From: Oscillospiraceae bacterium
GTDB taxonomy: Bacteria > Bacillota > Clostridia > Oscillospirales > Oscillospiraceae
Assembly: GCA_017435615.1 (NCBI GenBank)
Contig: JAFSET010000025.1
Span: forward strand, 1-51,514
Direction of reading: 5' to 3'
Length of the DNA: 51,514 nt
Each line of letters begins with the position of its first letter. Position 1 is the stretch's first letter. Positions 1 to 51,514 of this stretch are shown here, piece by piece. Made by a program: the position numbers and the translations under genes. The notes under the pieces were generated by a model. That model ran no database searches. It saw only the letters and a program-made list of their open reading frames with translations, and was not told where the DNA came from.

Positions 1-124
1 CTCTGCAAACCCCTCAGTCACCTGCGGTGACAGCTCCCCTACAAGGGGAGCCTTTGTCTCTTTCTTAACAATGACACCACTGGGAGGTTTCACGATAACT
101 GCGGGACGGGGAACCCGTCCCCTA
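1..124. repeat. Interspersed double-hairpin repeat fragment
   Basis: Bases 11-53 contain two adjacent hairpins: GTCACCTGCGGTGAC, then CTCCCC-TACAA-GGGGAG. A further palindrome, GGGACGGGGAACCCGTCCC, lies at about 103-121. The two-hairpin plan (a short hairpin beginning GTCA, then a C-rich/G-rich hairpin) resembles the element at 35186-35385, so both may belong to one repeat family. No open frame of substance lies here. The left side may continue beyond the window. Confidence 0.55.
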
Positions 125-140
125 CCTGTATATAGTAATT

Positions 141-270
141 GTAGGGCAGGGGCTTGCTCCTGCCGCTATCATTATACACGAATCAAACGGCGGGAGCAAG
201 CCCCCGCCCTACGATTCTTTACTCTGTTTAAATTCTAATCGCAGGCGGCAGGAGCAAGCCCCTGCCCTAC
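141..270. repeat. Three copies of a 26-bp GC-rich repeat
   Basis: A 26-bp unit beginning GTAGGGCAGGGGCTTGCTCC occurs on the plus strand at 141-166 and as reverse-complement copies at about 188-212 and 245-270. Copies in opposite orientation can pair, so a transcript reading through could fold into a large hairpin. The unit lies downstream of the last gene of the glycan operon. It looks like an intergenic REP-type element. No coding potential is seen across 1-318. Confidence 0.7.
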
Positions 271-278
271 GAGGATGC

Positions 279-309
279 GAAAACGGGATCTCACAAGACG
301 TGAGATCCC
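279..309 (-). terminator. Terminator of the glycan-use operon
   Basis: A perfect 10-bp stem (GGGATCTCAC at 285-294 with GTGAGATCCC at 300-309) has a 5-nt loop and is followed on the minus strand by a short T run (GTTTTC). It begins ten bases after the stop codon of the last operon gene, which fits an intrinsic terminator for leftward transcription. The T run is only four bases, so it may be leaky. Confidence 0.65.
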
Positions 310-318
310 ATTTGGGGG

Positions 319-1230
319 TTATTGGGGGCCGTTGATAATTAGTTCGTCCATGCCGTTTTCGCCGGGAACAAACCGGGCCGTATTCAGGCATACTCTTCTC
401 GGCCTAAAGCATTCATAGCTATCGTGGCAATGGTAGGCGCAGATCAGGACCTTGCCGTCCCTGGAGGTGGTAAAGCTATGGTGGCCTACGCCGCAAAAGC
501 GTTCGTTCTTATGCAAAATCGGATTGCCTTTGAACTTTTCAAAAGGCCCCACAGGACTTTGGGACATAGCAACGCCCACCGCGTAATCCCGGCATCTTGT
601 ATGGTTTGCCGAATAAGTCAGGTAATAGATCCCCTTATGCTTCAGCACAAAGGGACCTTCCGCCACCAGGCAATCCCGGGTTTCCCACGGTTCCTCCGCT
701 TTGATCAGGCAATCTTCATACAGCACATCGATGCTCAGCAGATCCTCCGACAGCTTTGCCACATAAATTTGATTGCCGTTATGCAGCCGCACATAGTACA
801 GGTACACGGTACCGTCATCGTCCACAAACATATGGCCGTCAATGGCTTTCTCCGCATACAGCCACTTTTTCTCCGTCTGCCGGAAGGGTCCCAGGGGGCT
901 GTCCGCCACGGCCATGCCGATATGCTCCTCGGCAGAATAGACCATATAGAATTTGCCGTTTCTATACAATACCTCCGGGGCCCAAAACCATTTATCCCCC
1001 ATCACATCGGTACTGCTCAGGCACAAACCCATATTTTCCCAGCTTTGCAGGTCCTGCGATCGGTACACATAGTAGCCGTCCTGCTTGTTGACGGAGGTAT
1101 GGAAGGAGTGATGGTCTGTCAGCTTTTCGCTGTTTTCCACGGTGCAGTACATATAATATGTGCCATCGTGCAGCAGCACAAAGGGATCCGCGCCGGGCAT
1201 TATGGGATTGGGGAAGTTATTCTCATTCAT
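319..1230 (-). CDS. Cytoplasmic GH43 family glycoside hydrolase
   Basis: A 303-aa single-domain five-bladed beta-propeller hydrolase of family GH43 (typically beta-xylosidase, alpha-L-arabinofuranosidase or arabinanase). The catalytic triad is visible: general base Asp15 in GADPFV, pKa-modulating Asp131 in IDGHMF, and general acid Glu191 in AEGPFV. There is no signal peptide or lipobox, so it should act on imported oligosaccharides. It is the last gene of the operon. Its ATG overlaps the 3' end of the upstream GH2 gene by 8 bases (1223-1230), which suggests translational coupling. Family assignment is firm. The exact sugar (xylose, arabinose or galactose) cannot be decided from sequence. Confidence 0.88.
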   Translation of the reverse strand: MNENNFPNPIMPGADPFVLLHDGTYYMYCTVENSEKLTDHHSFHTSVNKQDGYYVYRSQDLQSWENMGLCLSSTDVMGDKWFWAPEVLYRNGKFYMVYSAEEHIGMAVADSPLGPFRQTEKKWLYAEKAIDGHMFVDDDGTVYLYYVRLHNGNQIYVAKLSEDLLSIDVLYEDCLIKAEEPWETRDCLVAEGPFVLKHKGIYYLTYSANHTRCRDYAVGVAMSQSPVGPFEKFKGNPILHKNERFCGVGHHSFTTSRDGKVLICAYHCHDSYECFRPRRVCLNTARFVPGENGMDELIINGPQ

Positions 1231-2926
1231 CTTCGATAGCAGCCTTTCCGGAAAAAATGGGGGCGATCACCGCCGGATCAAATTTTGCCCTGCGGTCATA
1301 GGTATACAGGCCGTTTTGCTCCTGCTCCACATCGGTAAGCTGGGTATAGCAGAAGCCAAACAGACAGGGGTTATTCAAAATAGCGTCAGTCAGGTCCTTC
1401 AGCCGTTCCAGGAATTCTTCCCGGGAGGCCGGCGCGTTGCCGTAGCCCCAGCCGGAAGGATCCTCGCTCCAGGCAATGCCGCCGTACTCGCTGACGAAGA
1501 TAGGCTGCCCCACCCGGTACTTTTGGCGGCCTTCGTGCCGGTCGGTAATGGCGTCCGGAAGTGTATCATAGCACGCTGCAAAGGTTTCGGGGTTTTGATC
1601 GTAATTATGCACATCAAAAATATCCGTCATCACATGGAAGTTGCCGCTGGTATCGATACAGGGTCTGGTGGGGTCAACCGCCTTGGTCACCCGGTAGACC
1701 AGGGACAGCAGCTCGTCATACTGCTTTCTTCCATCGGTATCCCAGGTCTCATTGAAGGGGCACCAGCCTACGATGGAAGGATGGTTGCGATCCCGGTCCA
1801 GCTCCTCCAGCCATTCCGGCAGCACATTGTAAATGCAGGCGGGATCGGAATGGTCCAATCCCCAGTTGGGATATTCGCCCCATACCAGATAGCCTATCCG
1901 GTCACAGTGGTACAAAAACCGCTTTTCAAATACTTTTTCGTGAAGTCTTGCGCCGTTAAAGCCCATGACGAGGGAACGCTCGATATCTCCCAGCAATTCC
2001 CTGTCACTGGGTGCGGTGTAGATTCCCTCCGGATAAAAGCCCTGGTCCAGCACCAGTCTTTGGAACACGGATTTTCCGTTGATCCGGAAGTGATAGCCGT
2101 CAAGCTGCACACTGCGCATACCGAAATAGCTGTCTACCTCGTCCTGCCCATAGGAAAGCTTCAGGTCATACAGCCTTCCCTGCCCCACTTCCCAAAGATG
2201 GATCTGCTTCAGCGGCAGGCTTAAGTACGCTATGCCGCCGTTGCTTGCTACCGACGCGCTGCCCATGGCCTCCCCCCGGTAGCTGGCTACGGAACGCAGC
2301 ACGCCGCTGCCTTCCAGCTCCGCCGTGATCTGCAGGATGCCGTTTTCAATATCGGTGTTATATTTTACTTTCCGAATATAGGCCTTGGGTACAAATTCCA
2401 GCCAAACCGTCTGCCATATGCCGGTGGTCCGGGTATAAAAGCAGCCGTAGGACCCAAACCGTTCACTTTGCTTGCCGGTGGGAATTCGTTTGTTTCTCGT
2501 GTCGTCCCGGGCATGGACAGTCAGAATATTGGTGCCGGCCTTCACATACGGGGTAATATCCAGGGCAAAGGACACATAGCCGCCCCGGTGGGTGCCGCAT
2601 TTGGTGCCGTTGATGTACACAGTGGCCTCATAGTCCACAGCGCCGAAGTGCAGCAGCACATGGCCCTCCAACTGGCTTTGGATCACAGTAAAATCCCGTT
2701 TGTACCACACCGACCGCATAAAGTCTGTATACCCAATGCCGGACAGCTTGCTTTCCGGGCAGAAGGGCACCCGGATGCTTTGAGAAAAGGTTTTATCCGG
2801 GTCAAACCACCCCTGTTCCTCGCCGCTGTTTGGGTGGTCGATCTCAAATTGCCACTGTCCGTTTAAATTCTCCCAATTGCGCCGCATAAATTGCGGATCG
2901 GGATGCTCCGGTCTGTCAATGATCAT
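1223..2926 (-). CDS. Cytoplasmic GH2 family glycoside hydrolase
   Basis: A 567-aa retaining glycosidase of family GH2. An N-terminal jelly-roll sugar-binding domain (about 15-180) is followed by an Ig-like domain (about 180-275) and a TIM barrel (about 280-560). The acid/base is Glu393 in FNETW and the nucleophile is Glu480 in SEYGG. There is no secretion signal. It is clearly paralogous to the GH2 at 30578-32317: both carry TTGIWQ, QRLVLDQG, TAPSD, GFNGAR and GFCYTQLTD. ATG at 2926 is preceded by AAGGAG with a 6-base gap. GH2 includes beta-galactosidases, glucuronidases, mannosidases and alpha-L-arabinofuranosidases, so the specificity is open. Confidence 0.87.
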   Translation of the reverse strand: MIIDRPEHPDPQFMRRNWENLNGQWQFEIDHPNSGEEQGWFDPDKTFSQSIRVPFCPESKLSGIGYTDFMRSVWYKRDFTVIQSQLEGHVLLHFGAVDYEATVYINGTKCGTHRGGYVSFALDITPYVKAGTNILTVHARDDTRNKRIPTGKQSERFGSYGCFYTRTTGIWQTVWLEFVPKAYIRKVKYNTDIENGILQITAELEGSGVLRSVASYRGEAMGSASVASNGGIAYLSLPLKQIHLWEVGQGRLYDLKLSYGQDEVDSYFGMRSVQLDGYHFRINGKSVFQRLVLDQGFYPEGIYTAPSDRELLGDIERSLVMGFNGARLHEKVFEKRFLYHCDRIGYLVWGEYPNWGLDHSDPACIYNVLPEWLEELDRDRNHPSIVGWCPFNETWDTDGRKQYDELLSLVYRVTKAVDPTRPCIDTSGNFHVMTDIFDVHNYDQNPETFAACYDTLPDAITDRHEGRQKYRVGQPIFVSEYGGIAWSEDPSGWGYGNAPASREEFLERLKDLTDAILNNPCLFGFCYTQLTDVEQEQNGLYTYDRRAKFDPAVIAPIFSGKAAIEDE

Positions 2927-2950
2927 AAAAAGCTCCTTATATCTGGGATG

Positions 2951-2983
2951 AAAGGGGATCTCACGATCCGTGAAATCCCCTTT
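2951..2983. terminator. Intercistronic hairpin, terminator-like
   Basis: A stem of 13 pairs out of 14 (2951-2964 with 2970-2983) has a 5-base loop and lies in the 69-bp gap between the 2901-aa gene and the GH2 gene. On the plus strand it is followed by TTTTTGTTGTTTT, a good terminator tail, although no plus-strand gene ends here. On the minus strand, the direction of the operon, the tail is only TTTC. For the operon it may be a weak terminator or a 3'-end stabiliser that lowers expression of the last two genes. Confidence 0.5.
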
Positions 2984-2995
2984 TTGTTGTTTTGC

Positions 2996-5900
2996 TTACA
3001 CCGTTTTAGGTACGTAGATAATAAACGAAGCCAACAGCGCATCGATCTCGGAATCTTCCAAAGACGCTACAGGAATGTTAAAGGCTCTGGTATCGAAGCC
3101 ATCCCACCAGGTTCCATCCACAATATGCTGTTGGGCAGTGGATGTTGCACCTCTTGAACCATCACTGTTTTTTACTGTTCCGTCGATCCATCTTTCCAGA
3201 CGAATATTCCGGCCCTCAGTATTGAGAATGATACTGCCTACCGGCAGCGTATCCTCCGTAAAGGTCTGCACCGTGAAGAATTTCAAAGAGTTGCTGGCAG
3301 CCTGCGTCTGTGTAGCCGGATACAGGTAGGAGTTATAGAACGCTTTTTCCACAGAAAGGTCGACTTTCTCATAGGCACTCAAAGGTACATAGATCTTAAA
3401 GCCTGCTTCTGTTTCCTCCGCAGTGACATCCAAAGATGCAACGCGGATATTAAATGCCCGCTCCGTCCAATCGCCCCACCACGCATCATTGACCATCACA
3501 AACTCGGTTGTAACGGTGGCCGGTCTGGCTACACCAGCGCCATTGACCCATCCTTCAGGACGGTAATTGTAGCCTGCATTGTTGACGATCAATGTGCCAA
3601 CCGGAAGTTCTGCCTTGGAGAATACTTTGGTTGCATAGAAGGGCAGAGACGATGTAGATGCATACACCTTCTTAGGATCGCCGGAGGTATTTGTGGAATC
3701 GTACCATCCGGAAAACAGGTTAAGATCCAACTCGATGTAACAATCCTCCAGTGTGTACTGCGAATTGGTGACTGCATAAGGATTTGCCGCAGCATTTTTT
3801 GCGCTTTCGATACACAGTGCCATAACCTCTTCCGTCACACCTGCAGGGCGGTATGTCAAAGTGCTTGCATCCAGTCCGGTCAGGGCTTCTGCCCACGCGA
3901 TGCCGGCAATATATCTGCCAATATCATAGGACAGGTGGTAGCCGTCTCTTGTCAGGTGATCACCCAGATAAGAGGTTCTTGCGTTCTCAATGGCTGTGCC
4001 GGAGGCAATTACAAAATCAATATCTTCGTTGGTCAAAATCTTATTCTGCACAGCAGATACGATCGCCCGGTACATGGTAGCCTGATCATTGCTGTACTTG
4101 GCAAAATCCGCATGGGTGGAATTGCTCTGATAGGCCCAGGTCATATGCCACCCCAGCTTGGCTGCGGGACGCACTTGCTTTACACCGGCAATCAGCTCCG
4201 GCAGCACATCGTATGAATCCGCATCACCGCTGTAGCCACTGACCTGCTGAAACGTGATCACGTCCCATTGGTCACTTTCCAGCGCGGCCTTTATGGACCA
4301 CGCCTCTTTGGCTACCCAGTAGCCGTCCGTATTGACATAGTAGGTGTATGCAGCGTTGTTTTGCTGCATATTGCTGTAGTGTGTATTCAGGGAGCAACCG
4401 CCGATATACAGATTGCCCAGCTTGATTTTTTTAACACCCAGATCCTGCGCGATTTGATGCACATACTCCATGCCGTCTATGGAAAAGCTGTTGCCGATGG
4501 CCAGCACCTTCAGGATGTCATCCTCCACCTGTTCCCCGGCAAAACTCTGCAGGCTCAGGTCGAAGGAAACGCCCTCGTTCCAGGCCAAAAAGCCCATATT
4601 GCCGGAGGCGTACAGCTCATAGGTGCCACCCTTGGTCAGGTCCACAACAGCCAAAGCCGCTTCGCCCTGCTCCTGTCTTGCCAGGGTGTTCAGGTAGAGC
4701 GTGGCGCCCTCGACTTTCGCGTAAAAGCTGGTGCCGACCACATTGCCGTTATAGACGATGCCGCCCAGGTAATCCAGCTTAAGCTGACTGCCGTCGGTAT
4801 TGTATACATTATCCAGGTAGTACACCTGAATAAAGTTCTGGTCCGATACATAGTTGATCAGATAACCGTCAACACCGTTGTTGGCTCCGGCGGTGGCTCG
4901 GAAGAACACACCGCCGGTCGCAATGACACCGGAATTGTTGGCAGCCTGGAATACAAATTCGCAATCGCCGTAAACAGCGGTATTGTCCAGGGCATAGCTG
5001 TAGCCGCTGACACGGGCTGTATTGGCATCGGTTTTGGTCCAGCCGTCAGCCTGCAGCGCTGTGCGTGTTGCGGAATTCAGAAGATTGGAGACAAGCTGCT
5101 GTGCCGCATCCGGCTGTGTTTCCGCCTGTTCCACAGCCTCGCCGGCAAAATGCTTTAGCTGCAGATCATAGGAAACGCCGTTGTTCCATGCCAGCATACC
5201 CATATGACCGGAGTCGATCAGGTCAAACTGTCCGTTATAGGTCAGGTCCACCACCGTAAGGGGTGCCAGGCACGCCTGATTTCTTTCCACGGTGGAAAGG
5301 ATCAGCGTATCGCCCTCTACCTTAGCGTAGAACTGGGTGTCCAAGATACTGCCGTAGGCTCCGTAGTTGATACCGCCGATGTACTGCAGGGTATAGGTGC
5401 TGCCGTCGGTGTTATACACATTGTTTACATAGTAGACCTGCAGGTAGTTACCGGAGGATACATAGTTGATCAAATAGCCCAAAATACCGTTATTGTCAAG
5501 CTGCTTTGCCCGGAAGAAAATGCCGCCGGTGGCAATATTGCCGGTGTTGTTGGTGGCCTTGAAGACCATTTCCGTATCCGCGTACAAAGCGGTATTGTCC
5601 AGGGCATAGCTGAAGCCGCTTACATTGGCGGTATTGTCGTCTGTCTTGGTCCAGCCTTCCGCGTTGAGCTGGTCCCGTGTATCCGCGCCCAGCAGGTTCG
5701 CCACGATCTGAACGGACTTGTTGGCAATTGCCTCCAATGCCGCAGTCTCGGCAGAAATGTCGACAGACTTCAGCTCTGCCTCTGTGGTGCAGGCATTGAT
5801 CTTGGCAACGGCTGCCTCATAATGGGGCTTTGCCTGCTCCCAGTTTTCGGGGGTATAAGCGGCCTGGGAATAGATACCCAAAGAAGAAAGCTTTGCCGCC

Positions 5901-8900
5901 TTGGCCTCTGCCAGCACAGAAGCTGCCAGTTCTTCGTCAAGTTCAGGCTGATTTTCACCCCGGATGGCACTTCTGATCACATCCGCCATAAGCTGATAGC
6001 CGGCTGCGGAGGGATGCAGACCGTCAATAAACAATCCGGCGTCGGTGCTCAGAGGATCCGTTTTGTCGGTGCAGAACAGATACTCTGTCTCAGCGTAGTA
6101 CATCCAGTCGTAGCTGGCTGCCAGGTTGCGCATCAACGCATTGATCTGGGAAATGGCATCGGTAATGGTCGACCGGCTGGGACAGTGGCTGACGGAAACC
6201 AGCACCACTTCAAATTCAGGCAGCGCGGCCTTGATCTGCAGCAGCGCCTTTTCCATAGAGTCCACAACCGCCTTGGGCGTGGTACCGCCGGTCAGATCGT
6301 TGATGCCGATGTTGTAAATACCCAGCTTTGGCTCATAGGAGATCACTTCGTCCGCCAGCACCTCCCAATGCGCTGCCACAGAGCCGCCGATACCAATGTC
6401 GTCGATATCGGTATACTCCGGGAAGTAGGCCTTGTAATCCAGCCACATTTCGGTGTAGGAGTGGCCGAAGATCAGTGTTTCTGCCTTGCGCAGTGCCACA
6501 TTGTCCGTAACGGTCACATCCGTGATATCCGTGCCGGCATTGGCGGCATAGAAGCCAAAGTGGCTGCCGGTCAGGGGTGCCTCGTCCTCACAGACCGCGT
6601 AGCAGTTGACGGTGCCGAAGCGGTTGTAGTAGTAGCAGGCAACGGTATTGCCGTTTTTGACTACCTCCAGGCGGTTATACTTGGTGTAGTTGTGACCTGC
6701 GGACAGATAGCCTCTGTCCAGCACAGTCTGCACGCCGTCTTCCACCTTCACCAACTCCACGGTCTGATTGTTGCACAGGCGGAACAGGTAGTAATTTTGG
6801 CCCTCTGCGTCAGAGCCGAACACGATACCGGCCTGATACTTGCCGGCAGTGTTAAAGGAGGCTGCCAAAGTGCCGTTTTGGAAGGTGGCGCTGCTGTGCA
6901 GAGCCAGGGTATCGTTTTGGGTGGTCCGGATGCCGTTGCAGTAAGCAGAGTGATAAAGCTGCAGACCGGAGGTATCACCACTGTCAAAGCTGTAGGCGAT
7001 CTGCTTTTCACCGGCAGTCACGCAGAAGTTATCAAAGGAAACATCGTTATATTGGCTGCGCAGGCCCACCTGACCCTCTGCCAGGTCATAGCCGCCGGCA
7101 TAGGTGTAGGTAACCGATGCGCTCTTGGAGGGATCGCTGATCAAAGATACAGTCACTGTCAACTCGTTTCCCGCCACACAAACCTGCAGGTTCACAGGCT
7201 CTGCGGTATTATCGGTAAACAGGGCGGCCGCACCCTCGATCACAAACCGGCTGTACTCCTTCCACGCCGGGAAGCTGCCGATGACAATGTCCAAACGGTT
7301 GGCGCTGGCATCGAAGTGGGATTCCAGCATCACCACCGCCGCGTTGATGGCATCCTGAGGCGCGTGAGCATTGGCTGCGCCCAGATAGATACCGGAATTG
7401 AACTTGTTGTCTGTGCCGGGATAGATATCCACGGAAACGGTCTTGTCGCCGCCCAGGCCCTGGGTCAGGATCACTTTGCCTTCGCCGTTGCCCGCAGCAG
7501 CCAGCTTTCCGTCCTGCACGGCAATGCCGCTGCCGGTCACAGTGTCAAAGGCACCGGACACAGCATCATAAGAAACCGTCACATCTCCATCATCACCAAT
7601 GGCGCTGACATACCGCACAGCCGCTGCATGATAGCCGTACAGGGCGTTCAGCAGTGCCTTCAGGGAGGCGCTTCCGTTTTGGCTCATACGGATGATGTAA
7701 TTTAAGGGGCTGTAGGATACGCTTAAAGCTTCCTCGCCCTTGGTTGCCGTCAGGGTGATCAGCTCACTGTACTGCTGAGGATTGATACCGGCAACCTCTA
7801 CATAGTACATGCCGTCCTTTTGGACCGGCTCATAGCCGCCGAAGCTGACGCCTTCCACAGAGCCGGTGAAATAGAACCGCACCGCGATCTTATTCTTGAA
7901 TACCAGGGACGCGCCGTAGAACCGCAGGCCGCTGACACTGCCGCTTACAGACAGGCTGTCATACTCGGTGGGCAGTGCGGTTTCTGCCAGCTCATAGCCG
8001 GCATTGGCCAGGTCATCGGTATTCACATCAAAGTGAAGCTGTGCCTTCGCGCCGTAGTTCAGCATCCACTTGACCAGGGTCTTAGTCTTTTCCGGATAGT
8101 TCCCTTCCAGCAAAGCCTGCGCGTAGCTGCGCACGCTGTAGGTATTTTCCAGGGTCACAACGCCGCTGTTTACAAACCGGACCTGAATTTGCTCTGTCAT
8201 CTGCGCCGCCGCCAAATTCACGGTAAGGGTATACTTGCCGTTTTCATCCGCGGTCATAGCGCTCAGGTCATAGCTGACCGTCTCGCCGTTAAAGGTCACA
8301 TTTACAGTGGTTGCCTTGTCGGCCTCCACAACGAAATTCATTGCCAGGTCATCACTCAGGAAGACCTGCTGGCTCAGGGCCGCAACATACCGCTTTGCGG
8401 TGTACACGCCGTTTTCAGCCGTTACCACATAGGTCTTGCCGTTAGCCTGGGTCAGGCTTTCCACGCTGCCGGTAACCGCTGCGCTGCCGCCGTTTCCAAA
8501 AGAATCGGTGGCGGTGTCGATCAGCTTCAGGCTATAGCCCGCTTCTACCGTCACATTGGACAGCTCGCAGCCGGCCAGGTCGATGGTCACATCCTTGCTG
8601 ATGACAATTGCCTCGTCTGTGGACTGCAGAAGCTCCACGATCTGCCCATCGGCAGCAGCAACGGCTGCGCTGACGCTGGTGTAGCTTTCTGTGCCCACCA
8701 CTGCATAATCCTCGTGCTCCTGCTTGGGCAGAGTCAGGGTGAAGTTACTGTTTGCATCGTACATATCCCGGTCAGTGGAATAGTAGGACACATCGCACTG
8801 AGTGCCGTCCGCATTGAACCGCAGCAGGCCGATCATACCCACATGCTTATAGCCCTCGTTGCCGGTATCGGTGACCTGGGCATCCATCAGCATCTGATGG

Positions 8901-11701
8901 ACATCGTTGCCGTTGACACCCTTATCCGTTCTTCTGACCACGCTGGTATGCCATACGTGACCGGAGAAGGTCATAATGATATTTTCGTGCTTGCTGACAA
9001 AGTCATTCCACACATGAGGCTGATCCAGGTTGCCGTAGGAGCCCACATAGCTATGGGTGATCACGATCACCTGATGGTTGGGATGAGCTGCCACGACCTC
9101 GTTGGCCCACGCCAGCACATCGGCCTGGGGCACATACTCCAGGGCAATGACCATATACTGGTTGCCGTTTACCTCAAAGCTCTGCCACTGGTTGACACAG
9201 TTTTCTTCATCGAAGAAGCCGCAGCCTGTGGCATAGTTTTCAAACAGGCTTACAGGGAAGTACTCATTCATCAGGGTAAGCTGCTCACGCACACCGTAGC
9301 CCTGATCCCAACCGGAGTTGGTATCGTAGTCGTGGTTGCCGGGGGCGGCAATAAAGGGCAGATCCTCCGGCAGCAGCTCCCACGCTGCCTTGTTGTTCTC
9401 CCACTGGGTGATATTGCCGCAGTTGTCGGCCATATCGCCCACATTCATGACGATCTGAATGTTCTCTTTTTCCCGGTTGTCCGCGATCCACTGATACATA
9501 GCCATCAGCTTCTCGGGATAGTAATTGTTCAGGATCTGCTGGTCCGGGATCACCACCATGGAATAAGCACCGGGCTCATGGGTCTGGGTCTGCAGATCAA
9601 GCTGTGCATCATAAGGTGCAACAGAATTGCTGTTGCCGGACAGCTCCGCATACACGCCGTCCACCTGCTCCGCCAGGGGCGCGTTGAACAGCAGGCCCTC
9701 CCGGGGTGCTTCATACTGGGTCATCATGCTCTGGGCAACTTCTGCTGCGGTCAGGGCACGGTCCCACAGTCTGACATCGGCAATATGGCCGATAAACTTA
9801 TTCTTGGCATCGTCGGAGGATTCCAGGCTGCCGATGGCAAAGGTGTTGCCGGGAACGATGGAATCCGGAACGGTAATGGCTTCCAGTCCCGCATCGGTCC
9901 AGGTGCAGACCGCCTGGCCGTTGAGATAGCACACCACCGTATCGGCTGCCACATCACAGGTATAGGCCACATGGGTCCACTTGCCGGTGCGGATATCCGT
10001 ATCCACGTCAAAATTTCTGGTGGTGACCGTCAGGTCCGCGTTTTCCGTTTTGTAGCTCAGCCGCAGCTTGCCGCCGGCGGTCATCAGCATTGCCACGGAG
10101 GGCGCGCGGCTGGCGTTGCCCACAATGTAACCCACCGCACTGTCGTGGACGCCCTGGGGCGCATTGACCCAGGCTTCCACTGTGTAGGGAGCAGTTTCCA
10201 GGTCCTGCGTCAGCTTCCAGGGCCGCAGACTGCTCTGGCAGAACAAAGAGCCGTCGTTGACATAGACTGTCTGCTGCTCAGGAGCCGGCTGCTCCACAGG
10301 CTCTTTGTAGGTGATCACCAGGTTGTCGTAGCCCAGATCGATAAACTGGTTGCGCAGGCCGATCTGGCCCTGAAGCTGCTCTGCTTCCATTGTCCAGGTC
10401 TTCTGCACAAACCGATTGGGATTGTTTTGCAGGCTCAGCGTGGCGGTCATAGTGGCCTCGCCAAACTCCAGCTTCAGCGTCAGGGGCTGCTTCACACCGC
10501 CGGCATACAGGGCGTTGCGATTGCCGGTTTCGGAAACCAGCCGGGAGCCTGCTACTTCACCGGCCCAGCCCTGGGCAAACTTACCCAGCCACAGGTCGAT
10601 CCGGTTGGGCGCATCGTCCCAGCCGGAGAACATGGATTCCACCATGACCGCAATGGCGTCGGCCTTATCCTGATCTGCCAGCACATTCTTCGCGCCCACA
10701 TATACACCTGCGTTCATCAGGCCGGAGGGGCCGGGAATGATATCCACGGACATGGCTGCGATATTGGCCATATCCTCCGCAAAGATGGCCTTCATTTCGC
10801 CGTTTCCGCCGGTGGACTTGAGCATACCGTCAGCAACGGTAAAGCTGTGATTGCCGTTTGTATAGAAGATGAAATCCTCAGCCTGGGCAGCGTCAGAAAA
10901 ATCCCACAGCCTGGAATTTTCCGGCAGGGTCTGCTCGTAGGCTACCTGTATGTTATCAAAGCAGGCATCCGAAGCATTGACACGCAGGCCAAGCTGTCCT
11001 TCCAGTGCCGCGGAGTCCACCTCGTACATAAGCTGCAGATATTTATTGGGATTGCTCACCAGGCTTAAGGTCAGCAGCAAAACATCCTGACCAAAGTCCA
11101 GCTTCAGGTTCAGCGCCTGCTTGTTGCCGCCGCTGAACAGAGCATTGCTGTTGCCCGCCTCAGAAACTGTGCGGCTGAGCTCCGTCCAGCTCTGATTGAA
11201 CTGCCCCTGAATGATGTCGATACGGTTAGGCGCGTCGGTCCAGCCGGTAAAATTGGACTGGATCTGAAACACCATCGCGTCAATTCCATTGACCGCACTG
11301 CCGGCATTGGCTGCGCCAACGTACACACCGGCATTGATCTGACCGGATGCGCCCGGAATGATATCCACGGAAACAGAGCGCACATTGGAAGGCGTATTGG
11401 TCAAGATCGCCTTCATTTCTCCATCTGTGCCGTTGGGTACAAGCATACCGTCAGAAACCGTAAAGCTGCTTGTGGCCGATTGGTACAGAGCAAAGTCTGC
11501 CAGTTGATTTGCCGCCGCGAAGTCCCAAAGGGCGCTCCGGGAAACAGCAGGCTCCCCTGCGGTGACTACCTGAGTCTGTGTCGCGGCTTCCTCTGCTTCT
11601 GCCGCCGCCACAGGCATAACCGGAAGAAAGCTTAAAAGCATACTCAGTGCCAGGAACAATGCAAACACTTTACGGGCACTGATGGACCAACGGTTTTTCA
11701 T
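2996..11701 (-). CDS. Giant secreted phosphoesterase / double SGNH esterase
   Basis: 2901 aa with a signal peptide (1-34, ending near VAAA). Apparent order: two ~200-aa beta modules (about 58-255 and 262-465) of the type repeated in the next two genes; LamG-like domain (475-680); calcineurin-type metallophosphoesterase (705-990) with Asp756 in GDMAD, Asn789-His790 in GNHD and His915/His918 in GHVWH; the ~370-aa module shared with the 1804-aa protein (1003-1370); a third ~200-aa module (1375-1565); another beta sandwich (1568-1735); SGNH hydrolase 1 (1738-1925; Ser1748 in GHSY, Asn1801 in GIND, Asp1893/His1896 in DGLHPS); a helical linker; two tandem ~190-aa beta domains (2007-2395); a DUF4886-type SGNH domain (2397-2640; Ser2405 in GNSFS, Asp2586/His2589 in DGYHLS); and two ~115-aa C-terminal repeats. 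There is no wall anchor. Likely removes acyl and phosphate substituents from a glycan; substrates are unknown. The start overlaps the upstream stop as ATGA. Confidence 0.82.
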   Translation of the reverse strand: MKNRWSISARKVFALFLALSMLLSFLPVMPVAAAEAEEAATQTQVVTAGEPAVSRSALWDFAAANQLADFALYQSATSSFTVSDGMLVPNGTDGEMKAILTNTPSNVRSVSVDIIPGASGQINAGVYVGAANAGSAVNGIDAMVFQIQSNFTGWTDAPNRIDIIQGQFNQSWTELSRTVSEAGNSNALFSGGNKQALNLKLDFGQDVLLLTLSLVSNPNKYLQLMYEVDSAALEGQLGLRVNASDACFDNIQVAYEQTLPENSRLWDFSDAAQAEDFIFYTNGNHSFTVADGMLKSTGGNGEMKAIFAEDMANIAAMSVDIIPGPSGLMNAGVYVGAKNVLADQDKADAIAVMVESMFSGWDDAPNRIDLWLGKFAQGWAGEVAGSRLVSETGNRNALYAGGVKQPLTLKLEFGEATMTATLSLQNNPNRFVQKTWTMEAEQLQGQIGLRNQFIDLGYDNLVITYKEPVEQPAPEQQTVYVNDGSLFCQSSLRPWKLTQDLETAPYTVEAWVNAPQGVHDSAVGYIVGNASRAPSVAMLMTAGGKLRLSYKTENADLTVTTRNFDVDTDIRTGKWTHVAYTCDVAADTVVCYLNGQAVCTWTDAGLEAITVPDSIVPGNTFAIGSLESSDDAKNKFIGHIADVRLWDRALTAAEVAQSMMTQYEAPREGLLFNAPLAEQVDGVYAELSGNSNSVAPYDAQLDLQTQTHEPGAYSMVVIPDQQILNNYYPEKLMAMYQWIADNREKENIQIVMNVGDMADNCGNITQWENNKAAWELLPEDLPFIAAPGNHDYDTNSGWDQGYGVREQLTLMNEYFPVSLFENYATGCGFFDEENCVNQWQSFEVNGNQYMVIALEYVPQADVLAWANEVVAAHPNHQVIVITHSYVGSYGNLDQPHVWNDFVSKHENIIMTFSGHVWHTSVVRRTDKGVNGNDVHQMLMDAQVTDTGNEGYKHVGMIGLLRFNADGTQCDVSYYSTDRDMYDANSNFTLTLPKQEHEDYAVVGTESYTSVSAAVAAADGQIVELLQSTDEAIVISKDVTIDLAGCELSNVTVEAGYSLKLIDTATDSFGNGGSAAVTGSVESLTQANGKTYVVTAENGVYTAKRYVAALSQQVFLSDDLAMNFVVEADKATTVNVTFNGETVSYDLSAMTADENGKYTLTVNLAAAQMTEQIQVRFVNSGVVTLENTYSVRSYAQALLEGNYPEKTKTLVKWMLNYGAKAQLHFDVNTDDLANAGYELAETALPTEYDSLSVSGSVSGLRFYGASLVFKNKIAVRFYFTGSVEGVSFGGYEPVQKDGMYYVEVAGINPQQYSELITLTATKGEEALSVSYSPLNYIIRMSQNGSASLKALLNALYGYHAAAVRYVSAIGDDGDVTVSYDAVSGAFDTVTGSGIAVQDGKLAAAGNGEGKVILTQGLGGDKTVSVDIYPGTDNKFNSGIYLGAANAHAPQDAINAAVVMLESHFDASANRLDIVIGSFPAWKEYSRFVIEGAAALFTDNTAEPVNLQVCVAGNELTVTVSLISDPSKSASVTYTYAGGYDLAEGQVGLRSQYNDVSFDNFCVTAGEKQIAYSFDSGDTSGLQLYHSAYCNGIRTTQNDTLALHSSATFQNGTLAASFNTAGKYQAGIVFGSDAEGQNYYLFRLCNNQTVELVKVEDGVQTVLDRGYLSAGHNYTKYNRLEVVKNGNTVACYYYNRFGTVNCYAVCEDEAPLTGSHFGFYAANAGTDITDVTVTDNVALRKAETLIFGHSYTEMWLDYKAYFPEYTDIDDIGIGGSVAAHWEVLADEVISYEPKLGIYNIGINDLTGGTTPKAVVDSMEKALLQIKAALPEFEVVLVSVSHCPSRSTITDAISQINALMRNLAASYDWMYYAETEYLFCTDKTDPLSTDAGLFIDGLHPSAAGYQLMADVIRSAIRGENQPELDEELAASVLAEAKAAKLSSLGIYSQAAYTPENWEQAKPHYEAAVAKINACTTEAELKSVDISAETAALEAIANKSVQIVANLLGADTRDQLNAEGWTKTDDNTANVSGFSYALDNTALYADTEMVFKATNNTGNIATGGIFFRAKQLDNNGILGYLINYVSSGNYLQVYYVNNVYNTDGSTYTLQYIGGINYGAYGSILDTQFYAKVEGDTLILSTVERNQACLAPLTVVDLTYNGQFDLIDSGHMGMLAWNNGVSYDLQLKHFAGEAVEQAETQPDAAQQLVSNLLNSATRTALQADGWTKTDANTARVSGYSYALDNTAVYGDCEFVFQAANNSGVIATGGVFFRATAGANNGVDGYLINYVSDQNFIQVYYLDNVYNTDGSQLKLDYLGGIVYNGNVVGTSFYAKVEGATLYLNTLARQEQGEAALAVVDLTKGGTYELYASGNMGFLAWNEGVSFDLSLQSFAGEQVEDDILKVLAIGNSFSIDGMEYVHQIAQDLGVKKIKLGNLYIGGCSLNTHYSNMQQNNAAYTYYVNTDGYWVAKEAWSIKAALESDQWDVITFQQVSGYSGDADSYDVLPELIAGVKQVRPAAKLGWHMTWAYQSNSTHADFAKYSNDQATMYRAIVSAVQNKILTNEDIDFVIASGTAIENARTSYLGDHLTRDGYHLSYDIGRYIAGIAWAEALTGLDASTLTYRPAGVTEEVMALCIESAKNAAANPYAVTNSQYTLEDCYIELDLNLFSGWYDSTNTSGDPKKVYASTSSLPFYATKVFSKAELPVGTLIVNNAGYNYRPEGWVNGAGVARPATVTTEFVMVNDAWWGDWTERAFNIRVASLDVTAEETEAGFKIYVPLSAYEKVDLSVEKAFYNSYLYPATQTQAASNSLKFFTVQTFTEDTLPVGSIILNTEGRNIRLERWIDGTVKNSDGSRGATSTAQQHIVDGTWWDGFDTRAFNIPVASLEDSEIDALLASFIIYVPKTV

Positions 11702-14700
11702 TGTGATACCTCCTGTGAAATAAACTTATTCTTCTTCCATACCAAAGCCACGATCGCGGCTATGGAAAGGAGCATCAACGTAAGGGAAAGCTCAGGGCGG
11801 AAGGCATCACCGGTATCCGGGGTCATGCCGGTACCGCCGGTGGTGGTACCATTGCCGCCGTCTGATCCGGGCGCTTCCGGATCGTTGGAGCCGCCGCCCT
11901 CCAGGGTCCTGACCGCAAAATTGTCGAAGGCAGCATCGTTGAAGGCTGAACGCAGGCCCACATTGTGGGTGGGCAGCTCGGTCGCGCCGTTGTAGGTATA
12001 GGTAGTGGTCACAAATTTTTCGGGGTTGCTGATAAGGCTGAGCTTGACTGTCAGCGTATTGCCATCGAGAAATACGCTTAAATTCAGCGGTTCCTTGGCA
12101 CCGGCGAACAGGGCGTTGCCGTTTCCGGTCTCGGAGGTGCAGCGGTGCAGCTCCTTCCAAATGGGAAATCTGCCCACTACCAGATCGATCCGATTCACCG
12201 CGTCATCCCAGCCGGAGAAGCTGGATTCCACCATCACAACAAGACCCTTGATCCGGTCCACACCGTCTTCCACTGTGGAAGTGCCGATGTATATGCCGGA
12301 ATTGATCTGGCCGCTTTCACCGGGGTAAATATCCACGCTCACCGCCTGGATGGTACTGCCGCCGTCCCGGTAGATGGCCTTGAACTCCCCTTCCTCGCCC
12401 ACAGGCATCAGCTTGCCGTCACGCACGGCAAAGCCGCCCTGGGAGGAATGGTAGAAATCAAACTTTTGGGCGTCGTCCTTCTTGCCGAAATCCACCACGT
12501 CTGTGGGCTCCAGCTCCGGAATGAGGATATCCTGCTCCTTATCCTCCTGCACCTGCTCATAGACCACAAAGAAGTTGTCATAGGCAGCATTGCAGTACTG
12601 AGAACGGATACCCACATTGCCCAGGCCCAGATCCTTTGCATCCGCACACACATAGGTGGTGGTGAGGTAGCGGCTGGGATCACTTAAGAGGCTGACGGTA
12701 ACTGTCAGCTTTTTGCCACGAACCGCAACGCTCAAATTGATGGGCTCCTTCACGCCGCCGGTGAACAGGTTGTTGCCCGCGCCGGTTTCGGAAACGGCTC
12801 TGTGCAGCTCCGCCCACTGGGGGAACTTGCCGATCACCAGATCCAAACGGTTGGGCGCATCCTCCCAGGCAGGCTCCTCCCCATGGGGGAAGTCGGACTC
12901 AATACCCACATACAGGCCGGTGATCTGATCCTGCCCGTGACCCACATCGGTCACATCCAGGTACAGACCGCCGCGAATTCCATCCTGGCCGGGGTAAATA
13001 TCCACGCTGACATAGCTAAAGTTTGCGTTGGTATCTTTGTAGATGGCCTTGAATTCGCCGGCCTCTCCGGCAGGCACCAGCTTGCCGTCCTCAACGGCAA
13101 AGCCGCCATTGGAGGAATGGTAGAAGTGAAACTGCTCACGGCTGAGCGCGTCATCAAAGTCTACCACGTCCGTAGGCTCAGGCCGTGTGACAGGCTCGGT
13201 AGGCTCGGTGGTAGTAGGCTCCTCCGGAAGGGTGTCGTCCTCCTTATCCTGCTCTGCCTGCTCATAGACGACCGCAAAATCGTCATAAGCGGCATCGCAG
13301 AAATACGAACGGATGCCCACATTGCCCAGGCTCATATCCTGGCCGTCCTCATAGACATAGGTAGTGGTGACGGAACGGCTGGGATCGCTTAACAGGCTGA
13401 CGGTAACGGTCAGCTCGTTGCCGTCCATGGCAACGCTGAGGTTCACAGGCTCCTTCACACCGCCAGTAAACAGGCTGTTGCCTGCGCCGGTCTCGGAGAC
13501 CACTCTGTGCAGCTCAATCCACTGGGGGAATTTGCCGATCACCAGATCCAAACGGTTGGGAGCGTCCTCCCAGGCAGGTTCTTCCCCATGGGGGAAGTCG
13601 GATTCAATGCCTACGTACAGGGCGTTAGCCTGATCCACCGGATGGTCCACATCGGTCACATCCAGGTACAGGCCGCCACGGATGCCATCCTGACCGGGGT
13701 AAATATCCACGCTGACATAGCTGAAACTGGCATTGGTATCTTTGTAGATCGCCTTGAATTCACCGGCTTCTCCGCTGGGTACCAGCTTGCCGTCCTGAAC
13801 TGCAAAGCCGCCGTTGGAGGAATGGTACAAATTAAACTTTTCGCCGCTGTCTGCGTTTTCAAAATCTACCGTATCGGTAGGTGCAGGACGGGTCACGGGC
13901 TCAGTCGGTTCTGTGGTGGGTTCTTCCGGGATAATATCGTCCGGGTCTTTATCCTGCTCCACCTGCTCATAGATCACAGCAAAGTTGTCGTAAGCCGCAT
14001 CGCAGTGCGCAGAACGGATGCCCACATTACCTAAAGAAATGTCCTGTCCCTCTGCGTAAATATATGTAGTCGTCACATAACGGGCAGGATCGCTGATCAG
14101 CCGAACAGTGATGGTCAGTTCATTGCCGTTGATGGCTACGCTCAAGTTCACCGGCTCTTTCACGCCATTGGCAAACAGATTATTGCCGATGCCTGTTTCG
14201 GAAACCGCTCTGTGCAGCTCCTGCCACTGGGGGAACTTGCCCACCACCAAATCCAAACGGTTGGGGGCATCTTCCCAATATGCCTCACCCTCGTGGGGGA
14301 AATTGGACTCAATACCGATATACAGACCGGTAATTTCGTCAATGGCGTGTCCGGCATTAACACCGTCAATATACAGACCGCCGTTAATGCCCTTTTCGCC
14401 GGGATAAATATCCACGCTGACATAGCTGAAGCTGGCGTTGGTATCTTTGTAGATCGCCTTGAATTCACCGGCCTCTCCGGCAGGCACCAATTTACCGTCC
14501 TGCACCGCAAAGCCGCCATTGGAAGAATGATAGAAGCTGAACTTTCCGCTGCTGTCCGTATTTTCAAAATCCACCAGGTCCGTAGGCTCAGGCCGTGTGA
14601 CAGGCTCGGTAGGCTCGGTGGTAGGCTCCTCCGGAAGGGTGTCGTCCTCCTTATCCTGCTCTGCCTGCGTATAGATCACCGCAAAGTTATCGTAAGATGC

Positions 14701-16854
14701 ATCACTGTGATTGGAACGGATACCCACATTACCTAAAGAAATGTCCTGTCCCTCTGCGTAAATATATGTAGTCGTCACATAACGGGCAGGATCGCTGATC
14801 AACCGAACAGTGATGGTCAGTTCATTGCCGTTGATGGCTACGCTCAAGTTCACCGGTTCTTTCACGCCGCCGGTAAACAGATTATTTCCGATGCCTGTTT
14901 CGGAAACCGCTCTGTGCAGCTCCTGCCACTGGGGGAACTTGCCCACTACCAAATCCAAACGGTTGGGGGCATCCGGCCAGAAAGGCTCGTTGCCATGGGG
15001 GAAATCGGACTCAATGCCCACATACAGGGCATTTACCTGATCAATAGGATGGTCCGCACTTGTCACATCCAGGTACAGGCCGCCATTGATCCCCTTTGCA
15101 TTGGGATAAATATCCATGCTCACATAGCTGAAGCTGGCGTTGGTATCCTTATAGATAGCCTTAAACTCGCCCGCATCGCCTACAGGTACTAATTTTCCGT
15201 CCTGCACCGCAAATCCGCCATTTGACGAATGATAGAAGCTGAACTTTCCGCTGCTGTCCGTATTTTCAAAATCCACCAAATCCGTAGGCTCCAGGCTCAC
15301 ATCCGGCTCCGTGGGTTCTTCTGTGGTGGGTTCTTCTGTGGTGGGTTCTTCTGTGGTAGGTTCTTCCGTAGTGGGTTCCTCGGTGGTAGGTTCTTCTGTG
15401 GTAGGTTCCTCGGTAGTAGGTTCTTCGGTAGTGGGTTCTTCCGGGATCTGCTCTACCGTATACCGGACCGTAAAGTTATCGTAGGCCGCGTCATGGAAGG
15501 GGGAACGAATACCCACATCTCCAGCCGACAGATCTCCCGCGCCCTGGTACACATAGCTGAAGCTGACAGACTTGCCGGGATCCCGCAGCAGGCTCAAGGT
15601 AACATTCAGCCTGTTACCGTCGATCGCCACCTTCAGTTTGAGTGCCTCTTTCACACCACCACTGAACAGGTTGTTGCGATTGCCGGTTTCGGAAATCAGT
15701 CTGTAAATCTCAGTCCACCGGGGGAAGCTGCCTACAACCAGGTCGATCCGGTTGGGGGCATCCGACCAGCCACTGTGGTTCGAGTCCACATTGATGTTCA
15801 GAGCATCGATCTGATCCACCGGATTACCGGGGTTCTTGGCGTTGATATACAAACCGCCTACCAGTGTACCGGAGGTACCAGGATGAATATCCACGGTGAT
15901 CTCACGGATCTTTGCGCCCTCCGGCTTTTTGTAAATAGCCTTAAATTCGCCGCTAACACCGGAAGGTGTCAGCTTGCCGTTTGCCACGGCAAAACCGCCG
16001 CTGGAGGAGGTGTACAGGTCAAAACGATCTGCCGAAGCAGCAGCGTCAAAATCCACCGTTTCCGTCAGAGTAACGATATTTTGCTCCGGTGCTGCATGCT
16101 CATATTCTACAAGGAAATTGTCATAGCAAGCGTTATTAAACTGGGAGCGAATACCCACACTTCCGGTGGACAGATCGCCCGCGCCCTGATACACATAGGT
16201 GGAGGTGATCTTTTTACTGGGATCTCTGACCAGGCTGACGGTGCTGGTGAGCTGATTTCCATGGATGTCCACCTTCAGCAGAAGCGGCTCTTTTACGCCG
16301 CCGCTGAACAGGTTGTTGCCCGCACCGGTCTCCGAGATGATCCTTCCCAGTTCCTTCCACCCCGGGAAGCTGCCTGTGACAAGATCGATCCGGTTGGGCG
16401 CATCGGCCCAGCCGGTATGGTGGGCCTCCACGCCAACATACAGGCCATTCACCCGGTCCTGCCCATCCGCTATATCAGAAGCATTCAGGTAAAGGCCGCC
16501 AAAGATAGGCCCGTTACTGCCTACCGGGTGCAGCTCCACGCTGACGGATTTGATCTTCTTTCCGCTGCTTTTGTAGATAGCCTTGAACTCACCGGCGGTA
16601 CCGGTAGGAGTCAGCTTGCCGCTTTGCACCGCAAAGCCGCCGCTGGAGGAATGATACAAATCAAATTTTTCCGCATCCGCAGCGGTATCAAAGCCGATTT
16701 GCACTACACCTGTTTGGACTTCGTCTTTTTTGACGGCTTCGGCAGATAAAGCCGAAACCGGTGACGCGCCCAGGCTCAGCACCATAGACAGCGCCATCAA
16801 AAGGGACAGCCCTCTGCGCAAAATAGGTCTGCTTGTGTTGATCTTTTCTTTCAT
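11698..16854 (-). CDS. Wall-anchored protein with seven identical-type modules
   Basis: 1718 aa from the ATG at 16854, chosen because GGGAGGA lies just upstream and a signal peptide (about 1-36) follows directly. A longer frame begins at 16950 but has no such support. The protein is seven copies of one ~200-aa beta-rich module (about 56-252, 265-465, 526-729, 759-962, 996-1199, 1232-1434, 1454-1652). Signatures are GGFAV.GKL, GEFKAIYK, APNR.DLV.G.FP.W, SETG..N.LF, TVSL..DP and GIRS....AYDNF. Modules 2 and 3 are separated by a Pro/Thr/Glu linker of EEPTT repeats; shorter EEPTT-type linkers join the rest. The C-terminus carries TPDTGD, a hydrophobic helix and KKNK, which resembles a non-canonical sortase signal. 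No catalytic motif is seen. It may be a surface glycan-binding or scaffold protein. Confidence 0.8.
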   Translation of the reverse strand: MKEKINTSRPILRRGLSLLMALSMVLSLGASPVSALSAEAVKKDEVQTGVVQIGFDTAADAEKFDLYHSSSGGFAVQSGKLTPTGTAGEFKAIYKSSGKKIKSVSVELHPVGSNGPIFGGLYLNASDIADGQDRVNGLYVGVEAHHTGWADAPNRIDLVTGSFPGWKELGRIISETGAGNNLFSGGVKEPLLLKVDIHGNQLTSTVSLVRDPSKKITSTYVYQGAGDLSTGSVGIRSQFNNACYDNFLVEYEHAAPEQNIVTLTETVDFDAAASADRFDLYTSSSGGFAVANGKLTPSGVSGEFKAIYKKPEGAKIREITVDIHPGTSGTLVGGLYINAKNPGNPVDQIDALNINVDSNHSGWSDAPNRIDLVVGSFPRWTEIYRLISETGNRNNLFSGGVKEALKLKVAIDGNRLNVTLSLLRDPGKSVSFSYVYQGAGDLSAGDVGIRSPFHDAAYDNFTVRYTVEQIPEEPTTEEPTTEEPTTEEPTTEEPTTEEPTTEEPTTEEPTTEEPTEPDVSLEPTDLVDFENTDSSGKFSFYHSSNGGFAVQDGKLVPVGDAGEFKAIYKDTNASFSYVSMDIYPNAKGINGGLYLDVTSADHPIDQVNALYVGIESDFPHGNEPFWPDAPNRLDLVVGKFPQWQELHRAVSETGIGNNLFTGGVKEPVNLSVAINGNELTITVRLISDPARYVTTTYIYAEGQDISLGNVGIRSNHSDASYDNFAVIYTQAEQDKEDDTLPEEPTTEPTEPVTRPEPTDLVDFENTDSSGKFSFYHSSNGGFAVQDGKLVPAGEAGEFKAIYKDTNASFSYVSVDIYPGEKGINGGLYIDGVNAGHAIDEITGLYIGIESNFPHEGEAYWEDAPNRLDLVVGKFPQWQELHRAVSETGIGNNLFANGVKEPVNLSVAINGNELTITVRLISDPARYVTTTYIYAEGQDISLGNVGIRSAHCDAAYDNFAVIYEQVEQDKDPDDIIPEEPTTEPTEPVTRPAPTDTVDFENADSGEKFNLYHSSNGGFAVQDGKLVPSGEAGEFKAIYKDTNASFSYVSVDIYPGQDGIRGGLYLDVTDVDHPVDQANALYVGIESDFPHGEEPAWEDAPNRLDLVIGKFPQWIELHRVVSETGAGNSLFTGGVKEPVNLSVAMDGNELTVTVSLLSDPSRSVTTTYVYEDGQDMSLGNVGIRSYFCDAAYDDFAVVYEQAEQDKEDDTLPEEPTTTEPTEPVTRPEPTDVVDFDDALSREQFHFYHSSNGGFAVEDGKLVPAGEAGEFKAIYKDTNANFSYVSVDIYPGQDGIRGGLYLDVTDVGHGQDQITGLYVGIESDFPHGEEPAWEDAPNRLDLVIGKFPQWAELHRAVSETGAGNNLFTGGVKEPINLSVAVRGKKLTVTVSLLSDPSRYLTTTYVCADAKDLGLGNVGIRSQYCNAAYDNFFVVYEQVQEDKEQDILIPELEPTDVVDFGKKDDAQKFDFYHSSQGGFAVRDGKLMPVGEEGEFKAIYRDGGSTIQAVSVDIYPGESGQINSGIYIGTSTVEDGVDRIKGLVVMVESSFSGWDDAVNRIDLVVGRFPIWKELHRCTSETGNGNALFAGAKEPLNLSVFLDGNTLTVKLSLISNPEKFVTTTYTYNGATELPTHNVGLRSAFNDAAFDNFAVRTLEGGGSNDPEAPGSDGGNGTTTGGTGMTPDTGDAFRPELSLTLMLLSIAAIVALVWKKNKFISQEVSQ
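12555..15290. repeat. ~700-bp direct repeats within the anchored protein gene
   Basis: Modules 3-6 are near-copies at DNA level with a period of about 700 bp. For example, the stretch with GTAGTCGTCACATAACGGGC occurs at about 14066 and 14767, and a ~90-bp linker stretch with GGCTCAGGCCGTGTGACAGG recurs at about 13172 and 14588, two periods apart. Nucleotide identity this high points to recent duplication or gene conversion, so module number may vary between strains. Confidence 0.75.
15311..15449. repeat. 15-bp tandem repeat encoding the EEPTT linker
   Basis: About nine head-to-tail copies of a 15-bp unit (consensus GTGGGTTCTTCTGTG on the plus strand) encode EEPTT repeats on the minus strand between modules 2 and 3. 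The unit is a multiple of three, so copy-number changes would alter linker length without breaking the frame. Confidence 0.85.
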
Positions 16855-17040
16855 TGTGATTCCTCCCGGTAAATAAGTGGGAACTCGCTCCCGTTCTGAT
16901 ATCGTTTTTATATATGCAACACGGTATCTGCGCCGGTTTTGGGCAGACACTTATGGAACATTCAAAGTTATAAGCCGCAAAGACCTGTGGCTGCGGCATC
17001 CACCCGGCCAGGTGCCGGCAGATGATTGTTTAATTCCCCC

Positions 17041-17070
17041 TGTTCCTCCCGGGCTCCCCCGGGAGGAACA
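17041..17070. other. Perfect 13-bp hairpin between two giant genes
   Basis: TGTTCCTCCCGGG (17041-17053) pairs perfectly with 17058-17070 around a 4-base loop, eleven bases after the stop of the 1804-aa gene. Neither strand has a clear T run next to it, so it is more likely an RNA-stabilising or processing hairpin than a classic terminator. The rest of the 227-bp gap (16855-17081) shows no gene and no convincing promoter. Confidence 0.6.
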
Positions 17071-17081
17071 GAATATAAAAT

Positions 17082-20000
17082 TTATGCTTCGGGTTCGGTT
17101 TCGACCTGCTCTGCCATCAGAGCAAAATTCTTAACCTGCACACTGCCGTCCAACAGACGGATCTTCAGCGTATGGTTGCCTGCTGTCAGCGGAAGCTGAC
17201 CCAGTACAAGCTGTGTCATACCCGTTTCTTCAGAAGCGGGAACAGTGAATTCATAGATGGCTGCGCCGTCTACCACGATTTCCAGCTTTGCACCTGCATT
17301 AGCGGACATATAAGCAGACAGATCATATACGCCTTCAGCATTAGCGGAAATGGCATACTTGACCCAGTCGCCGGCTGTTGCCAGCTTCAGGTCATAGCTG
17401 ACAGTTGCTTCATCGTAAATGCTGCTTTCCTTTTCACCCTGACGGATGCCGTCGGTAGGCTGCGCATCTGCGAAGTAGAAACCACGGTTTTCGCCCTTGA
17501 GGTAGTGGATTGCCGGGAACGCACTGCCTGTCACCTTCACGGTATCAAAGTCGCTTGTGCCCAGCGCATCGTTGGAAAATGCTATATAGCCCCAGCTTGC
17601 AAGACCTCTTGCGCCGATCTTACCGGCAACGCCTGCATGCTCCACATCCAGCTTCCGCATCAAATCCATATACACCAGCAGACGGGATGCGCCCTGCTCG
17701 ATACGCACTGTATGCAGCACATCGGCAGACAGATTTTCAATAGTCTTGCTGCCCAGCACCTGGGTCTGACCGTTGGTAATTGCAGATGCGGTCAAGGTCT
17801 TGGTTGCATCGTTCCATTCGATCTGGCAGTAATTGTTTTCATTGACATAGCCAAAAAGCATCCGGCTGGTGCCGTCTTTTACGGGAGTGAAGTTAAATTC
17901 TGCAGTATAGACTTTTCCGGAAGCCACACCACTGAAGAACACTTCACCGGAAATGTTCATATTTTCTGTGCCCCAGGATTCAAAATCCGGGCGTTCAGGC
18001 ACAGGCATATCCCAATAGGTAGGACCGTTGGCCATAACACAAGCGCCATTCGTCACCAGCTTGTCCAGCATATAGCGGCGCTGAGGACCGTCAACACCCA
18101 CCAGATTATGATAAGCCGCATACCAGCTATCCAGGTTAGGACCCACCACATTGGAATTATGACCCAAACCACGGAAATTGTCCGGGCCGGCTGCCATAAT
18201 CAGAATATTGTCCTCAGGCTGAATGAAATCGCCCATAGGATCAGAACCGATCTGATAGGAGTAACCCACACGGTAATTATCCGCAGTTACCTTGTTGCCG
18301 GAGTAGGTCAGATACAGAATATCGCCTCTGCGGAACAGGCCAGGGCCTTCCACCCAACCGCCATTCATACTGGCAGTAAGCACCTTGTGGATATTGGTCT
18401 GGTTGGGGGGTGTCATAGTGCTTTGATCGATGGGTACAACGCGAATGCTCTTGCTCTTGGCATACAGGAAGAACAGATTGCCGTCATCGTCCAGCCACAA
18501 AGAACCGTCAATGCCGTATTCGAAATCCCCGGTAACAGCCTGGAAAGGACCGATGGGACTTTCGCTCTTGTAGATGTAGTGACCGGTGCCCTTATTGCCG
18601 GATTGGCACATATAGAACCAGCCATTATGGTAGATCACTTCGGGGGCGTAAGCCTGGGTGGCCTCTGCGGCTTCCAAAGCAAAACCCTTGTAGGTCCAGT
18701 TTACCAAATCATCGGATTCAAAGACTTTCACACCGGAGATGCCATTTTCCGCCACACCGGATGAAGGGTACATATAGTACTTTCCGTTATGGCGCAGCAC
18801 AAAAGGGTCGCCAATACCGTATTCACCACCTTCGGTGTAGGTATCTACACCCCACTGACCGATAATATCCTGACCGTTGCGGTAGGTCTGGGTTTGAGCA
18901 AAGGTGTATGTTTCCTCAATACTGTCAACAGAACCGGTGTAGGAATACCGGCTCAGGGTCATACCGGTATTGAAGCCGAACACGCCGGCAGCAGCAGCGC
19001 CGGTAATATTACCCTCGCTGCTTAAAACGCACACGCCGTTCACATAGAACCGGATCTCTGGCCCGTTCTTCAAAACGCCCAATGTCACCGCTGCGCCGGA
19101 AAGATCCATTTCCTCCACAGTGGCAACAACGGCGTTATCCCAATCAAATGCGCCATCTGCATACTGCACGCAGCCCACGGTATTGGCCTGCAGCGCTTCA
19201 TTCATCTGCACATAGAAGTACGCCCGGATGCCGTTTTCCTCCACATACATACCAAACTTGGGAGATTCTGCCCCAGCCTGGGCACTGTGGATCTGGAATT
19301 GACCTTCAAAATAGAACGGATCCTGGTTTAAACCGTTCACACCGGCGTGGGAATTGCCGTTTGCGCCCACCTGAATAACACCGGTGTTTGCGCCGGAATC
19401 GTTGCTCAGATCCACCTGGCCGTCAACCGGTCCGAAGAAAATATATTCGCTTACAAACCGCAATGCTGCCTCGTGGTAGCCGTACAATGCGTTCAGCAGT
19501 GCTTTCATCACGGCATTGCCCTTCTGGCTCATACGGATGATATAGTTCATCGGACTATAGGAGACAGTTAAGCTTTCTCCATCCTTTGTTGCGGTCAAAT
19601 CGATCAGATTGCTGTAATCCTGGGGATTAATACCGGCAACCTCTACATAGTGCATACCGCCCTTTTCCACCGTTTCATAATCGCCGAAGCTGACGCCATC
19701 CACAGAACCGGTGAAATAGAAACGCACAGCGATCTTGTTTTTAAATACCAAAGATGCACCGTAGAAGCTCATACCGCCGATATTGCCCTCCACAACCATT
19801 TCGGGGTGCTGCGCAGGAACAGTTGTATCTTCCAGCTCATAGCCGGCATTTGCCAAACGGTCTGTGTTCACCTCAAAATACTGCTGTGCCTTTGCACCGT
19901 ATTGGAGCATCCACTTCACCAGATTTTTGGTCTTTTCGGGGTAATTGCCGGAAAGTACGGCATCTGCATAGCCGCGGATCGTGTAGATCTTTTCCTGGGC

Positions 20001-22496
20001 AACCGTGCCGCCGTATACAAACTGAACGGTAATTTCCTCGGTCATCTGCGCAGCCGCAAGATATGCAGAAACTGTGTAGAAACCGTTTTCATCGGGGATC
20101 ATAGCGTTCAGATCATAGGAAACCGTTTCACCGGCTACGATTACATTGACTACTGTGCCGGGCTCTGCCTTTACAGGGAAGCGCATTGCCAGATCGTCAC
20201 CCAAAGAAACCTGCTGCATAATTTCGGTCACATAAGGACGAACTGTGTACACATTTTCTGCAGCGACGGACATATAAGCCTTGCCGTTTGCCACGCCGAT
20301 GCTGTCTACTGTGCCCATGCTGATTGCAGTGCCGTAAACTGTAGCGCTGCCACCGGCCTTGCCGGAATTTGTGGTGCTGTCAGCCAGCTTCAAAACGCTG
20401 CCTTCCGGCACAACCACATTGCTCATATGATAGCCTGCCAGATCAATTGTGGCGCTGCCTCGTACGATCACAGTTTCATTGCAATTGCCCAGCAAGGTCA
20501 CCGCATGCTCACCGGCCATCTGTACCGCCTGGTTGACCGTTGCATAACCCTGACCATTGACTGCTGCAACAGCATTTACGGTAAAGTTATCATAAGAAGC
20601 ATTGTTGTGATGACTGCGAATACCTACCTGTCCAACAGACAGATCCCGGTCCGCCACAAAGGTAGTGCTGATGTATCTGGAAGGATCGCTCAACAGGCTA
20701 ACCGTTGCTGTAACCGTATTGCCGCTGATATCTGCCCGCAACAGCAAGGGTTCCTTTACACCGCCGGAGAACAGATTGTTGCCCAGACCGGTCTCGGAAA
20801 TGGTACGGCTGTACTCGATCCAACCCGGGAAATTGCCCAGCACCAGGTCGATACGGTTGGGCGCATCTTCCCAGCCGGTAAAGTGGGATTCCACACCAAC
20901 ATACAAAGCATTGATGCTGTCCTGAGCATTGGTGGCATCAGAAGCACCGATGTACAGACCGCCATAGATAGGGCCGTCGGTAAACTGGGGATGCAGCTCC
21001 ATGCTGACAGAGTGGATCAGTTTGCCGTTTTCCTTATAAATTGCCTTGAACTCACCGGCATCACCGGTAGGAACCAGCTTGCCTTCTTCGGCTGCAAAGC
21101 CGCCGGCAGAGGTGGTATACAGATCAAAGGCATCGGTATTGTCAAAGCCGTTTACAGCAGCCTCCGCGCTGGGAGCGCAGTTGACCGCAAAGTTGTCGTA
21201 CATTGCGTTGTTGTAATGGCTGCGGATACCCACCTGCCCCATAGACAGATCCCGGTCAGCAATATAAGTTGTGCTAAAGCTGATGCTGGGATCCCGCACC
21301 AGGCTCACAGTCACAACAACCATATTACCGGTAATGTCTGCCTTCAACAGTAAGGGCTCCTTGATACCGCCGGAGAACAGGTTGTTGCCCAGACCGGTTT
21401 CAGAAACCGTCCGGCTGTACTCGATCCAATTGGGGAAATTACCAAAGACCAGGTCAATACGGTTGGCCGCATCATCCCAGCCGGTAAAGTGGGATTCAAT
21501 GCCAATATACAAGGCATTGATGTTATCCTGTGCATTGCCGGCGTCGGAAGCGCCGATATACAGACCGCCGTAGATGGGGCCGTCACTGTTCACGGGATGC
21601 AGCTCCACGCTGACAGAATGGACCTTGCCGGTGCCGTTATAAATTGCCTTGAACTCACCGGCATCACCGGTGGGTACCAGCTTGCCGTTTGCCGCTGTAA
21701 AGCCACCGGCAGAGGTGGAATACAGGCTGAAATCGTCTGCATTTTCAAACTTTGCCATATGACCGGGCATATCCTGCACAGCCTCTTCCACATATTCCAC
21801 TGTAAAATTATCGTACATTGCGTTGTTGTACTGGCTGCGGATACCCACATCGCCCAAGGTCAGATCTGTGCCCTCCGGCAGGGTGTAGGTGGTGGTCACC
21901 TGCCTGCCGGGGTTGCTGACCAGGCTCACGGTAACTTCCATAACATTGCCGTCCAGCCGGGCGTGCAGCCGCAGAGGTTCTTTGTTGCCGGAGAACAGGT
22001 TGTTGCCCAAACCGGTTTCAGAAACGAAACGGGCGCCTACTTCGCCGCCCCAGCCCTGGGTAAACTGACCCAGGGTGATGTCCACGCGGTTAATGGCATC
22101 ATCCCAGCCCGCAAAGTTGGACTCGATGCCCAAATACAGCGCGTCGATCTTATCCTGGCCATTTGCAGCATTGGCGGCATTGATATACAGACCGCCGTAC
22201 ACGCCGTCATTGCCTACAGGATGGATCTCCACGCTGACAGCGCGGATCGCCCGTCCATCGTCTTTATACATTGCCTTGAATTCACCGGCATCACCGGCAG
22301 GAACAAGCTTGCCATCCTGCACGGCGAAACCGCCGGCGGAGGTGGAATACAGGTCGAAGCTTGCTGCCGCTTCGGCTGTACTGAAGTCTACTGCCGCTGC
22401 AGAAGCACCGGCGGCAAACACCTGCAAAGACAACAGGGAAACCAGCATTGTCAATGCAAGCAGGACAGATATCCATCTGCCATTTGAGATTTTCAT
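17082..22496 (-). CDS. Secreted multimodular GH43 glycoside hydrolase
   Basis: 1804 aa with a signal peptide (1-29, ending QVFAAG). Apparent order: three copies of the ~200-aa beta module (33-236, 246-440, 449-643); the ~370-aa module shared with the 2901-aa protein (645-1020), marked by LVKWMLQYGAKAQ, FKNKIAVRFYFTGS and LLNALYGYH; a beta sandwich (1022-1190); GH43 propeller (about 1220-1503) with Asp1230 in GIGDPFV, Asp1330 in GIDGS and Glu1383 in VEGPG; a beta sandwich (1508-1655); and a CBM6-like domain (1660-1795). The half from GH43 onward is paralogous to the next upstream gene. No lipobox or wall-sorting signal is present. It may be held at the surface through the shared modules. It should release arabinose, xylose or galactose side groups outside the cell. 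ATG at 22496 follows GGAGG closely. Confidence 0.85.
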   Translation of the reverse strand: MKISNGRWISVLLALTMLVSLLSLQVFAAGASAAAVDFSTAEAAASFDLYSTSAGGFAVQDGKLVPAGDAGEFKAMYKDDGRAIRAVSVEIHPVGNDGVYGGLYINAANAANGQDKIDALYLGIESNFAGWDDAINRVDITLGQFTQGWGGEVGARFVSETGLGNNLFSGNKEPLRLHARLDGNVMEVTVSLVSNPGRQVTTTYTLPEGTDLTLGDVGIRSQYNNAMYDNFTVEYVEEAVQDMPGHMAKFENADDFSLYSTSAGGFTAANGKLVPTGDAGEFKAIYNGTGKVHSVSVELHPVNSDGPIYGGLYIGASDAGNAQDNINALYIGIESHFTGWDDAANRIDLVFGNFPNWIEYSRTVSETGLGNNLFSGGIKEPLLLKADITGNMVVVTVSLVRDPSISFSTTYIADRDLSMGQVGIRSHYNNAMYDNFAVNCAPSAEAAVNGFDNTDAFDLYTTSAGGFAAEEGKLVPTGDAGEFKAIYKENGKLIHSVSMELHPQFTDGPIYGGLYIGASDATNAQDSINALYVGVESHFTGWEDAPNRIDLVLGNFPGWIEYSRTISETGLGNNLFSGGVKEPLLLRADISGNTVTATVSLLSDPSRYISTTFVADRDLSVGQVGIRSHHNNASYDNFTVNAVAAVNGQGYATVNQAVQMAGEHAVTLLGNCNETVIVRGSATIDLAGYHMSNVVVPEGSVLKLADSTTNSGKAGGSATVYGTAISMGTVDSIGVANGKAYMSVAAENVYTVRPYVTEIMQQVSLGDDLAMRFPVKAEPGTVVNVIVAGETVSYDLNAMIPDENGFYTVSAYLAAAQMTEEITVQFVYGGTVAQEKIYTIRGYADAVLSGNYPEKTKNLVKWMLQYGAKAQQYFEVNTDRLANAGYELEDTTVPAQHPEMVVEGNIGGMSFYGASLVFKNKIAVRFYFTGSVDGVSFGDYETVEKGGMHYVEVAGINPQDYSNLIDLTATKDGESLTVSYSPMNYIIRMSQKGNAVMKALLNALYGYHEAALRFVSEYIFFGPVDGQVDLSNDSGANTGVIQVGANGNSHAGVNGLNQDPFYFEGQFQIHSAQAGAESPKFGMYVEENGIRAYFYVQMNEALQANTVGCVQYADGAFDWDNAVVATVEEMDLSGAAVTLGVLKNGPEIRFYVNGVCVLSSEGNITGAAAAGVFGFNTGMTLSRYSYTGSVDSIEETYTFAQTQTYRNGQDIIGQWGVDTYTEGGEYGIGDPFVLRHNGKYYMYPSSGVAENGISGVKVFESDDLVNWTYKGFALEAAEATQAYAPEVIYHNGWFYMCQSGNKGTGHYIYKSESPIGPFQAVTGDFEYGIDGSLWLDDDGNLFFLYAKSKSIRVVPIDQSTMTPPNQTNIHKVLTASMNGGWVEGPGLFRRGDILYLTYSGNKVTADNYRVGYSYQIGSDPMGDFIQPEDNILIMAAGPDNFRGLGHNSNVVGPNLDSWYAAYHNLVGVDGPQRRYMLDKLVTNGACVMANGPTYWDMPVPERPDFESWGTENMNISGEVFFSGVASGKVYTAEFNFTPVKDGTSRMLFGYVNENNYCQIEWNDATKTLTASAITNGQTQVLGSKTIENLSADVLHTVRIEQGASRLLVYMDLMRKLDVEHAGVAGKIGARGLASWGYIAFSNDALGTSDFDTVKVTGSAFPAIHYLKGENRGFYFADAQPTDGIRQGEKESSIYDEATVSYDLKLATAGDWVKYAISANAEGVYDLSAYMSANAGAKLEIVVDGAAIYEFTVPASEETGMTQLVLGQLPLTAGNHTLKIRLLDGSVQVKNFALMAEQVETEPEA

Positions 22497-22514
22497 AGTA
22501 TTGCCTCCTTCGAA

Positions 22515-24977
22515 TTATTTTGTGGTAATTTTAAAATTCCTGAAGGAACAGCCTGCCTTGTTGGAGCACAGGGCCACCTGTCCGTACAAGAATGCGTTGC
22601 TGTCATAATAATCCATTACGGGGGTTTCCATATCGTCTACATAAATGAGAATATGGTTGTTTTCTGCGGTGATCCTGATCTTGTGGTACTCGCCCTGCAG
22701 CCATTCCACACCCACCAGATCCAGGTTCTCCGCGCCGTAGTTGTAGCGGCTCAGGGTCACCTGATCGTTTCGCAGGGACAGGTAGTAGCCGCAGAAGGAT
22801 TCCTCCACACCGCTGTTGAGCACATGGTCCTTCGCCCGGAACATAATGCCGGCATCGTAGATGGTGGCCTCCTCCGTCATGGCAACCTCCACCTCCACGG
22901 TGAAGTCTGTCAGCTTTTCGTCACCGGCATAGGCATAGGCCACATCACCGGAACGGGCGGTATGAACGCCGTCAATGATCTTCCAGTTGCCGATATAGGA
23001 CCAGCCCATTTCGTTGATCTCCGACAGGTCGTTTTCATACTGCAGCTTTGTGGGATTGGCAGGCTCAAAGGTAAAGCTTGCCACCTCCATCGTGCCCTCT
23101 ATCAGTCTGAGCTTCAGGGTATGCTCCCCTGTTGTCAGCGGAATATGACCCAGCATCAGGTTGACCATTTCATCGGTATAGCCGGAGGAAGGCACCGTGT
23201 AGGTGTAAATATCCTGGCTGTCCACGATGATCTGGAAACGGGCACCGGCGGAAGCCGCCCGGATCCGGGCAGAAACGCCGTAGTAATCATCGGCGGTGAC
23301 CCGCACGGCATACTTGACCCAGTCACCGACGGTATCCAGCTTCAGATTGTAGACAAAGTTGTCTTCATCATAAACCGTGTTTTCCTTCTCGCCCTGGCGG
23401 ATGCCGTTTTCCGACACCGCCGCGTTTTTTATGGAGAAGCCACGGTTTTCACCCTTTAAGTAATGGACTGCCGGGAAGGAGCCCTCCAGCATTTTCACAG
23501 TGTCAAAGTCACCGGTGCCGAAGGCATCGTTGGAAAATGCCACATAGCTGACGGAGGCATCGGCACTGATGCCGATCTTTCCGGCCGCGCCGGTGTGCGC
23601 CACATCGGTTTTGCGCATAGCGTCCATATAAACCAGCAGACGTGTTGCGCCCTGCTCGATGCGCAGCGTATGCAGGACACCGGGAGCCAAAAAGTCAATG
23701 CTCTGACTGTCCAGCTCTTTGACCGTATCCCCGGATACCTCATTGACCGTCAGGGTCTTGGTCACATCGTCCCACACCGCCTCGCAGTACTTGTCCGCGC
23801 TTTCATAGCTGAATACAAGGCTTGTGGTGCTGTTTTCCGCCGGAATGAAGTTATACTCCGCGGTGAAGACCGCCTCGGTACTGCCGCTGCTGAGCAGAAG
23901 CTCTCCTTCCGCTGTCAGGCCTTCCGGGCCTCTGGTTTCAAAGTCAGGACGCTCCGGCACCGGCACTTCGGAATAAGTCGGACCGTTGGCCATCACCATG
24001 GCGCTGTTGGTCACCAGCTTATCCACCATATAACGCCGCTGCGGACCGGCGGTCGCCACCAGGTTGTGGAATGCGGTATACCAGGAATCCAGATCCGGGC
24101 CGATCACATTGGAGCTGTGACCCAGGCCGCGGAAGTTATCCGGTCCGGTTTCCAAAATGATAATGTTGTCGTCAGGCAAAATGAACAGGCCCTCCGGGTC
24201 AGTACCAAACTGGTAGGAATAGCCCACACGGTAGCTGTCACTGGTAACAGCGTTGCCTGTATAGGTCATATACAGCATATCCCCTCTGCGGAAGAAGCCG
24301 GGGCCTTCCGTCCAGCCGTTCAAGGTGCCGGCCAGCGTGGTCTCCACGCCGGGAAGCATGGTTTCCGGGTCCATGGGGGCAATGTGCATCACATTGCTCT
24401 CCGGGTACAGGAAATAGAGCTGACCGTCGTCACCGATCCAAAACGCGCCGTCGATATTCCGGCCAAAGTTGTCGGTGATCTTCTCAAAGGGACCTGTGGG
24501 ACTTTGGCTTTTGAAGATGAAGTGTCCCTCGCCGTTTTTTGACTCGCACAGGTAGAACCAGCCGTTGTGGTACACCACCTCGGGGGCATAGGCAAAGTTG
24601 GCATCCTCATCCTCTACCGCAAAGCCCTCATAGGTCCAGTTTACCAGGTCATCGGAGGAGAACACCTTGATACCGGCAACACCGTTTTCCGGTGTACTGG
24701 AAGAAGGATACAGGTAGTATCTTCCGTCATAGCGCATCACAAAGGGGTCACCGATGCCGTACTCACCGCCGCCGGTATTCTCGCTTTGGCCCCACTGGCC
24801 TTCAATGGACTGGCCGTTATGATAGGTTTCGGACTGGGCAAAGGTGTATTCCAGCTCGCCTTTGTCCAGTGCGGTGTTGAAATTTCCGCCGCCCAGGCTG
24901 CATCCGGCACAGGTGGCAGCGGCTGCCGCGGCCACCGCAAAGGCTGTCAGGCGCTTTAAAATCTTACTATTCTTCAT
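22515..24977 (-). CDS. GH43 lipoprotein with carbohydrate-binding modules
   Basis: 820 aa. The N-terminal signal ends in CAGC, with Cys26 as the probable lipidated residue, although Cys at -3 is atypical. The GH43 propeller spans about 65-355 with catalytic Asp77 (GIGDPFV), Asp176 (NIDGA) and Glu224 (TEGPG). It is followed by a beta sandwich (about 360-515), a CBM6-like domain (516-655) and a C-terminal laminin-G/DUF1080-like domain (660-820). It matches the C-terminal half of the 1804-aa protein region by region, so one arose from the other. It should be tethered to the outer face of the membrane, trimming glycans close to the ABC importer. AAGGAGG precedes the ATG. The exact bond cleaved is unknown. 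Confidence 0.86.
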   Translation of the reverse strand: MKNSKILKRLTAFAVAAAAAATCAGCSLGGGNFNTALDKGELEYTFAQSETYHNGQSIEGQWGQSENTGGGEYGIGDPFVMRYDGRYYLYPSSSTPENGVAGIKVFSSDDLVNWTYEGFAVEDEDANFAYAPEVVYHNGWFYLCESKNGEGHFIFKSQSPTGPFEKITDNFGRNIDGAFWIGDDGQLYFLYPESNVMHIAPMDPETMLPGVETTLAGTLNGWTEGPGFFRRGDMLYMTYTGNAVTSDSYRVGYSYQFGTDPEGLFILPDDNIIILETGPDNFRGLGHSSNVIGPDLDSWYTAFHNLVATAGPQRRYMVDKLVTNSAMVMANGPTYSEVPVPERPDFETRGPEGLTAEGELLLSSGSTEAVFTAEYNFIPAENSTTSLVFSYESADKYCEAVWDDVTKTLTVNEVSGDTVKELDSQSIDFLAPGVLHTLRIEQGATRLLVYMDAMRKTDVAHTGAAGKIGISADASVSYVAFSNDAFGTGDFDTVKMLEGSFPAVHYLKGENRGFSIKNAAVSENGIRQGEKENTVYDEDNFVYNLKLDTVGDWVKYAVRVTADDYYGVSARIRAASAGARFQIIVDSQDIYTYTVPSSGYTDEMVNLMLGHIPLTTGEHTLKLRLIEGTMEVASFTFEPANPTKLQYENDLSEINEMGWSYIGNWKIIDGVHTARSGDVAYAYAGDEKLTDFTVEVEVAMTEEATIYDAGIMFRAKDHVLNSGVEESFCGYYLSLRNDQVTLSRYNYGAENLDLVGVEWLQGEYHKIRITAENNHILIYVDDMETPVMDYYDSNAFLYGQVALCSNKAGCSFRNFKITTK

Positions 24978-24989
24978 GCGCTTACCTCC

Positions 24990-27407
24990 TTAGCCGATCG
25001 CGGTTGCGGAAAAATAGCTGTACCAGTCCGGATCCTGGGGATCGGGACACAGATCATCGTGATGCCACTCGGTACCGGAGCCGTCTGCCTTCACGGTCAC
25101 CTGACCGAAGGCAACGCCCATGAGTTTTTCCGGCTTTTCGCCGCCAAACTCGGCCCAGGGTACAAACAGCTCCACAATGTAGCCTGTTTCCGTTTTCTTC
25201 ACACCGGACAAAATGTTACCGGTGACAAAATCCATGTAAACACCGGCCTTGCCCTTCCGGAACAGCATCCTGCCGGCCGCGTCCACCAAAACGGTGCGGT
25301 CCTTCAAATCCGGATCACCGCCGCTGCAGTCGTAGTCTATATAGACCTCCACAGAGCTGTTTTCAAAGGGCTTATCCCCTTGTGTCACCACATTGGCATC
25401 GGTCACATCAAAGCCAAAGTAGCAGCCCTTTTCCGTCCAGAACCAGCTTAGCTTCACCGTATCGTTGTGGAACGTGTGGCTGGCTGCATTTTTCCAGCGC
25501 TTCTCGGCGAGCGCACCGTCGAGGGTGATCTCAGGCTGCTCCACCGGGTCACCGGCCACGCCGCCAATGCTTTCCGGGGTGAAGTCACTGTACAGGTCGG
25601 GATTTTGGGGATCGGGACACAGGCCGTCATTGTGCCAGGCTGTTGCGCTCTGTCCGGGAGCCACTGTCACCTGACCCAGGGCAATGCCCATGATCTGCGG
25701 TCTGCTGCCGCCAAATTCCACCCAGGGCAGGTACAGCTCCACGGCATAGCCGCTTCCTGTCCTGCTGGCACCGGCCTGAATACGGCCTGTGCCGAAATCG
25801 ATGAAGGCACCGCCCTGACCCTTCCGGAAAAGCATATTTCCGGCCGCGTCCACCAGGACTGTCCGGTCCTGACTGTCCGGCGCGCCTGCATTATAGTTGT
25901 AGTCCAAATAGACCTCGATGCTGCTGTTTTCAAAGGGCTTGGCACCGGCGGTGCTCACATTGCCGTCGGTGACGGTAAAGCCCATATAGCAGCCAAAGTC
26001 TGTCCAGAACCAGTTTACCTTTACAGTTTCATCGTGGTATGTAAATTCCGGGGTGGCGGCCCATCTGCTTTCCACCAGCCTGCCGTCCAGGGTGATCTCC
26101 GGAGCCGGAGCCGGCACCACCGCGCCGTCCACGCCGTTTTTGGTCATCCGCACATAGGTATCCGGCACCTGAGGATCCTGGCCGATGCCGCTCCAGGCGA
26201 TCTTGCGGCTGTCGTCGGCATTGAGCTGGCCGTCCCAGTCCACGCTGCCAAAGCTGACACGCAAGCTTTCCGGCGCAAACTCATAGTTCAGGTCTGCCCA
26301 GGGAATAAACACTTCTATATCGTAGCCGTCATTTCGCTTCTGTGTGCCGGCGAACACATTGTTCATCACGTTGTTCCAGCCGCCGTCACCCAGACCACGC
26401 AGGACTTCGATGGTGCCGTTTACATCCACACGGACCTGCACATCGTCGGTCTGCGGCTTTTTGCCGCCGTCGGACAGGGCATCGATATAGACCTCGATAG
26501 AATCGTTCAGGAACACAGAGTTGCCCTCGGCGCACACCGCATTATCCTTCATCCTCAGGAAGAAGTAGCAGCCTGCGTCATCCATATAGGTTTTGACATC
26601 GCCACGGCCGCCATCTGCGAAGAAATAGGACAGGCGGTTTGCCCACTCCGGCTCGTCTGCCTTACCGTCCAGGGTCAGCTTGGCGCTGTTGACCTTGCGG
26701 AAATACTCGATGGCATTGCTGTCCCGGTACAGCCTCAGGTAGGTTTCCGGGGACTGCACATTCACGCCGGGCGCGCCGCGCCAAAGCTGCCGCACATTAT
26801 CCCGGCAGCCAACCAAACCGAAGGCTACGCCGTAATCCACCTGGGGATAGCCGCCCATCTGCGCGTAGGGAATAAACAGCTCCACGCAGTAGCCGTTGGA
26901 CGGATCCTTGGTGCCCACCGTGCCGTTGACCTTCACGGCATAGTTTTTGATCAGGTTGTCATCGTGCCATTTGCCGCCGTTGCCCCGGCGGGTCAGGCTC
27001 TTTTCATTGACATCGATAAAGATCTGCACCTGCTCGCTTTCCGGCTGGGCGCCGCCCTTGCCGCTGTAGTCCAGGTACAGCTCAAAGGAGCTGTTGTCAT
27101 ACACCTGGGAGCTGATGGCCCAAAGCTCCGGGTCGGACACCTGCGCACCCACGCAAAGGCCGCTTTCGCCGTAAAAAGCCTTCACGCTGGCCGAGATCTC
27201 GTCACCGAAGGAGAAGGCCTGCAGGCCCTCCCACTCTTTTTCGTCCAGCACGCCGTCCAGGGTGATCTCCGGCTTTTTATAGCCGGTCTCTACCATAAAG
27301 GGATCCACATCCGCATTGGCCACATAGTCCTCCGGCAGGGCGTTACAGCCTGCTAAGCCAAGGCAAAGCAGCAGCAATGCGATCATCAGTACTTTCATTT
27401 TTTTCAT
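24990..27407 (-). CDS. Lipoprotein of four CBM9-like modules
   Basis: 805 aa with a classic lipobox (LAGC, Cys21). The rest is four ~180-aa copies of a CBM9/DOMON-like beta sandwich (about 45-235, 243-420, 436-613, 623-805). Each copy begins with a variant of ITLDG.L.E..W and contains FENSSIEVY.DY, DRTVLVDA.G..LFRKG, GY.VEL..PW.EFGG and a DP..PD.Y ending; modules 3 and 4 are the closest pair. No enzyme domain is present. By position, between importer and GH43 lipoprotein, it likely holds polysaccharide or oligosaccharide at the membrane, a Gram-positive analogue of SusE/SusF surface binding proteins. That role is inferred. Confidence 0.8.
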   Translation of the reverse strand: MKKMKVLMIALLLLCLGLAGCNALPEDYVANADVDPFMVETGYKKPEITLDGVLDEKEWEGLQAFSFGDEISASVKAFYGESGLCVGAQVSDPELWAISSQVYDNSSFELYLDYSGKGGAQPESEQVQIFIDVNEKSLTRRGNGGKWHDDNLIKNYAVKVNGTVGTKDPSNGYCVELFIPYAQMGGYPQVDYGVAFGLVGCRDNVRQLWRGAPGVNVQSPETYLRLYRDSNAIEYFRKVNSAKLTLDGKADEPEWANRLSYFFADGGRGDVKTYMDDAGCYFFLRMKDNAVCAEGNSVFLNDSIEVYIDALSDGGKKPQTDDVQVRVDVNGTIEVLRGLGDGGWNNVMNNVFAGTQKRNDGYDIEVFIPWADLNYEFAPESLRVSFGSVDWDGQLNADDSRKIAWSGIGQDPQVPDTYVRMTKNGVDGAVVPAPAPEITLDGRLVESRWAATPEFTYHDETVKVNWFWTDFGCYMGFTVTDGNVSTAGAKPFENSSIEVYLDYNYNAGAPDSQDRTVLVDAAGNMLFRKGQGGAFIDFGTGRIQAGASRTGSGYAVELYLPWVEFGGSRPQIMGIALGQVTVAPGQSATAWHNDGLCPDPQNPDLYSDFTPESIGGVAGDPVEQPEITLDGALAEKRWKNAASHTFHNDTVKLSWFWTEKGCYFGFDVTDANVVTQGDKPFENSSVEVYIDYDCSGGDPDLKDRTVLVDAAGRMLFRKGKAGVYMDFVTGNILSGVKKTETGYIVELFVPWAEFGGEKPEKLMGVAFGQVTVKADGSGTEWHHDDLCPDPQDPDWYSYFSATAIG

Positions 27408-27416
27408 AGAACCACC

Positions 27417-28262
27417 TTAGCCCTTGATTCCGGACACGACCATGGAATCGACAAAATAGCGCTGGAAGCAAACATAAAGCACCAATAGCGGCAGGCAGGA
27501 GATCACGGCACCTGCCATGATCATGGGGTACTCACTGGTAGCCTCCGACATATTGCTCAAAAGCCGCAGTGCCAACTGAATGGTGTAGTTTTCCTCGCTG
27601 TCCAGGTAGATCAACGGTCCCATAAAGTCATTCCAAATGCCCATAAACCAGAAGATCACCTGCGCGGCAATGGCCGGCTTCATGGCAGGAAGCATGATCC
27701 TGCCAAAGATGGTAAACCATCCCGCGCCGTCGATCTTTGCCGCGTCGATCAGCGCATTGGGTACGCTGGTCAGGTACTGCCGGAAAAAGAACATCATCGT
27801 GATATTGCCCAGTGTGCCGGGTACGATCAGCGGAATAAAGGTATCCACCAGGCCCATATTGCCCCAAACAACATACTGGGGGATCATCGTCACCACGCCG
27901 GGGATCATCATGGAGCTGAGCAATGCCATAAACAGCAAATTCTTTTTCGGCAGATCCATCTTGGCAAAGGCAAAGGCAGCCAGTGCGGAAGAAAGTGTGC
28001 CGAACAGAAGCACGGGAATGGCAATGATCAGGCTGTTTTTAATACCGCTGAGCAGCGGAGCCACTTCCCAAACCTCCTCATAGGCATCCAGCAGGAAGGG
28101 ATCCGGGATCCACTGGGGTGGGAAGATCTGGGCGTGCATCTTATCCTTGAAGGAGGTAGACAGCATCCAGATAAAGGGGAACAGCATGGTCAGGGCCACC
28201 ACGGTCATCACAACATGGATCACGGCATTGGTCAGGCGCTGCTTTGTATGCACTTTCATCAT
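27417..28262 (-). CDS. Sugar ABC transporter permease, MalG type
   Basis: Inner-membrane subunit of a carbohydrate ABC importer (CUT1 family), about 281 aa. It has six predicted helices, the first at about 15-37, and an EAA loop (DAAKIDGAG.....IMLP, about 174-193) that contacts the ATPase. GTG at 28265 and ATG at 28262 and 28259 are all possible; AAGGAGG favours one of the ATGs. It pairs with the MalF-type gene six bases upstream. No ATP-binding gene is found in the window, so a shared MsmX/MsmK-type ATPase encoded elsewhere is expected. Confidence 0.92.
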   Translation of the reverse strand: MMKVHTKQRLTNAVIHVVMTVVALTMLFPFIWMLSTSFKDKMHAQIFPPQWIPDPFLLDAYEEVWEVAPLLSGIKNSLIIAIPVLLFGTLSSALAAFAFAKMDLPKKNLLFMALLSSMMIPGVVTMIPQYVVWGNMGLVDTFIPLIVPGTLGNITMMFFFRQYLTSVPNALIDAAKIDGAGWFTIFGRIMLPAMKPAIAAQVIFWFMGIWNDFMGPLIYLDSEENYTIQLALRLLSNMSEATSEYPMIMAGAVISCLPLLVLYVCFQRYFVDSMVVSGIKG

Positions 28263-28271
28263 CACGCCTCC

Positions 28272-29177
28272 TTAACCGTTTCCGTCGTAGACCCAGCTCT
28301 TGGATGTTTTGAACTGGATCAGTGTGATCACAAAGATGAAGATGGACAAAACCCAGGCAACCGCACAGGCCGCGCCCATATTGTATTCGGCAAAGCCCTT
28401 TTCCCACAGATAGTAAACCACCGTCATAGCGGAGTGCTCCGGTCCTAAGCCGGTGATGATGAACTGATCACCGAAGGCCTGCAGGCCGCCGATCACGCCG
28501 GTGATGATCACATAGAAATAAGTAGGACTCATCATAGGCAGCGTCACATAAGTCAGCTTATGCCACGCGTTGCCGCCGGAAACGTCCACCACCTCATAGT
28601 ACTCCTTGGGGATATTCTGCAGTCCGGCCAGGAACAGAAGCATAGTGTTGCCCATACCTCTCCAAACGCCCAAAATGATCAGCGATATCTTGACCACATC
28701 CGGGTCACCCAGCCAATTGGGGCCTTTTACGCCGAAAAACTGCTCGATCAGCATATTCAGAACGCCGTACTCCGCATTGTAGATCCACCGCCACAGCAGC
28801 GCAATGGCCACCGTGGAGGAGACCGCAGGCAGGTACAAGATCACTCTGTATACGGTTTTGCCTACCATTCTCCGGTTCAGTGCCAGCGCGGCCATCATGG
28901 CAAACAGCATACCGATGGGAATACCCAGCATCAGATACAGCGTATTCCACAAGGACTTCCAAAACAGCGGATCGGTCAGGATCTGTTTGAAGTTTTCAAA
29001 TCCGATGAAGTTTTGGGTACCCTCCAAAATATTCCAGTCCGTCAGACTCATATACAAAGAGTACGCCATGAAGAACAGAAAGAATACAATAAACTGCAGA
29101 TAGATCGGCGCGATAAACAGCATGCCGGCACGGCGCTCAGACCGCTTGAGTCTATTGCCTTTTCCTTTCTTTTCCAT
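28272..29177 (-). CDS. Sugar ABC transporter permease, MalF type
   Basis: About 301 aa from ATG 29177, preferred over GTG 29186 because AGGGG sits 8 bases before it. A basic N-terminus is followed by six helices. The EAA-type loop reads YYEVVDVSGGNAWHKLTYVTLP. The partner permease follows and the substrate-binding lipoprotein precedes it, giving the usual binding protein-MalF-MalG order for oligosaccharide import. Confidence 0.92.
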   Translation of the reverse strand: MEKKGKGNRLKRSERRAGMLFIAPIYLQFIVFFLFFMAYSLYMSLTDWNILEGTQNFIGFENFKQILTDPLFWKSLWNTLYLMLGIPIGMLFAMMAALALNRRMVGKTVYRVILYLPAVSSTVAIALLWRWIYNAEYGVLNMLIEQFFGVKGPNWLGDPDVVKISLIILGVWRGMGNTMLLFLAGLQNIPKEYYEVVDVSGGNAWHKLTYVTLPMMSPTYFYVIITGVIGGLQAFGDQFIITGLGPEHSAMTVVYYLWEKGFAEYNMGAACAVAWVLSIFIFVITLIQFKTSKSWVYDGNG

Positions 29178-29198
29178 TTTCGTCACCCCTGTTTTTGT

Positions 29199-30557
29199 TT
29201 ATTTGCCGCTGTCCAGTCGCTCCTGCATAGCGGGCTGAATCTGCTTGAGGAACTCGGCGGCAGTCATTTCGCCGCTCCACACCTTGCTGGATTCCGCGTT
29301 GAAGTAGGAATACCAGGTGGTATTCTTGGTGAAATATACAGACTTGAACTGGCCCTTTTCAGGGTTTTCAATAATGTCCAGGAATACCTGCTTGTTGGCA
29401 GGTGCCTTGTTCATGCTCAGATAGTCATTCTTGGCCATATCGATGATGTTGGGCACAGCCTGGCCTGCCTCGTAGTTGTAGGTCTGCGCCTCGGCATCCA
29501 TACTCAGGAACTCTGCCAGCTCATAGGCAAGCTGCTTTTCCTCGGAGGTCTTGGACACACACAGGGCAGCGGATGCCAGCCAGCTCACGCCCTTGCCGGT
29601 CTTATCGGAAACAGGGGTGGGCATAATGTCCCATTCAAAGCTTACGCTGTCCCAGAAGGTTGCCTGGTCCCAGGGACCCATCCAGGCCATACCCACCTTG
29701 CCGTTGACCCAACGCTGGAACCAGCCGCTGGCACTGTCCTCTTCCGGGGTGGGAGATACGCCCTCCACCAGGGCCAGATCAGCCACCCACTGCATAGCCT
29801 CGGCAAATTCCGGGGTGTCCACGGTGACCTGCGTCTTATCCTCGCTCAAATAGTCCGCGCCGTTGGACCATACCGCAGCTTCCAGAGTATAGTTGGCGGT
29901 GCCGAAGACCTTGTTGATGCCCTCGCCGTCGGTAAGCTGCTTGCAAACATCCACAAACTCTGTCCAGGTCATAGGCTCCTTGGGATCCGGCAGCGCAACG
30001 CCCTTGGCTTCAAACAGCGTCTTGTTGTAAACCATAGCCCAGGGGCCCAGGTCCTTGGGAAGGCCGTACAGATCACCGGATTCCACGCCGACCTGCTTGG
30101 AAGCCGCGTCATAGCGGAAGATGTTCAGGGACTTGTCCCAAATCTTGGTGCTTGCAGCCAGCTCGGATTGCTCCATATAGGGAGTCAGGTTCTCCAAACG
30201 GTCCGCATCGACCCAGGAGTAGAACTCATCGGAGTGGATGTAGAACACATCGGGCATCTTGTTGGCAGCCAGCAGGGAGATCAGCTTTACCAGGTAGTCC
30301 TCCTGGGTGCCGGGGATGTGCTGATAGTTGACCTTCACGCCGGGGTGGGTTTCCTCGAACTTGTCGATCATTGCGGTGAAGATCTTCTTTTCTGCCAGGG
30401 AGCCCCAGCCTGCGAAGGTGATCACCTTGTTGCCGCCCTCATTGCCGCCGCTGCTGCCGCCTTCATTGCCTGTGCTGCCACCGCCGCCGCAGGCCGTCAT
30501 GCTGACCGCCAAAATCAGGGCCAGCAGCACCGATACGATTTTCTTTGCTGTTTTCAT
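29199..30557 (-). CDS. Extracellular sugar-binding lipoprotein of ABC importer
   Basis: 452 aa from ATG 30557, chosen over an upstream start at 30581 because TAAGGAGG lies just before it. The signal ends MTAC, with Cys23 lipidated, followed by a Gly/Ser/Asn linker and a family 1 solute-binding fold (VITFAGWGS near the start; helix-strand Rossmann-like lobes; DVFYIHSDEF; WMGPWDQATF). It delivers oligosaccharides to the two permeases downstream. Aromatic residues lining the presumed cleft suit a sugar ligand of several units. Ligand identity is not readable. Confidence 0.92.
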   Translation of the reverse strand: MKTAKKIVSVLLALILAVSMTACGGGGSTGNEGGSSGGNEGGNKVITFAGWGSLAEKKIFTAMIDKFEETHPGVKVNYQHIPGTQEDYLVKLISLLAANKMPDVFYIHSDEFYSWVDADRLENLTPYMEQSELAASTKIWDKSLNIFRYDAASKQVGVESGDLYGLPKDLGPWAMVYNKTLFEAKGVALPDPKEPMTWTEFVDVCKQLTDGEGINKVFGTANYTLEAAVWSNGADYLSEDKTQVTVDTPEFAEAMQWVADLALVEGVSPTPEEDSASGWFQRWVNGKVGMAWMGPWDQATFWDSVSFEWDIMPTPVSDKTGKGVSWLASAALCVSKTSEEKQLAYELAEFLSMDAEAQTYNYEAGQAVPNIIDMAKNDYLSMNKAPANKQVFLDIIENPEKGQFKSVYFTKNTTWYSYFNAESSKVWSGEMTAAEFLKQIQPAMQERLDSGK

Positions 30558-30577
30558 TTTGTATTCCTCCTTATATA

Positions 30578-32317
30578 TCATCCAAAAATAGCTCTCATGA
30601 TTTCAATGGGTACCTTGGGATTGCGGTCGGCATCCAGCAGACCGTTTGTCTCCTGCTGGATATCGGTAAGCTGGGTGTAGCAGAAGCCACGCACTCTTTT
30701 GTGGGAACGGATGGCCTGCATCATGCCCCGCAGGTACTCCACCATACGCTCTTCATTCTCCACATCCTGGTTGTAGCCCCAGCCGCCGTCGTTTTTCAGC
30801 TTCACGCCGCCCATCTCCGTAATCAGAATGGGACTGCCGTTGTATGCTTCCCCACGGGCATAGACCGGCTTGAAGTTGACGCTGCCGCGCATCGTTTCTT
30901 CAATATCACCGTAACGGTCGGCAAAATTGGTCGGTGTGATATCGTAATCGTGGATGCCGCAGAAGTCCGTCAGGCCGATCTGCTCCCAGCCGTCGTTGGA
31001 GCCGATCAGACGGGTGTCATCCAGGGATTTGATCAGGTAGTAAACACCCTTGACAAAAGCCTTCTGCTTAGGATCGCCGACGATCTGATGCACGCCCCAG
31101 CTCTCATTGAAGGGGATCCAGGTCATAATACAGGGGTGGTTATAATCCCGCTTGATAAAGGCCTGCAGCTCGTTCATCAACATTCTCTGGCCTTCGGGGG
31201 TAAAATCGTAGTTGCTGGGCAGCTCGCCCCAGATCAAAAGTCCCAGCTTATCCGCCCAGTAGTAGTACCGGGGGTCCTCGATCTTCTGATGCTTTCTGGC
31301 ACCGTTGAAGCCCATGGCCTTCGCCAGCTCCACATCCTTACGGATATCCTCATCGGAGGGGGCAGTCATCAGGCCCTTGGGCCAATAGCCCTGATCCAGC
31401 ACCAAACGCTGATACAGCAGGGTGTTGTTCAGGAAAATGCGCTCACCGCACACATGGATCTTGCGCATACCGAAATATGTATTGACCGTATCCAAAACCT
31501 GTCCGTCCCGGATGAGCCTGACCTCCACATCCAGCAGCGTGGGGAACTCCGGCGTCCAGTACAGGTCCCAAATGGCGTTCACGCCGTTTTCCCGGAAGCC
31601 GAAGCTGCAGCAGGTCCGTCTGTCACCGGCGCAGACCGTCATCGTGCCAAGCACTTCCCCGTCCTTACGGATGGTCAGGGCAATGTCCGCCGCCTGCTCC
31701 TTCCGGGTACGGATCTCGAAGTGAGCCCGGTTCTGATCCAGGTCCGGGGTGATCCGGATGTCGGTAATATAGTCACGGCCGGTAAACTCCAGCCAAACGC
31801 TCTGCCAAATGCCGGTGGTATTTCTGTAGAAGCAGGTCCTGGGCTCTCTGCCCCATACCTGCTTGCCTCTTGGCACTTCCTGGGCGTAGCTGTCTTCCGC
31901 CTTCACCACCAGCACATTTTCGCCCTTTTTCAGCAGCCCGCCGATCTCAAAATAAAAGGGCGTGAAGCCGCCTTCATGGCAGCCTGCATACGTTCCGTTG
32001 ACCCAGACCCTGGCCACATGGTCCACAGCACCGAAGTGCAGCAGCACAGAGCCGGAAAGCTCTGCCTCCTCCACGGTAAAGCTGCGCCGGTACCAAACAC
32101 TTTTGGACGGCTCGTCCGTATTGATGCCGCTCAGCTCCGACTCGTAGCAAAAGGGCACCTGAATGGTCCTGTCAAATTTGACCCCATCCACGCCGCCTCT
32201 TTGAAACTGATCCTCCGGATCAAAAGCAAAATCCCACTGGCCGTTTAAGATCCGCCAGTTGTTTCTGGCAAAGGCAGGATTGGGAAGCTCTGACCGCATA
32301 ATCGTCTGTGCTTTCAT
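30578..32317 (-). CDS. Cytoplasmic GH2 family glycoside hydrolase
   Basis: 579 aa from ATG 32317, preferred over 32395 because GGAGG precedes it and the longer frame would overlap the regulator gene. GH2 layout: jelly roll (about 20-180), Ig-like domain (185-285), TIM barrel (290-579). The acid/base is Glu405 in FNESW and the nucleophile Glu501 in TEMGG. There is no signal peptide. It is a paralogue of the GH2 at 1223-2926 but has diverged, for example MGG instead of YGG after the nucleophile, so the two may take different linkages. It is the first enzyme gene of the operon, directly after the regulator and before the importer, consistent with cleaving imported oligosaccharides. Confidence 0.87.
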   Translation of the reverse strand: MKAQTIMRSELPNPAFARNNWRILNGQWDFAFDPEDQFQRGGVDGVKFDRTIQVPFCYESELSGINTDEPSKSVWYRRSFTVEEAELSGSVLLHFGAVDHVARVWVNGTYAGCHEGGFTPFYFEIGGLLKKGENVLVVKAEDSYAQEVPRGKQVWGREPRTCFYRNTTGIWQSVWLEFTGRDYITDIRITPDLDQNRAHFEIRTRKEQAADIALTIRKDGEVLGTMTVCAGDRRTCCSFGFRENGVNAIWDLYWTPEFPTLLDVEVRLIRDGQVLDTVNTYFGMRKIHVCGERIFLNNTLLYQRLVLDQGYWPKGLMTAPSDEDIRKDVELAKAMGFNGARKHQKIEDPRYYYWADKLGLLIWGELPSNYDFTPEGQRMLMNELQAFIKRDYNHPCIMTWIPFNESWGVHQIVGDPKQKAFVKGVYYLIKSLDDTRLIGSNDGWEQIGLTDFCGIHDYDITPTNFADRYGDIEETMRGSVNFKPVYARGEAYNGSPILITEMGGVKLKNDGGWGYNQDVENEERMVEYLRGMMQAIRSHKRVRGFCYTQLTDIQQETNGLLDADRNPKVPIEIMRAIFG

Positions 32318-32318
32318 G

Positions 32319-33263
32319 TTATTCCTCCATTTTCTTATCCTTATATGATAACTTGCAAATAATATTTTGTTGGTAGTTTCCGAAGCACTCCCCAAACAGG
32401 TTCATACCCCCTAAATTGACCGCATCCGGCTTTATGCCCACGCGCAGGGTGAAATACGCGCCTTCATCGATGTGCAGATCGCCGATCTTCACCGAAGATG
32501 CCTTGTTTTCATCCAGGTAGGCACCGTGCTGATTGATACGGATGGTTTTCAGCAGGCCGTACTGGGTGGACATATCCGGCCACCAGTCCGGATTGAGCAG
32601 ACCGTGATGGCCGCCGAAATCTCCCGGTGAGGTCCAGGTGCAGATCTCCTTCGCGTTGACCCAGAAGGTAATGTCCGACTTCCAGTCCAGCCGGAAGTTG
32701 GGTGCCTCCGAGCACAGCTCCATACTGAAGCTCAGGCCCACCGGCTCTTTATCCCTCAGCACATAATTGGGGATCTTATACTCAAGGTATCCGGCGCTGA
32801 ACCAAATGATCTGTGCGGCAATCCTTTCCGGAGAGAAAAAGACACTGGGTACATCCTCCGACGCGATGATATTCTTGTCCGTGGCAATGCCGCAGCTTGG
32901 CACAGCCTCGCAGTCGGTGAAGCTTCCGATGGGGATATTCAGCACCGAGGTCATAATTTCATCCGAATCGTATTCCGGAACATAGCTGATATTGATCTCA
33001 TCCAGCTTGCGGCTGATGATTTTGGACGCACCGTGCTGGGCGGATTTGCTCTGCACACGCACCAGGTCTGCCGCCTGCAGATGATTGACATGGAAAGCGG
33101 CCGTGGAGGTAGGAATGTTCAACACCCGCGCAATTTCCGTCACACTGTAGCTGTTTCGGTTGACCAGACGCAGAATATCCCTGCGCACCTTCGATGACAT
33201 TGCGGCCATGATCTTATCCATACGCTCTTCGTCATAGATCGACAGATGCATATATCTCGGCAT
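32319..33263 (-). CDS. ArsR-type HTH regulator with beta-rich sensor domain
   Basis: 314 aa from ATG 33263; a GTG at 33269 abuts GGAGG too closely. An ArsR-like winged helix occupies about 10-90 (recognition segment IARVLNIPTSTAAFHVNHL). The metal-binding cysteines of classic ArsR sensors are not evident. The C-terminal part (about 145-310) is rich in Trp, Phe and beta strands (IIWFSAGYLEYKIP, SDITFWVNAKEICTW, WWPDMSTQYGLLKTI) and looks like a sugar-binding sandwich. It is the first gene of the operon, one base from the GH2, and its own leader carries two palindromic 18-mers, so autoregulation with a sugar inducer is the natural model (inferred). Confidence 0.8.
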   Translation of the reverse strand: MPRYMHLSIYDEERMDKIMAAMSSKVRRDILRLVNRNSYSVTEIARVLNIPTSTAAFHVNHLQAADLVRVQSKSAQHGASKIISRKLDEINISYVPEYDSDEIMTSVLNIPIGSFTDCEAVPSCGIATDKNIIASEDVPSVFFSPERIAAQIIWFSAGYLEYKIPNYVLRDKEPVGLSFSMELCSEAPNFRLDWKSDITFWVNAKEICTWTSPGDFGGHHGLLNPDWWPDMSTQYGLLKTIRINQHGAYLDENKASSVKIGDLHIDEGAYFTLRVGIKPDAVNLGGMNLFGECFGNYQQNIICKLSYKDKKMEE

Positions 33264-33284
33264 AATCACCCTCCTTTTGGATTG

Positions 33285-33302
33285 TTACAATGAAAGTTGT
33301 AA
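33285..33302. promoter_or_regulatory. Operator-like palindrome 1
   Basis: TTACAATGAAAGTTGTAA: 6-bp arms (TTACAA/TTGTAA) around a 6-bp centre. It lies about 68-85 bases downstream of the inferred operon start point and 22 bases before the regulator's ATG. It is likely bound by the ArsR-type regulator. Confidence 0.7.
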
Positions 33303-33317
33303 AGGTCCCTTCCCTCG

Positions 33318-33335
33318 TTACAACTTTGATTGTAA
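33318..33335. promoter_or_regulatory. Operator-like palindrome 2
   Basis: TTACAACTTTGATTGTAA: same arms as site 1. It equals the reverse complement of site 1 at 17 of 18 positions. Centre-to-centre distance is 33 bp, about three helical turns, so two dimers could sit on the same face of the DNA. Confidence 0.7.
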
Positions 33336-33376
33336 GTATTGCACAAATTTAAACTATCTTTTTTGTGCATATTTGT

Positions 33377-33405
33377 ATATTAACACAACCCATTTCTCCT
33401 GTCAA
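33377..33405 (-). promoter_or_regulatory. Promoter of the regulator-glycan operon
   Basis: Minus-strand TTGACA (33400-33405), 17-bp spacer, TAATAT (33377-33382) with an extended -10 TG one base before it. This is close to the vegetative sigma consensus. Start point is expected near 33370, giving a ~107-base leader that contains both palindromes. Confidence 0.75.
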
Positions 33406-33575
33406 CAAAAACAGGAAGGTAATTATGCCCAAAAATATGCTGTAAATTTTGTAACCCCCTTCGATCAACCTTCCCCGGTTCAGAAGTATTCCCCTCCCCG
33501 TCGTCCTGTTCGGGCCAATATGCGAAACAACCTTGTTCCGGAGGTCGGTCCCCACAGGTAACGGATTATGATGCG

Positions 33576-33604
33576 TTGCATTTTGATTTTATCCGTGATA
33601 TACT
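33576..33604 (+). promoter_or_regulatory. Promoter of the sugar kinase gene
   Basis: TTGCAT (33576-33581), 17-bp spacer, TATACT (33599-33604) preceded by TGA, an extended -10. Start point is expected near 33611, about 22 bases before the ATG. Apart from the two promoters and two operators, the 33264-33632 gap shows no gene. Confidence 0.6.
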
Positions 33605-33632
33605 TCACGCAAAGGTTATTGGGAGGGTTTCT

Positions 33633-35087
33633 ATGTATATCGGTGTGGACTTGGGCAGCACCAATATGAAAGCTGCCATTTATGACGGGCAAATGCGTTT
33701 GGTGGACCGCAGAAGCAAGCCGGTCCGCTATATCCGGGAGCAGGGCTTTGTGGAATTTAACGCCCCGGACTATTTTGACGGACTGACGGCGCTGCTTAGC
33801 GAAATGCTGACAGAAAACGGCATACAAAAGGTCCGGCAAATTGCCTTCACCGGCCAGGCGGAGTCCCTGGTGGTGCTGGGCAGGGACGGCCAGCCCCTGA
33901 TGAACGCCATCTCCTGGATGGACGAGCGTTCCCTGGAGGAATGTGCGGTGCTCAGTAAGCAATTCCCTCCCCAGGTCTGTGAGGCGGTCACCGGGCAGCT
34001 TGCGGTGCTGCCTACCTGGCCGGCCACCAAGATCCTGTGGCTGAAAAACCACCGGCCGGAGATATTTCAAAACGCCGCCTGCTATATGCTTTTGAAGGAC
34101 TACATCATCTACCGGCTCACCGGCAGGCGACAGGCGGATATGTCCATTGCCACCTTCTCCTTTTATTTTGACATCTACAACAAAACCTACTGGGCCGATA
34201 TGCTCCGGGCCATCGGCATTACCGAGCAGCAGCTTCCCCCGCTGGCAGAGCCCTGCACCGTAGCAGGACCTTTGCTGCCGGAGATTTGTGACCGGCTGGG
34301 TCTTACCGGGCCGGCATTGGTCAACATCGGAACACTGGACCACTTTGCCGGTATGATCGGCACCGGCAACACCGGGATGGGAGGCATCACCCTGTCCACC
34401 GGTACGGTGATGGCCCTGACGGCCATGGCAGGCCCCGATACACCGAAAAATGCCGGCATTGCCATGCACTACGGCTTTTTCCCCAACACCTACGTGATGC
34501 TGCCTGTGGCGGAAAGCGGCGGTGTCAGCTTAGAGTGGTTCCGCAGGACCTGTATGGCCGGCACAGACTACGATACCATCAACCGCCGGCTCACCCAGCG
34601 GCCTGAAAATGACCTTTTGTTCCTGCCCTACCTGGTGGGCACCAATGCCCCGGAATTCGACGCCAACGCCACCGGCGCATTTTGGGGTCTGCGGCAGGAG
34701 CACGATGCCATCGATATGGCCGGTGCGGTGATGGAGGGTGTCAGCTTTGTGCTGCGGAAAAACTGCGATCACATCCAGAAAAACGGCGTAACGCCCACCG
34801 CCATTATTGCCACCGGCGGCGGTGCGAAAAGCCCCTTCTGGTGTCAGCTTCACGCCGACTGCACCGGCATCCCGGTGCGAATTCCGACGGAAAAAGAGGC
34901 TGCCTGCTTAGGTGCGGCTATGATCGCCGCGGTCAGTGACGGTGTGTTTGCCGACTATGCCGAAGCGGCAAAGCTTTGCGTCAGCTTCACGAAGGAATAT
35001 ACCCCCAGCGTCACAGCCCGCCGGGAACAAAAATACAAGCGGTTTCTTGCTCTGTATGACGCAGCTTTAACAATCGGAAATATATAA
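33633..35087 (+). CDS. FGGY family carbohydrate kinase
   Basis: 484 aa from ATG 33633 (GGGAGGG upstream; the frame remains open to 33576 but without a ribosome site). Two actin-like domains. N-terminal phosphate loop DLGSTNMKAA; probable catalytic base Asp236 in LDHFAG; ATP-site motifs STGTV and ATGGGAKSPFW with the following ACLGAAM. It belongs with xylulokinase/ribulokinase/gluconokinase-like enzymes, but the catalytic motif does not match any one subfamily well, so the sugar is left open; a pentose or pentulose would suit a GH43/GH2 locus. It is divergent from the operon and separated from it by the palindrome-bearing control region. Alone in its transcript. Confidence 0.87.
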   Translation: MYIGVDLGSTNMKAAIYDGQMRLVDRRSKPVRYIREQGFVEFNAPDYFDGLTALLSEMLTENGIQKVRQIAFTGQAESLVVLGRDGQPLMNAISWMDERSLEECAVLSKQFPPQVCEAVTGQLAVLPTWPATKILWLKNHRPEIFQNAACYMLLKDYIIYRLTGRRQADMSIATFSFYFDIYNKTYWADMLRAIGITEQQLPPLAEPCTVAGPLLPEICDRLGLTGPALVNIGTLDHFAGMIGTGNTGMGGITLSTGTVMALTAMAGPDTPKNAGIAMHYGFFPNTYVMLPVAESGGVSLEWFRRTCMAGTDYDTINRRLTQRPENDLLFLPYLVGTNAPEFDANATGAFWGLRQEHDAIDMAGAVMEGVSFVLRKNCDHIQKNGVTPTAIIATGGGAKSPFWCQLHADCTGIPVRIPTEKEAACLGAAMIAAVSDGVFADYAEAAKLCVSFTKEYTPSVTARREQKYKRFLALYDAALTIGNI

Positions 35088-35122
35088 AAAAAGGGAGTGC
35101 TGCTTTTCTTGCAGCACTCCCT
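35085..35122 (-). terminator. Terminator of the prophage late operon
   Basis: A perfect 12-bp stem (35092-35103 with 35111-35122, AGGGAGTGCTGC) has a 7-base loop. On the minus strand it is followed by TTTTTTTATATA, a strong tail, so it stops leftward prophage transcription. On the plus strand it is followed by AAAACTAT, a poor tail for the kinase. Its T run overlaps the kinase stop codon. Confidence 0.85.
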
Positions 35123-35185
35123 AAAACTATATGTTTGCCTATACACTCTGCCCATCGTGTTAATATTAAAACTTTATGTATAAAA

Positions 35186-35385
35186 CCCTCTCCGTCAGCC
35201 CATTCGGGCTGCCACCTCTCCCAAAGGGAGAGGGTGATGACCTTGCGGAAACCTAAACACGCTCCCCCTTTGGGGGTAAGCGAAGCGCAGTCGCAGTAGT
35301 GAATGACAGCCCGGTGGGCTGTCAGAGCTGCGACGGGGTGCTCCGCAGAGCACTGGCAAAAATCTTTGATTTTTGACTGAGAGGG
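35186..35385. repeat. ~200-bp double-hairpin repeat element
   Basis: Bounded by imperfect inverted ends (CCCTCTCCGTCAG at left, CTGAGAGGG at right). Internal hairpins include CAGCCC-ATTC-GGGCTG, CCTCTCCC-AAA-GGGAGAGG and GACAGCCC-GGT-GGGCTGTC. It fills most of the 339-bp gap between kinase and holin. No gene or transposase is present. Its layout resembles the element at 1-60. Confidence 0.65.
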
Positions 35386-35426
35386 CAATATAACGAAAAG
35401 ATTTCGTGTTAACAACGTACTACGCC

Positions 35427-35612
35427 TTAGCTTCCGCTTTTTTCCGTCTGGGTACCAAAGTAAAAGGCAATGACGGTGGACACCACGATCATCACATTAT
35501 CCGACGTGATCCTGCCGGTGAGCGCCAGCCAGGCAAACACCGTGATCACCACCATAGTGACGATGGTTTTCACTTTGATCAGATTGGCAATGTTCTTCAA
35601 AAACTCACTCAT
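35427..35612 (-). CDS. Phage holin
   Basis: 61 aa with two hydrophobic segments (about 13-33 and 40-53) and a polar C-terminus, the size and shape of small phage holins. Holins form the membrane hole that lets the endolysin reach the wall. It is the last gene of the late operon and overlaps the preceding gene as ATGA (35609-35612). Family name is not certain. Confidence 0.75.
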   Translation of the reverse strand: MSEFLKNIANLIKVKTIVTMVVITVFAWLALTGRITSDNVMIVVSTVIAFYFGTQTEKSGS

Positions 35613-35836
35613 GAGACCCTCCTTGTATTTTTCAAGTCGCGGATATCGTGCTCGGCCTCATCCATACGCCCCTCCAGCTTGAAGGTGCGTTCGATCAGGC
35701 TATTGTGCTTGTTGACCTTCTCCTCCAACTGGGCCAGCCGGTACTGAGTCAGCTTCTGTGCGGTGAGCACGCCAAAGAGAGACCCTAAAAGCGTGCCTGC
35801 AAAGCCCAGCAGGGCAACAATGATGGCATCTGTCAT
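35609..35836 (-). CDS. XhlA-like holin-associated membrane protein
   Basis: 75 aa: one N-terminal membrane helix (about 5-25) followed by a charged coiled coil (LAQLEEKVNKHNSLIERTFKLEG). This is the mirror of classic XhlA, which has its helix at the C-terminus, so the match is to the general type only. Position between endolysin and holin supports a lysis role. Confidence 0.6.
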   Translation of the reverse strand: MTDAIIVALLGFAGTLLGSLFGVLTAQKLTQYRLAQLEEKVNKHNSLIERTFKLEGRMDEAEHDIRDLKNTRRVS

Positions 35837-35850
35837 TTCACGCCGCCCCC

Positions 35851-36663
35851 TTATGCAGCGCCCAGAAGGCTTTTCATAGTCTCAGGACCGGCTTTGCCGT
35901 CCACCTGGAGCTTGTTTTTCTTTTGATAGTTGGTCACCGCCGTCTGGGTGGCTGCGCCGAAGTTGCCGTCTGCGCCCCAGGTGCCACAGGGACATTTGTT
36001 GCCGATCAAAAGGATCTGCAAGGCCTTAACATCCGCACCCTTGCAGCCGTTTTTCAGTACTCTCATTTCCAAAGTAAAATCCCCCTTTTTCGTTGTTGCC
36101 GGTTCTTCCGGCTGAGCATCATAGGCAGGCCGTCCGTAGCCATAGATGCGGTTATAAGACAAAGCATACTGCTTCTTGTACACACCGCCGCCGTTGCCTA
36201 CCACACCGGCCTGAGGGGAAGTGTTTCCCTCCACGGTGTAAACATAGAGCTTGTCCACCTTGTAGACGACGCCGGTATGGGCCACATCCCCGGCACTGTC
36301 TAAGAAAAAGATCTGATCGCCGGGTTTGGGACTGTGCTTATGGAACTGTCCCTTTGCTTTGTAGTAGTTGGCAGAATATCCGCAGCCTGCCCCCAGGGAC
36401 TTATCCGGCTGGCACAATAGCTTTTTCGCAGCTTTTACGCCGAACGCCTGCACAAACAGCCAGTCCACGAATACATCACACCAGGCAAAGCCGTTCTTTT
36501 TGCCGTTGTAGAAATTGGGGAGCGCATCCAGGTCCCGGGCGTACTTTGTAAAGTTGCCGCTGCCGGCATTGGCCTTCTTGCTGTCAAGCTGGCTTGCAGA
36601 CTTTTTTTCCAGGTAGCCCACCTCTGCCAACGCAAGCTCGATCACTTCTTTTGCCGCACGCAT
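35851..36663 (-). CDS. Endolysin: CHAP peptidase plus peptidoglycan-binding domain
   Basis: 270 aa. CHAP-type cysteine peptidase/amidase (about 1-175) with Cys62 in AWCDVF, His129 in AHTGVV and Glu145/Asn146 in EGNTS. A linker is followed by a PG_binding_1 repeat (about 200-268: GADVKALQILL, WGADGNFGAATQTAV). It cleaves peptidoglycan at phage release and has no signal peptide, so it needs the holin. Its ribosome site is built from the terminal Glu codons of the preceding small gene. Confidence 0.9.
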   Translation of the reverse strand: MRAAKEVIELALAEVGYLEKKSASQLDSKKANAGSGNFTKYARDLDALPNFYNGKKNGFAWCDVFVDWLFVQAFGVKAAKKLLCQPDKSLGAGCGYSANYYKAKGQFHKHSPKPGDQIFFLDSAGDVAHTGVVYKVDKLYVYTVEGNTSPQAGVVGNGGGVYKKQYALSYNRIYGYGRPAYDAQPEEPATTKKGDFTLEMRVLKNGCKGADVKALQILLIGNKCPCGTWGADGNFGAATQTAVTNYQKKNKLQVDGKAGPETMKSLLGAA

Positions 36664-36666
36664 TGC

Positions 36667-36843
36667 TTATTCCTCCTCATATTCCGCCTGAAGCATCTTA
36701 GCCTCAGCGTCTGTGATCTCACGCCAGTTTTCCGGACTGTCCGCCGCGCCGAGAAAAACCTCCCTGCCAAAGGACCTTCCGTTGTACAACATCATTCCCT
36801 CCGCGGCTGTTAATTTCCGCAGCTCAATGGTTTCCTGCTTCAT
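36667..36843 (-). CDS. Small phage protein of unknown function
   Basis: 58 aa from ATG 36843, chosen because AAGGAG lies 9 bases upstream (another ATG at 36849 is possible). Sequence includes ELRKLTAAEGMMLYNG and an acidic tail ending EYEEE. No family recognised. Placed between tail appendage and endolysin genes, where XkdX-like small tail proteins are often found in other phages. Confidence 0.6.
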   Translation of the reverse strand: MKQETIELRKLTAAEGMMLYNGRSFGREVFLGAADSPENWREITDAEAKMLQAEYEEE

Positions 36844-36856
36844 GCACATTCTCTCC

Positions 36857-37540
36857 TTATGCCAATATAATTGTCCAGTTTGGTCTTTTGGCGACCAGCG
36901 TATTCCACCCATCGTCGTCAAACCCACGGCTGACTGCATCTTTGCTGAAGGACGCAGTCAGTCCGGATGCGGTGGTGGATAACGCGTTTATCACACTTTC
37001 TATGCTGTTTTTTGTCAAAGGTGACCAGTATAATTCAATGGATTTGCCGATCGTTCCCTCCACGGTGATATTTTGAAGATATAAGGCGGCTTGAAACGTG
37101 CTCAGTACAAACGGCGTGGTCTCGGAAACGATCAGCTTGTCGATGGTAACGGCACGGCAGCCGGAGCTGAAGGTGTTGGCCATTGTTTGGGATGACCGCA
37201 GATCCAGGGTCGGAATATGCTTGATCCGGGCGCTCATAAAGCTCTGTAAAAAGCTTTTACATTCGGAGGTATCCAGGGTCACGCCTTGGGCGTCCAACTT
37301 ATCCTTCAGGTTCGTTATCTCCGTGTTTACGAACATATAGTCCATAGTGAGCGGCTTCATCGTGTACTTGGGTCTGAACGCATCGTCCTTCCACTTCCGG
37401 GAGAAGGCATGCACATAATCGGTTCTTGCCCCGTTATCCTGATAGCTGTCCCAAAAGCGGTCATATTCCGCCTGTTTGCCGGCATCATAAACCTTCTGCT
37501 GGTTTTGGGCCAGGGTTGTCAGCTTTTCCGCAATGCTCAT
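36857..37540 (-). CDS. Phage tail-region protein of unknown function
   Basis: 227 aa. A helical N-terminus (AEKLTTLAQNQQKVYDAGKQAEYDRFWD) is followed by strand-rich repeats with an alternating hydrophobic pattern (AVTIDKLIVSETTPF, LYLQNITVEGTIG), like a short beta-solenoid. No enzyme motif. Start overlaps the upstream stop as ATGA. Probably a tail appendage or host-contact protein; the function is not established. Confidence 0.6.
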   Translation of the reverse strand: MSIAEKLTTLAQNQQKVYDAGKQAEYDRFWDSYQDNGARTDYVHAFSRKWKDDAFRPKYTMKPLTMDYMFVNTEITNLKDKLDAQGVTLDTSECKSFLQSFMSARIKHIPTLDLRSSQTMANTFSSGCRAVTIDKLIVSETTPFVLSTFQAALYLQNITVEGTIGKSIELYWSPLTKNSIESVINALSTTASGLTASFSKDAVSRGFDDDGWNTLVAKRPNWTIILA

Positions 37541-38472
37541 ACCGCATCACCGCCTATCAAGTCTTCCTGAATGGAAATGATGCTGTCCAGGGCGGTTTCG
37601 ATATTGCCAACGGTGTCTTCCAGCACATCGTTGGTAACATAGCCGGCATCGTTTGTAAAGCTGCTGACGGTTGTGGGCAGATCCCCCCGGGACAAATACC
37701 AATATGTGGGAATGACCTTCACGCCGATGTGAGGATCTTCATAAAAAGAAACAACAAAATCAAATCCTTCCTTTGTCCCAAGGAAGGAGGCAGTTGTGTC
37801 CGTTATACTCGTCAGTGTCATCATAATATGGTCGGCTTCGCAAAAGACAATATTTCCGGCATCGTAAGCGGCTTTGATATCCCAGTAAGTATGCTTTGAC
37901 TGCCCATCCACAGGCGTCATATTGTTGGTCGAAAATTTGCTGATATCCACATCCACATGGACATAAAACACACCCACAGTGTCCTTTGCCAGTTTTTTGG
38001 CAAATTCCGCCTGGGTGCCCTTGTAGCCACCCTCCACGGCGGTCTGATAGGCGGATTTCCCGTTAAAGTCTCCCCGTTTGACCGCCTGCTCCAGCATAGC
38101 CGCGCTTTGCTCCCACACCGGCAGCGTAGGGTCCGCGCTTTCGTCCTGGGACGGCTCTGCCCCGGGGACGATGTTGCCTGCGTTGGCCCACACGGTAGGG
38201 ATCTGCTCGGTGCCGTCGGCGTTGGTGCCGTATACGCCGATCAGTACGGTGCAGCCCTTGGTCTTCAGCAGCTCCCAGGGTACCACCGCCTTTTCAATAT
38301 CCAGGCAGCTCATAATGGTTCTGCCCACCCGAAACACCGCTGTTTTCTTCAGGCCCTGCCAGCTTTCGTCAAAAATAAACTTCACAGGCAGGCCCACCGT
38401 TCCCACCACCAAAGGTGCGGAAACGGTCATCACCGCCTTTCGGCCTGTGACGGTGATCTCAATATGCTCCAT
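37537..38472 (-). CDS. Probable phage baseplate/tail appendage protein
   Basis: 311 aa. N-terminal beta domain (about 1-95) of the kind that docks appendages onto baseplates, a helical stretch with a GGYKGTQAEFAKKLA tail-fibre motif (about 150-165), then a C-terminal strand-rich part (about 170-290). The ribosome site is the AAGGAG coding the last codons of the upstream gene. Docking role is inferred from layout and position. Confidence 0.6.
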   Translation of the reverse strand: MEHIEITVTGRKAVMTVSAPLVVGTVGLPVKFIFDESWQGLKKTAVFRVGRTIMSCLDIEKAVVPWELLKTKGCTVLIGVYGTNADGTEQIPTVWANAGNIVPGAEPSQDESADPTLPVWEQSAAMLEQAVKRGDFNGKSAYQTAVEGGYKGTQAEFAKKLAKDTVGVFYVHVDVDISKFSTNNMTPVDGQSKHTYWDIKAAYDAGNIVFCEADHIMMTLTSITDTTASFLGTKEGFDFVVSFYEDPHIGVKVIPTYWYLSRGDLPTTVSSFTNDAGYVTNDVLEDTVGNIETALDSIISIQEDLIGGDAV

Positions 38473-38476
38473 ATGC

Positions 38477-40594
38477 TCACTCCTTTGTGTACCAGATCTG
38501 GACCGTGGCGGTCAGATCGGAATAATTGTAATCTGTGCTGATCTCCACATTAGACAGTCCCACACGCAGACCAATGCCATAGAAGGCAGGGCCGGATACC
38601 GGGAAGGCCATGCCGTTGGAGGCCTGACCCTTGGCCTCTATGATCCGGGTTGGGGAAAGGCCGTGGGCCACTGTCCGGGTGGTACTGTTGGGCAGCGCGC
38701 CGAAATTCAGAAGCGTGGTGTACACCGGCAGATTTTGAAAACGCCGGGTAGTCCGGTACTGCGTGCCCAGCACCATGGGCGGATCCGGCCATTCCCAGCT
38801 CTGCCAGGTGCCGTTATAAAGGGTTTTGTGTCTGCAGCCGTCGCCGTCGTAGCTGAAAAGCCGGAGGGTTCCGTACTTTTGGGTGCCACGCCAAATATAC
38901 GCCCCGTACAGATGGCCGTTGACGCTGAGGGTATAAAACCGGCATCCCCGGTCCGCAATGCCGTCATAGAGCGCACTGAGCCCACTTTCCAGTGCCTGAA
39001 AGCTATCATACTCCAAAAAGCCGTCAGTCAGATCCACCGATGCCGCACCCAGCTTTTTCCGCGCCTGATCGGCAGTGGCCGCGCCGGTGCCGCCCTGGGC
39101 GATGGGCAGCGTCCCAAATTTGGCTGCGCCGTTTTCCTGGGTAGCGTAAAATGCCCCGTTTTTCGTGCCGATGGCGGACAAAAAGGCACCGTTGGGACTT
39201 TTCACGATCACCGCGAAATCCGTATCCAGGCCGTTCCAGTTTTTCCGGCCTGTGCCGCCCTGGTCCAGTGCCAGGGCTTTATCCATCTGCACCGGCACGT
39301 GGAAAGCAAAGCTGTCCTTGCCCCAGTCGAACACCGGCTGGCCTGTGCCCAGGGTCAGATTTTTGCTCACCGTTTCCAGCTTATCCGCCGCCTGCACCGT
39401 GATCCCATAGGACTGTTGGTAATCCATCCCCTCCAGGGTCACGGAGGCGGAATAGGTATTGCCGCTGAGTACCGGCGTCAGGGTCACATAGCCGCCGGAG
39501 CCTACCTGATAGCGCAGCGTCAGGGCGTTGCTGACCGCGCCGAAGCTGTCGTTGAAAAATGTGCCGCTGAGCGTGAGCTTTGCGGTGCTGCCTGTGGGAG
39601 AGGTGCGCTTGACAGAAGCTCTGCAGGTCAGCCGCACATAGGGGATGAGCGCGCACTGCACATTGGCCGCGGCGGCATAGCCCCGGCTGTCGCAGACATA
39701 AAACCGGAATTTGTCCTGCTCTACCCCTGTAATTTTCAGGGTGCTGCCGGTGACGGTCTGTCCGCAGATCTTTTTTTCTGCCACAGTAGCCAGCTTTTTG
39801 GCTGTGGCGGAGATGGTGCACAGGGCGTTGGAGTGATAGCGGATCAGCTTGGTCTCATCCCCTGTCAGTGCCACTGTGGCGGCTCTGCTGTCCACTACAG
39901 TGCCGGAAACGGCAGGCTTGCAGACCGCTTTGTCTGTGCCGACGGTAAAGGCCGCCGTTACCGGCTGGCCGATCAGCGTATTGCCGGAGTAGGTCCGCAG
40001 CGTCAGAGTACAAACGCCCTTCTTGCTGTCGGGGATGGCTCCGTAGAAGCTTTCCGGCAGCAGAAAACCCACACGCTCTGCGCTGAATTTGACCTCCGTG
40101 GCGCTGATGCCGCCGGTTTTGGTAACAAAGCCGGACAAGGTGCCAAAGCTGTAGGCAATGCTGTGGGTGTAGCTGCTGTTGCAGCGGTTAACGGCCAACG
40201 CCGCTGTGCCGCCGATAACACCGCCTCCGGCACTTATGGTGCTGTTTTGGGGTATTTGGGTCAGCCGCAATGCTTTGCTCAGCTCCACGACCCCGGCAGA
40301 GATGTTGGTATCCATCCAGGTGCGCACCTCAAGGGTACAGTTGCCGCTCACGGTATGCTCCACTGTCAGGACCCGGTCCAGCAGTGTGGTTTGGCTCTGC
40401 TGAGGCAGGGTGTAGCTGATCTCCACCGTCTGCTCCTGACCGCCGTTGACGCAAATATAGCAGTAGGCTGTCCGCTGGGTCAGGTTGTAGCTTTGGTCCG
40501 TTTGGGTGGAGGTCCACAGGATGCGCACCTGGGAGGTATTGCTTTGGGTATCCTGACTAAGCTGTGTCAGGGTCAGATTTTGTGTAACTGCCAT
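38477..40594 (-). CDS. Phage tail fibre-like protein, DUF859 type
   Basis: 705 aa. The N-terminal two-thirds is beta-rich and resembles DUF859 siphovirus proteins. A central region has tail-fibre repeats (GGTGRKNWNG and AQGGTGAATADQARKKLGA). The C-terminus (about 560-705) looks like a receptor-binding head with Trp and Tyr-rich strands. Likely sets host range. ATG at 40594 follows AAGGAG. It is separated from the hub gene by 350 bp of repeat sequence. Confidence 0.7.
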   Translation of the reverse strand: MAVTQNLTLTQLSQDTQSNTSQVRILWTSTQTDQSYNLTQRTAYCYICVNGGQEQTVEISYTLPQQSQTTLLDRVLTVEHTVSGNCTLEVRTWMDTNISAGVVELSKALRLTQIPQNSTISAGGGVIGGTAALAVNRCNSSYTHSIAYSFGTLSGFVTKTGGISATEVKFSAERVGFLLPESFYGAIPDSKKGVCTLTLRTYSGNTLIGQPVTAAFTVGTDKAVCKPAVSGTVVDSRAATVALTGDETKLIRYHSNALCTISATAKKLATVAEKKICGQTVTGSTLKITGVEQDKFRFYVCDSRGYAAAANVQCALIPYVRLTCRASVKRTSPTGSTAKLTLSGTFFNDSFGAVSNALTLRYQVGSGGYVTLTPVLSGNTYSASVTLEGMDYQQSYGITVQAADKLETVSKNLTLGTGQPVFDWGKDSFAFHVPVQMDKALALDQGGTGRKNWNGLDTDFAVIVKSPNGAFLSAIGTKNGAFYATQENGAAKFGTLPIAQGGTGAATADQARKKLGAASVDLTDGFLEYDSFQALESGLSALYDGIADRGCRFYTLSVNGHLYGAYIWRGTQKYGTLRLFSYDGDGCRHKTLYNGTWQSWEWPDPPMVLGTQYRTTRRFQNLPVYTTLLNFGALPNSTTRTVAHGLSPTRIIEAKGQASNGMAFPVSGPAFYGIGLRVGLSNVEISTDYNYSDLTATVQIWYTKE

Positions 40595-40643
40595 AATTTC
40601 TCCTTATTCCAGTTTCATGAATCCGCGAAACAAATAATTCCAA

Positions 40644-40913
40644 TTTATCGAGCCGTTAGATGTACGAGAAAACCTTCCAGAGATGTGTCATTGCGAGCCA
40701 GTTTGCAAACTGGCGTGGCAATCTCAAAATACAAGGGTGTACATTGGGTAACCCAAAGGACCCGTGCCAGCCTGAAAAACATTTATTTTAAGGTTCCCCA
40801 GATCCTTTGGTAAGCGAAATGAAGAAAAGCTTCCCTTTGAGATTGCCACGCCGCCTTCGCGGCTCGCAATGACAAAATGGGAGGTTCCTGCAATTTCCTA
40901 CAGCTCGATAATC
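40644..40913. repeat. Nested palindromic repeat element, copy 1
   Basis: Outer inverted ends TTTATCGAGC (40644-40653) and GCTCGATAA (40903-40911) enclose an inner element with perfect 14-bp terminal repeats, TGTCATTGCGAGCC (40686-40699) and its reverse complement ending at 40874. The inner part also holds ACTGGCGTGGCAATCTC and GAGATTGCCACGCCG. It has no transposase and looks MITE-like. It fills the gap 40595-40944; no gene is seen there. Confidence 0.8.
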
Positions 40914-40944
40914 TGAAATTTGCTTAAGCCGTTACGATTGCTCG

Positions 40945-42621
40945 TTACCCTATCCAAAAGCAGGCGGTCCTTGGCTTTCCGTCTGCGTCGGTGTGGTCCT
41001 CGAAACGGCTGTTGCTTCCTATGATCAGGTAGTTGTTCACCGTCACATCGGTGGCCTTGACCCCGTCCTGATCCGCCTGCAGCACCACCGTATCCTCTCT
41101 GGAAACATACATCCCCGTATCCGTCAGCAGGTTTTCCATCTGCTGACCTTCTTTTTTGATCCGCAGGCCGTCAGCGTTCAAGGTAAAGCCTGTGGCGGTG
41201 GTGACCTGCTGTGCTCCCTGCTGCTGGATGCTCTCCACAGTCAGCTCCACCTGCCGGGTATCCTGCTGCAAGGTGGTCATCTCCTGACGCAGAAGGTCAT
41301 TTTCCTCCTGCTGGCAGAATACCTGCGACCGGATGCCCTGGGCCGTCAGCTCCAGCTCGGCGGTGCGGCTGACGGCGCACTGAAGCTGCTCATCCATTGC
41401 CCGCACCTTGATATCGACCCCATAGGCGTGCTGGTCCAGCACCGCAATATCCTGCTCACAGCCCTGCACCTGGGTTTTCAGGCCCGTCACGGAAAGCTCC
41501 AGGCTGGCGACCCTTCCCTGGGCATCCTTGTTTTCCGCCTTGACGCCGTCCACCGTGGTCTGCAAATTCAGTACCCGGCCGGACAGGGCCTTGTAGCTTA
41601 AGCTGTGAAAGGCATCGGTGCTGCCCCGGCTGCGGCTGCCGGTGCATTGCACCGAGGTGCGCTGGTCCCGGGTCTTGACGGTCATGGCGCAGGTCACAAA
41701 CGCTGTGCCATGACTGTCCGTCACACAAATCAGCTCTCCTGCCCGGATGTGCCGCTGCCCGGGAATTTCCACCGAGCAGGGCCTGTAGGAGAACCCTTCC
41801 AGCAGCGCATACAGCCTTTGGGCCACCGGCAGCAGCGTTTCGCTGTTTTCTGCCTGCAGCAAAGGATTTCCGGTGATGCAGTAGGTGTTTCGCTCCTGCT
41901 CGGTGTCCGGATACACCGTCCCCACATCCTGCTGGGTCTGCCGAAGCTGAATTTTTTGCACCGGCTGGACTTCGTAATCCTCATATTGCAGTGTTCCCTG
42001 ATAGTAAAATTCTTCCCCTGTGGGTGCGATTTGGTTGCCACGGTCTGTATACCAGGCAAAGCGCAGCACCCCTTCCGGGTCGGCATACAAAAACCGGCCG
42101 CCGGCCTGTCCTGCCCAGCGCAGAAGCTGCCGGCCGCTGACACCGCTGGCGGTAAACCTTCCCACCGGAAGATCGCCGCTAAGCAGTTCCCCGGTGTCCA
42201 CCTCCACGCCGCAGGCCTGCCCGGCAAGCCGGGCAAAGTCCGCCAGGGTATAAGGCCAGCCCTCCAGGGAAGCCAGCCAGGGCGTCAGGTCCCGGTCCAG
42301 CAGGCTGACCCGGTCATAGGCCGTCAGCTTCAGGGTGTTTATCCCGGTCCTTTTCGGTTTTTCTGTGATGAAAATGCCCAGCTTTTCCCGGTTTCCCAAG
42401 CTATCCTGCCGGTAAAGGGTCAGCGCCTGACCGGCCTGTATGCTGCAAGCGTTTTCCAGCAGCACCGTGGCCGCAAGCTGGGCCGCGCACACTGACCCCA
42501 GGGTCAGCTCTTTATCTTCATTGACACAGGCTGTCAGGGTCAGGCTGGCAATGGCGTTTTCCCCGGCCCGGCCGGAGGAAAGCTCCGTTCCGTCCGGCAG
42601 GACCAATATGTTGGTATCCAT
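40945..42621 (-). CDS. Phage tail hub / antireceptor protein
   Basis: 558 aa from ATG 42621 (GGAGG seven bases upstream; ATG 42627 is too close). The first ~330 aa are like gp27/Gp44-type baseplate hub proteins (ENACSIQAGQALTLY, LKLTAYDRVSLLDRD, GVSGRQLLRWAGQAGGRF). The rest is long alpha-helical coiled coil (about 345-490), then a short strand-rich end. It joins the tail tube tip to the fibres. Placed between distal-tail and fibre genes. Confidence 0.72.
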   Translation of the reverse strand: MDTNILVLPDGTELSSGRAGENAIASLTLTACVNEDKELTLGSVCAAQLAATVLLENACSIQAGQALTLYRQDSLGNREKLGIFITEKPKRTGINTLKLTAYDRVSLLDRDLTPWLASLEGWPYTLADFARLAGQACGVEVDTGELLSGDLPVGRFTASGVSGRQLLRWAGQAGGRFLYADPEGVLRFAWYTDRGNQIAPTGEEFYYQGTLQYEDYEVQPVQKIQLRQTQQDVGTVYPDTEQERNTYCITGNPLLQAENSETLLPVAQRLYALLEGFSYRPCSVEIPGQRHIRAGELICVTDSHGTAFVTCAMTVKTRDQRTSVQCTGSRSRGSTDAFHSLSYKALSGRVLNLQTTVDGVKAENKDAQGRVASLELSVTGLKTQVQGCEQDIAVLDQHAYGVDIKVRAMDEQLQCAVSRTAELELTAQGIRSQVFCQQEENDLLRQEMTTLQQDTRQVELTVESIQQQGAQQVTTATGFTLNADGLRIKKEGQQMENLLTDTGMYVSREDTVVLQADQDGVKATDVTVNNYLIIGSNSRFEDHTDADGKPRTACFWIG

Positions 42622-42633
42622 TTCCATGCCTCC

Positions 42634-43008
42634 TTACACGCCGATGATCTGAAAGCCGTAGTTGCTCCACAGACCGGTCCTGGCGTTTTTCCAGCTAATG
42701 GAATACTTGCTGCGGTAGGCGGCGGTCACCTGCTGTTTTTCCGCGTTGATCCGGTCCGGATGGGTAAAAGAGAAGGTGGCCGCGTCCGGAAAGAGCCCTT
42801 CCATGTATTGTTTCTCCTGCTCTGTCAGATGCTCATAGGTAAAGGACCAGCAGGGCACCTTGTAGCGCACCGGGTAGCGGTGCATCACACCGCTTTCATC
42901 CCGTCCGGTCTGTCCGCTGTCCAGATCCTCGTAGGATACCTCCACCTGAGCATCCGGCACCAGCATAGGCTTGCCGTTAATTTGGAAAATAGTTGTTTTC
43001 TCTCGCAT
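42634..43008 (-). CDS. Phage distal-tail-like protein
   Basis: 124 aa, strand-rich, with W.FTYEHLTEQEKQYMEGLFPDAATF. It resembles small proteins (DUF6711 type) that follow the tape measure in Firmicutes siphoviruses. Likely part of the tail tip. Start codon shares one base with the tape measure stop (TGATG), and GGAGG precedes it. Confidence 0.6.
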   Translation of the reverse strand: MREKTTIFQINGKPMLVPDAQVEVSYEDLDSGQTGRDESGVMHRYPVRYKVPCWSFTYEHLTEQEKQYMEGLFPDAATFSFTHPDRINAEKQQVTAAYRSKYSISWKNARTGLWSNYGFQIIGV

Positions 43009-44801
43009 CAGTATCCTCCTGTGATCACGGCCATTTGATGGGCATACCGCTGGGCAGCCGCGCCGATGACGCTGTCACCCAGCTCGATGGCCTCCACGGT
43101 GCCGCGCAGCCGGCGGTTTTCCTCCAAAAGTGCCTGAAAACCGGCCATCATAGCCGAAATATGGTCCTGCATCACCACACTGACCGCCTCCTGAATGGTG
43201 GTCAGGGGTGCTTCGATGTTGGTGCCGTGACGCTGGTCACCCACCACCGCCATAAAGGGCTTGTTGGCCGGCAGCACCGCACCCTGGGCCAAATAGGGGA
43301 TTTGAGGTGCCGTAAAGCTTTGCAGGCCGAAGGATATGGTTTTGCCGCCGATCACCGGGATCCAGTCCGGCACCGTAAAGCGCAGCTTGTTCATAGAGCC
43401 GGTCATGTAGTTCAGCCCGGCTGTCAGGCTGCGGAGCATACCATTGATCAGGCCGATGATGGCGTTGATGGCGCCCTTGACCCCGGAAAAGGCCGGGTCC
43501 ACCGTCTTCTCCTTCAGCCAGGCCCAAGCCCCCTGCCAAACGGATTTCAGGCCGTTCCAGGCGGAGGTGGAGGCATTGCTGACCAGGCCGAAGCAGCCTG
43601 CCAGCTTAGAAACCGTACCGGCCAGCAGACCAAAGGCGGAATTGCTTCCGCTCAGGCTGCTGCCTGCCCCGGACAGCACCTGCAGCAGCGAAGACAGCAC
43701 GCCGCCTGCCTGCCCGGAAGCATCCTTCCAGCCCATGGTTTTCAAGGCCGCCTGGGCCACCATGGCAATAAACTGCTTGCCGATGTCGATAAATGTGGAT
43801 ACGGGGCCATGGTTGGTGCTGATCCAGTCGGAAAAGCCGCCCAGCTCCGTGGTAATGCCCTGCAAATAGGTGATCACCTGATTGCCTGCCCACTGGGCCA
43901 AAGGCTTCAGGCAATTTTCCCACAGCCAGGAAAAATAAGGCTTCAGCTCCTCGATCACCACGCCCAAAGCACGCAGTGCCGCGGAAAGCGCATCCAAAAA
44001 TACCGGCAGCAGCTCCTCCACCGTCCATTTCGCCAAGGGCAGCAGCAGATTGTTCCAGGCCCATTCCAGTCCGGAAAACAGCGCCCGGGTCAAAGGCTCA
44101 ACGGCAGCCTTCAGCCGCTCTAAGGACTGGGCGGCCGGGTTTAAATTCAGGCTTTTCAGGGGGGCCAGCAGTGCCGTCAGCCGGTCTGCCAGGGTCTTCC
44201 AAATGCCGCTCAAAGGCTGGACCGTCCCGGCATCAAACGCCCAGGAAGGTGACGAGCCGGAACTACTGCTCAGCCGGTTGATCTGGTCAAACCCGGCTAA
44301 GGTCCGCTTCAGGCTGTTGCCGGAGGATGCCGCCCCGGACAGGGAGGCCGAAAAATTCTCTGCCTCTGCCGAGCCGAAAAACAGCATCCGCAGCACATAC
44401 CCCACAGCGTTGGCCAAATTGGTCACCACCTCCACGGCAGCACGGACCGCCGGCAGCAAAAGCTGCACCAAAGGTGCCGCCGCGCCGATCACCGCCGTCT
44501 TCAAGCCTGCAAAGCTGCCCTGAAGCTGATACAGTGACTGGGCCAGCTCCTCCCCATAGAGGGCCGCCGCCACTTCTGTGTCCTCCAGCGACTCCACCCG
44601 GAAAGCATCCCGGAGCATGGAGGACGTGGTGCGAAGCAACCCTTTGAGCTTGCTTTTCAGCAGCCTGGAAAGAGAGGCCATAGACTCCTTCAGGGTCCTG
44701 AGCAGCCGTTTCATAAGGATTTGGGCCTCTTTCACTATGTCTGCCTCTTTTTCCCAGCTTTCAAAGCCTTGCAGGATCCCCTCTTCTAAATCAAGATTCA
44801 T
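43008..44801 (-). CDS. Phage tail tape measure protein
   Basis: 597 aa. Helical N-terminus; hydrophobic segments at about 100-140; Ser/Gly-rich middle; long amphipathic Trp-rich helices; C-terminal GGxxxG-like region with AQGAVLPANKPFMAVVGDQRHGTNIEAPL, a signature frequent at the end of Firmicutes tape measures. It sets tail length and passes into the host envelope. At this size the tail would be short, on the order of 90 nm by the usual proportionality (inference). Overlaps the preceding gene as ATGA. Confidence 0.85.
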   Translation of the reverse strand: MNLDLEEGILQGFESWEKEADIVKEAQILMKRLLRTLKESMASLSRLLKSKLKGLLRTTSSMLRDAFRVESLEDTEVAAALYGEELAQSLYQLQGSFAGLKTAVIGAAAPLVQLLLPAVRAAVEVVTNLANAVGYVLRMLFFGSAEAENFSASLSGAASSGNSLKRTLAGFDQINRLSSSSGSSPSWAFDAGTVQPLSGIWKTLADRLTALLAPLKSLNLNPAAQSLERLKAAVEPLTRALFSGLEWAWNNLLLPLAKWTVEELLPVFLDALSAALRALGVVIEELKPYFSWLWENCLKPLAQWAGNQVITYLQGITTELGGFSDWISTNHGPVSTFIDIGKQFIAMVAQAALKTMGWKDASGQAGGVLSSLLQVLSGAGSSLSGSNSAFGLLAGTVSKLAGCFGLVSNASTSAWNGLKSVWQGAWAWLKEKTVDPAFSGVKGAINAIIGLINGMLRSLTAGLNYMTGSMNKLRFTVPDWIPVIGGKTISFGLQSFTAPQIPYLAQGAVLPANKPFMAVVGDQRHGTNIEAPLTTIQEAVSVVMQDHISAMMAGFQALLEENRRLRGTVEAIELGDSVIGAAAQRYAHQMAVITGGY

Positions 44802-45376
44802 TTATGTTTCACCTCGCTTTGCTCCAGCATTTGCTGAAGCTGCTTTCGCTGAAGAAGCTCTTGGGGTGTGTAGTGCTTCTTCAGGTCCACCTTCTGCCGG
44901 TTTTCCCGGTAGAAGCTCTGCTCCCAGCTCTCTAACTTTTTTCCCCGGGCCAGCTTGTCCCGGATGGCCACCACGGTGCTAAGCTGCCCTTCCCCCACGG
45001 CGTGAAACCAGGAAAGGAAGGTCCACCAGTGTACAAAGGGCAGCTGCCGGATCTCCTGCCCGGCCACCCGGTTCACATCCCCTATGATCAGCGGCGCATC
45101 CTGCTGCCAGTCCAAAAGCTTCGGCCCGGGAGCGGCAGTCTGATCGGTGCCGTAGCTGATAAAATCCGCCAGGGCCTGTGCCGCCTGCTGCCGGTGCTGC
45201 TGGGGGATGGGCTGGGCATAAAACAGCGCCAGCGCGATCTCCCAGCGGATAAAATCCGGCAAGGATGGGTCATTCAAGTAGGAGAAAATCTCCAAAATAT
45301 CCCGGAAATCGGCGTTGATCGGCACTATCTGTCCTCCGATCTCCAACGCCCGGGGCAGGCTCCAAAGCTGCGTCAC
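44798..45376 (-). CDS. Gp15-family tail assembly chaperone-like protein
   Basis: 192 aa of the bacteriophage Gp15 type: INADFRDILEIFSYLNDP, an ALALFY helix, then a Trp-rich stretch VHWWTFLSWFHAVGEGQLSTV and a basic C-terminus. These proteins sit directly before the tape measure and are thought to help its assembly. ATGA overlaps on both sides give tight coupling. Confidence 0.75.
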   Translation of the reverse strand: MTQLWSLPRALEIGGQIVPINADFRDILEIFSYLNDPSLPDFIRWEIALALFYAQPIPQQHRQQAAQALADFISYGTDQTAAPGPKLLDWQQDAPLIIGDVNRVAGQEIRQLPFVHWWTFLSWFHAVGEGQLSTVVAIRDKLARGKKLESWEQSFYRENRQKVDLKKHYTPQELLQRKQLQQMLEQSEVKHK

Positions 45377-45813
45377 TGGGCTGCCCGGCGAGCCTGGGCT
45401 TTCCGCGTAGCGGACTGGACAGCCTGACGGGTGCAGCTCTGCGCCCCCTCCACCAGCACCGGCTGCAGTGCCTGAAACAGGTTGTTCACCACACGCTGAC
45501 CGTTTCCGGCCACCGCCAGCAGATTGATGCCCTGCAGGATCTGCTCAAAGTCGTTGCCTTCTCCGAAGACCCAGCTTAACAGCTCCTTCATTTTCCGGTC
45601 GGCCTTGCACAGCAGTGCCAATGCAGCCTGACCCTGGTCATCCTCCTGCACTGCCTGTGCCTGGGCAGCCAGCTCCTTCTCCACGGTGTCGATCTTCTCC
45701 ACCGCCTCCATAAAACGGGCATAAAGATTGGGGTCTGCCGGATTAAACCGCAGCACCCCCTTGCCGTTGATGCGGTATTCCTTCATACCGCTGTCAAATT
45801 GAATTTTTTCCAT
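45373..45813 (-). CDS. Tail assembly chaperone-like protein
   Basis: 146 aa, small acidic-helical protein located between tail tube and Gp15-type genes, the usual place for the G-type chaperone. N-terminal strands (RINGKGVLRFNPADPNLYARFMEAVEKI) are followed by coiled helices and an Arg/Ala-rich end. The next gene is entered by an ATGA overlap, so no programmed frameshift is needed to explain it. Confidence 0.65.
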   Translation of the reverse strand: MEKIQFDSGMKEYRINGKGVLRFNPADPNLYARFMEAVEKIDTVEKELAAQAQAVQEDDQGQAALALLCKADRKMKELLSWVFGEGNDFEQILQGINLLAVAGNGQRVVNNLFQALQPVLVEGAQSCTRQAVQSATRKAQARRAAQ

Positions 45814-45834
45814 TTAACTTCCTTTCCCACAAAG

Positions 45835-46050
45835 AGTGAAGTTGGCTTCGCCAGTGAAGTTTGCCTTGCGGCAAGTGAAGTTTTGCTGCGCAAAGTGAAG
45901 TTGCCGCTTTGCGGCAGTTATGGTATTGCCTTTGGCAATTAATTTTAAATTGTCGCCAAAGGCGACACCTTAACTTTCACCGAAGGTGAAAACTTCACTA
46001 CGAAGTAACTTCACTACGAAGTAACTTCACTGCGAAGCAACTTCACTGCT
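45835..46050. repeat. Array of about ten tandem micro-palindromes
   Basis: Left half: GTGAAGTT repeated four times, each followed by a different small palindrome (GGCTTCGCC, TTGCC..GGCAA, TTTGC..GCAAA, CCGC..GCGG). Centre: ATTGCCTTTGGCAAT, TGTCGCCAAAGGCGACA and TTTCACCGAAGGTGAAA. Right half: AACTTCACT four times with ACGAAGT-type spacers. The whole is an inverted arrangement. It fills the gap 45814-46042 and runs into the stop codon of the tail tube gene. Not a CRISPR. Confidence 0.75.
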
Positions 46051-46522
46051 CCGTAAAGCTCCTGGTGCTCACATTGAAGCTGCCCGGGGTCTTGTTGCCG
46101 GTAAAGTGGAGGGTAAAGGGGATCTGATAGCCGGTGGTGTCACCGCCGTAGCTGTTGACCTCGATGTAAGCCTCCTCCCGGATGGCAGGATAGCTGCCTT
46201 CCTGGGCAGCGTCCCAGAGCTTCACCTCTACCACATCGGTCTTGAGCTGATCCAGCACCTGACCCTCGTCGATAATGGCCTGCAGCCGCTGGAACAGGCC
46301 GGAGCCCTCCTCGGCGTAGTAAGGCTCAACCGCGCCGGTCTTTTCATAGCTGGAGATCAAAATGGAGGTCTCACCCAAAATATTCTTCTTGGTATCCACC
46401 TGGGCAGACAGCTCCGGGCTGAATTCCTCCAGGTCCTTGCCCAGCCGTTCATAGGCTGCCTCCGTGTCGCCGGTGGACGTGTTGATAAAGTGCGCCAAAT
46501 ACTTTCGTTCGATCTTTGCCAA
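46043..46522 (-). CDS. Phage major tail tube protein
   Basis: 159 aa. Opens KIERKYLAHFINTS, typical of Firmicutes major tail proteins, and has strand-rich body segments EAYIEVNSYGGDTTGYQIPFTLHFTGN. It forms the tail tube. The start is a TTG at 46522, with AAGGAG ten bases upstream; no in-frame ATG lies near. Its stop lies inside the repeat array downstream. Confidence 0.8.
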   Translation of the reverse strand: MAKIERKYLAHFINTSTGDTEAAYERLGKDLEEFSPELSAQVDTKKNILGETSILISSYEKTGAVEPYYAEEGSGLFQRLQAIIDEGQVLDQLKTDVVEVKLWDAAQEGSYPAIREEAYIEVNSYGGDTTGYQIPFTLHFTGNKTPGSFNVSTRSFTEQ

Positions 46523-46528
46523 TTTACA

Positions 46529-46945
46529 TTACTCCTTCTTTTTCACAAATTCCGCCTGTACGGACAGGCTGTACAGGGCGGTGCCGCCCTGCCTGACGGT
46601 CTGCATTTTCCCGGGACCGACCCGGATCCGTTCCTGCCGGGGGTCATCCCCCAGCCGGGGAGCGTGTCCTGCCAGGCTCTGCTCCCGGATCCACCGGGTC
46701 ACCGCCATGACCCACTGGGCATTATCCGGCTGGCCCTGCAGCCGTGGGGCTACATACCGCAGCTCCAAATCACACCGCAGCTTCAGCGTAACGCCGCCGG
46801 TCACATCGTACTGCCGGGAGATCTCCTGCTCCCCCTTAGAGAACAGGCCGCAGCTTCCCACAGTGCCGTCGGTGTACTCAGCCAAAAGGCCCTGAAGCTG
46901 GGGGCAGGTCTGCAGCCAGCGGTAAACGGTTTGTACACTGTCCAT
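46529..46945 (-). CDS. Phage tail completion/minor capsid-type protein
   Basis: 138 aa from ATG 46945 (GTG 46954 would overlap the previous gene). N-terminal helix VQTVYRWLQTCP, then strands ending in QGGTALYSLSVQAEFVKKK. The strand pattern and place before the tail tube gene match tail terminator proteins that cap the tube and join it to the head. Function inferred from position. Confidence 0.6.
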   Translation of the reverse strand: MDSVQTVYRWLQTCPQLQGLLAEYTDGTVGSCGLFSKGEQEISRQYDVTGGVTLKLRCDLELRYVAPRLQGQPDNAQWVMAVTRWIREQSLAGHAPRLGDDPRQERIRVGPGKMQTVRQGGTALYSLSVQAEFVKKKE

Positions 46946-46946
46946 C

Positions 46947-47279
46947 CTACGCACCTGCCTCCCAGTGGGTGATCCCGCCGTTCCACCGGTAGGGGATCAC
47001 ATATTCCATCTGCATCAGTCCGGGCACCGCCCCGGGCAAAAAGCTTGCCCAGTCGGCGCATACCGGCCCCTCGCCCTCATAAACCCGGTCCCCGGGGCGC
47101 AGGCGAAGTGTCCCGTCCGGTACGATCAGGGTGAAGCGGACCCGGCGGTGATCCCCGGGGACTTCCTCTGCCAGGCGGTGCTCCGTCACCAAAAAGGCCC
47201 GGTCCAGCACCTGGCGGTGAACCCCGTCCTCCCGTTTTTGGTAGAGGGTCACCGTCTGATCGCACAGGCTGTAATCCAT
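46947..47279 (-). CDS. Phage head-tail joining protein
   Basis: 110 aa from ATG 47279; the frame extends upstream only as antisense-like Arg-rich sequence overlapping the previous gene. Strand-rich: QTVTLYQKREDGVHRQVLDRAFLV, RVRFTLIVPDGTLRLRPGDRVYEGEG. The barrel-like layout fits a head-closure protein located between the connector and tail terminator. The ribosome site is weak (GAGTGGG). Confidence 0.6.
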   Translation of the reverse strand: MDYSLCDQTVTLYQKREDGVHRQVLDRAFLVTEHRLAEEVPGDHRRVRFTLIVPDGTLRLRPGDRVYEGEGPVCADWASFLPGAVPGLMQMEYVIPYRWNGGITHWEAGA

Positions 47280-47287
47280 AAGCCCAC

Positions 47288-47617
47288 TCACGCCGTCGCC
47301 CCCCTGTAAATATCCAGATAGATCCGGGCCTTTTCCAGCAGTCGGCGCTGAAACGCGCCGCCGGAGCTGTCGTAACGGACGGAGACCTTGCCCATGGAGG
47401 CAGCGGTCACCGCCGGATCTCGCTGCGTACCGGCGTACAGCTCCTCCGCTATGGCACACAGCGCCATCCGCACGGAAACGCTGTCCGTTTCCAGTACCCG
47501 GTAGCGGTGGCGCAGCCGCTGGAAAAAGGCTTCCGCCTGCTGCGCCACGGTGTCAAAGGCCTTCTCCGGGATCACACTGCCCAGGTAGCTGTTTATATAA
47601 AAATCGTAGTCGATCAC
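47288..47617 (-). CDS. Phage head-tail connector protein
   Basis: 109 aa, mostly helical (FDTVAQQAEAFFQRLRHRY, VRMALCAIAEELY, FQRRLLEKARIYLDIYRG), matching the gp6/gp15-type adaptor that docks under the portal. Start is GTG at 47617 with GGAGG nine bases upstream. It follows the capsid gene as expected. Confidence 0.7.
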   Translation of the reverse strand: MIDYDFYINSYLGSVIPEKAFDTVAQQAEAFFQRLRHRYRVLETDSVSVRMALCAIAEELYAGTQRDPAVTAASMGKVSVRYDSSGGAFQRRLLEKARIYLDIYRGATA

Positions 47618-47637
47618 AAGGCAGTGCCTCCTTTGTA

Positions 47638-48612
47638 TCAGGCGGCAGTGCCTACCGCGATACCCTTCAGGACGGCAGCCTTGTGGGTGTTCTTCAGGGC
47701 CACGCCGGCCACCAGCTCCACCTCGCCGGTCTTCACAGCACCGGGAGCGTTCAGATCCGGCATGTAGCAGTTGATCACACCGCTGCCCATGGGGCTGATG
47801 CCGTGGAAGCCGTCCAGGCCCAGGGATACCGCGTAGATGGCGGTCTTGCCGTTTTCGTCGGTGGGAATCACGTCCTGGGTGGTCGTGCCGTCAAAGTACT
47901 TGCCCATATCCACCATAGGCACACCGGCATAGGTCTCCACCACCCGGCCAAAATCGTCCTTGGTGCGCTCGTAGTAGCCGGCACGGCGGGCAATGGAGCG
48001 CAGCTTGATCAGCATCTGCCGGTTCATCAGCAGCATGGTGGGTGCGCCGTCCAGGCAGCTCAGGAAGCTGTCCATCTCGTCCAGGAAAGCGTTGTAGTTC
48101 TCGTCCAGCTCATTGGAGGTGGTCAGAGAAACGCCGCTGGTGATCTCATTTTCCGTACCGGAAAGCAGCTTTTTCAGGCCGTCAAAGGTGCCGCCCACGT
48201 AACCTTCCTCTCCATCGGCAGAGCCGTTGACGGTCAGGTTGTGGAAATAGTTGGCGGTAGCCTTGATCTTCTGCTCCGCCTGGAACGCCAGCTCGTCTGC
48301 CGCGCCGGCGGTGTTCTGCAGCACCCGGTCGATCTGGAAGGAACCGCCCATGATGATGGCGCCGGTGGTCTTCTTCTCACGCTTGGCCTCACCCGGGGTG
48401 TACTCGCCGCCAACGGTACGCACCGCGGCGGTGGCAGGGGTCTTGAGCTGGATGTAGCCGTAGGTCAGGGTGCTGCCGCCGGTGCCGGGGCTGATGACGT
48501 TGTCAAACACCATATGGTCCAGCAGCAGGGAGCTGCGCCGGAACATATCCACGATCTGCTGATCTACCTTGTCGGCCATGCCGACCTTTGCTTCTGCAAG
48601 TGTAATTGCCAT
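47638..48612 (-). CDS. Phage major capsid protein
   Basis: 324 aa. Reads as an HK97-fold capsid protein: N-terminal helix AKVGMADKVDQQIVDMFRRSS, an E-loop-like segment with EYTPGEAKREKKTTGAIIMGGSFQIDRVL, a helix AADELAFQAEQKIKATANYFH and a P-domain/A-domain core with APTMLLMNRQMLIKLRS. No separate protease domain is seen, and the scaffold gene lies just upstream. ATG at 48612 follows AAAGGAAG. Confidence 0.85.
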   Translation of the reverse strand: MAITLAEAKVGMADKVDQQIVDMFRRSSLLLDHMVFDNVISPGTGGSTLTYGYIQLKTPATAAVRTVGGEYTPGEAKREKKTTGAIIMGGSFQIDRVLQNTAGAADELAFQAEQKIKATANYFHNLTVNGSADGEEGYVGGTFDGLKKLLSGTENEITSGVSLTTSNELDENYNAFLDEMDSFLSCLDGAPTMLLMNRQMLIKLRSIARRAGYYERTKDDFGRVVETYAGVPMVDMGKYFDGTTTQDVIPTDENGKTAIYAVSLGLDGFHGISPMGSGVINCYMPDLNAPGAVKTGEVELVAGVALKNTHKAAVLKGIAVGTAA

Positions 48613-48618
48613 AATTTT

Positions 48619-49131
48619 TTACTTCCTTTCAAATTTTTCTCTCAGTGCGCCTGCAAGAGAGTTTTCGGTTTGCCGGTATCCGATACGGTCCGTACCGGTT
48701 CCGGCTGCGTACACAGGAGGGATCTGTTTTTCTTCAAACAGATAGCCGCACTCCTTTTTCAGGTCCTCCAGTGCGGCTTTCAGGGCTTTTTCGGGATCTT
48801 CGCTTTGGCTGAGGCTTTGGGTGTCCAGCAACGCCCGGATGGCCGTGACGTTTCTGCCTCCGGCAGAAGCAACAGCACTGTGCAGCAAATGATCCCATTT
48901 CACCTGCTCCAGCTCCTGCTTCCATTGCAGGGCGGTCTTTCCCTCGGCGGTGGTCTCACTGCGCAGACGCTCCAGCTCCTGCTTCAGCGTTTCGTAGTCG
49001 GCATAGCTTTTCTGGACAGCATCCTTCGCCGCCTGAATATCTCTGCCGTTTTCCGCCATCACCGCGTCGATGACCTCCTTGGAAAGGGGCTGATCCCCCA
49101 CCATCAGACCTTGCAAAAATTCTCTTTTCAT
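48619..49131 (-). CDS. Phage scaffolding protein, GP20 type
   Basis: 170 aa, highly charged and helical with a coiled coil at about 35-75, a poly-basic end (LREKFERK) and an N-terminus FLQGLMVGDQPLSKEVIDAVMAENG typical of GP20-type minor structural/scaffold proteins. It guides capsid assembly and is lost afterwards. AAAGGAG precedes the ATG. It sits six bases before the capsid gene. Confidence 0.75.
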   Translation of the reverse strand: MKREFLQGLMVGDQPLSKEVIDAVMAENGRDIQAAKDAVQKSYADYETLKQELERLRSETTAEGKTALQWKQELEQVKWDHLLHSAVASAGGRNVTAIRALLDTQSLSQSEDPEKALKAALEDLKKECGYLFEEKQIPPVYAAGTGTDRIGYRQTENSLAGALREKFERK

Positions 49132-49222
49132 ATGACTCCTTTCTTACCGCTACGCTTTTTTTACGGGGTTCGCATCCCCTGCGGCCGGTGTTTTTACGCC
49201 CACCACGGCAAAAATGGGTATG

Positions 49223-49252
49223 AAAAAAGCACCGTGAGCGTCCTCACAGTGC
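49223..49252 (-). terminator. Terminator inside the prophage structural region
   Basis: Stem GCACTGTGAG/CTCACGGTGC (9 of 10 pairs, 4-base loop; 49229-49252) followed on the minus strand by TTTTTTC. It lies between portal and scaffold genes and faces the direction of late transcription. Confidence 0.75.
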
Positions 49253-49279
49253 CTTGATCAACAAAATATAATATTCCGA

Positions 49280-49600
49280 TTTATCGAGCAGTTTAAACTT
49301 TGCAAAAACCTTCCGATGTGTCATTGCGAGCCAGTGCGCACACTGGCGTGGCAATCTCAAAATACAAGGATGTACATTTTTGAACCCAAAGGACCCGTTT
49401 CTGCCTAAAAAATGATTATTTATTATTTTAGGTCCCGAATATCCTTTGGCACCGTAAACAAATAAAGTTTCCCTTTGAGATTGCCACGCCGCCGTTTCGG
49501 CGGCTCGCAATGACACCGCTTTAGGTTTTTGTTTTTATGCAACGCTTAGGCATTGCGCCACCCACAGGGCGGCAATTCCATATTCTCAACCGCTCAATAC
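49280..49600. repeat. Nested palindromic repeat element, copy 2
   Basis: TTTATCGAGC at 49280-49289; inner element 49319-49515 with ends TGTCATTGCGAGCC / GGCTCGCAATGACA, closely matching copy 1 inside the hub-fibre gap. The right part has AGGGCGGCAATTCC, which recurs inverted near 51330. It occupies most of the 629-bp gap 49132-49760 between portal and scaffold. Confidence 0.8.
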
Positions 49601-49651
49601 GCTGAAATTTAAGCAGCACGGTTTTGCACCCTGCTGCTTTTCTACAGTAGT

Positions 49652-49680
49652 ATCATATCACATAATTTCCCAAATGTCTT
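49652..49680 (-). promoter_or_regulatory. Putative promoter downstream of the portal gene
   Basis: Minus-strand AAGACA (49675-49680), 17-bp spacer, TATGAT (49652-49657) with extended -10 TG. It would start a transcript near 49645 that meets the terminator at 49223, about 420 bases long and made mostly of repeat sequence, with no credible gene in it. Confidence 0.4.
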
Positions 49681-49721
49681 CCCGTTTTTTTCCCAACCTT
49701 ACAAACCAGGGGTTTGCAGAA

Positions 49722-49753
49722 GTGAAGTTCACTTGCCGTCAGGCAAACTTCAC
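49722..49753. repeat. GTGAAGTT/AACTTCAC palindrome
   Basis: GTGAAGTT (49722-49729) and AACTTCAC (49746-49753) flank TTGCC..GGCAA. Same building blocks as the array at 45835-46050. It ends eight bases from the portal stop codon. Confidence 0.65.
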
Positions 49754-49760
49754 CATGTGT

Positions 49761-51071
49761 TTACGGCATAAACCTCTGCCGGATGGCCTGAAGCTGCTCC
49801 GGGGTCTGCACCGGCATATTAAACCGCCAGCCCAGGGCGATCTCCGGCTTCATCAGGCCCTTATCCACCATATTCAGGTAGTCCGCCCAGACCCGGTCCT
49901 CATCGTACAGTACGCCGTTGCCCCAGTCGATGCTGACACAGGGCACTTCCCCGGCAAAGTCCATCCGGTACAGCGCGCCCAAGCACCGGCATAACGACAG
50001 CATCTGCTGTACCGCCTGCTGCCAGGTCCGCTGAAAATCGATCACCGTCAGGTTGTAGTCCCCGGCACTGGCGGAGATCTCCGTGGCAGTCCGGTCCTGG
50101 GCGTTGGCATCGCTGAGCATGCCGCGCTTCAGGCCGATGACCGATTCCACATTGCGCAAATACTCCTGCTTCCGTTCCAGGTAGGACTGATGGCGAAGCT
50201 GGGGCGAAAACACGGTAATGCCCACCTGCTCCGGGTCCTCATCCAGGCCCACGAACAAATGATCCTGCAATTGCAGATTGCCCTGCGGGTCCGTCTTCAA
50301 AAGATCCCGGGAGGCAATGACCCGGCTCTGGCCCCGGATAAACTCCTGCCGGAGCTGGGCTTCATTTTCATCAATGCTGCGGATCAGGCCCATAGCCGGC
50401 GCATAGACGCTGACGCTGTCGGAAGAGCCGTCCACGCAGTTGAGCATAGGGGTGCGCAGCTCCACCAGTCCCACAGACCCCACAGGCCGGGCAAAGCGGT
50501 AGCTTTTGGGCAGCTCCCTGTAGGCCGGATGCTCCGTCAGAGGTACCGGCGTGCCGGGGTTTTGTCCGTTTAAGGACCGCAGCAGCTTGTTTTCAACGGT
50601 CAAATACCCATTTTTATCCACCGTCCTGCGCTCTAAGAGGGTGTAGTAGTACCGCCCCAGGGTGCTGCGTTCCACGGTACCCAGATCGTTGACCGCGCCG
50701 GAAGCGTCCCTTCCGAAGATCAGCACATTGCTCCGTGGGATCAGGCCCACGGAAAAGCCGTCCTTCTCCGGTACCGGCTTTAAAAAGCAGCTTCCGCCTA
50801 CCAGGCTCAGCTCCAACGCCTGCCGGGCCACGCCGTCCAGGTTTTCCAGCAGCGGTGCGTAGCTTTGCTGCTGGGTGGTGCTTTGGTACTCACCGAATAC
50901 GGTGCGCACGATCTTGTTTACCACCGTGTAGGCGATCCGCTGACAGGCATCCCGGTCCTGGGTATCATCGCAGCCGTAGTAGGCGGCAAACCAGTCCGCG
51001 ATGGCCTGGCGCATAGCCCGGGTGGTCTTGTCCGCGGCACCGAAGGCCTCCTCATAGCTGTAAATTCCCAT
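49761..51071 (-). CDS. Phage portal protein
   Basis: 436 aa, SPP1/A118-type portal: helical N-terminus (RAMRQAIADWFAAYYG), a core with QALELSLVGGSCFLKP and VGLIPRSNVLIFGR, and a C-terminal crown with EYLRNVESVIGLKRGML and ATEISASAGDYNLTV. It forms the dodecameric DNA-entry ring. Terminase genes would lie further right, outside the window. The start shares one base with the preceding stop (TGATG). Confidence 0.85.
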   Translation of the reverse strand: MGIYSYEEAFGAADKTTRAMRQAIADWFAAYYGCDDTQDRDACQRIAYTVVNKIVRTVFGEYQSTTQQQSYAPLLENLDGVARQALELSLVGGSCFLKPVPEKDGFSVGLIPRSNVLIFGRDASGAVNDLGTVERSTLGRYYYTLLERRTVDKNGYLTVENKLLRSLNGQNPGTPVPLTEHPAYRELPKSYRFARPVGSVGLVELRTPMLNCVDGSSDSVSVYAPAMGLIRSIDENEAQLRQEFIRGQSRVIASRDLLKTDPQGNLQLQDHLFVGLDEDPEQVGITVFSPQLRHQSYLERKQEYLRNVESVIGLKRGMLSDANAQDRTATEISASAGDYNLTVIDFQRTWQQAVQQMLSLCRCLGALYRMDFAGEVPCVSIDWGNGVLYDEDRVWADYLNMVDKGLMKPEIALGWRFNMPVQTPEQLQAIRQRFMP

Positions 51072-51265
51072 CAGCTTTTCCCTCCGTTGTAAATGGTGAT
51101 CCGCTTGGCGGCACGAATACCGGCCTCCAGTCCGCGGATGTAGGATAAAAGCTGTTCATTTTCCTGCCGCAAGCGGCGGTTTTCCCGTTTCAGGGACCGA
51201 TTGTCCTGCAGAACGGTCTGCTTTGCCCACATAGGCAAAAACCCTTCCACGATCCATTTTTTCAT
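51071..51265 (-). CDS. Small coiled-coil phage protein
   Basis: 64 aa from ATG 51265; two more ATGs at 51274 and 51271 are too near the AAAGG ribosome site. A strongly charged coiled coil covers about 18-50 (NRSLKRENRRLRQENEQLL). No family recognised. It sits between the expected terminase region and portal and is coupled to the portal gene by TGATG. Confidence 0.65.
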   Translation of the reverse strand: MKKWIVEGFLPMWAKQTVLQDNRSLKRENRRLRQENEQLLSYIRGLEAGIRAAKRITIYNGGKS

Positions 51266-51300
51266 AATCATCATCCTTTCTTTGTTTTATCAAATCTTAG

Positions 51301-51477
51301 TTTATCGAGCTGTTGTTGGTATCAAATTGCCGCCCTACGGGCGGCGCAATGCAGCGCATTGCAAGAGGTAACGGATTGCCACACCAGTGATTTTAACTGA
51401 GGTATGATTGCCCCCGGCAATCATAGTAATTTATAATTCGCTGCGCGGAGCACCACGGTCACTGGTTCGCAATGACA
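51301..51477. repeat. Palindromic repeat element, divergent copy 3
   Basis: TTTATCGAGC (51301-51310), then GCCGCCC-TAC-GGGCGGC, then an inner element 51375-51477 whose ends (ATTGCCACACCAGTGA / TCACTGGTTCGCAATGAC) relate to copies 1 and 2. The following ACACCGCTTTAGGTTTTTGT is identical to the sequence right of copy 2. It fills the gap 51266-51514; no gene is seen. Confidence 0.7.
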
Positions 51478-51514
51478 CCGCTTTAGGTTTTTGTTTTGCT
51501 GCAAAAGGAGAAAA

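What the first reader, a model, noticed from the sequence alone, without database searches (positions are those of the whole stretch)
2996..22496. One ~200-aa module in 13 copies across three adjacent surface proteins
The same beta-rich module (GGFAV.GKL ... APNR.DLV ... SETG..N.LF ... GIRS....YDNF) occurs three times in the 2901-aa protein, seven times in the 1718-aa anchored protein and three times in the 1804-aa GH43 protein. Only the seven-copy protein has a wall anchor; the other two carry enzymes. This invites a model in which the modules bind either one shared glycan or each other, so that a repeat-built anchored protein gathers secreted enzymes without cohesins or dockerins. Such a non-cellulosomal assembly would be new.
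Basis: partly seen in the sequence, partly recalled or inferred. Interest (0 to 1): 0.8.

Follow-up and report, generated by a model that had tools for sequence, protein, structure and literature searches.

The report
CBM66-like lectin modules on fibre-degrading enzymes
A bacterium related to gut species carries thirteen copies of one sugar-binding-type protein module in three neighbouring secreted proteins, which most likely lets enzymes and a probable cell-surface protein hold on to the same polysaccharide; this resembles a strategy known from a rumen bacterium, and a new kind of enzyme scaffold has not been shown.

The parts
17082..22496 (-). 1804-aa secreted GH43 enzyme with three modules right after the signal-peptide-like stretch
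21786..22403 (-). module copy 1 of the GH43 protein (residues 32-237)
21171..21764 (-). module copy 2 of the GH43 protein (residues 245-442)
20565..21170 (-). module copy 3 of the GH43 protein (residues 443-644)
18057..18809 (-). GH43 catalytic domain (residues 1230-1480)
   Evidence: Pfam PF04616, E 1.6e-34
11698..16854 (-). repeat-only secreted protein, seven modules on mostly E/P/T-rich linkers, no catalytic domain found; 1718 aa from the ATG at 16854 (1750 aa if the GTG at 16950 is used)
16096..16710 (-). module copy 1 of the repeat-only protein
15454..16065 (-). module copy 2 of the repeat-only protein
14665..15285 (-). module copy 3 of the repeat-only protein
   Evidence: lineage-specific amplification with copies 4-6
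13963..14583 (-). module copy 4 of the repeat-only protein (sequence whose fold was predicted)
13258..13878 (-). module copy 5 of the repeat-only protein
12553..13173 (-). module copy 6 of the repeat-only protein
11899..12504 (-). module copy 7 of the repeat-only protein, sister of the last copy of the G139 repeat-only protein
11701..11826 (-). putative sorting signal: PDTGD, hydrophobic stretch, KKNK
   Evidence: motif and hydropathy; not listed by Pfam Gram_pos_anchor
2996..11701 (-). 2901-aa secreted multi-domain protein with three modules; its start overlaps the stop of the repeat-only gene
10931..11536 (-). module copy 1 of the 2901-aa protein (clade I)
10301..10915 (-). module copy 2 of the 2901-aa protein (clade I)
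7007..7582 (-). module copy 3 of the 2901-aa protein (clade II)
9734..10207 (-). Laminin_G_3 domain, residues 499-656
8954..9511 (-). calcineurin-like phosphoesterase domain, residues 731-916
5990..6466 (-). GDSL esterase domain, residues 1746-1904
3791..4510 (-). DUF4886 domain, residues 2398-2637
19377..20213 (-). second shared domain (about 255 folded residues), here in the GH43 protein; 37 places in this genome; not matched in the repeat-only protein
7565..8368 (-). the same second shared domain in the 2901-aa protein
22515..24977 (-). GH43 + CBM6-like + ConA-like (PF06439) protein, conserved neighbour
24990..27407 (-). protein with four CBM9_1 stretches, conserved neighbour
27417..33269 (-). 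two permeases, solute-binding protein, GH2, helix-turn-helix regulator: upstream part of the operon, conserved in G032
319..2926 (-). GH2 (1223-2926) and GH43 (319-1230) downstream

Best explanation
The module is a glycan-binding lectin domain of the concanavalin A-like fold, a distant relative of CBM66. Enzymes of a glycan-degrading operon carry copies, tightly packed where tandem, in front of their catalytic domains. The repeat-only protein presents seven copies on flexible linkers, probably at the cell wall. All copies keep the same putative binding residues, so they should bind the same sugar motif, most likely on the polysaccharide that the operon degrades. Enzymes and cell then share one substrate particle through polyvalent sugar binding, with no protein-protein docking needed. 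Shown: copies, fold prediction, remote homology, gene-order conservation, low dN/dS. Inferred: sugar binding, the ligand, surface anchoring, co-localisation.
Against: No ligand is known and no binding was measured. Direct profile searches of the PDB sequences do not list CBM66 up to E 10. A ConA-like domain in the neighbouring 820-aa protein is reached only at 20% over 54 columns, and that domain itself found no CBM66 entry up to E 1. The bridge domain carries the Pfam name of an enzyme family, 3-keto-disaccharide hydrolase, and the fold is known to occur in enzymes (general knowledge). Many carriers outside the operon are phosphoesterase/LamG or GDSL proteins with no obvious polysaccharide theme, which fits a retention role as well as a substrate role.
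Confidence: 0.62

Rival explanations
1. The module is a retention module that binds the bacterium's own cell-wall or capsular glycan, so that enzymes stay on the cell, as reported for CBM37 of R. albus. The repeat-only protein would then cross-link wall glycan.
For: First full copy starts at residues 16-91 in 22 of 24 proteins whatever the catalytic domain; carriers range over GH43, GDSL, DUF4886, phosphoesterase and a rhamnosidase; lineage-restricted, 3 of 136 same-genus genomes; of 17 carriers with a complete C-terminus, the 16 other than the seven-copy protein show no sorting signal of their own. R. albus precedent in PMC4081043 and PMC4300822 (passages).
Against: The conserved pair sits in a sugar-uptake operon; a seven-copy protein with its own putative wall signal would not need wall-glycan binding.
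Confidence: 0.22
2. Modules bind each other, and the repeat-only protein is a protein scaffold that collects the enzymes.
For: A repeat-only protein beside a module-bearing GH43 enzyme in 3 of 3 genomes (in one it is a 224-aa fragment at a contig end, so 'repeat-only' is unproven there); copy number amplified separately in two lineages; no cohesin found in the genome.
Against: Fold and remote homology point to a sugar binder; the repeat-only orthologue in G139 has no sorting signal. No interface prediction was made.
Confidence: 0.08
3. The module is itself an enzyme of the concanavalin A-like fold (for example a lyase or a 3-keto-disaccharide hydrolase), present in many copies.
For: Invariant K, Y, N, R, D, W, E, R; 5 of 48 copies give weak hits to 3keto-disac_hyd, best E 0.0053; the G811 bridge domain is a member of that Pfam family above its cut-off.
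Against: That best hit among the copies is far from a family-level match; seven catalytic copies in a row on linkers would be unusual; the best structural match is a binding module.
Confidence: 0.05

Closest known systems
CBM66 (Bacillus subtilis levanase module; CsCBM66 of a Cohnella xanthanase)
   Same: Concanavalin A-like sandwich; top structural match; reachable by sequence through one intermediate; CBM66 modules are reported on GH43 and GH32 enzymes among others (PMC11002231, passages read).
   Different: About 205 rather than about 165 residues, 12-14% identity over the structural alignment, not found by direct sequence search; tandem arrays and a repeat-only protein here; ligand unknown.
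CBM37 system of Ruminococcus albus
   Same: Taxon-restricted module in many copies, single or tandem, on enzymes of many kinds and on non-catalytic proteins; cohesin-poor genomes with dockerins; proposed substitute for a cellulosome (PMC4081043, PMC4300822, passages read).
   Different: A relation in sequence or fold was not tested. Here the module is mostly N-terminal, there are 2 dockerin matches rather than dozens, and one repeat-only protein has a putative wall signal.
Cellulosome (scaffoldin, cohesin, dockerin)
   Same: One repeat-built non-catalytic protein encoded beside enzymes.
   Different: No cohesin in the genome as held, no dockerin in the three proteins; the same module is on both partners.
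Gram-positive polysaccharide utilisation operon
   Same: Regulator, solute-binding protein, permeases, GH2, GH43, CBM proteins in one strand order.
   Different: It includes module-repeat proteins of an unnamed family.

Membership tests
CBM66 | concanavalin A-like beta-sandwich fold | tested here: met
CBM66 | direct sequence similarity to a characterised member | tested here: not met
   profiles A1 and A3 do not list the CBM66 chains up to E 10; only an indirect link through L097. So filed as CBM66-related, not as CBM66
CBM66 | attached to carbohydrate-active enzymes | tested here: met
   GH43 and rhamnosidase carriers
CBM66 | binds a glycan (fructan ends, or xanthan) | not testable with these tools
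   needs binding assays
3-keto-disaccharide hydrolase (PF06439) | family-level Pfam match | tested here: not met
   5 of 48 copies at E up to 1, best E 0.0053; in the three window proteins it is not listed at E up to 1
Cellulosome | cohesin in a scaffoldin | tested here: not met
   0 matches at E 0.1 in the genome as held, 76.6% complete
Cellulosome | dockerin in the enzymes concerned | tested here: not met
   none in the three proteins; 2 elsewhere in the genome
CBM37-type retention system | taxon-restricted module on many enzymes and on non-catalytic proteins | tested here: met
   3 of 136 same-genus genomes; 24 proteins
CBM37-type retention system | sequence or fold of CBM37 | not tested
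   no CBM37 sequence or structure was compared
CBM37-type retention system | binds the producer's own cell-wall carbohydrate | not testable with these tools
   needs cell-binding assays
Sortase-anchored surface protein | PxTG-like motif, hydrophobic stretch, positive tail | tested here: met
   seven-copy protein only, of 17 complete C-termini
Sortase-anchored surface protein | recognised by the Gram_pos_anchor profile | tested here: not met
   no match on this contig up to E 0.1
Sortase-anchored surface protein | sortase in the genome | tested here: met
   3 matches

The most novel reading that the evidence does not exclude
The repeat-only protein is a scaffold that works by sharing a ligand: the same lectin module is on a multivalent cell-surface protein and on the enzymes, so a soluble polysaccharide, rather than a dockerin, bridges them into a cell-bound enzyme cluster that dissolves as the polysaccharide is consumed.
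Probability: 0.17. Interest if true: 0.7.

Novelty: new variant of a known kind. Interest (0 to 1): 0.42.

Why it matters
If the shared-ligand reading holds, it gives a simple route by which a fibre-degrading gut bacterium can keep enzymes and cell on the same substrate without cellulosome parts, and it defines a module family, without a Pfam or NCBIfam match, with 48 natural copies ready for binding tests. If the module proves unrelated to CBM37 (not tested here), it would also show that a CBM37-like strategy arose more than once.

Tried and rejected
Pfam and NCBIfam searches of the three proteins and Pfam scans of the 48 copies gave no family for the module; short matches to DUF4179, fn3_6, End_N_terminal and others lie below cut-off and scatter over the repeats. 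PDB sequence searches with both profiles gave only chance-level hits, mostly eIF3b. PDB searches with three ConA-like stretches of the window gave no CBM66. IMG/VR viral contigs: 41 pattern hits, none confirmed. Family sample: 1 of 400 genomes, the window's own (the sample did not return G032 or G139). Order sample: 2 of 394, own plus G811 with two partial weak matches. The scan of named species genomes uses short patterns and found 2 genomes, so it is no proof of absence elsewhere.

A frame-shifted anchor in the G139 repeat-only orthologue was looked for and not seen in three frames. The glycan was not identified: PDB relatives of the GH43 and GH2 proteins are annotated endo-xylanase, xylosidase/arabinofuranosidase, beta-glucuronidase and beta-galactofuranosidase among others, which does not settle it. 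Module pairs were not modelled; the two prediction jobs went to the module and to the second domain. The positions of the invariant residues in the model could not be inspected because coordinates are not returned.

Full report
OBSERVATION. The three genes are complete, on the minus strand, and adjacent. A profile built from the copies recovers seven, three and three full copies and no others in these proteins. Pairwise identity is 35-86%; 24 of 217 alignment columns are invariant in the 13. Copies in the GH43 protein, and the first two in the 2901-aa protein, are separated by 3 to 7 residues by profile bounds; those of the seven-copy protein by linkers of 10 to 56 residues, mostly rich in Glu, Pro and Thr. 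The 1718-aa length corresponds to the ATG at 16854.

WIDER SET. The window's genome holds two further full copies in two other large proteins and one weak copy. Of 136 same-genus genomes, 3 have the module, the window's own included: G000 with 16 matches, G032 with 13, G139 with 23. Contig lengths of G139 (C26 49152, C17 24103) and G032 (C63 37828) equal those of the named records found: Oscillospiraceae MAGs RGIG7458 (water buffalo colon, by its title) and SIG476 (source not in the title). None of the 40 same-genus genomes that are at least 90% complete and at most 5% contaminated has it. The three carriers are incomplete (about 77, 82 and 71%). I extracted 48 full copies from 24 proteins: 15 in 5 of G000, 11 in 6 of G032, 22 in 13 of G139; shorter or weaker matches were left out. 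In 22 of 24 the first full copy starts at residue 16-91; the exceptions are a rhamnosidase/GDSL protein (1188) and a phosphoesterase protein (966); several of the 24 run off their contig or fetched stretch. Partner domains by Pfam, in 23 of the 24 (all but a 224-aa fragment) plus one protein (L056) with only a weak divergent copy: GH43, an alpha-L-rhamnosidase, GDSL, DUF4886, and calcineurin-like phosphoesterase, mostly with one to four LamG domains. The two repeat-only proteins have no catalytic match.

CONSERVED SITE. In 48 of 48 copies K42, Y71, N108, R109, D111, W120, E129 and R190 (numbering of copy 4) are invariant, beside G30, L32, P61, F117, L136 and G188. This fits one shared ligand, or a shared catalytic site; I could not see where they lie in the model.

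EVOLUTION. A tree of the 48 copies, rooted at the midpoint, splits them into clade I (16 rows: N-terminal copies of phosphoesterase/LamG proteins, and copies 1 and 2 of the 2901-aa type) and clade II (32 rows: repeat-only, GH43, copy 3 of the 2901-aa type, others). Copies 3-6 of the seven-copy protein group together, and copies 2-3 of the G139 four-copy protein group together as their sister, so each array grew within its own lineage. The last copies of both proteins are sisters. dN/dS among copies 3-6 is 0.09-0.16 (three of the six pairs have dS above 1.6, so these values are rough). The array length is thus plastic while the copies appear to be under purifying selection.

NEIGHBOURHOOD. From regulator to repeat-only gene the gene order is the same in the window and in G032 (identities 72-87% for the seven neighbours from regulator to GH43-CBM6, 66% over 771 residues for the module-bearing GH43), where the repeat-only gene runs off the contig after 224 residues. 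In G139 the CBM9, GH43-CBM6, GH43 and repeat-only genes keep order, with a phosphoesterase/module gene inserted; its upstream part was not fetched. The 2901-aa type is on another contig in G139 (C80). In G032 its module-bearing N-terminal part runs off the edge of C58, and a 1044-aa piece 73% identical to the window protein starts C63, about 34 kb from the repeat-only gene; these may be one gene split between contigs. So only the GH43 + repeat-only pair is a conserved neighbourhood, not the trio. Transport genes and GH2/GH43 enzymes mark a glycan utilisation operon; its substrate is not settled.

ANCHOR. The seven-copy protein ends in PDTGD, a hydrophobic stretch and KKNK; of 17 proteins with a complete C-terminus it alone looks anchored. 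Three sortase matches are present, but the anchor profile does not list this tail. The G139 orthologue (956 aa, four copies) ends without such a signal, in frame or out of frame. Surface display is therefore likely in the window's species and unproven in general.

MECHANISM. I think most likely that the modules are polyvalent sugar binders with one common ligand (0.62, with the substrate polysaccharide as ligand; 0.22 for own-wall glycan as in CBM37). Direct module-module docking is 0.08.

PRECEDENT. R. albus strains have 51, 77 and 102 copies of a module, CBM37, reported as unique to the species, on many enzymes and on non-catalytic proteins, in tandem in some, reported to attach enzymes to cell-wall carbohydrate, in genomes with at most one cohesin that still encode 58-90 dockerin proteins (PMC4081043 and PMC4300822, passages read). 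The window's genome has 0 cohesins and 2 dockerin matches. So the general idea is known; the module and the repeat-only partner are the new parts. My paper searches were aimed at CBM66, CBM37 and surface attachment; none was a search for this module by name, since it has none, so I make no claim that it is unpublished.

Mended on recheck: the source of SIG476, the position of the 2901-aa type in G032, the length of the CBM66 bridge match, the Pfam coverage of carriers (now) and the wording on the second domain.

Noticed in passing
window 19377-20213 and 7565-8368; loci L067-L096: A second domain without a clear Pfam family (about 255 residues, predicted as two repeats of an Ig-like sandwich plus two helices) occurs at 37 places in this genome, mostly in large reading frames and in several printed cases ending at the stop codon; 28 of 136 same-genus genomes have it, four of them with 19 matches, which seems to be the number scored. 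It has no clear structural relative. Its breadth resembles a dockerin-like or attachment tag.
   Followed up: partly
L073, L074, L076, L082, L085, L092, L095: Seven matches of the second domain report one or two in-frame stops inside the match; in the cases of these that were printed (L076, L082) the stop lies at the end of the domain, so some may simply be C-terminal domains whose match runs past the gene end.
   Followed up: partly
window 3791-4510 (2901-aa protein) and L053:8666-12361: DUF4886 occurs together with a GDSL esterase in two module-bearing proteins of different genomes, hinting at a joint esterase function.
   Followed up: no
L044:4654-12753, L047:11772-16877, L050, L051, L052, L055, L057, L058: A family of very large proteins joins an N-terminal module, one to four LamG domains and a calcineurin-like phosphoesterase; substrate unknown.
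   Followed up: no
window about 35851-51071: Phage-type genes: CHAP/PG-binding lysin-like, DUF859, Gp15 and scaffold matches, weaker capsid and portal matches: a prophage or its remnant at the end of the contig.
   Followed up: no
window 24990-27407: An 805-aa protein with four CBM9_1 stretches, next to the permease genes, conserved in G032 and G139; perhaps the operon's other surface glycan binder.
   Followed up: no
L044 and L045 (G032 contig C63): One 37.8-kb contig carries at least four module-bearing genes plus the operon, so the module genes are clustered there beyond the window's trio.
   Followed up: no
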